Assembly (NCBI GenBank): GCA_021787615.1
Contig: JAJYLP010000034.1
Span: forward strand, 1 to 34,147
Direction of reading: 5' to 3'
Source: Pseudomonadota bacterium
GTDB taxonomy: Bacteria; Pseudomonadota; Gammaproteobacteria; Steroidobacterales; Steroidobacteraceae
DNA: 34,147 bases
Under the pieces are notes generated by a model. It was not told the DNA's origin and did not search any database. It worked only from the letters and a program-made list of their open reading frames with translations. The position numbers were made by a program, and so were the translations under genes. Numbering within the stretch: position 1 is the stretch's first letter; every line of letters begins with the position of its first letter. This document shows, piece after piece, positions 1 through 34,147 of the stretch.

Positions 1-10
1 CTCGTATACG

Positions 11-652
11 TTGTCATTCAGGCTCGCCATGGGACAGCAAACGCACCTGTGGCCGCGATCAGGCCAGTTTGGCCGCTTGCCGCTGACCCTGCAACAGCCT
101 CGTTGGCAATGGCGCGCAGCCGTGCGGGGGGCGCTGCAGGTCGTGCGCAGCTGGGACCACCGCGGCAAGAAGCTCGTAGAGCCGAAAACGAACGCGGGCC
201 GTCGCGAGGTGCGCCTCGTGCCCGAACTCGTCGCCGAGCTGAAGGCCTACCGGGAAGCGACCAGCGGCGAGGGACTGCTCTTTAGGACGCGGGAGGGCAA
301 TCCCATGAACCCGGCGAATGTGCGCCGCGACATCTGGAAGCCGTTGCTCAAGCGTGCACAGGTCGCTGCCCGTGACATCTACTCGGCGCGGCATACCTAT
401 GCGTCGCTCGCGCGCGGGGACGGCCAGTCAGCGTTCAACGTCGGGCAGTCGATGGGGCACCGGCACTCGAAGCTCGTGGATGACGTCTACGCGGACATCC
501 TGCCCGAGGGGTTCGCGAGCGTCGCCGCCGCAGTGGGGGCGCGTGTGTTCGGCAAGCCGAAATTGCGCGCCATTGACGGGGGCAAGCAGGACGTTAGCGA
601 AACGTTAGACGCCGCCTCGAACGACGACGACAAGGTGGCCGCAACTGGTTGA
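11..652 (+). pseudogene. Tyrosine recombinase (phage-type integrase), C-terminal remnant
   Basis: The downstream two thirds of this frame reads as the catalytic domain of a phage/island integrase. It has the stretch EPKTNAGRREVRLVPEL, an ARHTYASLA box, a GH pair (SMGHRH) and a candidate nucleophile Tyr in VDDVYADIL. The first 40 or so residues match nothing I recognise, and the catalytic-Arg-I region (usually TGxRxGE) is not visible, so the 5' part is lost or rearranged. The first His of the usual HxLRH box appears to be Tyr. Its stop codon lies only a few bases from the 3' end of the tRNA-Asn gene, as expected for an element integrated at that tRNA. It is probably inactive, although the gene could start left of the window. 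Confidence 0.7.
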
Positions 653-658
653 TTGTAT

Positions 659-734
659 TGGCTCCCCGGGTTGGACTCGAACCAACGACCAACGGATTAA
701 CAGTCCGACGCTCTACCGACTGAGCTACCGGGGA
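659..734 (-). tRNA. tRNA-Asn (anticodon GTT), CCA encoded
   Basis: Read on the minus strand, this folds as a complete cloverleaf. The acceptor stem is TCCCCGG/CCGGGGA, the D arm is AGCTCAGTCGGTAGAGC, the anticodon loop is CTGTTAA with anticodon GTT, and the T arm contains GGTTCGAGTCC. The 3' CCA is encoded (659-661). The sequence closely follows the E. coli tRNA-Asn pattern. The 3' end abuts an integrase remnant, so this gene is probably an integration target. Confidence 0.96.
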
Positions 735-765
735 ACCGGTTCGCGGGATCCGCGAAAGGCCGCGA

Positions 766-795
766 ATTCTGCGGCGCGCACCCGGCGTTCGTCAA
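766..795 (-). promoter_or_regulatory. Candidate sigma70 promoter of tRNA-Asn
   Basis: On the minus strand, TTGACG (790-795) and CAGAAT (766-771) are separated by 18 bases and lie about 30 bases upstream of the tRNA-Asn 5' end. The -35 box is good and the -10 box is imperfect. Confidence 0.45.
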
Positions 796-865
796 GAAAT
801 CCGCAGCAATAAATTTCGCATGCGATGCCAGCCGCCACCCTGAGCGGCGCGCCGCCGAGGACGCC

Positions 866-1258
866 TCAGCGATTCTCCGGTGAGCTGCCAAGCGTCCGTG
901 CCTTGCGTCGCACCAGTATCCGTCCATAGGCGAGCGCATTGAGGCCGAGCAGCGCCGCTGCGAGAACCCACTGATCCGGCCGGGTGAGGCCGGGCGGGTA
1001 GAGGATGGGTAGCAGGTAGTGGTGCATGAAGCCGCCGGGATAGCCCGCTTCGCCGGCCCAATGGCGCAGCTGATTCTCGAGATCAGTGAGGGGGCAGATC
1101 TGACCGGAGACCTCCACCCACACTCCCCAGGCGAGCGCCGGGATGTGGGCGAAGATCGCCCGTGACCATCGCCACGAGAGGAAACCACCAAAAATCACGA
1201 ACGCGACGAAAGCGAGGTGCAAGACGACCACCCCATCGGCCAGCGCCCGCCACATCAT
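866..1258 (-). CDS. DUF2784 family membrane protein
   Basis: This 130-residue protein matches the DUF2784 family, small inner-membrane proteins of unknown function. Hydrophobic stretches lie near residues 5-30 (VVVLHLAFVAFVIFGGFL), 38-50 and 98-115. The conserved middle reads CPLTDLENQLR followed by an aromatic- and glycine-rich GYPGGFMHHYLLPILYP, which is typical of the family. It lies 4 bases downstream of the aminotransferase gene on the same strand and is probably co-transcribed with it. No catalytic role can be proposed. Confidence 0.85.
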   Translation of the reverse strand: MMWRALADGVVVLHLAFVAFVIFGGFLSWRWSRAIFAHIPALAWGVWVEVSGQICPLTDLENQLRHWAGEAGYPGGFMHHYLLPILYPPGLTRPDQWVLAAALLGLNALAYGRILVRRKARTLGSSPENR

Positions 1259-1262
1259 GGCC

Positions 1263-2468
1263 TCATGCGCCGCGGGCGGCGCTTCCCTTGGCGAGCACGG
1301 TACCGATGCGCTCCATGGCCTGCTTAAGCGTCTCGAGGCTGCAGGCGAAGGACAGCCGAATGTGCCCGGGGGCGCCGAAGGCCGAACCCGGGACCACCGC
1401 GACTTCGCTCTCGGTGAGGAGCGTTTCCGCGAAATCGGTGTCCGAAGTGCATCCCATCGCCGTCATGGCCTGCGTCACGTCCGCAAAGGCGTAAAAGGTT
1501 CCCGCTCCCGGCAGGCAGCTGACCCCTGGCAGGCGGTTCAGCGCCTCGATCAGGTAATCGTGTCGGGCCTTGAAGGCCTCGTTCATGCGCGCCACGCAGC
1601 TCTGATCGCCGTTGAGCGCCACCGCTGCGGCGTGCTGCGAGACGCTGGAGGCGTTCGAGGTCGATTGGCCCTGGATGGTCGCCATCGCCGAGACCAGCTC
1701 CTTCGGCGCGCCGCAGTACCCGATGCGCCAGCCCGTCATGGCGTAGGACTTCGATACTCCGTTGATGGTCACGGTCCGGCTGTAGAGCTCGGGGACCGCC
1801 GTGAGCAGGCTGCAGAAGGGCTCCGCACCCCAGTAGATCTTCTCGTACATGTCATCGGTGCCGATGACGATGCGCGGCTGATCGATCAGGACCTCCCCGA
1901 GGGCGCGCAGCTCCGCGCGCGTGTAGGCCGCGCCGCTGGGATTGCACGGACTGTTGAGAATCACCAGGCGCGTCTTCGGCGTGATGGCCGCCGCAAGCTG
2001 GCGTGGCGTGATCTTGTAGCCCTGCGCGGCGCCCGAGGTAAGGATGACCGGCTGCCCGTCGGCGAGCAGCACCATGTCCGGATAGGACACCCAGTAGGGA
2101 GCCGGAATGATGACCTCATCGTCCTTGTCGAGCACCGCCATGCACAGGTTGTAAATGGCCTGTTTGGCGCCGGAGGTGACCAGGATCTGCGAGCGCTCGT
2201 ACTGGATACCGTTGTCGCGCGCGAATTTTCCGATGATGGCATCCTTCAGCTCGTTGGTGCCTTCCACGTGGGTGTAGCGCGTGAGGCCCCTCTTGATCGC
2301 GTCGATGCCGCCTTGGGCGATGTGCTCCGGTGTGTCGAAGTCCGGTTCCCCTGCACCGAGGCTGATCACATCCTTGCCCTCGGCTCGCAAGCGCGCCGCA
2401 CGGGCAGAGACGTTGAGCGTGGGCGAGGGCTTGACGCGCTGGACGCGCCGCGAGATGGTTACGGTCAC
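1263..2468 (-). CDS. aspC: Aspartate/aromatic aminotransferase (class I, subgroup Ib)
   Basis: PLP-dependent aminotransferase of fold type I, interconverting aspartate and 2-oxoglutarate with oxaloacetate and glutamate. Family landmarks are SLGAGEPDFDTPEHI near the N-terminus, LNSPCNPSGAAY, and GVSKSYAMTGWRIGY, which holds the PLP-binding lysine (SKSYAMTGWR). The C-terminal substrate Arg lies in HIRLSFACS. I chose the GTG at 2468 because AGGA precedes it by about 7 bases and the protein then begins MTVTISRRVQRVKPSPT, as in homologues. An upstream TTG at 2495 would add nine atypical residues. The result is 401 residues, the normal family length. It is transcribed divergently from uvrB. Confidence 0.93.
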   Translation of the reverse strand: MTVTISRRVQRVKPSPTLNVSARAARLRAEGKDVISLGAGEPDFDTPEHIAQGGIDAIKRGLTRYTHVEGTNELKDAIIGKFARDNGIQYERSQILVTSGAKQAIYNLCMAVLDKDDEVIIPAPYWVSYPDMVLLADGQPVILTSGAAQGYKITPRQLAAAITPKTRLVILNSPCNPSGAAYTRAELRALGEVLIDQPRIVIGTDDMYEKIYWGAEPFCSLLTAVPELYSRTVTINGVSKSYAMTGWRIGYCGAPKELVSAMATIQGQSTSNASSVSQHAAAVALNGDQSCVARMNEAFKARHDYLIEALNRLPGVSCLPGAGTFYAFADVTQAMTAMGCTSDTDFAETLLTESEVAVVPGSAFGAPGHIRLSFACSLETLKQAMERIGTVLAKGSAARGA

Positions 2469-2572
2469 TGGGATTCCTGTGATGCGCCAAAGCAACGGGC
2501 ACGGCTATATTAAGCCATCGGCGTCATCGCCACCATCCGGCGATACCACCATGCGACGAGGACCGCTTCGGA

Positions 2573-4597
2573 GTGGAACAGATTCCATTCAAACTTCAAG
2601 CTGAGTTTCAACCGGCGGGGGACCAACCCGAGGCGATCGATAAGCTCTTCGAGGGGCTCAACGACGGTTTGAGCGCGCAAACGCTGCTCGGGGTCACCGG
2701 GAGCGGCAAAACCTACGTCATCAGCGAGGTTATTGCGCGCGCGCAACGCCCGACGCTGGTGCTTGCGCACAACAAAACGCTGGCGGCGCAGCTCTACGGA
2801 GAGTTCCGCGGCTTCTTCCCGCGTAATGCCGTCGAGTACTTCGTTTCGTATTACGATTACTACCAGCCAGAGGCCTACGTCCCCTCCTCGGACACCTACA
2901 TCGAGAAGGACGCCTCGATCAACGAGCACATCGAGCAGATGCGCCTCTCGGCAACCAAGGCGCTGCTCGAGCGGCCCGACGCCATCATCGTGGCGACGGT
3001 CTCATCCATCTACGGCCTGGGCGATCCGCAAGCCTACCTCGCGATGATCCTGCACCTGGTGCGCGGCGATCGCCTGGACCAGCGCCGGCTGCTGCGCCGC
3101 CTGGCGGACATGCAGTACACGCGCAACGAGCTCGATCTCACCCAGGGCACTTACCGGGTGCGCGGCGATGTGATCGATATCTTTCCGGCCGAATCCGAGC
3201 GTGAGGCGGTGCGCGTGGAGCTGTTCGATGACACCATCGAGTCGCTGGCGCTGTTCGATCCGCTGACCGGCGCGATCTCGCGCAAGGTGCCGCGCTTTAC
3301 CGTGTATCCGGGCACCCACTACGTGACGCCCAAGGAGCGCCTCCTCGGGGCCATCGATCAGATCCGCGAGGACCTGCGGGTGCGGCTCGGGGAGCTGCGC
3401 GCGGCGGGCAAGCTCCTCGAGGCGCAGCGGCTCGAGCAGCGCACCATGTATGACATGGAAATGATGCAGGAGGTCGGTTACTGCGCGGGCATCGAGAACT
3501 ATTCGCGCTACCTCTCCGGCCGCGCCCCGGGAGAGCCGCCGCCGTGCCTGTTCGATTACCTGCCGCGCAACGCGCTGCTGGTGATCGACGAGAGCCACCA
3601 GACCATCCCGCAGCTCGGCGCCATGTACCGCGGCGATCGCTCGCGCAAGGAGGTGCTGGTCGAGTACGGCTTCCGCCTGCCCTCGGCGCTCGACAACCGG
3701 CCGCTGAAATTCGAGGAGTGGGAGCGGCTCGCGCCGCAGATGATCTTCGTGTCGGCCACCCCGGGGGCGTACGAGGGGCGTCACGCCGGACAGACCGTCG
3801 AGCTGGTGGTGCGCCCGACGGGGCTGGTGGATCCGCAGGTCGAGGTGCGCCCCGTCGGTACGCAGGTCGACGATGTGCTCTCGGAGATCCGCACCTGCGT
3901 GGCGCGCGGCGAGCGGGTGCTGATCACCACGCTGACCAAGCGCATGGCCGAGGATTTGACCGAATACCTGAGCGAACACGCGGTGCGGGTCCGGTACCTG
4001 CATGCGGACATCGAGACCGTCGAGCGCACCGAGATCATCCGTGATCTGCGCCTGGGCAAGTTCGACGCGCTGGTAGGCATTAACCTGCTGCGCGAGGGGC
4101 TGGATATGCCCGAGGTGTCCCTCGTGGCCATCCTCGATGCGGACAAGGAGGGCTTCCTGCGATCGGACCACTCGCTCATCCAGACCATCGGCCGCGCGGC
4201 GCGCAATCTGCACGGCCGAGCGATCCTCTATGCCGATCAGATCACCGGCTCCATGCGCCGCGCCATGGAGGAGACCGATCGGCGCCGGCGCAAGCAGCTC
4301 GAGTACAACCTCGCGCACGGCATTACCCCACGCGGTATCCGCAAGTCCGTGGCCGACATCATGGAGGGGGCGCGCAGCGCGGCGCCGGCGGCCCGCGGCC
4401 GGCGCGGGGCCGGGGGCAGGGAGCGCCGCGCCCCGGCCGCCATGCCCGAGACGCTCGAGCCGGCCGCACTGGCGCGGCAGATCAAGAGGATCGAGAGCGA
4501 GATGCTCGAGCGGGCGCGGAACCTCGAATTCGAGGAGGCCGCCCGGCTGCGCGATGAGATCGCGCGCCTGAAGCAGCTCGAGCTCGGCTTCGCCTGA
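2573..4597 (+). CDS. uvrB: UvrABC excinuclease subunit B (UvrB)
   Basis: DNA-damage recognition helicase of nucleotide excision repair. It is loaded by UvrA, verifies the lesion and recruits UvrC. The 674-residue protein has the Walker A motif GVTGSGKT at 40-47, the DNA-clamping beta-hairpin [12 protein letters not shown] at 93-104, and the DESH box near 339-342. Helicase motifs follow in [29 protein letters not shown] and QTIGRAARN. The C-terminal UVR coiled coil (about 632-670) binds UvrC. A Gly/Ala/Arg-rich linker of about 25 residues precedes it. The GTG start gives the expected MEQIPFKL N-terminus. The nearest Shine-Dalgarno-like GAGGA is rather far upstream. No clear LexA box is seen upstream. 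Confidence 0.97.
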
Positions 4598-4649
4598 GTC
4601 CGCCTCGCGGCGCCCCGGGGCGTAAGTTCTTGGAATGGCTCGGATTAGC

Positions 4650-4678
4650 TTGCGCGGTCCGCGGCGCTCTTGTATCGT
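4650..4678 (+). promoter_or_regulatory. Candidate sigma70 promoter of tRNA-Val
   Basis: TTGCGC (4650-4655) and TATCGT (4673-4678) are separated by exactly 17 bases. They lie about 33 bases upstream of the tRNA-Val 5' end. The spacer is GC-rich. Confidence 0.5.
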
Positions 4679-4710
4679 TCGCGGCCCTCCTCGGGGCAAA
4701 TCCTGAGTTC

Positions 4711-4785
4711 AGGCGCGTAGCTCAGTGGTAGAGCACCACCTTGACATGGTGGTGGTCGGTGGTTCGATCCCACTCGCGCCTACCA
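4711..4785 (+). tRNA. tRNA-Val (anticodon GAC), CCA encoded
   Basis: A complete cloverleaf is visible. The acceptor pair is AGGCGCG/CGCGCCT, the D arm AGCTCAGTGGTAGAGC, the anticodon stem CCACC/GGTGG with loop TTGACAT (anticodon GAC), and the T arm contains GGTTCGATCC. CCA is encoded at 4783-4785. It lies 82 bases upstream of thrS and could share its transcript. Confidence 0.96.
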
Positions 4786-4867
4786 GTTTCGATGGCGGCC
4801 GTTTCCGGCGGGGACCGGAAGCGGCTCGCGGCGTTGCGCAGCGGATTCCGATCGGGAGATCATCGAC

Positions 4868-6796
4868 ATGCCTGTGGTCACATTGCCGGACGGCAGTGAG
4901 CGCCGCTTCGACCATCCGGTGACGGTGGATGAGGTGGCGGCGGCCATTGGCGCGGGGCTGCGCAAGGCGGCCCTCGCCGGTCGGGTCGACGGCAAGCTGG
5001 TCGACACCTCTTATGTCATTGATCGCGATGCCGCTCTCGCCATTGTGACCGACAAGGACCCCTCGGGGCTGGAGGTGATCCGCCACTCGAGCGCACACCT
5101 GCTCGCCCAGGCGGTCAAGCAGCTCTTTCCCGAGGCCCAGGTCACCATAGGGCCGGTGATCGAGGACGGCTTTTATTACGACTTCGCCTTCGCTCGCCCC
5201 TTCACGCCCGAGGATCTCGACGCCATCGAGGCGCGCATGCGCGAGCTCGCCAAGGCCGACCAGAAGGTCAGCCGGCGGGTCCTGCCGCGCGATGAGGCGG
5301 TTGCCTTCTTCAAGGGGCTCGGCGAGCACTACAAGGCCGAGATCATCGCCAGCATCCCCTCGAGCGAGTCGATCAGCCTGTACGGACAGGGCGAGTGGGT
5401 CGACCTGTGCCGCGGGCCGCACGTGCCCTCGACCGGCCGGCTCAAGGCCTTCAAGCTGACCAAGGTGGCCGGCGCCTACTGGCGGGGCGACTCGCGCAAC
5501 GCGATGCTGCAGCGCATCTACGGGACCGCCTGGCCGGATCAAAAGCAGCTCGAGGAGTATCTGCACCGCCTCGAGGAGGCCGAGAAGCGCGACCACCGCC
5601 GCATTGGCAAGGAACTCGACCTCTTCCACCTGCAGGAGGAGGCGCCGGGGGCGGTTTTCTGGCACCCCAAGGGCTGGAGCGTCTTTCAGAGCCTGATCCA
5701 GTACATGCGCGAGCGCCAGCAGGCGGCGGGATACCAGGAAGTGAACGCCCCGGAGCTGATGGACGCGCAGCTCTGGAAGCAGTCGGGCCACCTGGAGAAG
5801 TTCGGCGAGAACATGTTTCTCACCCAGACGCCCGATGAGCGCCTCTACGCCATCAAGCCGATGAACTGCCCCGGGCACATCCAGATCTTCAAGCACGGCC
5901 TGAGAAGCTACCGGGAGCTGCCGGTACGCCTCTCGGAGTTCGGCAAGGTCCACCGCTATGAGCCCTCCGGGGCCCTGCACGGGCTGATGAGGGTGCGGGC
6001 CTTTACGCAGGACGATGCCCACATCTTCATCACCGAGGAGCAGATCACCGAGGAGTGCGTCGCGGTGACGCGACTCATCCTCGACATCTACCGTGACTTC
6101 GGTTTCGAGGACGTGCGGATCAAGTTTGCCGACCGGCCGGAGAAGCGCGTCGGGGCGGACGAGGTCTGGGACCGGGCCGAGCAGGCGCTGAAGGCGGCAT
6201 CCAAGGCCGCGGGGATCGATTACATCCTGAACCCGGGGGAGGGCGCCTTCTACGGGCCGAAGCTCGAGTTCGTGCTGCGCGATGCCATCGGCCGCGATTG
6301 GCAGTGCGGAACGGTGCAGGTCGACCTCAATCTGCCGGGCCGCCTAGGCGCCCATTACATCGATGAGAAGAGCGCCAAGCGCACGCCGGTGATGCTGCAC
6401 CGGGCCATTTTCGGCTCCCTCGAGCGCTTCTTCGCCATCCTGCTCGAGCATCATGCCGGGCGGCTGCCGGTGTGGCTCGCCCCCGTGCAGGCGGTGGTGA
6501 TGAGCATCACCGACCGGCAGGCCGATTACATACGTTCCGTAACGGAATCCCTGAAAAATCAGCACTTTCGGGTCGAGACCGACTTGCGTAACGAGAAGGT
6601 GGGCTTTAAGATCCGCGAGCACACGCTGCAGCGTGTTCCGTATCTATTGGTCGCGGGCGACAAGGAAGTAGCCGCGAATTTATTATCAGTGCGCACCCGA
6701 AGCGGCAAGGACCTCGGCACGATGAGCCTTGAGACGTTCAGTGAACGGCTCCGGCTCGAGGCCGAGAGCCGCGGGCGCCGTACTTTGGAGGATTGA
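4868..6796 (+). CDS. thrS: Threonyl-tRNA synthetase
   Basis: Class II aminoacyl-tRNA synthetase charging tRNA-Thr. Order of domains: TGS (about 1-62), editing domain with HSSAH at 73-77 and CRGPH starting at Cys181, catalytic core, and C-terminal anticodon-binding domain. The three zinc ligands fall at Cys334 (MNCPGH), His385 (TQDDAH) and His511 (VMLHRA), the same numbers as in the E. coli enzyme. Motif 2 is [21 protein letters not shown]. The ATG is preceded by a GGGAG-like site, and the length of 642 is standard. It heads the conserved thrS-infC-rpmI-rplT-pheST-ihfA operon. Its stop lies only three bases before the infC start, so the two are probably translationally coupled. Confidence 0.98.
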
Positions 6797-6799
6797 CGC

Positions 6800-7321
6800 A
6801 TAGCCAGTGTAACCAAGCGGGTCCGGCGTAATGAGGAAATCAGCTCGCCGCAACTGCGCGTGATCGCGGCCGATGGGTCGCAGGCAGGAGTGATGTCCCG
6901 TGCCGAGGCGTTGCAGTTGGCATCCGCCGCGGATCTCGATCTGGTGGAAGTCTCGCCGATGGCGCAGCCACCGGTGGTGCGCATCATGGACTACGGCAAG
7001 TTCCTGTTCGAACAGAACAAGAAGGCCCACTCGGCAAAGCGCAAGCAGAAACAGATCCAGATCAAGGAAGTGAAGTTTCGTCCCGGTACGGGAGAGGCCG
7101 ACTACCAGATCAAGCTGCGTAATCTGGTGCGCTTCCTCACCGAGGGCGACAAGGCCAAGGTGACCTTACGGTTCCGCGGCCGGGAGATGGTGCACCAGGA
7201 CATCGGGCGCAAGCTCCTCGATCGGGTGGTGAGCGATCTCGCCGAGCACGGCGTGGTCGAGCAGAACCCGCTCATGGAGGGCCGCCAGATGGTCATGGTG
7301 TTCGGTCCAAAGAAAAAGTGA
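6800..7321 (+). CDS. infC: Translation initiation factor IF-3 (AUA start codon)
   Basis: IF-3 binds the 30S subunit, prevents 50S joining and proofreads the initiator codon. The reading frame has no ATG, GTG or TTG before 6860, and starting there would delete about 20 conserved N-terminal residues. An ATA at 6800 follows a perfect GGAGG (6787-6791) by 8 bases. It gives 173 residues beginning (M)[14 protein letters not shown], the normal length and N-terminus. Family signatures include [43 protein letters not shown] and [12 protein letters not shown]. Non-canonical AUU/AUC/AUA starts in infC are known to mediate autoregulation, because IF-3 itself discriminates against them. The start call is inference from the ribosome binding site and family alignment. 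Confidence 0.95.
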
Positions 7322-7352
7322 CGCTCCGCCGCCGAGGGACGGCGGCGGAGCG
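7322..7352 (+). promoter_or_regulatory. Strong stem-loop after infC (possible L20 leader element or attenuator)
   Basis: A perfect 13-bp inverted repeat (7322-7334 with 7340-7352) encloses the loop AGGGA and begins directly after the infC stop. It is not followed by a T run, so it is a poor rho-independent terminator. Two more helices follow: CCCG-TAG-CGGG at 7357-7367 and GGCGCC-GAGC-GGCGCC at 7366-7381. In E. coli, structured RNA in this part of the operon carries the L20 autoregulatory site for rpmI-rplT. Equivalence here is inferred from position only. Confidence 0.55.
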
Positions 7353-7418
7353 TTCGCCCGTAGCGGGCGCCGAGCGGCGCCTTGCGACCGGGGCTACATT
7401 AACAGCTGAGGAGTTGAC

Positions 7419-7622
7419 ATGCCTAAGTTGAAAACCAACCGGGCGGCCGCCAAGCGCTTTCGCAAAACGGCGAAGGGCTTCAAGCGGTACGCCTCCAAGC
7501 GACGCCACAACCTCGGGCACAAGGACCCGAAGGTCAAGCGCCATGCCCGCTCGGGCGGAACGAGCCTGATTCACGAGACCGACGTCGGCCGGCTCGTGCA
7601 GCTCCTTCCCTATCACAAGTAA
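7419..7622 (+). CDS. rpmI: 50S ribosomal protein L35
   Basis: Basic 67-residue ribosomal protein of the large subunit, full family length. The N-terminus MPKLKTNRAAAKRFRKT and the body RRHNLGHKDPKVKRHAR are diagnostic for L35. A GAGGAG-type ribosome binding site sits just upstream of the ATG. It lies 97 bases after infC, behind the stem-loop cluster, and 18 bases before rplT. Confidence 0.97.
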   Translation: MPKLKTNRAAAKRFRKTAKGFKRYASKRRHNLGHKDPKVKRHARSGGTSLIHETDVGRLVQLLPYHK

Positions 7623-7640
7623 TTCCGAGCGAGGTTCGAA

Positions 7641-8003
7641 ATGGCACGAGTCAAGCGTGGCGTGACGGCCGGGCGCCGTCACAAGAAAGTTCTGGGCAAG
7701 GCGAAGGGCTACTACAACGCCCGGCGCAAGGTCTATCGCGCCGCCAAACAGGCGGTAATCAAGGCCGGACAGTACGCCTACCGCGACCGGCGGCAGAAGA
7801 AGCGTGAATTCCGCGCACTGTGGATCGCGCGTATCAATGCCGGCGCCCGCGTTCACGGGCTCTCCTACAGCCGGATGATCAACGGCCTGATGAAGGCTGG
7901 CATCGAAGTCGACCGCAAGATGCTCGCCGATCTCGCCGTGCACGACGCGCAGGCGTTTGGCGCGATCGCGGCGCAGGCCAAAGCGGCATTGGGCGTCGCC
8001 TGA
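7641..8003 (+). CDS. rplT: 50S ribosomal protein L20
   Basis: Large-subunit assembly protein that binds 23S rRNA and, in many bacteria, represses its own operon. The 120-residue sequence has the diagnostic start [20 protein letters not shown], the [20 protein letters not shown] helix and the globular C-terminal domain [19 protein letters not shown]. The ATG is preceded by a GAGGTT-like site. pheS follows after only 21 bases. Confidence 0.97.
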
Positions 8004-9047
<1,044 letters not shown>

Positions 9048-9051
9048 AACC

Positions 9052-11436
9052 ATGAAGGTTCCCTACTCCTGGCTCACCGAGTGGATCGCCGTGCCGTGGG
9101 ATGCCGCGGTGCTCGGGGAACGCCTGACGATGGCGGGGCTTGAGCTCGAGGCGCTCGAGCCGGCGGCGCCCGAGTTCTCCGGTGTGCTGGTGGGGGAGAT
9201 TCTCTCGGCCGAGAAACATCCCCAGGCCGACACGCTGCGCGTCTGCCGGGTCACGACCGGGCAGGGCGAGCCGCTGCAGATCGTCTGCGGCGCCGCCAAT
9301 GCCCGAGCCGGCCTCAAAAGCGCTCTGGCGGTGGTGGGGGCGGTGCTCCCGGGGGGCCTTAAGATCAAGGCGGCGAAGCTGCGCGGCAGCGAGTCGGCCG
9401 GCATGCTCTGCTCGGCCAAGGAGCTCGGGCTCGCCGACAGCTCGGAGGGGATCGTCGAGCTGCCGGCGGACGCGCCGGTGGGCGCTGCGCTGCGGGACTA
9501 TCTGCGGCTCGACGATGCGATCCTCGATCTGAACGTCACGCCCAACCGCGGCGATGCGCTCTCGATCATCGGGGTTGCGCGCGAAGTCGCGGCGCTTGCG
9601 GGCGGGAAGCTTTCGGGACCTGCCGCGCGGCCGTTCGCCGCAGCGCACTCGGGCACCGTTGCCGTGCATCTCGATGCGCCGGCCGCCTGTCCGCGATTTG
9701 CCGGCTGCCTCCTGCGGGGCATCGACAACACGGCGCCGACGCCGATCTGGCTTCGCGAACGGCTGCGGCGTGCAGGCGTACGCTCGATCAGTCCGGTGGT
9801 CGACGTCACCAACTACGTGATGCTCGAACTCGGTCAGCCCATGCACGCCTATGACCTGGCCAGGCTCGACGGTGCGATCCATGTGCGCTTTGCCCAGTCC
9901 GGCGAGGCGGTGACGCTGCTTGATGGGCGCATTGCGCAACTCAAGCCCGACGTGTTGTTGATTACCGACAGCTCAGGTCCGGTGGGCATTGCGGGCATCA
10001 TGGGTGGTGCGCGAACCGCGGTCGGTGCCAAGACCACCGAGGTGTTTCTCGAAGTGGCGTATTTCGCTCCCGAGGCGCTCATCGGCCGCGCGCTGCGCTG
10101 GGGGCTGACGACCGATGCGAGCCAGCGCTTTGAACGGGGAGTGGACCCGAGCGGCCAGGAGCGCGCCCTTGCGCGCGCGATCGAGCTGATCCAGATCATC
10201 GCCGGCGGAGCGGCAGGGCCTCTTACGGTCGCCGAATCCGAGTCGCATCGGCCCGTGCGCCTGCCGGTCACGCTGCGGCGCGCGCAGCTCGTGCGGTTGC
10301 TCGGAACGGAGATTGATGATGAGCGAGTGCGCGGCACGCTCGAGGCGCTCGGCATGCGCGTTGCGATGCTACCCGAGGGGTGGCGGGTCGAGCCGCCCTT
10401 GTATCGATTCGACATCACTCTCGAGGCGGACCTGATCGAGGAGGTCGCGCGCATCGTCGGCTACGGGGCGATCGGCGAGCGCGACGCGCTCGCCGCAGAG
10501 CGGGTGCGCGCGCTGCCGGAATCGGTACCGTCGGAGCACCGTGTGCTCGAGGTTCTCGCGACCCGGGGATACCAGGAGGCGGTGACCTACGCGTTCGTCG
10601 ATCCACAGCTGCAGCAGCAACTGTTTGCGGGTGTGCCGGCGCTAGCGCTGGCCAACCCGATCGCGAGCGATTTGTCCGTCATGCGCGTGTCGCTGTGGCC
10701 CGGGCTGCTGCGCGCGGCGCTCGAGAACCAGCGCCGCCAACGCGATAGGATCCGTCTCATCGAGCATGGCGCCCGGTTCGAGCAGCGCGAGAGCGTGACG
10801 CGCGAGATCGACACGCTGGCCGGAATCGCATGCGGGCCCCGCATGCCCGAGCAGTGGGGGCTGCCGCGTGCGATGCGCGATCCGGTGGACTTCGTCGACG
10901 TCAAAGGCGATCTCGAAGCGCTGCTCGCATCGCTCTCCGTGCACGCCGAGTTGCGTTTCGAGCCGCAGGAGCATTCGTGCCTGCACCCGGGCCGCGCCGC
11001 ACGCGTGCTGCGGGCCGGTAGGCCCATCGGTTGGATCGGTGAGCTTCACCCCTCGCTGGTCAGGGTCCTGGATTTCGCCCACACGCCGGTGCTGTTCGAG
11101 CTCGATTGGGCCGAATTGGCGCTCGATCGGCCCGCGTACCGGGAAATTTCGCGCCAGCCGCAGGTGCGGCGCGATCTTGCCGTGGTCGTGGATGAATCTG
11201 TGCCTTTAAGTCGGCTGGCTGAGCGTGTAGCCTTGGTCGCGTCGAGCCTGCTGCGTGATCTCCGAGTTTTTGACATATATCGGGGTCCGGGGATCGAGGA
11301 AGGACGAAAAAGCGTCGCCTTAGGCTTGATTTTTCAGGATTTTTCTCGCACGCTTACCGACGATGACGTGGCGCGTCTCGTCGCTGCGGTGGTGGTGGAT
11401 TTGCGCGCGACCTTCAACGCAACTATACGAGAATAA
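9052..11436 (+). CDS. pheT: Phenylalanyl-tRNA synthetase beta subunit
   Basis: Partner of PheS, carrying tRNA recognition and editing. The 794 residues equal the usual length. Domains in order: N-terminal MKVPYSWLTEWI, OB-fold tRNA-binding domain (about 40-150, VGEILSAEKHPQADTLRVCRV), B3/B4 editing domain (about 205-375, SPVVDVTNYVMLELGQPMHAYD), B5 domain (about 400-475, ending FDITLEADLIEEVARI), core fold, and C-terminal FDX-ACB anticodon domain (about 700-794, QPQVRRDLAVVVDE). Expression is coupled to pheS through a 4-base gap. ihfA follows 3 bases after the stop. Confidence 0.97.
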   Translation: MKVPYSWLTEWIAVPWDAAVLGERLTMAGLELEALEPAAPEFSGVLVGEILSAEKHPQADTLRVCRVTTGQGEPLQIVCGAANARAGLKSALAVVGAVLPGGLKIKAAKLRGSESAGMLCSAKELGLADSSEGIVELPADAPVGAALRDYLRLDDAILDLNVTPNRGDALSIIGVAREVAALAGGKLSGPAARPFAAAHSGTVAVHLDAPAACPRFAGCLLRGIDNTAPTPIWLRERLRRAGVRSISPVVDVTNYVMLELGQPMHAYDLARLDGAIHVRFAQSGEAVTLLDGRIAQLKPDVLLITDSSGPVGIAGIMGGARTAVGAKTTEVFLEVAYFAPEALIGRALRWGLTTDASQRFERGVDPSGQERALARAIELIQIIAGGAAGPLTVAESESHRPVRLPVTLRRAQLVRLLGTEIDDERVRGTLEALGMRVAMLPEGWRVEPPLYRFDITLEADLIEEVARIVGYGAIGERDALAAERVRALPESVPSEHRVLEVLATRGYQEAVTYAFVDPQLQQQLFAGVPALALANPIASDLSVMRVSLWPGLLRAALENQRRQRDRIRLIEHGARFEQRESVTREIDTLAGIACGPRMPEQWGLPRAMRDPVDFVDVKGDLEALLASLSVHAELRFEPQEHSCLHPGRAARVLRAGRPIGWIGELHPSLVRVLDFAHTPVLFELDWAELALDRPAYREISRQPQVRRDLAVVVDESVPLSRLAERVALVASSLLRDLRVFDIYRGPGIEEGRKSVALGLIFQDFSRTLTDDDVARLVAAVVVDLRATFNATIRE

Positions 11437-11439
11437 ACA

Positions 11440-11739
11440 ATGGCTCTGACGAAGGCGGAGATGGCCGAAGCGCTGTTCAATCAGCTGGGCCTGAACAAGC
11501 GGGAGGCGCGGGAGCTGGTCGATCTGTTTTTCGAGGAAGTGCGTGCTGCGCTCTCGAACGGTGAGCAGGTCAAGCTGTCGGGCTTTGGTAACTTCGATCT
11601 GAGGGACAAGAACCCACGGCCGGGCAGAAACCCCAAGACGGGTGAGGAGATTCCAATCACCGCAAGACGCGTGGTGACGTTCCGTCCCGGACAGAAACTC
11701 AAAGCACGGGTCGAAGCGTATGTTGGAGCCCAGGAATAA
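11440..11739 (+). CDS. ihfA: Integration host factor alpha subunit
   Basis: DNA-bending nucleoid protein of the HU/IHF family that forms a heterodimer with IhfB. The 99-residue sequence has the alpha-type start [31 protein letters not shown]. The beta-arm has the intercalating-proline region [29 protein letters not shown]. This version ([19 protein letters not shown]) is the form usual in Gammaproteobacteria. It is the last classical gene of the thrS-pheT operon. Its 3' end overlaps the next gene by 20 bases. Confidence 0.97.
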
Positions 11740-12076
11740 CGCCGAGCTGCCGGCGATTCCCGGCAAGCGGTATTTCACCATCGGCGAAGTGAGCGAGCTG
11801 TGCGGCGTCAAGCCGCACGTGCTGCGCTATTGGGAGCAGGAGTTCCCGCAGCTGAAGCCCGTCAAGCGCCGCGGCAACCGCCGCTACTACCAGCGCCAGG
11901 ACGTGATTGTGATCCGCCAGATCAGAAGCCTGCTCTACGAGCAGGGCTTCACCATCGGCGGGGCGCGCAATCACCTCACCGGCGAGGAAGCGCGCACGGA
12001 CGTGTTCCAGAGCCAGCAGATTGCCAGGCAGATCCGTCTCGAGCTCGAGGAACTGCTGAAGATCCTCAGGCGCTGA
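11720..12076 (+). CDS. MerR-family transcriptional regulator linked to ihfA
   Basis: Small 118-residue protein with an N-terminal MerR winged helix-turn-helix: [46 protein letters not shown] short helical tail ends with [15 protein letters not shown]. This MerR-like protein follows ihfA in many gamma- and betaproteobacteria, and its function is unclear. The ATG overlaps the ihfA coding end by 20 bases, so translation is coupled. No effector-binding domain or Cys metal site is visible. Confidence 0.93.
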
Positions 12077-12170
12077 TCCTCTCCCGCTCGGTGCGGGATT
12101 CGGGGTATCATAGTGTTCCGCGCGAGCCATCCCCGCTCGCGTCGTTCGCCAAGATAGAGAAGCCCTTCGT

Positions 12171-12247
12171 CGGAGCGTGGCGCAGTCTGGTAGCGCACTT
12201 GCATGGGGTGCAAGGGGTCCCGAGTTCAAATCTCGGCGCTCCGACCA
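12171..12247 (+). tRNA. tRNA-Pro (anticodon GGG), CCA encoded
   Basis: A complete cloverleaf is visible. The acceptor pair is CGGAGCG/CGCTCCG, the D arm GGCGCAGTCTGGTAGCGC, the anticodon stem CTTGC/GCAAG with loop ATGGGGT (anticodon GGG), and the T arm contains GAGTTCAAATCTC. CCA is encoded at 12245-12247. A TATCAT element at 12106-12111 may be its -10 box, but no convincing -35 is seen. The gene marks the end of the conserved block, and the DNA that follows is accessory. Confidence 0.96.
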
Positions 12248-12403
12248 CTTAAATCGATCGCCGCGAAATCGAGTGTGTCCGCCTCTGTGTCCACTTCCGG
12301 TTTCGACCCCTCCCGATAGCAACCTCAGCGACGTGTAGTCGCCGCCTTGCCGTGCATTTCCACGGCCGAGCGGCTGAGCATTTGCGATTTCATGGAGTCG
12401 ATC

Positions 12404-12670
12404 ATGCCTACACGCAATGATTCGCTCGACCGGGAACCGGGAGCAGACGCATCGTTTGATGAGCTGCGCCGGTTCAGCCTGGGAAACCCGTGCTGGGCTG
12501 CGTGGGATCTAGCCAAAACCTTCGGGAGTCTCTCCCTCGCACTTCTGGCGGTGCATTTTCTCTTTGGGGTGCCGTGGGTTGCCCGCACCGCGTTTTTCAT
12601 GCTGTCGCTCGTGATCATCGCGGTGCTACTCGCGAAGATACTTGAGCGGCTTGAGCGGGGGCGGCCGTGA
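12404..12670 (+). CDS. Hypothetical small membrane protein
   Basis: 88-residue protein of unknown family. The N-terminal 30 residues are polar (MPTRNDSLDREPGADASFDELRR). Two hydrophobic helices follow at about 41-57 (SLSLALLAVHFLFGVPW) and 61-77 (AFFMLSLVIIAVLLAKIL), and the tail LERLERGRP is basic. The ATG at 12404 was preferred because GGAG lies 6 bases upstream. Earlier in-frame ATGs at 12347 and 12392 lack such a site. It stands alone after tRNA-Pro. Confidence 0.55.
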   Translation: MPTRNDSLDREPGADASFDELRRFSLGNPCWAAWDLAKTFGSLSLALLAVHFLFGVPWVARTAFFMLSLVIIAVLLAKILERLERGRP

Positions 12671-12727
12671 TCACCTGCTCGGTCAACCTGATGCGTTTCA
12701 GCGCGGCACTGGCACAAGGCGGATTTT

Positions 12728-12943
12728 TTGGCTGCCCGGCATGATGCGGATCGCGGCGTGCTGGTCATTGAGCCGACCAAGCAGGCCCGTAAGGCGCTGA
12801 TCTCCACCGATGCTGCAGCGGGCATGCACTGGTACAACGGTCTGACCAAGCCCGAGCGGCTGCACTGGCGCCGGGTTGCCGGCTCGGCCGTGCAGGCAGA
12901 CGCATGGCGAGCGTTCCAGGCCAGGGCAACGCTGCCGGATTGA
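12728..12943 (+). CDS. Hypothetical small soluble protein
   Basis: A possible 71-residue protein starting at TTG, with AAGGCGG upstream. The C-terminal half GMHWYNGLTKPERLHWRRVAGSAVQADAWRAF resembles a recurrent pattern in small uncharacterised proteobacterial proteins (WWN-LT-xxR-xxW-xxA-xxx-xADAW). Translation could instead begin at the internal ATG of MHWYNG. A good rho-independent terminator starts 25 bases after the stop, which supports a real transcript. No function is proposed. Confidence 0.45.
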   Translation: MAARHDADRGVLVIEPTKQARKALISTDAAAGMHWYNGLTKPERLHWRRVAGSAVQADAWRAFQARATLPD

Positions 12944-12968
12944 GCCGGCTGGCGTGAGGGAACGAGAG

Positions 12969-12992
12969 CGCCCCGGCCATCCGGGGCGTTTT
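12969..12992 (+). terminator. Rho-independent terminator
   Basis: CGCCCCGG (12969-12976) and CCGGGGCG (12981-12988) form a perfect 8-bp GC stem around the loop CCAT, followed directly by TTTT. It lies 25 bases after the stop of the small gene ending at 12943. Confidence 0.8.
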
Positions 12993-13045
12993 CGGAAGTA
13001 CACTAGGCCTAGCGGCAAAGAAACTCAGAACCAAGGGGAGTTTCT

Positions 13046-13327
13046 ATGAAGACGACCGTTGCAAGCCTTGCGCTGGCACTCAATGCAGCCCTGCTCGCCG
13101 GCTGCGCAAAGCCGGACCCCTCGGCGCCAGCGTCTTCCGCTCAAGCAGCCGCCTACCGGGAGGGCGTCTTCGTGCAAAGAGAAGCCAACCGCTATTGCAT
13201 GCAGCGTCCGATTACAAACGCAAGCGGGTTCCACTGTTTTTGGGCTGAGATAGAGGAATTCGCATTTGCCGTTGCTCATTGTTCTGGGGGGGTGCCCGGC
13301 ATTCGTGCATGTAGAGTCTGCGCGTAA
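13046..13327 (+). CDS. Lipoprotein N-terminal part, probably frameshifted
   Basis: The ATG follows an AAGGGGAG ribosome binding site. Residues 1-19 are a lipoprotein signal peptide (MKTTVASLALALNAALLAG) with lipobox LAGC and lipidated Cys20, so the product should be anchored in a membrane. The mature part is unrecognised. The frame ends in an unconvincing Cys-rich tail (GGVPGIRACRVCA) immediately after a run of seven G (13286-13292). Removing one G would join this frame to the overlapping frame ending at 13796 and give a single lipoprotein of about 249 residues. I infer one disrupted or phase-variable gene rather than two. Confidence 0.55.
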   Translation: MKTTVASLALALNAALLAGCAKPDPSAPASSAQAAAYREGVFVQREANRYCMQRPITNASGFHCFWAEIEEFAFAVAHCSGGVPGIRACRVCA

Positions 13328-13796
13328 AATCCATGCTCCTGTGCACAGCACAGCTATGCACGATAAAAGAGCTACTGCTCAGTTGCTTCAGGCCACTTGT
13401 GCGCGCCAAGCTGGCGGTGGACCGAACGCGATGCAATACAGCGAGGCCGTCGAGTCTTACGAACAAGTTGGCAGTGCCGTTGAATCGCGCGTGCTACTGA
13501 CGCACTACAGCTTCCAAGAGCATGGCTGCTATGGCCTATTGCTTGTGCTGGTAGTCAGCAACTTTCCATCTGGGCCGGAGGCGATATACAACTACATCAT
13601 CTACAAACCTGGAAACGTCACGCAGGAGTATGGAAAGCTCGTTGAGACAAACCTGGACCCGCTGGACTCTCCTCCGCAACTGCGGTTCGGATACCCGGTT
13701 TGGCCTGCAAGGGGAGATTGCTGGGTAAACGGTACGGCTTGCAGCAGCAGCGTTGCACAATGGAAACGGCTTGCTGAGCCGTACCTGGAAAATTGA
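13266..13796 (+). CDS. Hypothetical protein, probable C-terminal part of the frameshifted lipoprotein
   Basis: This open frame is offset by +1 from the lipoprotein frame and overlaps it by 62 bases. Its only early starts are a TTG at 13266 and an ATG at 13356, neither with a clear ribosome binding site, which supports its being a downstream piece. The protein has four Cys after 13356 that could form disulfides, a hydrophobic stretch GCYGLLLVLVVSNFP and an aromatic region AIYNYIIYKPGNVTQEYGK. No family is recognised. Local base composition is visibly less GC-rich than the neighbours, which suggests horizontally acquired DNA. Confidence 0.45.
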   Translation: MPLLIVLGGCPAFVHVESARKIHAPVHSTAMHDKRATAQLLQATCARQAGGGPNAMQYSEAVESYEQVGSAVESRVLLTHYSFQEHGCYGLLLVLVVSNFPSGPEAIYNYIIYKPGNVTQEYGKLVETNLDPLDSPPQLRFGYPVWPARGDCWVNGTACSSSVAQWKRLAEPYLEN

Positions 13797-14136
13797 GCCA
13801 TTTGCGCGACCGCTGCGCCGGCTGCGGAAGCCGTAGAGCACCGTCGTCGGCTTCGAGTCCCGCCTGGCCGAACGCGATTGTGACGCGGCGGTTGCCGGCG
13901 AGGGCACGTCTCGATTGCAAGGGCAAACGCTTGACCTCTTCGATTGCCGATCGGCGCCCAGAATGGACCCCCGCGACGGGGGCGAAAACCTCGGAGAAGT
14001 CGGTACTCGCGAGACATCCTGTATACTGTGCACAGTAGTGCTGTCAAGATCGCGCGAGACCTGGAGCGTGGCCGCCTCGGGGCGATCTCTGCGGTCTCGC
14101 ACGGCAACTTTCAAAAACGAGATCACGGAGACCGAC
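13797..14136. other. Intergenic region with promoter and operator of the fused dehydrogenase/hydratase gene
   Basis: No credible gene is seen in these 340 bases. The region holds a small GC hairpin (CCCCCG-CGA-CGGGGG near 13967-13981), the operator palindrome at 14024-14037 overlapping a TATACT box, and the ribosome binding site of the downstream gene. The longest open frame crossing it is an upstream extension of that gene with no homology signal. Confidence 0.6.
14024..14037. promoter_or_regulatory. Operator palindrome A, overlapping a -10 box
   Basis: TACTGTGCACAGTA is a perfect 14-bp palindrome. It overlaps a candidate -10 hexamer TATACT (14022-14027) and lies 100 bases upstream of the start of the fused gene. 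The same half-sites with the same spacing recur at 27198-27211. This is the size and symmetry expected for a GntR/FCD-type repressor dimer. The link to the GntR gene at 32992-33714 is inference. Confidence 0.65.
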
Positions 14137-16158
14137 TTGCGCCTGAGAGATCTTCCCGCCAACCCCGCTCTCATCCGCTCACCGCGGGCATTTCCGCGCT
14201 CAGTCGGGGTCATCGGCGCCGGCACCATCGGGCCGGACATCGCCTATTACCTTGCAAGCGAAATCCCAGGGCTCAAGCTGCTGCTGGTCGACATCGCCCC
14301 GGCTGCGCTGGCGCGTGCCCAGGAGCGGGTGTACGGGTACGTCGAAAAGGGCGTGCAGCGCAAGAAGATATCTGCCGAACGCGCCGCGTCGGTTCGCGCC
14401 GGCCTTTCAGCGACGACGGATTACGGTGCGCTCGCCGGATGCGATTGGGTGATCGAGGCAGCCACGGAGGATCTCGCGGTCAAGCAGCGGATCTTCTCGC
14501 AAATCGAGGCGGTGATCGCCCCGTCGGCGTTCATCTCCTCGAATACCAGCTCTCTGCCGGCAAGCAGGCTGTTCGGCCATCTCGCGCACCCGCAGCGGGC
14601 GACCGTCACCCATTTCTTCGCGCCCGCCTTTCAAAATCCAATCGTCGAGGTCATAGATTGGGAACGGGCCGAGGACGATGTGGTCGACTGGTTTCGCTGG
14701 CTTTTTGCCGCCACCGGCAAGGTGCCGCTCGTGACACGCGACGCCGTTTGCTTCATGTTGGATCGTGTTTTTGACAATTGGTGCAACGAAGCCGCGACTC
14801 TGCTCGATTGTGCGGATGCGGCGCAGATCGATGCGGTCGCCTGCGATCTGGTGCACGCCGGACCGTTTTTTGTCCTGAACCTCGCTAACGGCAACCGGAT
14901 CATTGTCGAGACGAATACCCTGCAGGCGGAGGAGGAGGGGGCGCACTACCGGCCTGCACGTATTTTCTCATCTGTCGAACGCTGGAGGTTGCCGGCTCGC
15001 GGCGCGGTGCCGTCCGCGATCACCGACGGCGTGCGCCGCAGAATTCGCGATCGCCTACTCGGCATTCTGTATTCTCAAACGGCGGATATTCTCGACCGCG
15101 GCATTGGGCGGCCGGCGGATCTCGAGCTCGGTTGCCGCCTTGCGTTCGGGCTGAAGCGAGGTCCGCTCGATCTCATGCGACTCGCCGGCGAACGGGAAGT
15201 GGACCGGGTCCTTGCGCGTTTGGGCGAGGAACGGCCCGGCATGCCCGGCCGCACGAGGCCACTCGCCGATTACGTCGATTTCATGCGCGACGTACTTATC
15301 GATGATGTCGACGGAGTCTGCGTGATCACCATTCGCCGTCCGGAAGCCCTGAATGCCCTGCATGACGAGCTCAACGATGAAATCCTGGCGGTTCTGCGCG
15401 TCCGGATGACCGACGCGGCCACCGTCGGTTTCGTCCTCACCGGTTATGGACCGCGCGCCTTCTGCGCGGGCGCCGACATCGGCCGTTTCCCGGCGATGCT
15501 CGGCGACGCCACTGCCTCGCGGCAGTATGCGCGCGCGTGCTCACGGCTGCTGATCGCGATCGATTGTGCCGAGAAGCCGGTGGTGGCCGCGCTGAACGGA
15601 CTCGCCCTGGGCGGCGGACTCGAGCTCGCGTTTCGTTGCCACGAAATCGTCGCAACCCGGCACGCGAAGCTGCAGTTCCCGGAGATCGGACTCGGCATCG
15701 TACCGGGCATCGGCGGCATCGCCGTGCCCTACCGGCGCTGGCCGCAAGCGGCGGAGCTCTTTCACCGGATGCTGCAGCAGGCTGAGCGCATCGACGCGGA
15801 AACCGCGGCTCATCATGGCGTTCTGGAGCTTTGCGAGGACTCGACTGACCTCATCCCGAGCGCTGTGGCTCGAGTGCATGCCCTCGTCGGGCGGCTGCCG
15901 GAGCCGGTCGACGGCCCGGTGCGCATCTGTGCGCCGCCGTCAATTCCGGCCGTCGGCGCTGACGGCGCGAGGCTCAGCGTAGCGGTCCGCGCAATCCTCG
16001 ACGAAGCGATAGTGGCGGCCGCCGCGGCGACGTCATGGACCGAAGCGCTCGAAGTTGGCTACGCCGCATTCGGAGCGAGCGCGTGTACCGCCGCTGCGCG
16101 CGAGGGAATCGCCGCCTTCAGTGAGCGGCGGACACCGGATTTCGCCAGCACCGGTTGA
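14137..16158 (+). CDS. Fused 3-hydroxyacyl-CoA dehydrogenase / enoyl-CoA hydratase
   Basis: Bifunctional beta-oxidation enzyme with the dehydrogenase N-terminal and the hydratase C-terminal, the reverse of FadB/FadJ. Start: a TTG with GGAG 6 bases upstream, giving 673 residues. Dehydrogenase: NAD motif GAGTIG at 27-32, SSNTSS at 134-139, catalytic His159 (HFFAPA in place of the usual HFFNP) and Glu171 (IVEVI). Crotonase part (about 385-673): oxyanion-hole loop AFCAGADI at 441-448, and both acid/base residues Glu496 (GGGLE) and Glu516 (FPEIGLG). Both activities look intact. A similar domain order is known from archaeal crotonyl-CoA hydratase/hydroxybutyryl-CoA dehydrogenases. It is convergent with the thiolase gene, 9 bases apart. 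Confidence 0.9.
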   Translation: MRLRDLPANPALIRSPRAFPRSVGVIGAGTIGPDIAYYLASEIPGLKLLLVDIAPAALARAQERVYGYVEKGVQRKKISAERAASVRAGLSATTDYGALAGCDWVIEAATEDLAVKQRIFSQIEAVIAPSAFISSNTSSLPASRLFGHLAHPQRATVTHFFAPAFQNPIVEVIDWERAEDDVVDWFRWLFAATGKVPLVTRDAVCFMLDRVFDNWCNEAATLLDCADAAQIDAVACDLVHAGPFFVLNLANGNRIIVETNTLQAEEEGAHYRPARIFSSVERWRLPARGAVPSAITDGVRRRIRDRLLGILYSQTADILDRGIGRPADLELGCRLAFGLKRGPLDLMRLAGEREVDRVLARLGEERPGMPGRTRPLADYVDFMRDVLIDDVDGVCVITIRRPEALNALHDELNDEILAVLRVRMTDAATVGFVLTGYGPRAFCAGADIGRFPAMLGDATASRQYARACSRLLIAIDCAEKPVVAALNGLALGGGLELAFRCHEIVATRHAKLQFPEIGLGIVPGIGGIAVPYRRWPQAAELFHRMLQQAERIDAETAAHHGVLELCEDSTDLIPSAVARVHALVGRLPEPVDGPVRICAPPSIPAVGADGARLSVAVRAILDEAIVAAAAATSWTEALEVGYAAFGASACTAAAREGIAAFSERRTPDFASTG

Positions 16159-16167
16159 GAGACGCGC

Positions 16168-17379
16168 TCAGCGGCGTGGACCGTCTACACGGATGACGAT
16201 CGCCATCGCCGAATCACCCGCGGCGCAGCCTGTGAACAGGCCGAGACCGCCCCCGCGCTCGACGAGCTGTTCGATGAGTTCGATCGTCGAGCGAAGGCCG
16301 GTTGGGGCATTGGGGTGGCCGTAGACGAAGGAGCAGCCACGGGCGTTCATGGTGTTCGGATCGGCACCGGTCGCCTGCGCAAAGGCGAGATCATTGACGA
16401 TGAACGGGTTGTGAGTGTTGATCGCGGCGAGTTCGAGGATGCCGACGCCAGCGAACGCCAGTGCGCGTTCGGCGGCTGCAATCGGCGCCTCTGGCATGTA
16501 GGCGAGCTCGGCGCGCGACTGGCCGAAACCAAGGATCTCGATGAACACCGCCGGGTCGGCGGAGATCTCACGGGCGCGGTCGGGGCTCGTGACCATGATG
16601 GCGGCGCTGCCGTCCGCCGGATGAGTCTGGCCTCCGAACGTCACCGTTCCGCCTTCACTGACCGGCTTCAATGCCGCGAGCCCCTCGGGCGTGGAAAACC
16701 GCACTCCCTCGTCGCCATCAAGTGTCATCTGCGTCTTGCTGAAGCGCGCATCGGGCACCGGAAACGGAATCGTCATGTATCCTTTCTGGAAGCGCTTTTC
16801 GTCCGCGAGCGCGTCGCGATATTGCGCTTCGCGCCGCAAGACGAGTTCGTGCTGGCGCGCCATACCGATGCCGAAGCGACGCGCAACGTTTTCGGCGGTT
16901 TGCACCATGGAATGCCCGCCGAGGGGGTCGCACGCCATGTTCTCGAGAATGAAGTCCTCGGATTCGCCCGTGCCGCCCATGCCGCCAGGGTTCGGGTGGT
17001 AGATATGCGGGCCATTGGAAGTGCGGTCGCAGGCGATCGCGAGGGCGACCTTTGCCTCACCGGTGGACACCTCGCGCGAGGCCACCGAGAGAGCACGGAT
17101 GCTGGTTGCGCAGGCTTGAGAGACCGTCGGACCGGCAACGTGACCGGCGCCAATGAGGCCCATCAACCACGGCAAGCCGTAGAAGCAATTGCGCTCGGGG
17201 CGTGTCATGCCTAGGACGCCGAAATCGATGATGCTCGGATCGCTGTTGCGGCGTGCGAGCTCGGCTCGAGCCACGTGTGCGGCAAAACGCAGGCTGTGCA
17301 GGTGCGCGAAGGCGCCTTGCCACCGTGCGAACGGTGTCGACCAATAAGCTCGATACGGAATTGAGGCGCGCAACTGCAT
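16168..17379 (-). CDS. Thiolase (acetyl-CoA C-acyltransferase family)
   Basis: Predicted to cleave a 3-oxoacyl-CoA with CoA. The ATG at 17379 has GGAGAAG upstream and gives 403 residues. Nucleophile Cys90 lies in SQACATSIRA. The second-half signatures are His355 in VYGHPNAPTG and Cys385 in TGCAAGD. The usual NEAFA loop is replaced by NTHNPF (321-326), and the usual GNAS by GGQTH (249-253), so this is a divergent thiolase with an altered acyl pocket. It is the last gene of the nine-gene operon, 53 bases after the CoA-transferase. An SCP-x-like specificity is possible. Confidence 0.87.
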   Translation of the reverse strand: MQLRASIPYRAYWSTPFARWQGAFAHLHSLRFAAHVARAELARRNSDPSIIDFGVLGMTRPERNCFYGLPWLMGLIGAGHVAGPTVSQACATSIRALSVASREVSTGEAKVALAIACDRTSNGPHIYHPNPGGMGGTGESEDFILENMACDPLGGHSMVQTAENVARRFGIGMARQHELVLRREAQYRDALADEKRFQKGYMTIPFPVPDARFSKTQMTLDGDEGVRFSTPEGLAALKPVSEGGTVTFGGQTHPADGSAAIMVTSPDRAREISADPAVFIEILGFGQSRAELAYMPEAPIAAAERALAFAGVGILELAAINTHNPFIVNDLAFAQATGADPNTMNARGCSFVYGHPNAPTGLRSTIELIEQLVERGGGLGLFTGCAAGDSAMAIVIRVDGPRR

Positions 17380-17432
17380 TGTACTTCTCCAAACCCGTCT
17401 GCTTGCGGAGCATGGTCTGAGCCGCAGACCTG

Positions 17433-18647
17433 TCAGACGGCTATGATCCCGTCCCGAGCCCAGGCATCGATCTCCTGCGGCTGGCAACCGGCTTCAGCGA
17501 GAAGACGGCGGGTGTCGGCGGCGTATTTTGGTGGAAATGGAAGGTGGCGGCTCGCCTCCGGACGTTCGACCGGCAGCGGCTGCATGCGCACGGTTCGACC
17601 GTCGGGAAGAGTCGTCGTCGTCAGGTGCTCGCGTAGCGGCGGGAGGTCGCGCACGGCTCCAAGTTCAAGGATTTTCGTAGACGGAATGGTCGCCTCACGG
17701 AATTTCACCAGCAGTTCGTCCGCCGACTGCGACGCGGTCAACGCGGCCAGTTCGCGATAGATTGCGTCGCGCTCGCGATACCGGCCCTCGTTGGTGGCTC
17801 GAGCGCCGCTGGCCACCGACTCGAACCCCGGGATTGCCGTCAAACGGCACCACTGCAGATCAGACCCGATGGCGAGGTAGACGAAGCCGTCGCGCGCCGG
17901 ATAGACGTTCGTGGGAATGAACTTCCGATGTGCGTTCCCCGAGCGGGTCAGATCCGAGGGAGTGGCATCGAAGTCCAGCAACGGCAGGAAGGTCAACAGC
18001 CACGATGCCGCAGCCTGCATCATCGATACGTTGATTTCCTGCCCCTTGCCGGTGGTGGCGCGCTCCAGCAGAGCAAGCAGCACATTGGCATAGAGCTCGT
18101 CTCCGGCCTTCAGATCAACCACAGGAACGCCCATCAGGGTGGGCGGTCCACCGTGCTCGCCGGTCAGGGCCATGTAGCCGCACATCGCCTGAATGACCGG
18201 ATCGTAGCCGGGGGTGTCGGGCCAGCTCGGGCCCAGGGCAGAGATCGCCGCCCAGATCAGACCGGGCCGCTCGGCGCTCAGTGTCGCATAGTCGATGCCC
18301 AGCGAGCGGTAGCGCGACGGCAGCGTGTTGCAGCAGAAGACATCGACGTCGAGCGTCCGGATCAACTGCCGCAGGATCGCTCTGCCGCGCTCGTCCTTCA
18401 GGTTCAGCGCGATGGCTTCCTTGCCGACGTTCGGTGCAATGAAATAGCTGCGTCGATCGTCATCCGCGACCCGCTCACCGATATAGCGGTTGGGGTCGCC
18501 GGGCAGGGTGTCGCCGGACGGGGTTGATTCGATGCGAATCACCCGCCAGCCGAGTTGCGCGAAACGCAGCGTCGCCGAGGGAAGCGACAGAGCCTGCTCC
18601 AGGCTGAGAACGACCGGTCGGGTGGTCAAGCGGCGTCCGCGGGCCAC
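17433..18647 (-). CDS. Class III CoA-transferase (CaiB/BaiF family)
   Basis: Transfers CoA between a donor thioester and a free carboxylic acid through an aspartyl-CoA mixed anhydride. The 404-residue protein has the family pattern with catalytic Asp178 in [37 protein letters not shown], plus [19 protein letters not shown] and a C-terminal [16 protein letters not shown]. The GTG start overlaps the Mo-subunit gene by 22 bases, and a TTG a few codons later is an alternative. In context it could activate the acid from the Mo enzyme or recycle CoA from a product. Formyl- and succinyl-CoA donors are both known in the family, and none can be chosen here. Confidence 0.9.
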
Positions 18648-21019
18648 TTCGGTGGCATATTCGAGCCCCGCAGCGCGCGGTAGACCTTTTCGGGAGTGAA
18701 GGGCAGCGCATAGATTCGGGTGCCGGTCGCGTTGTAAATGGCGTTTGCGACCGCAGCGGCTATGCAGATCGCAGGTGCTTCGCCGACGCCCTTGGCTCCC
18801 TGCGGGCCTTCGCCATCCATGGTCTCGATGAACGAGACGTCCATCTCCGGTATCTCCGGGGCCGTGACCAGCTTGTAGTCGCGGAAGTTCGGATTCCTGA
18901 TCACACCGTCCTCGACCAATAGATCTTCGGACAATGCATAGCCTTGTCCCATCACGATCCCGCCCTCGATTTGCCCTTCTATGCCGAGGCGGTTAAGCAC
19001 GCGTCCGACGTCGTGCGCCGCCGTGATCTTTAGCAGCCGAACGATTCCGGTGTCGGTATCGACCTCGACCTCAGCGACTTGCGTGGCCCACGCATAAGCG
19101 GCCGAAACGTTGCCTTTGTAGTTTCGATCCAGGTGAACGCTCGGTGGCTCGTAATAGTATGTCGTCATCACGAGCTCCGCCTTCTCCGAGAAGTGCAGCG
19201 AACGCAGGAACTTGCCGATCTCCTGGATGCGCTCACCGGTCGCCCTGAGGACGATGTGTCCGCCGCGCAAGTCGAGATCGTCCGGCGTGCGCCCGGCCTT
19301 TGGGGCAGCAATCTCGAGAATCTTGCGCTTCGCCTTGCGTGCCGCTCCAATCGCCGAGTTGCCGCCGATGAACGTCGTGCGGGACGCATGTACGCCGACA
19401 TCCCATGGCGTGATCGCCGTATCGTTATTCACCACGGTCACGGAGTCGATTGGCAGCCCGAGCTCCTCGCAGACGAGCAGCGCCAGAACCGTCTCGGAGC
19501 CCTGACCAATTTCGGATGCGCCGGTGATCAACGTGACTTTCGCAAAGTCATCGAGCTTTATGATCGTGCCGCACCCGTCCGACGGATACATCTTGGCACC
19601 GCCGCCGACATGAAGCATGGAGGCCATTCCGATGCCGCGCTTGACCGGGTTGCCGTCGTTCCAGTGCTCGAGGTTACGCCGACGCTTTGCCGCATAGTCG
19701 CTGCGCTCTGCAGCCGTGCCGAGGCACTCCTTGAAGCCGCACGAGCGGAAATGCATCCCCTGAGGCGTCGACTCACCCGGATCCTGTGCGTTCAGCAGTC
19801 GGAATTCGAGCGCGTCCATGCCAAGCGCATCGGCGAGCTTGTCCATGTGCGCTTCGACGGCGAAGGTCGCCTGAAGATTGCCGTAGCCGCGGAAAGACCC
19901 GGCATAAGGGTTATTGGTATATACCGCCCGCGTCCGGTAATGGCAGTGTGGCACACGATACAGCGAGGAAATAGTCTGCATCATCACGAACGGCGTGGTT
20001 GCGCCCCAGGACGTATAGGCGCCGTTATCGTGAATTGTGTCGACGGCGCGAAAGGTGAGCCGACCTTCACGGTCGCAACCGGACCGCAGCTTGAGCAGAA
20101 CCGGTTGTCTTGTCGGAGAGGCGATGAACTCCTCCTCGCGCGTAAACAGCAGTTTCACCGGTCGGCGCGTTATTTTCGCAAGAAAGATCGCAATCGGCTC
20201 GAACGGGTAAATATCCAGCTTGGAGCCAAAGCCGCCGCCGATGGGCGGCTGAATGATGCGAATGCGACCCGGGTCGATCCCCAGCAGTTCGGCAAACTCC
20301 CGTTTATGCAGAAACGGCACCTGCGTGTTCGAATACAGCAGCAGGCTGCCGGAAGCATCGAACTCGGCGATGACGCCGGAGACACCCATACAGCAATGGG
20401 TCACGTAGTGCAGCCAAAAGACGTCCTCAACGACGACGACCGATTCCCGCTCGCCTTGGCTAACGTCCCCGTGGCCATACTCGTACGCCATCGAGACGTT
20501 GTCGCTGCACGCCTTGTGAACGACTTCGAGTGCGCCGTTGCGGCCGGGAACACGCAGGTCCTCCCCGTGCAACAGCGGCGCCCCCGGCCCGAGGGCCTGC
20601 GCGCTGTTCGTGACGATCGGCAGCGGCTCGTAGGCGACTCGAATCAGGCGCAACGCCTCCTGCGCGGCCTGGACCGTATCGGCCGCTACCGCGGCAATCT
20701 CGTCGCGGCGGCTGCGAACGATGTCCGCCTTGAGGGGCATGTGGTCCTTGGTGATGCCGATCGGGCGTTGCCACGGCACGTCGGCGGCAGTGATCACGGC
20801 ATGGACGCCGGGCACGCGGCGGGCGGCCTCAACGTCGATCGAGACGATGCGGGCATGCACTTCCGTCGCGCGGAGGATCTTAGCGTGCAACTGACCGGGG
20901 ACGTTGATGTCGTGCAGGTAGCGTGTACGGCCGCTGGCCTTGTCGGGCGCGTCGAGCTTCGGAACGCGTCGCCCGATCAGCGAGTCAGCAAACGCTTCTT
21001 CGCGCGGTGTCGGTGCCAC
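18626..21019 (-). CDS. Xanthine dehydrogenase-family molybdenum hydroxylase, large (Mo-cofactor) subunit
   Basis: Catalytic subunit carrying molybdopterin, hydroxylating a carbon with water as the oxygen source. The GTG at 21019 has AAGGAG 7 bases upstream and yields 797 residues beginning [29 protein letters not shown]. Cofactor motifs include GGGFGSK at 261-267, [27 protein letters not shown] and [16 protein letters not shown]. The presumed catalytic base is Glu747 in KGVGEAP. Similarity in pattern is to HcrA, CoxL and nicotinate/quinoline hydroxylase large subunits, so the substrate stays open. It completes the FAD/FeS/Mo trio typical of the family. Confidence 0.93.
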
Positions 21020-21029
21020 TTCGTGCTCC

Positions 21030-21512
21030 TTAGTCGACGGCTGGGGACGGATGCGCCGCTGCTTCGATCGCGTCGAGAATCTTCCGGTAGCCGGTGCAGC
21101 GGCAGAGATTGCCCTCGAGACCACGCTGGATCTGTGCGCGACTCGCGTCGGGATTGTCTGTGAGCACCTGTTGTGCCTGCATCATGATTCCCGGCGTGCA
21201 GAAACCGCATTGGACAGCGCCATGCTCGACCATGGCCCGGTTGAGAGTTTCGCCGAACGGGGTAGCCGCCAAACCCTCGATGGTCTGTATGTCACGGCCG
21301 TCGCAATCGACCGCAAACTTAAGGCAGGAGTTGACGGTGCGGTGGTCGACGCTGATCGTGCAGGCGCCGCATTCGCCTTCGCCGCACCCATACTTGGTGC
21401 CATGCTGTCCCATCATATCGCGGAGCATTTCCAGTGCGCTCATTTGTAGGGGAACGCTCACGCGCCGGCTGATGCCGTTGAGACGGAATTCAATTTCAAT
21501 TAGGGCAGACAT
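21030..21512 (-). CDS. Molybdenum hydroxylase small subunit with two [2Fe-2S] clusters
   Basis: Electron-transfer subunit of the Mo hydroxylase, passing electrons from the Mo site to FAD. The 160-residue protein carries both canonical clusters. The plant-ferredoxin type is Cys43, Cys48, Cys51 and Cys63 (CGEGECGACT). The helical type is Cys102, Cys105, Cys137 and Cys139 (CGFC and CRCTGY). It is cytoplasmic, with no Tat signal. The gene overlaps the FAD-subunit gene by 17 bases and precedes the Mo subunit by 10 bases. Confidence 0.95.
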   Translation of the reverse strand: MSALIEIEFRLNGISRRVSVPLQMSALEMLRDMMGQHGTKYGCGEGECGACTISVDHRTVNSCLKFAVDCDGRDIQTIEGLAATPFGETLNRAMVEHGAVQCGFCTPGIMMQAQQVLTDNPDASRAQIQRGLEGNLCRCTGYRKILDAIEAAAHPSPAVD

Positions 21513-22362
21513 CGGTCAACATCCTCCGCAGGAGGTTGTGCACTAGTTCGCGCCGATACCAGTCGGATGCGCGAACGTCGCTGATCGGGTGAATCGTCGC
21601 GTCCGCAGCATCGACCACCCGATCGATGCGGGCTCGATCGAGCGGGCCTTCCGCGAGCACCCGCTCGGCGTCATGCGCTCGAATGGCCGTTGGTGCTACG
21701 GCGCCGAGCGCGAGGCGGGCATTCTCAAGCCGCCCGTCGAGCAGAGTGCCGCCGACCGCGAGCGCGATCGTGGAAATGTCGAGTGCCGGGCGAGTTCCGA
21801 ACTTGACGTATCGATCCACCCAGCCCGATGCGGGGACGGGTATGTGCACCTCGACCAGAAGCTCATCGGGTCGGCGTGCGGTGCGACCGGGGCCGGTGAG
21901 GAATTCGGACAGCGGCAGGCGCCGCTCGAGGATCCCGGCCGCTCCGCCGCTCGCCAGGACCACGGATGCATCGAGCACGAGCAGCGGGACCAGCGTGTCG
22001 CCGGCGGGCGAAGCGTTGCAGATGTTGCCGCCGATGGTCGCGGCGTTGCGGATCTGGTCGCTCGCAAAGTGGTCACAAGCCTGCCAGAGCACGGGCGCGC
22101 CGTTGCGCACCGCGGGGTCATCACGCAACGTGGCGATGGTGGTCAGCGCGCCGATCTCCACGGCTCCGTCACGCCGGCGGACGCCGCGCAGTTCGGCTAC
22201 GCCCTGGATGTTGAGCAGCGTCGAGGCAAATCGCACCCTTGCCGATCGGCTCTGTGGCATCAGGTCGGTGCCGCCGGCGAGAACGGTGGCGGGTCCCGAG
22301 GCGAGGACCTGCAGCGCCTCGGCAAGCGAACGCGGCGCAGCATAATTGCGGAGTTCGGCCAC
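21496..22362 (-). CDS. Molybdenum hydroxylase FAD-binding subunit
   Basis: Medium subunit (CoxM/HcrB family) binding FAD and passing electrons to the final acceptor. FAD motifs are VLAGGTDLMP (27-36) and IRNAATIGGNICNASPAGD (104-122) in a 288-residue protein. The segment after the second motif runs straight into LVPLLVLDASVVL. It therefore lacks the extra [4Fe-4S] Cys loop that characterises 4-hydroxybenzoyl-CoA reductase HcrB. This argues for a hydroxylase rather than a reductive dehydroxylase. The gene begins 2 bases after the mutase large-subunit gene. Confidence 0.93.
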   Translation of the reverse strand: MAELRNYAAPRSLAEALQVLASGPATVLAGGTDLMPQSRSARVRFASTLLNIQGVAELRGVRRRDGAVEIGALTTIATLRDDPAVRNGAPVLWQACDHFASDQIRNAATIGGNICNASPAGDTLVPLLVLDASVVLASGGAAGILERRLPLSEFLTGPGRTARRPDELLVEVHIPVPASGWVDRYVKFGTRPALDISTIALAVGGTLLDGRLENARLALGAVAPTAIRAHDAERVLAEGPLDRARIDRVVDAADATIHPISDVRASDWYRRELVHNLLRRMLTDVCPN

Positions 22363-22364
22363 GG

Positions 22365-23972
22365 TCAGAACCTCACCGGCTCTTGGTATCGCCCGAACGC
22401 CTGCGCGAGCTCTCGGGTGATCTCTCCGACGGTGGCATAGGCCTTCACGGCGTCCAGCATCGCGGGCATCACGTTCTCGCCGCGCACTGCCGCAGTCTTC
22501 AGCGCGGCCAGTGTCCGACTCACGCGCGGTGCGTCGCGCCTCGCCCGCACCGCGTTCAGATTCGTGAGCTGCGCCTGCGCGTCGGCCTCGCGGTAGGGAT
22601 GCAGTTCGACTTCCGCGTACTGCTCACCTTCCTGGCGGTAGCAGTTGACACCGATCTTCCGGAACTCACCCGACTCCTTGGCCCGGACCATCCTGTAGGC
22701 CTGGGCGGATATGCGCGCCTGAATCTCCCCGGAGGCGATCTGCTGGACGATTCCGCCATTGGCGTCGGTTTCGGCAATGATCGCACCGATGCGGTCCCGC
22801 ATCTGGTTGGTCAGCGTCTCGACGTACCAAGAGCCTGCGAGCGGGTCGACGGTTTCGGTCAGTCCCATCTCTTCGACCAGCAGCTGCATTGTCCGCAGGG
22901 AGATTCGCTGTGCATATTCCGACGGTATCGTGTACGCCTCGTCATAACAACACAGCGCCATGGTCTGCGCCCCAGATAGCGCGCTGATAAGAGCGTAGTA
23001 GGCGCCGCGGACGATGTTCACTTCGGGCTGCTCGAGCGTCAGGCCGCTGCCGCCGCCACCGGCTATCATCCGCATCCACATGGAGCCGGGTTTGGTGGCG
23101 TGATATTCGTCACGCATGATACTGGCCCACAGGCCGCGGCCGGCGCGGAACTTGGCGACCTGCTCGAAAATATTGCCGAAGATGTTGAAGTTAAAAGACA
23201 GACGTCCGGCGAACTCGTCGATCGACAGTCCGCGTCTGATGACCTCGTCGGCGTAGGCGCGGGCGATGCAGAATGCGTAAGCCATTTCCTGAGCGGGGTC
23301 AGCGCCCGATTCGCGAATGTGATATCCACAGACTGATACCGGGCTGTACTTGGGTGCATGATGCGCACAGTATTCGATCGTGTCGCCGACCAGGCGAATT
23401 GAGGGTTTGACCGGATATATCCATGTTCCCCGGCCGATAAATTCCTTCAGAATGTCGTTCTGCGCGGTGCCGCGCAGTTTTTTGATGTCGTAACCCCGCC
23501 CCTCGGCCATCGCCAGGTACATGGCGATGAGCTGCGGCGCGGCTCCATTGATGGTCAGGGAAACCGTGATCTTATCAAGATCGATCCCGGCGAAGGCAAC
23601 CTCAAAGTCGTGCAACGTGTCGACCGCCATTCCTACGCGCCCGACTTCCCCTTCGGCCGCGGAGTCGTCGGAGTCAAGGCCGCACTGAGTCGGCAGATCG
23701 AACGCGACGTTGAGGCCGGTTTGCCCATTGTCAATCAGATAGCGGAAGCGCCTGTTTGTGTCCGCAGCGTTGCCAAATCCCGTATATTGCCGCATCGTCC
23801 ACGGTTGCTTGCGGTACATCAGCGGGTGGATGCCGCGGGTGAACGGATATTCGCCCGGCTGTCCGATCAGCGAATAGCCGCCGGTTCGCTCGACATCGGC
23901 CGGGCCATAGACCGCCTGGACCTCGATTCCTGATTCATTCACGACCGGCTTGGGTTTGCTTGAATCGCTCAT
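22365..23972 (-). CDS. B12-dependent acyl-CoA mutase, large (substrate-binding) subunit
   Basis: Radical carbon-skeleton mutase of the methylmalonyl-CoA mutase family, split type, with the cobalamin domain encoded separately upstream. The ATG at 23972 gives 535 residues. Specificity positions can be read by alignment. Tyr63 (MRQYTGF) matches the Tyr of methylmalonyl-CoA mutase where isobutyryl-CoA mutase has Phe and 2-hydroxyisobutyryl-CoA mutase has Ile. Arg181 (EFIGRGTWIYP) matches the carboxylate-binding Arg. Position 90 is Ala. His218 in GYH is conserved. A dicarboxylyl-CoA substrate such as methylmalonyl- or ethylmalonyl-CoA is therefore favoured. The gene overlaps the small-subunit gene by 4 bases. 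Confidence 0.93.
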   Translation of the reverse strand: MSDSSKPKPVVNESGIEVQAVYGPADVERTGGYSLIGQPGEYPFTRGIHPLMYRKQPWTMRQYTGFGNAADTNRRFRYLIDNGQTGLNVAFDLPTQCGLDSDDSAAEGEVGRVGMAVDTLHDFEVAFAGIDLDKITVSLTINGAAPQLIAMYLAMAEGRGYDIKKLRGTAQNDILKEFIGRGTWIYPVKPSIRLVGDTIEYCAHHAPKYSPVSVCGYHIRESGADPAQEMAYAFCIARAYADEVIRRGLSIDEFAGRLSFNFNIFGNIFEQVAKFRAGRGLWASIMRDEYHATKPGSMWMRMIAGGGGSGLTLEQPEVNIVRGAYYALISALSGAQTMALCCYDEAYTIPSEYAQRISLRTMQLLVEEMGLTETVDPLAGSWYVETLTNQMRDRIGAIIAETDANGGIVQQIASGEIQARISAQAYRMVRAKESGEFRKIGVNCYRQEGEQYAEVELHPYREADAQAQLTNLNAVRARRDAPRVSRTLAALKTAAVRGENVMPAMLDAVKAYATVGEITRELAQAFGRYQEPVRF

Positions 23973-24367
23973 GGGACATTTGCCTCGATGAACGCCACTA
24001 TATCGGCCAGCCGTGAACTCGATGGAAACACGCCCTTGAATCCGAGCGCGCGCAGGTTCGCATGATCCGTTCTGGGAAGGTTGCCCCCAATGATCCACAA
24101 TCGATTGCCGAGGCCGGATTGCTCCAACATGGGTTTCAGCTTGCGGCAAAATTCCAGGTGCGAACCCGCCATGCTGGACAGCGCAACGACGTCAGCGTCG
24201 TTGTCGCGCGCGATTTTTGCGATCGACGTCGGCGTCTGACGCAAACCCGTGTAAATGACCTCGAAACCGGCATCCATCAGTGCACGCGCCACGACTTTGG
24301 CGCCATGATCGTGTCCGTCGAGACCGGGTTTGCCTAGGACGATGCGGATCGGCCGCTTTTGATTCAT
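23969..24367 (-). CDS. B12-dependent acyl-CoA mutase, small (cobalamin-binding) subunit
   Basis: 132-residue cobalamin-binding domain with the base-off/His-on signature DGHDHG (Asp17, His19, Gly22), where His19 is the lower cobalt ligand. A SSMAGSH segment (64-70) and the late IIGGNLP loop bind the nucleotide tail. The ATG at 24367 overlaps the dehydrogenase stop by 4 bases. It pairs with the large subunit immediately downstream, as in isobutyryl- and 2-hydroxyisobutyryl-CoA mutases. No MeaB/ArgK-type G-protein chaperone gene is seen in the window. Confidence 0.94.
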   Translation of the reverse strand: MNQKRPIRIVLGKPGLDGHDHGAKVVARALMDAGFEVIYTGLRQTPTSIAKIARDNDADVVALSSMAGSHLEFCRKLKPMLEQSGLGNRLWIIGGNLPRTDHANLRALGFKGVFPSSSRLADIVAFIEANVP

Positions 24368-25497
24368 CGCGTCAGCTCCCGTGCGATGACCAGCCTCAGT
24401 ATCTCGCTGGTACCGCCGCCAATCAAGGTGAACCGCACGTCGCGCAAGTAGCGTTGTATCGGATATTCCATCGCATAGCCATAGGAGGCGTAGATACGGG
24501 CTGCCAGATCGCATACGGTCGCGGCTGTTTCGCTCGCGAGCAGCTTGGCCATGGCCGCCTCGCAGTGATGTGGTAAGTCGGCGTCGTAGCGGCGCGCCGC
24601 CTCATACACGAGGAGCTCGGCGGCGGCGAGTCCCGTGGCCATGTCCGCGAGCTTCAGCTGGATCGCCTGGTACGCGCCGATCGGCTTGCCGAACTGCCTG
24701 CGTTCGGACGCGTAGCGAATCGAGGCATCAAGGGCGGCACGGGCGACGCCAACGGCCATCGCGCCGGTGATGACGCGGATTTCCGCCAGCGTCTTGCGCA
24801 GGTGCTCTTCGCCGTCGCCTTCGGCTCGCGACAGCCGGTGCGAGTCGGGGACGAAACACTGGTCGAGGCTCAATTCAGCAGTCGGAAGCGCCCACACGCC
24901 CATCTTTTGGATGTTCCGGCCAATCGTCAAACCGACGGAGCCGCGCTCGACGAGGAAGATCGTCAGCTTCGACTCGGCCCCGGCGCGGGCGAATACGGTG
25001 AAGAAATCCGCGACCGTTGCCGAGGTGACCCATGTCTTCTGACCCGTGAGGAGGTAGCCGCCGGCGGTGCGCTCGGCGCGCGTGGCGATTGCGCCGAGGT
25101 CGCTGCCTGCATTGGGTTCGGTCATGCAGATTGCGCCGATTTTCTTGCCTTGCAACGCTGGACGGAACAGGCGCGCCTTGATGTCCTCGGTGCCGAGGAG
25201 CTGAAGGAATTTCGTGCCCATCAGGGACTGCATCGCGGCAGCACCGGCGAGCGACAGCGAGCCGCGGGCGACTTCCTGGAGAGCTAGGCAGAATTCGGTC
25301 AAGCGCATGCCGGCGCCGCCATCCGCTTCCGGATAGCGCATTCCGAACAATCCCACGTCCGCGAGCAGCGCGAACAGGTCCGTCGGAAAAGTGCCTGCCG
25401 AGTCGAGGTCCGCGGCCTGCGGGGCGATCGTTTCGTCGGACAAGCGAGCGAACATGTCGCGAACCTGGCGCTGCTCGTCGCTGAGGAGGAGATCCAT
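24364..25497 (-). CDS. Acyl-CoA dehydrogenase family flavoprotein
   Basis: FAD enzyme introducing an alpha,beta double bond in an acyl-CoA, with electrons passed to ETF. The 377 residues show the FAD/substrate motifs ICMTEPNAGSDLGAI and KTWVTSA, and the late SERRQFGKPIGAYQAIQ and ASYGYAMEYPIQRYLRD. The canonical catalytic Glu of the C-terminal Y-E-G-T motif is replaced by Gly361 (IGGGTSE), and no Glu is aligned clearly at the isovaleryl-CoA dehydrogenase position either. Start: the ATG in a TGATG overlap with the ligase stop. A GTG one codon earlier is possible. Confidence 0.92.
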   Translation of the reverse strand: MDLLLSDEQRQVRDMFARLSDETIAPQAADLDSAGTFPTDLFALLADVGLFGMRYPEADGGAGMRLTEFCLALQEVARGSLSLAGAAAMQSLMGTKFLQLLGTEDIKARLFRPALQGKKIGAICMTEPNAGSDLGAIATRAERTAGGYLLTGQKTWVTSATVADFFTVFARAGAESKLTIFLVERGSVGLTIGRNIQKMGVWALPTAELSLDQCFVPDSHRLSRAEGDGEEHLRKTLAEIRVITGAMAVGVARAALDASIRYASERRQFGKPIGAYQAIQLKLADMATGLAAAELLVYEAARRYDADLPHHCEAAMAKLLASETAATVCDLAARIYASYGYAMEYPIQRYLRDVRFTLIGGGTSEILRLVIARELTR

Positions 25498-27032
25498 CAC
25501 GCACCCTCGTCGGCGGTGGCGTTTACAATCGAAGCGCGCACATCGGCGCGGTGCAACTTGCCGAGCGCATTGCGTGGCATGTGCCGGAAAAAATGCAATT
25601 CCCGGGGGTGCTTGTAGCGCGCCAACCGGTTCTCGAGCAGCAGCTTGACGGCGTCGATGGTGAGGTCGGCGCCGTCGCGGAGCACTACCGCAGCGACGAC
25701 CATCTCACCGAGCTTCTCATCCGGTTTGCCGACGACGCAGACCTCCAGGACCGACGGGCAGTCGAGCAGCAGGGTTTCGACTTCCTCAGGATAAACGTTC
25801 TCCCCGCCGGTGATGATCATGTCTCTCTTTCGTGAAACGACGTACAGGAACCCATCTGAGTCCAGGTGTCCGATGTCTCCGGAGCAGAACCAGCCATCGC
25901 AGAAGGCGGCAGCGGTTTGCGCGGGCTGGTTCCAGTAGCCACTCATGACGTTGCGGCCTCTGACGAGGATCTCGCCATCGACGCCGACGGGAAGGTCGCA
26001 ATGATTTTCATCGACTATGCGGATCTCGCAGTGCAGCGCGGGCGCGCCGGCAGAGCCGGGGCGCAACGTCGCATCCTCCCGGCGCTGGTAGGCGGCGATC
26101 GGGGCGGTCTCGGTCGAGCCGTACACTTGTGCCAGGGGAATTCCCAGCGAGTTTATGCGTTTGGCGAACTGCTCGGAGATGATGGTTGATCCGCTCGTTA
26201 TCATGCGTAAAGAAAGCAGTTTTGACGGGCTGCAGTTCGGTAGATCGAGAATCGCGGCAAGCTGCGCTGGGACGAGCACAGTGAGCGTGATGCGTTCCCT
26301 CTCAATCGCAGTCAGCGCATGCTCGGCGCTGAAGCGTGGATGCATGATCACGGAGGCGCCGGCCCGCAGCGCGGGCAGCGTCTGGATGTTGAGCCCACCG
26401 ACGTGAAACATCGGCAGTGTCGTCAGTACGCGGTCGTGGCTTGTCAGATCGTGCATGTGCGCGCTGTTGGCGGCGTTACATTCGACCGCGTCCTGCGTGA
26501 GCACGACGCCCTTCGGTATTCCGGTCGTTCCTGACGTGTAACAGAGGATTATCGGCGCATCCGGTCGCCCCACCCGCAGTTCGCAAGGCAGCGCGCCTCG
26601 AGCCCGTTCCGGCGGGTTCCAGACGAGCCACCCGGCCGGCGGCTCGCCGCCGGTGACGATGCAGGTCGTCGCTTGCGTCGGGGCCATCGCGCGAAGTGTT
26701 GCGAGGAATGGCGGCTCGGTCACCAGCGCCTGAGGAGAACAATTGTCGAGGACACGACAAAGCTCCTGTGCGGCCAGGCGCCAGCTGATCGGGGCCAGGA
26801 GGCTCCCAAGTTGGGCACAGGCGAAGAAGAGCTTCAGCAGCAACGGGCTGTTGAGGCCGAGGTAGGCAATGACCGAGCCCTCGCCCACGCCCAGATCCGC
26901 GAGATACCGGGCGGTCAAATCGATTTCTTGTGCGAGCTGCGCATAGCTGAGGTCTTCGCCCTCGAAGCGGATCGCGGTGCGATCCGGCATAAATCGGGCG
27001 TTGCGCTCGATCCAGTGCGACAGGTCCATCAT
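25497..27032 (-). CDS. AMP-forming acyl-CoA synthetase (ligase)
   Basis: Adenylate-forming enzyme that activates a carboxylic acid to its CoA thioester with ATP. The 511 residues hold the P-loop YTSGTTGIPKGV (165-176), the A5-type motif QVYGSTETAP, the hinge region WFCSGDIGHLDSDGFLYVVSRKRDMIITGGENVYPEEVE, and the catalytic Lys492 in GKLHR. It is the first gene of the leftward nine-gene operon. The start codon is one of two adjacent ATGs. The substrate acid is unknown, and the family includes short-, medium-chain and aromatic ligases. Confidence 0.92.
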   Translation of the reverse strand: MMDLSHWIERNARFMPDRTAIRFEGEDLSYAQLAQEIDLTARYLADLGVGEGSVIAYLGLNSPLLLKLFFACAQLGSLLAPISWRLAAQELCRVLDNCSPQALVTEPPFLATLRAMAPTQATTCIVTGGEPPAGWLVWNPPERARGALPCELRVGRPDAPIILCYTSGTTGIPKGVVLTQDAVECNAANSAHMHDLTSHDRVLTTLPMFHVGGLNIQTLPALRAGASVIMHPRFSAEHALTAIERERITLTVLVPAQLAAILDLPNCSPSKLLSLRMITSGSTIISEQFAKRINSLGIPLAQVYGSTETAPIAAYQRREDATLRPGSAGAPALHCEIRIVDENHCDLPVGVDGEILVRGRNVMSGYWNQPAQTAAAFCDGWFCSGDIGHLDSDGFLYVVSRKRDMIITGGENVYPEEVETLLLDCPSVLEVCVVGKPDEKLGEMVVAAVVLRDGADLTIDAVKLLLENRLARYKHPRELHFFRHMPRNALGKLHRADVRASIVNATADEGA

Positions 27033-27247
27033 TAGGGTCCCGCCATTGCCCTGCTTAGTCTAGTGTGGCAGGTCCGGCAGGCGGGAGCAGCAGCGCCGAG
27101 CGCACGCCGTCGGTGACAGAGAGCCCAAAAGGCTGAGTGCGAAACATCCGACCGGAACCTGCGCCAAAGCGGCCGCAACCCGCAGTGGTTAATTGCGTAC
27201 TGTATACAGTACACTATCAATTCGAATGGTGTCAATGAGGGCGACCC
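27033..27247. promoter_or_regulatory. Divergent control region of the ligase operon and hyuAB
   Basis: The 215 bases between two divergent operons contain no credible gene. For the rightward operon, TTGCGT (27193-27198) and TATCAA (27215-27220) are spaced by 16 bases. For the leftward operon, TTGATA (27220-27215 on the minus strand) is a good -35 but the -10 is weak. Operator B lies between these boxes, so one bound repressor could silence both directions. Confidence 0.55.
27197..27212. promoter_or_regulatory. Operator palindrome B
   Basis: GTACTGTATACAGTAC is a perfect 16-bp palindrome. Its inner 14 bases match operator A at 14024-14037 in every position except the two central bases (AT instead of GC). 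It sits between candidate -35 and -10 boxes of the hyuA promoter, 36 bases upstream of the hyuA start. Confidence 0.7.
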
Positions 27248-29323
27248 ATGCGTGTAGGAATAGACGTCGGCGGTACATTCACAGACTTCGTGCTGCTGAA
27301 CGAGAGTACGGGTGAAACCTACTCGCATAAGTGCCTCACCACACCAGCAGACCCAACCGAGGCGATTCTCGATGGCCTCGCCGCTCTCGAGCGCGTGCGC
27401 CCGGGAACGATGGCGAACCTCGAGGAAGTCATCCATGGTACGACGCTCGTCATAAATGCGATCATCGAGCGTAAGGGCGCGCGGACCGGCCTGCTGACGA
27501 CCAGCGGGTTCCGCGATGTCCTGGAACTCGGTCGCGAGCTTCGCTACGCCGCATACGATCCACACGCTCCGATGCCCGAGCCGCTCGTTCCTCGCGAACG
27601 ACGGCTCGAGGTTCGCGAACGTGTCCGTGCCGACGGCAGCGTTCTGCAGGCGCTCGAGCCGGGCAGTGTGGGCGCCTCGCTGGCGCGTCTGAAGGCCGAT
27701 GGGGTCGAGTCAATTGCGGTCTGCCTGCTCAATTCATTTGAGAATCCGCAACACGAGTTCGAGATCAAGCGCCTGATCGCCGAGGCGTTGCCGGGCGTGT
27801 CGGCCTCGATTTCCTACGAGGTCTTGCCCCAGATCCGGGAATACGAGCGGACAAGCACCACCGTCGCCAATGCATACGTCAAGCCGCTGACCGAAAAGTA
27901 TCTGAGTTCACTGAGAGAGCGCCTCGCAGCCCGCGGATTTCGTGGACGGCTGTTCATCATGCTGTCCTCGGGCGGAGTCACTTCCGCAGACATCGCCGCT
28001 GCGTACCCGGTGCGCATCATCGAATCGGGTCCATGCGCGGCGGTGATCGCCGGTCAGTACTTCAGCAGGCTGTTCAGTCTTCCCGACATGTTCTGCTTCG
28101 ACATGGGCGGTACGACGGCGAAATCTTGTCTCATTCAGAACGGTGCCGCCGAAGTTGTGCCGACGTTCGAAGTGGGCCGCGTGCAGCGCTTTCAGAAAGG
28201 CAGCGGGCTGACGCTACAGGTTCCGGTCGTCGACCTGATGGAGATCGGTGCGGGCGGCGGGTCCATCGCGCGTCGCAGCCGCGTCGGGACTTTGCAGGTT
28301 GGACCGCAGAGCGCGGGCGCCGAGCCGGGGCCAATCTGCTACGGCCGGGGCGGAACGGCGCCAACTGTAACCGACGCCGACCTGCTTCTCGGTTACCTCG
28401 ATGCGGAATATTTCCTCGGCGGCGCCATGAAGCTCGATGCCGCAGCAGCGCGTAGGGGCATCCAGGAGCAGATCGCCGAGCCCCTCGGAATCTCGCTGCT
28501 GCAGGCCGCGTGGGGGATTCATGACCTCATCAACGAGACCATGGCCGCGGCGGCCAAGACTCACATTGCCGAACGTGGTGGTCATGCACCGCGCGTGACG
28601 ATCGCGGGGTTCGGCGGCGCGGGGCCCGTGCACATGTATGGACTCGCGCGTAAGCTTGGAGCGCCGCGTCTGCTGGTGCCGCCCAACGCCGGTGTCGGGT
28701 CGGCACTCGGATTCTTTACGGCGCTGCGCGCGTTCGATGTGGTCAGGAGCCATAAATCGCCGCTGCATGGTACGGACTTTGCCGCCTTGGAGGAGATTTT
28801 CCACGGTCTCGAGGAGTCAGCCGCGGCGGCACTGCAGTCAAGCGGCGCCGCAAACGCCGTCACCTTCGAGCGCGCCGTGGACATGCGTTTCATAGGTCAG
28901 GGGTCCGAAACGACCGTTCAGCTCCCGCCGGCTGATTTCCCGGCGGTCTCGGCACGAGAAGTGCGTGAGCGCTTCGACGCCGTGTACGCGAAGCTTTACG
29001 GCCGGACCTATCCGGGGTGCGACGTAGAGTTTGTGAGCTTCAGGGTAAGGGCCAGCCTGCCGGTAAAGCTGCTGGAGTTGCCCAAGTCAACGCCGGTCGC
29101 CGGGGCCACCGCCGCCAGGGCTATCAAGGGTCAGCGACCAGCCTTCTGTCCGCTGGCCGGCGAGATGATCCCCCACATCGTCTATGACCGATATCTCCTT
29201 GCGCCGGGCGTGCAGCTGTCAGGGCCCGCGATCATAGAAGAGCGCGAGTCGACGGTCGTGGTTGGCGAGAGAGGGCAGGTCGCAGTCGATGATTACGGCT
29301 TCCTGTGGATAGACCTGTCGTAG
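27248..29323 (+). CDS. Hydantoinase/oxoprolinase family ATPase subunit A (HyuA-like)
   Basis: Actin-fold ATPase subunit of the hydantoinase/5-oxoprolinase/acetone carboxylase superfamily, phosphorylating a lactam or enol substrate. The 691 residues show the phosphate-1 motif DVGGTFTD (6-13), phosphate-2 FDMGGTTAK (284-292), GAGGGSIA and the GFGGAGPVH nucleotide loop (454-462). The ATG has GAGGG 6 bases upstream. Length fits N-methylhydantoinase A-type proteins. hyuB follows after 12 bases. Alternatives are ATP-dependent cyclic-amide hydrolase or ATP-dependent ketone carboxylase, and no third small subunit of the acetone carboxylase type is present. Confidence 0.93.
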   Translation: MRVGIDVGGTFTDFVLLNESTGETYSHKCLTTPADPTEAILDGLAALERVRPGTMANLEEVIHGTTLVINAIIERKGARTGLLTTSGFRDVLELGRELRYAAYDPHAPMPEPLVPRERRLEVRERVRADGSVLQALEPGSVGASLARLKADGVESIAVCLLNSFENPQHEFEIKRLIAEALPGVSASISYEVLPQIREYERTSTTVANAYVKPLTEKYLSSLRERLAARGFRGRLFIMLSSGGVTSADIAAAYPVRIIESGPCAAVIAGQYFSRLFSLPDMFCFDMGGTTAKSCLIQNGAAEVVPTFEVGRVQRFQKGSGLTLQVPVVDLMEIGAGGGSIARRSRVGTLQVGPQSAGAEPGPICYGRGGTAPTVTDADLLLGYLDAEYFLGGAMKLDAAAARRGIQEQIAEPLGISLLQAAWGIHDLINETMAAAAKTHIAERGGHAPRVTIAGFGGAGPVHMYGLARKLGAPRLLVPPNAGVGSALGFFTALRAFDVVRSHKSPLHGTDFAALEEIFHGLEESAAAALQSSGAANAVTFERAVDMRFIGQGSETTVQLPPADFPAVSAREVRERFDAVYAKLYGRTYPGCDVEFVSFRVRASLPVKLLELPKSTPVAGATAARAIKGQRPAFCPLAGEMIPHIVYDRYLLAPGVQLSGPAIIEERESTVVVGERGQVAVDDYGFLWIDLS

Positions 29324-29335
29324 GAGTGCTCAAAA

Positions 29336-31033
29336 GTGCAGCGTTTCGACCCCGTCACGCTCGAGATCCTGTGGCGCCGCCTCGTGTCGATCGTCGATGA
29401 GGCAGATGCAGCAGTCGTTAGAACGGCGTTCTCAAGTGTACTTCGAGACTCCCACGACTATACGTGCATGTTCACGGACAGCCGGGGTCGCGAGCTCGCA
29501 CAGGGCACGCTGGCGAGTCCCGGGCAATCGGGCGCGATGGCGCTCGGCATCAAGAAGCTGATCAACAGCCGACCCGCGGACTTCTTCCGGCCGGGAGACG
29601 TCTTCATCACCAACGATCCGTGGGTGCTCGCGGGTCACCTGAACGACGTTTGCGTTCTGAGTCCGGTGTTTCGGCGCGACAGGCTCATGGCATTCACCGC
29701 CTGCATCCTGCACCATGCCGACGTGGGTGGGCGCGTTGCGTCCAACAGCCACGACGTCTTCGAAGAGGGACTATTCCTACCGCTGGTGCGCCTGTACGGG
29801 GGCGAACAGCCGAACGAGGATATCTTCAACATCATTCGCGCGAACGTGCGCACGCCGGAACAAGTTCAAGGGGACATCCGTTCGCAGATCGCTGCGAATC
29901 ACGTGTGCGCCCAACACATACTGAAGCTTCTCAATGACTACCGCCTGGATGATCTCGATGAACTTGCGGAGGAGATCATCCGGCGGAGCGAGCGCAGCTT
30001 GCGCGAAGCCATCGCGCGCGTTCCCGATGGTACATATCGCGCAAGCGGTACCATCGAGCAGATGGAGGGGCAGGCGCCGGTCGAGATTCGCTGTGAATTG
30101 AGGATCAAGGGAAGCGACGTAGTCGTCGATCTGTCTGGAACGACGCGCCAGGTGGAGTGGGGCGGGAATGTCGTATTCAACTTCACGTACGCTTACGTAC
30201 ACATGGCCATCAAGAGCATATTCGACCCGGAGCTGCCGAATAACGAGGGCACGGCGGCGCCGATAACTCTTATCGCTCCGGAGGGCACGGTGGTCAATTG
30301 CCGCCATCCGGCACCAGTGGTGGCGCGAATGCAGATTGGCCACTTCATGACAGAGATCATCTATCGCGCCTTGGCGCCGGTTTTGCCCGATCGCGTGATC
30401 GCAGGCAGTGGCGGGACGCCGGCGACCATGCAGGTATTCTTCGGCACGCGCTGTTCGGGTGATCCGTTCCACGCGGCGGTGATCCGCGGCGGCGGCATGG
30501 GAGCGGGCGCCGCGGCTGACGGGTCGGGAAGCTTCGTGTTTCCCGCCAATGCGGCGAACACACCGGTCGAGATCTTTGAAAGCGATACGCCGCTCGTCAT
30601 CCGCTCGCGCGAGTTGCTTGCGGATTCCGGTGGTGCCGGAAAGTTCCGCGGTGCGCAAGGCCGGCGGGAGGTGATCTGGGTACCGGATGACGACAAGGGT
30701 CCGCGGGGAAACATCGGCATGGCGCTTCAGTCCGGTCGTTTTCAACTTGCTCCGGAGGGTCTTTTCGGTGGTAGACCGGGCCGCCTGGCGCGATTCACGG
30801 TCAATGGCAGGCCGGCGGATCCCTACGGATTGACGCGGCTCAAGAAAGGCGACCTCGTCGAATTCGATACCGCCGGCGGGGGCGGCTTCGGGGATCCCGC
30901 AGAACGGGACGACACCGCGGTGGCGCGGGACGTCGCCAGCGGCCGGGTCACGCCAGAGCGGGCGGCACTCGAGTACCGGTTCGCCGACGAAGCGGGCTCG
31001 GCGCGTGCCGGCGGAGTCGACAAAGATCGCTGA
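29336..31033 (+). CDS. Hydantoinase B/oxoprolinase family subunit (HyuB-like)
   Basis: Catalytic partner of HyuA. The 565-residue protein begins (V)QRFDPVTLEILWRRLVSIVDEADAAVVRTAFSSVLRDSHDYTC, the standard HyuB opening. It continues with FITNDPWVLAGHLNDVCVLSPVF, HHADVGGR (likely metal-binding His/Asp), and the late SGGAGKFRGAQGRREV and AGGGGFGDPAERD. The GTG start has GGAG 9 bases upstream. At 565 residues it is closer to hydantoinase B than to the larger acetone carboxylase subunit of about 770, which favours a lactam-opening role, though this is only suggestive. Confidence 0.93.
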   Translation: MQRFDPVTLEILWRRLVSIVDEADAAVVRTAFSSVLRDSHDYTCMFTDSRGRELAQGTLASPGQSGAMALGIKKLINSRPADFFRPGDVFITNDPWVLAGHLNDVCVLSPVFRRDRLMAFTACILHHADVGGRVASNSHDVFEEGLFLPLVRLYGGEQPNEDIFNIIRANVRTPEQVQGDIRSQIAANHVCAQHILKLLNDYRLDDLDELAEEIIRRSERSLREAIARVPDGTYRASGTIEQMEGQAPVEIRCELRIKGSDVVVDLSGTTRQVEWGGNVVFNFTYAYVHMAIKSIFDPELPNNEGTAAPITLIAPEGTVVNCRHPAPVVARMQIGHFMTEIIYRALAPVLPDRVIAGSGGTPATMQVFFGTRCSGDPFHAAVIRGGGMGAGAAADGSGSFVFPANAANTPVEIFESDTPLVIRSRELLADSGGAGKFRGAQGRREVIWVPDDDKGPRGNIGMALQSGRFQLAPEGLFGGRPGRLARFTVNGRPADPYGLTRLKKGDLVEFDTAGGGGFGDPAERDDTAVARDVASGRVTPERAALEYRFADEAGSARAGGVDKDR

Positions 31034-31051
31034 GGGACGCGCCGGACCCGG

Positions 31052-32248
31052 CTACGCGGGAGCCGGCCGCGGCAGGCTCGCGCGAACCAGGGACGGACCG
31101 AACCTGAATAGGTAGATGAGAAAGGCGGCCGCCCACAGAGACGCCGAGGCTGCTGCGAGCCACTCTGGGCCGTGCAGCACTGCGAATGCGATTCTCAACA
31201 CTGCGGCAATGGGCATCATCGTAAACGCGATGCTCATGGGCCGGTCCGCCCGAACGGGGCGACCGGTGTGCTTGAGAACGACGCGCGTCATCAGACCGAT
31301 CTTCAAAGTGCTGTAGGCGCCGATCGTGAACGCATGAACGGCGGCATCATGCCAGTCGGCATGCCCGCCGGCGCACGCGCGTAGCACGAACGACACGATC
31401 AGCCATAGATATGCGATGTGCAGGCACCGAAGGATCGGGTCGCGAAAGGTAAGCCACCCGCGCCACCGCGTCCAGCGCCAAGTGTGCACCAGTGCCGCTA
31501 CGACGGAAGCCAACGTCACCCAAAGCAGGGGCGCCTGGAACAGATCCGTGAGCGCGAACGCGAGCATCGCGACCGCGGTCGCATATTCGATGGGTGGCGA
31601 TATGGGCCTGGATTCCATGCCGCGCGTCCGGAGCCATCGGCGAGTGAACGCGGGAACGAACAGACCCGCGTACAACGTGAACAGAAACATCAGCGCGTCG
31701 ACGGCGAGCGTGAGCGACAGGCGGATCTCGCCGGCCGATCCGGAGATGACCCCGGCGTAGTACACGAAATTCGCAGCGGTGAACGCACACAGCGGAACCG
31801 TCGTCCACGCGAACAGCCGCTTCCTCGAGCCGCGCGCGCTGAGCGCCAGGAAGATGCACAGCACCGGCAGCAGCGAGCAGTCACCAACGGCGACCAGCAG
31901 CTTGGGCAGTTCGTCCTGGAACAACACGCATACCCTGCCCACGAGCCATAGCGCCGCCAGGATGCGCAGCCGAAGTCCGCCGATTTCGGCGGCACCGGTC
32001 CAGCTTGGCAATGCCGTCAGCAGGACTCCGCACACGAGGGCGCCGGCGAACCCAAAGAGTAACTCATGTGCGTGCAGCACCCATAGAGGCAGGTGCGCGT
32101 GAGGCGCCGGCCACAGTCCGATGCGGGCACCGTACCACAGCGCGATCAGCGCCGGGCCATAGAGCGACGCGGCGAGAAAGAAAGGCCGGAAGCCCGAGCT
32201 CCAGATGGGGGCAACGGTCGCGCTGGCTTCGCGCGTCAGCGCGCGCAC
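31052..32248 (-). CDS. nnrS: NnrS family membrane protein
   Basis: Polytopic haem/copper membrane protein of the NnrS family, linked in proteobacteria to nitric-oxide and denitrification physiology. The 398 residues contain about twelve hydrophobic segments. Family landmarks are SSGFRPFFLAASLYG near the start, HAHELLFGFAGALVCGVLLTALPSWTG, and HAFTIGAYSTLKIGLMTRVVLKHTGRP with conserved His. I chose the GTG at 32248 because GGGAG lies upstream. A GTG at 32284 is also in frame. It overlaps the upstream VOC gene by 13 bases. Its role in the cluster is unclear. It could reflect anaerobic, nitrate-dependent use of the substrate. Confidence 0.88.
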   Translation of the reverse strand: MRALTREASATVAPIWSSGFRPFFLAASLYGPALIALWYGARIGLWPAPHAHLPLWVLHAHELLFGFAGALVCGVLLTALPSWTGAAEIGGLRLRILAALWLVGRVCVLFQDELPKLLVAVGDCSLLPVLCIFLALSARGSRKRLFAWTTVPLCAFTAANFVYYAGVISGSAGEIRLSLTLAVDALMFLFTLYAGLFVPAFTRRWLRTRGMESRPISPPIEYATAVAMLAFALTDLFQAPLLWVTLASVVAALVHTWRWTRWRGWLTFRDPILRCLHIAYLWLIVSFVLRACAGGHADWHDAAVHAFTIGAYSTLKIGLMTRVVLKHTGRPVRADRPMSIAFTMMPIAAVLRIAFAVLHGPEWLAAASASLWAAAFLIYLFRFGPSLVRASLPRPAPA

Positions 32249-32682
32249 GGCGTGTCTTCTCCCGCCCCCTCGAGTTCGTGCCACTTGTAGTCGATGACTT
32301 CCAGCAGTACGCCGTTCATCTTTCGCGGATGAACGAATGCGAATTCACAGTCTCGAAACGCTCGAATTCCGCCGATGATTGGGTAGTCCTGCGCAGTCAG
32401 TTCCGATACCGACTCTCGTGTGCTGTCAACATTCATGCTGATCAGCATCACGCCTTCGCCGCGTCGCTCGATGAATTTGGCGACCTCGCCATCAGGAGTC
32501 AGCGATTCCATGAGTTCGAAGCCGATACCATCGAGCCAGTACCGCGCCACACGAATCTTCTCCGGTTCGTCTAGGTAGGCGTCGTCAGGAGCCGATTTTC
32601 CCAACACCGGCTCCCATATCTTCTTCGCCGCCTCGAGATCGCGCACGGCGATGCATATGTGGTCAATCTTGTTCACTTTCAT
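32236..32682 (-). CDS. VOC (glyoxalase/methylmalonyl-CoA epimerase-like) protein
   Basis: 148-residue protein with the paired beta-alpha-beta-beta-beta modules of the vicinal oxygen chelate fold, closest in pattern to methylmalonyl-CoA epimerase (KIDHICIAVRDLEAA, FVHPRKMNGVLLEVID). Of the expected metal ligands, His8 and Glu128 are kept. The usual HH pair of GxxHHIA is replaced by Met79-Leu80, so activity as a classic epimerase is doubtful. The ATG at 32682 gives the standard N-terminus. A B12 mutase in the same cluster makes an epimerase-type partner logical. Confidence 0.82.
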   Translation of the reverse strand: MKVNKIDHICIAVRDLEAAKKIWEPVLGKSAPDDAYLDEPEKIRVARYWLDGIGFELMESLTPDGEVAKFIERRGEGVMLISMNVDSTRESVSELTAQDYPIIGGIRAFRDCEFAFVHPRKMNGVLLEVIDYKWHELEGAGEDTPCAR

Positions 32683-32991
32683 CGGGTAGGCACTCCACCT
32701 GCTTAATTGCCGTGAGTGGCGCGGTCGTTCGAGTGTACAGGGTGTCACTGGCGTCCGCGCGACTTGCATTGGATTGGCCGGAATCTGAGCACGCACGGCG
32801 CGTTGGTCGCGTCCCCAGTAACTGTCGGAATCACCCCGGATCCGGCGTGTGCCTGCATCGCTGAGGACCGAGACGGTTCAGGATCAAGCAGATTGGCGGG
32901 AGAGAGGGGACACCCGATGGATGAGGCGCGAAGAAAGCGGGAGTTGCGCGGCGGACGGTGATCGAGGCGCGCAGACGGTCGGCTGGACGCC
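32683..32991. other. Intergenic region between the VOC and GntR genes
   Basis: These 309 bases contain no gene I can support. The only reading frames are antisense or very short, such as a 14-codon frame at about 32917. A TGTACA half-palindrome near 32738 superficially recalls the operators but lacks their 2-base central spacing. Promoter boxes for the VOC gene are not convincing. Confidence 0.5.
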
Positions 32992-33714
32992 TCAGGCGAG
33001 GTCCACTGCCTTTGGGACATCGTGCTCCTTGCGCAGGCGCGACTTGCGGCGGATATCGGTCAGAGCGTTCGTGAGGGCGTCTTCGGTGAGCTGCAGGTAG
33101 GATCGCCATAGACTTTCCGCCAAGTCGGCATTCCGGTTCGTCAGGGCGTCGCGGATCTTTTCTTGTCGGCTCACGATCTCTCGGCGAAGGTCCATGTCAC
33201 TCAGCGTCGCACCGCGAATGAAATGCAGATGACCCGCGAACTGAGCGATCACAGAACTCAATACCCGATTGGAGATGCCGTCGAAAATGGCGTGCCTGAA
33301 GTCTTCGTTTGCCTTCGCGAACATTCCCGGTTGCGTACGCGGCGCCGCCCGGGATTCAGCGTCTATCGCTTTGGAGATTCTGTCGAACTCAGTGGGACCG
33401 TACTCCTGCGCCGCCAGCCGTACCGCCGCCGGTTCGAGCAGGGCTCGAACCGCGATTATTTGCCGTATTTCTTCGATCGATGGCGAGGGCACGACGGAGC
33501 CGCCGCCGACTCGCGCGCGCAGGATCCCCTGTCTGGTGAGTTGTCCAAGTGCCTCGCGGATCGGGGTTCGGGAGACGCCCAGTCTCTTGGCGAGTCCCTC
33601 CTCGGTGATTCTTTCGCCCGGTGCGAATCGAGCACTCTTCAGTTCGTTGAGGAGAATTTGAAATACCTGCTCGCGCAGGGTTGCTTCCTTTTTGATCGGG
33701 GACCTTCTGTTCAT
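32992..33714 (-). CDS. GntR family transcriptional regulator, FCD/FadR subfamily
   Basis: 240-residue regulator with an N-terminal winged helix (about 12-78: LREQVFQILLNELKSARFAPGERITEEGLAKRLGVSRTPIREALGQLTRQGIL) and an all-helical C-terminal FCD ligand domain. FCD proteins often bind a metal through Asp and three His. Here NEDFRHAIF keeps the first pair. The later EHxxI and HL positions read SRQEKI and RSYLQL, so the metal site looks degenerate. The ATG at 33714 has AGGA 5 bases upstream. It is the only dedicated regulator beside the catabolic genes and the prime candidate to bind operators A and B. No such operator lies at its own promoter. Confidence 0.9.
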   Translation of the reverse strand: MNRRSPIKKEATLREQVFQILLNELKSARFAPGERITEEGLAKRLGVSRTPIREALGQLTRQGILRARVGGGSVVPSPSIEEIRQIIAVRALLEPAAVRLAAQEYGPTEFDRISKAIDAESRAAPRTQPGMFAKANEDFRHAIFDGISNRVLSSVIAQFAGHLHFIRGATLSDMDLRREIVSRQEKIRDALTNRNADLAESLWRSYLQLTEDALTNALTDIRRKSRLRKEHDVPKAVDLA

Positions 33715-33756
33715 CACATTCCTAAGTACTCTCGACCGTAATTTCGGTGACGTATT

Positions 33757-34147
33757 TCAATCAGGCTGCCTTGCGGAAGGTTTTCTCATGGGCGCGATCT
33801 TGGCGAGCCGTGCTCTGAGGTCCTCGCGGCTGAACTTCCACTGGCAGGGGCGCGCGGCGACGCAGTAGTGATCCTGGAAGCGCAACAGGCGATCTTTGAC
33901 TTCAGCCAGGGACTGGAAGTCATTGGGCGTGAGCACCTTGCGTTGAACGATGGCGAAGTACACCTCGGTCTGGTTGAGCCAGCTGGCTTGCACCGGTGTA
34001 TGCACCGGGATGAGCGTGGGCGAACGGCGCTGCAGACGCTTGATGCAAGCTTGACCGCGGTGCGAGGAGCCGTTGTCCATGATCCAGAACACCCACGGGG
34101 CGGATCGGTACGGCTCTTGCCGCATGAGCTGGGCGACCAGGCGGCCG
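33757..34147 (-). mobile_element. IS630-family transposase, 3' portion, truncated by the window edge
   Basis: The frame is open to the right window edge and ends at 33757. The residues are those of an IS630/Tc1-type DDE nuclease: second catalytic Asp in VFWIMDNGSSHRG, then IPVHTPVQASWLNQTEVYFAIVQRKVL with the catalytic Glu of NQTE. The C-terminus is intact. The gene lies just upstream of the GntR regulator, so the element marks the right border of the cluster. Terminal inverted repeats cannot be confirmed because the far end is outside the window. Confidence 0.85.

Follow-up and report, generated by a model that had tools for sequence, protein, structure and literature searches.

A probable variant of the iaa cluster for oxygen-independent indole-3-acetate breakdown, with a lactamase of another HyuAB lineage

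Which compound is broken down by a gene cluster that joins a Mo hydroxylase, a B12-dependent mutase and HyuAB on one contig of a Steroidobacteraceae genome (GCA_021787615.1, JAJYLP010000034.1; the whole 34,147-nucleotide stretch analysed is called the window)? The initial annotation knew of no described pathway with this set of genes, but the iaa operon of Aromatoleum aromaticum, a homologous cluster with a known substrate, has the set according to the available parts of two reports (PMC8360864; PMC8453981). We consider it highly likely, judging from sequence, that the cluster is a variant of the iaa pathway for oxygen-independent breakdown of indole-3-acetate, or auxin, a plant hormone.

By ORF calls and Pfam, the window cluster brings together a ligase, a family III CoA transferase, a three-subunit Mo hydroxylase, a thiolase and a two-gene hydantoinase-like lactamase; the start codons of the window ORFs were chosen by us and are putative. 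The nine-gene leftward operon described initially was confirmed, with neighbours that overlap by 1–22 bases or sit 2–47 bases apart. On the minus strand it runs from an IaaB-like AMP-forming acyl-CoA ligase (25497..27032; PF00501, 5.6e-82), proposed to be an indoleacetate-CoA ligase, through an IaaF-like acyl-CoA dehydrogenase (24364..25497), proposed to be a decarboxylating aminobenzylmalonyl-CoA dehydrogenase, to the IaaG/H-like B12-binding small subunit (23969..24373; PF02310, TIGR00640 over its cut-off) and large subunit (22365..23978; PF01642, 3.6e-184) of a proposed phenylsuccinyl-CoA/benzylmalonyl-CoA mutase. There follow the FAD (21496..22362; PF00941, PF03450), [2Fe-2S] (21030..21512; PF01799, PF00111) and large (18626..21025; PF02738, PF20256, PF01315) subunits of the Mo hydroxylase, proposed to form oxindole, an IaaL-like family III CoA transferase (17433..18647; PF02515, 4.5e-70) and the thiolase (16168..17385; PF00108, PF02803). 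The rightward genes, hyuA, hyuB and a fused 3-hydroxyacyl-CoA dehydrogenase/enoyl-CoA hydratase gene (14137..16158, plus strand; PF02737, PF00725, PF00378), as well as those for a VOC-superfamily protein and an FCD-GntR regulator, all lie where they had been annotated.

We compared the window with the best 80 of 357 related loci, taking synteny from tblastn because GC3 gene calling and ORF families were confused by antisense frames. Genes for the ligase, HyuA, HyuB, the dehydrogenase, both mutase subunits, the three Mo hydroxylase subunits and the CoA transferase co-occur in all 37 of the 80 loci that have full flanks (at least 21,500 bases long), so that their grouping exceeds chance; a homologue of the fused gene was found in 19 of the 80. 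Published iaaF primers match both ends of the dehydrogenase gene of one related locus (L040) with no mismatches, and the window dehydrogenase, an orthologue of characterised IaaF, is 73% identical to that protein. It carries GGG in place of YEG, as does every one of the 76 dehydrogenase frames that could be read (the window copy and those of 75 relatives, with 5 of 81 loci having no frame), and the available text of PMC8360864 gives GGG as a mark of the IaaF subclass. With Tyr64 and Arg182 as in methylmalonyl-CoA mutase, the large mutase subunit fits a two-subunit B12 mutase for a dicarboxylic CoA ester; both residues are kept in all 81 iaa-type rows, the Arg at a position that we take to bind the carboxylate. 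The large Mo hydroxylase subunit has as its best solved-structure match the alpha subunit of 4-hydroxybenzoyl-CoA reductase (3.5e-113), a CoA-ester enzyme. A Pfam scan of the 29 window ORFs returned no IaaM-like uptake protein, and no stand-alone MeaB chaperone and no narG scored over the cut-off, the last two being counted against the iaa reading.

What is new here is a HyuAB of a lineage other than the common one in an iaa-type cluster, the pathway itself being already known. HyuA (27248..29323, plus strand; 691 residues; PF01968, 4e-82) and HyuB (29336..31033, plus strand; 565 residues; PF02538, 9.6e-146) are encoded by two genes, with the ATP motifs of HyuA intact and the Asp-His-Asp-His tetrad of HyuB retained, and both fall outside the common lactamase lineage (type 1) present in 49 of 55 relatives with hyuA. 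One clade of their lineage (type 2) with type 1 was rejected for HyuA (AU p 2.9e-5; 6 type-2, 16 type-1 and 28 other sequences) and for HyuB (AU p 1.5e-11; 5 type-2, 16 type-1 and 19 others), in both cases from quick trees with long branches. We equate type 1 with IaaCE, the lactamase of the iaa pathway in the available part of PMC8453981, because type-1 genes adjoin iaaF in Aromatoleum clusters. Type-2 hyuAB lies beside the same mutase cluster in six loci (L002, L003, L004, L016, L029 and L071), among which only L002 and L004 have the window gene arrangement. Here the place of IaaCE is very probably taken by a lactamase from a different HyuAB lineage. A literature search covering titles and the beginnings of abstracts, with the 2012 and 2016 iaa papers outside its scope, gave no earlier mention that we recognised of type-2 HyuAB or an epimerase in iaa clusters.

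In the proposed pathway, the ligase would convert indoleacetate to indoleacetyl-CoA, the Mo hydroxylase would oxygenate C2 with water to give 2-oxindole-3-acetyl-CoA, and HyuAB would hydrolyse the lactam with ATP to (2-aminophenyl)succinyl-CoA. The family III transferase would shift CoA to the other carboxyl and the B12 mutase would form (2-aminobenzyl)malonyl-CoA, which the dehydrogenase may oxidise and decarboxylate to 2-aminocinnamoyl-CoA, from which the fused protein and the thiolase would produce 2-aminobenzoyl-CoA, a compound that could feed the benzoyl-CoA reductase route of the host. Genes of that route (bcrA, bcrB, bcrC, dch and oah) scored over the cut-off in the same genome, and across 58 genomes of the genus bcrB occurs in three and the iaa mutase in two, both within those three (Fisher 0.0018). 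The earlier proposal agrees well with the iaa scheme in assuming a single CoA-dependent pathway in which HyuAB opens a nitrogen heterocycle (lactam) and whose steps include hydroxylation, ring opening, B12 rearrangement, dehydrogenation and thiolysis; CoA activation, however, had been placed after ring opening, and the published scheme starts with CoA ligation (Fig. 1 legend, PMC8360864).

Could the clusters with type-2 HyuAB instead break down a different 3-substituted acid of the indole or oxindole type, having recruited the new lactamase and the VOC protein for that substrate? We think this unlikely. It would suit the separate HyuAB lineage and the distribution of the VOC protein, found in 6 of the 80 related loci and in none of the 49 with type-1 hyuA, and the window ligase is just 47–56% identical to its counterpart in most related clusters (60–98% for L002, L003 and L004), so its substrate could differ. 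However, the dehydrogenase, mutase, large Mo hydroxylase subunit and CoA transferase are 65–77% identical to those of Aromatoleum-type clusters (the large Mo hydroxylase subunit only 49–54% in 18 of 72 loci, spread over both HyuAB kinds), the type-2/VOC loci fail to make up a single group on the mutase tree (four changes), a Cys/Ile position near the mutase active site does not follow HyuAB type, and an operator is common to the window and Aromatoleum.

It is highly improbable that the nine-gene operon belongs to the iaa type but has its true lactamase elsewhere, with an unrelated hydantoinase as its neighbour, as the divergent transcription and other lineage of hyuAB might suggest: the only other HyuA over the Pfam cut-off in this genome (on C64) is 31% identical to that of the window, no HyuA outside such clusters exceeds 46% among the matches listed from a 369-genome sample, type-2 hyuAB recurs beside the mutase cluster as given above, and hyuAB shares with the ligase operon a divergent promoter region holding an operator-like site. 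We give almost no credence to a route in which a HyuAB resembling acetone carboxylase carboxylates a ketone and a mutase of the 2-hydroxyisobutyryl-CoA type then acts, even though the large mutase subunit has its best match among solved structures in 2-hydroxyisobutyryl-CoA mutase (9.5e-142), as the Ile and Gln that we take to separate that enzyme are Tyr and Arg here, and HyuB scores 200 bits to N-methylhydantoinase versus 55 to acetone carboxylase. Acetone carboxylase clusters moreover have a third (gamma) gene and longer subunits in the available text of PMC5214803, against two genes here. The number of genes, the length of the subunits and the mutase residues led us to reject both the ketone-carboxylation and the 2-hydroxyisobutyrate route.

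For the variant iaa cluster that we prefer, the FCD-GntR protein (32992..33717, minus strand; PF07729, PF00392) is the probable regulator of the divergent units, acting through ACTGTNNACAGT. Operator-like palindromes lie between the ligase operon and hyuAB (ACTGTATACAGT, 27199..27210) and upstream of the fused gene (ACTGTGCACAGT, 14025..14036). The 12-mer is common to all seven Aromatoleum loci fetched; its core is absent, a point against the iaa reading, from L002, L003, L016, L025, L029, L032, L071 and L078, and among the type-2 loci occurs only in L004. The whole segment (13812..33726) is 97.2–97.5% identical to contig 78 of congener G079; with 97% identity over these 19.9 kb and 82% in nearby core DNA of the same congener, it must have moved recently. 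That a tRNA-targeting element brought about the integration is no more than a suggestion, as a search of the window found no repeat of the tRNA-Pro end.

The VOC protein (32239..32685, minus strand; PF13669), whose gene is missing from type-2 loci L003, L029 and L071, has a changed metal site, the His-His pair being Met-Leu in all seven aligned rows with Leu at the second His, presumably a metal ligand in methylmalonyl-CoA epimerase; its predicted structure has a mean pLDDT of 61.8. It is a candidate, still a weak one, for a loose end left by IaaF, which converts one enantiomer only in an assay that restarted when methylmalonyl-CoA epimerase was added (available text of PMC8360864). The start of an NnrS-family membrane protein gene (31052..32284, minus strand; PF05940, 1.4e-82), absent from the initial gene list, overlaps the end of the VOC gene. 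We considered NnrS as an electron acceptor for IaaF; homologues occur in 11 of the 80 loci, four of which, with the window, were rows of the search model.

These results remove an apparent unknown pathway and file the cluster under auxin breakdown, and they indicate that at least two HyuAB lineages have come to supply the enzyme for lactam opening. Similar clusters may be sought by the GGG dehydrogenase, the Tyr/Arg mutase and TGTATACA upstream of gntR. A broader reading, possible but on balance doubtful, is that a different HyuAB branch has provided a second solution for oxygen-free opening of the auxin oxindole, that in some carriers an added epimerase-like VOC protein whose metal site is altered inverts the stereocentre of phenylsuccinyl-CoA or benzylmalonyl-CoA, since the opposite enantiomer comes from the new lactamase, and that the 20-kb cassette travels into benzoyl-CoA-reductase lineages under the auxin-pathway GntR operator TGTATACA common with Aromatoleum.

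Among known systems, the VOC protein resembles methylmalonyl-CoA epimerase in its VOC fold family by sequence, but it lacks the His-His pair and scores 69.7 bits for TIGR03081, below the curated cut-off of 114.95. Like caprolactamase CapAB and the ATP-dependent hydantoinases, HyuAB appears to be a two-subunit ATP-dependent lactam hydrolase with ATP motifs and metal tetrad present, although its scores of 525.7 of 1000 (CapA) and 215 of 1000 bits (CapB) are well under the cut-offs. Unlike iaa of Aromatoleum aromaticum EbN1, the window has a divergently transcribed HyuAB from another lineage, VOC and NnrS genes alongside, the thiolase shifted to the operon end and the fused dehydrogenase/hydratase downstream, in a different host and genomic place. 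Both clusters have the ligase, Mo hydroxylase, two-gene lactamase, GGG dehydrogenase, two-subunit mutase, family III CoA transferase, thiolase and GntR-type regulator, in an order that is nearly identical in relatives.

All genes named in the initial annotation were recovered by ORF calls and Pfam searches. The nine genes of the leftward operon span 27032 to 16168, neighbours either overlapping by 1–22 bases or being separated by 2–47, and the rightward strand carries hyuAB and the fused 3-hydroxyacyl-CoA dehydrogenase/enoyl-CoA hydratase gene (14137–16158); an NnrS-family gene, absent from the original list, lies between hyuB and the epimerase-like VOC gene (32239–32685). When the genome collection was scanned with the large mutase subunit, 357 stretches encoding relatives were found, and the best 80 (73–98% identity) were kept. 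These 80 include many MAGs as well as Aromatoleum tolulyticum, evansii, toluolicum, buckelii, anaerobium and toluclasticum, Ramlibacter monticola, Candidatus Desulfobacillus denitrificans and Magnetospirillum sp. SS-4. Among the 37 of at least 21,500 bases, taken as the full-flank subset, all contain the ligase, hyuA, hyuB, dehydrogenase, both mutase subunits, three Mo subunits and CoA transferase, with thiolase in 36, GntR in 35, the fused gene in 16, NnrS in 8 and VOC in 3. The commonest order in relatives is gntR, thiolase, ligase, hyuA, hyuB, dehydrogenase, mutase small, mutase large, Mo-FAD, Mo-FeS, Mo-large and CoA transferase.

Published accounts describe, in the indole-3-acetate (iaa) operon of A. 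aromaticum, the ligase IaaB, phenylsuccinyl-CoA transferase IaaL, mutase IaaGH and decarboxylating benzylmalonyl-CoA dehydrogenase IaaF (its subclass having GGG in place of YEG), together with the regulators iaaQ and iaaR, a truncated iaaD and the binding protein IaaM (PMC8360864); they name the hydantoinase-like hydrolase IaaCE (PMC8453981) and place IaaL in family III (PMC11659651). Published iaaF primer stretches match the A. buckelii locus (L040) with 0 mismatches at 8437–8458 and 9546–9567, the two ends of its cluster's dehydrogenase gene, whose protein is 73% identical to that of the window. GGG is present in 76 of 76 readable dehydrogenase frames (75 relatives and the window copy, with no frame in 5 of 81 loci). 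Given the primer match, the GGG motif and the shared gene set, the initial proposal of an undescribed pathway does not hold: the window cluster is very probably a variant of the known iaa pathway, of interest for its displaced lactamase, its operator and its mobility. Along Aromatoleum-type clusters the gene letters already assigned (B, C/E, F, G/H and L) follow the alphabet, and we infer that A is the thiolase and I–K the Mo hydroxylase. A single Aromatoleum evansii KB740 assembly has two iaa clusters (L028, L031).

Two kinds of hyuA occur across the 80 loci: type 1 in 49, 28–38% identical to the window gene, and type 2, the window's own kind, in six (L002, L003, L004, L016, L029 and L071; 70–99%), with no hyuA found within reach in 25. 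Type 1 is taken to be IaaCE from its position beside iaaF in Aromatoleum loci. Each type forms one group with support of 100 in both HyuA and HyuB trees, which also included homologues drawn from a sample of 369 genomes of the class; the trees were built quickly, with no mixture model, and the other rows have long branches. Joining the types was rejected for HyuA (AU p 2.9e-5; 6 type-2, 16 type-1 and 28 other rows) and for HyuB (AU p 1.5e-11; 5, 16 and 19). Outside these clusters, no HyuA exceeded 46% identity among the matches listed from the class sample. The window proteins retain the HyuA ATP motifs and the HyuB Asp-His-Asp-His metal tetrad. Mapped onto the mutase tree, the nine rows with type-2 hyuA or VOC require 4 changes, 3 of them forced by starred branches, and this scatter indicates that lactamase and mutase lineages were reshuffled. 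The Mo hydroxylase may also have been exchanged, judging from Mo-large proteins that are 49–54% identical to the window's in 18 of the 72 loci having the gene (L003, L008, L009, L014, L019, L037, L040, L042, L045, L050, L058, L061, L068, L069, L073, L076, L080 and L081) and 60–98% in the other 54.

The VOC gene was found in 6 of 80 loci (L002, L004, L016, L025, L032 and L078) and in 0 of the 49 with type-1 hyuA. In L016, L025, L032 and L078 it occupies the place between ligase and dehydrogenase that hyuAB takes in type-1 clusters; no hyuA was seen in the last three, whose upstream contigs are short. It is not obligatory, since the type-2 loci L003, L029 and L071 lack it. A gene for an NnrS-family membrane protein, at 31052–32284 in the window, is also present close to the iaa cluster in 11 of the 80 loci (L002, L004, L016, L023, L029, L032, L033, L034, L053, L070 and L072).

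An operator-like 12-mer, ACTGTATACAGT (27199–27210), separates the ligase operon from the divergently transcribed hyuAB; another, ACTGTGCACAGT (14025–14036), precedes the fused gene. Two matches with up to one mismatch were reached in 3 of 100 shuffles, so site number alone is weak evidence; position and cross-locus comparison are stronger. In each of the 7 Aromatoleum loci fetched, the 12-mer precedes the estimated start of gntR by 59–63 bases. Its core TGTATACA occurs 33 times across the 80 loci (1,333,774 bases in total), and 30 of these occurrences lie upstream of gntR at a distance of no more than 250 bases, in 30 of the 47 loci that could be tested. Among type-2 or VOC loci it is confined to the window and its near-copy L004, and was not found in L002, L003, L016, L025, L029, L032, L071 or L078. 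One regulator thus probably serves both halves of the cluster in this window.

The cluster is rare around its host: counting the host's own genome each time, it was found in 5 of 296 genomes from the order (threshold 1e-150; one of the five only 48% identical) and in 2 of 369 from the class (threshold 1e-200). Window 13812–33726 is 97.2–97.5% identical to contig 78 of the congener G079, whereas about 11.7 kb of core DNA from the same pair is 81.7–82.2% identical, which points to a recent transfer. No mutase match was found in congener G130, whose core DNA is 95.6% identical across 6.5 kb. The window's left part holds the housekeeping genes uvrB, thrS, pheS and pheT and a tRNA-Pro (12171–12247), whose region is matched in 51 of 58 congeners, own included. 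The best match stops at 12247 or 12253, at the tRNA end or just past it, in 20 of the 51. In congener G247 the tRNA end recurs 1.6 kb farther downstream as a 45-base second copy. This tRNA-Pro looks like a putative integration hot spot of the genus (window 12171–12253; locus L116, 2853–2900 and 4527–4571). The contig end (33757–34125) carries what is left of a transposase (DDE_3, 23.7 bits against a cut-off of 28.6), and an ORF beside tRNA-Asn (11–652) resembles a recombinase end by eye, with no Pfam match.

Another contig of the host genome (C115) encodes bcrA, bcrB, bcrC, dch and oah, all over curated cut-offs, a fitting sink for (2-amino)benzoyl-CoA. Within the genus, 3 of 58 genomes have bcrB, and the 2 of 58 with the iaa mutase are both among them (Fisher 0.0018, on a small number of related genomes). 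The G079 contig with the iaa segment also carries bcrB, about 19 kb from the edge of that segment. No narG over its cut-off was found in the host genome. Its sole MeaB domain over cut-off lies alongside a mutase domain in a 1170-residue frame on contig C82 (L150), with no stand-alone MeaB chaperone for the iaa mutase over cut-off.

A genome of the same order carries another two-subunit mutase (L113, 2687–8776; large subunit 48%, small subunit 37%) accompanied by a ligase homologue, and this may be a different mutase pathway. The VOC protein can be aligned with methylmalonyl-CoA epimerases, but Met-Leu takes the place of their His-His pair, which argues against a normal metal-dependent epimerase. 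The best solved match of the large mutase subunit is 2-hydroxyisobutyryl-CoA mutase, which, however, has Ile and Gln at the positions of Tyr64 and Arg182. These two residues match the Tyr and Arg found at the aligned positions in methylmalonyl-CoA mutase and are conserved in 81 of 81 rows, a count that omits the near-copies L004 and L108 and both copies of a 48% relative. We take the Arg to bind a free carboxylate, which would fit phenylsuccinyl-CoA as the mutase substrate.
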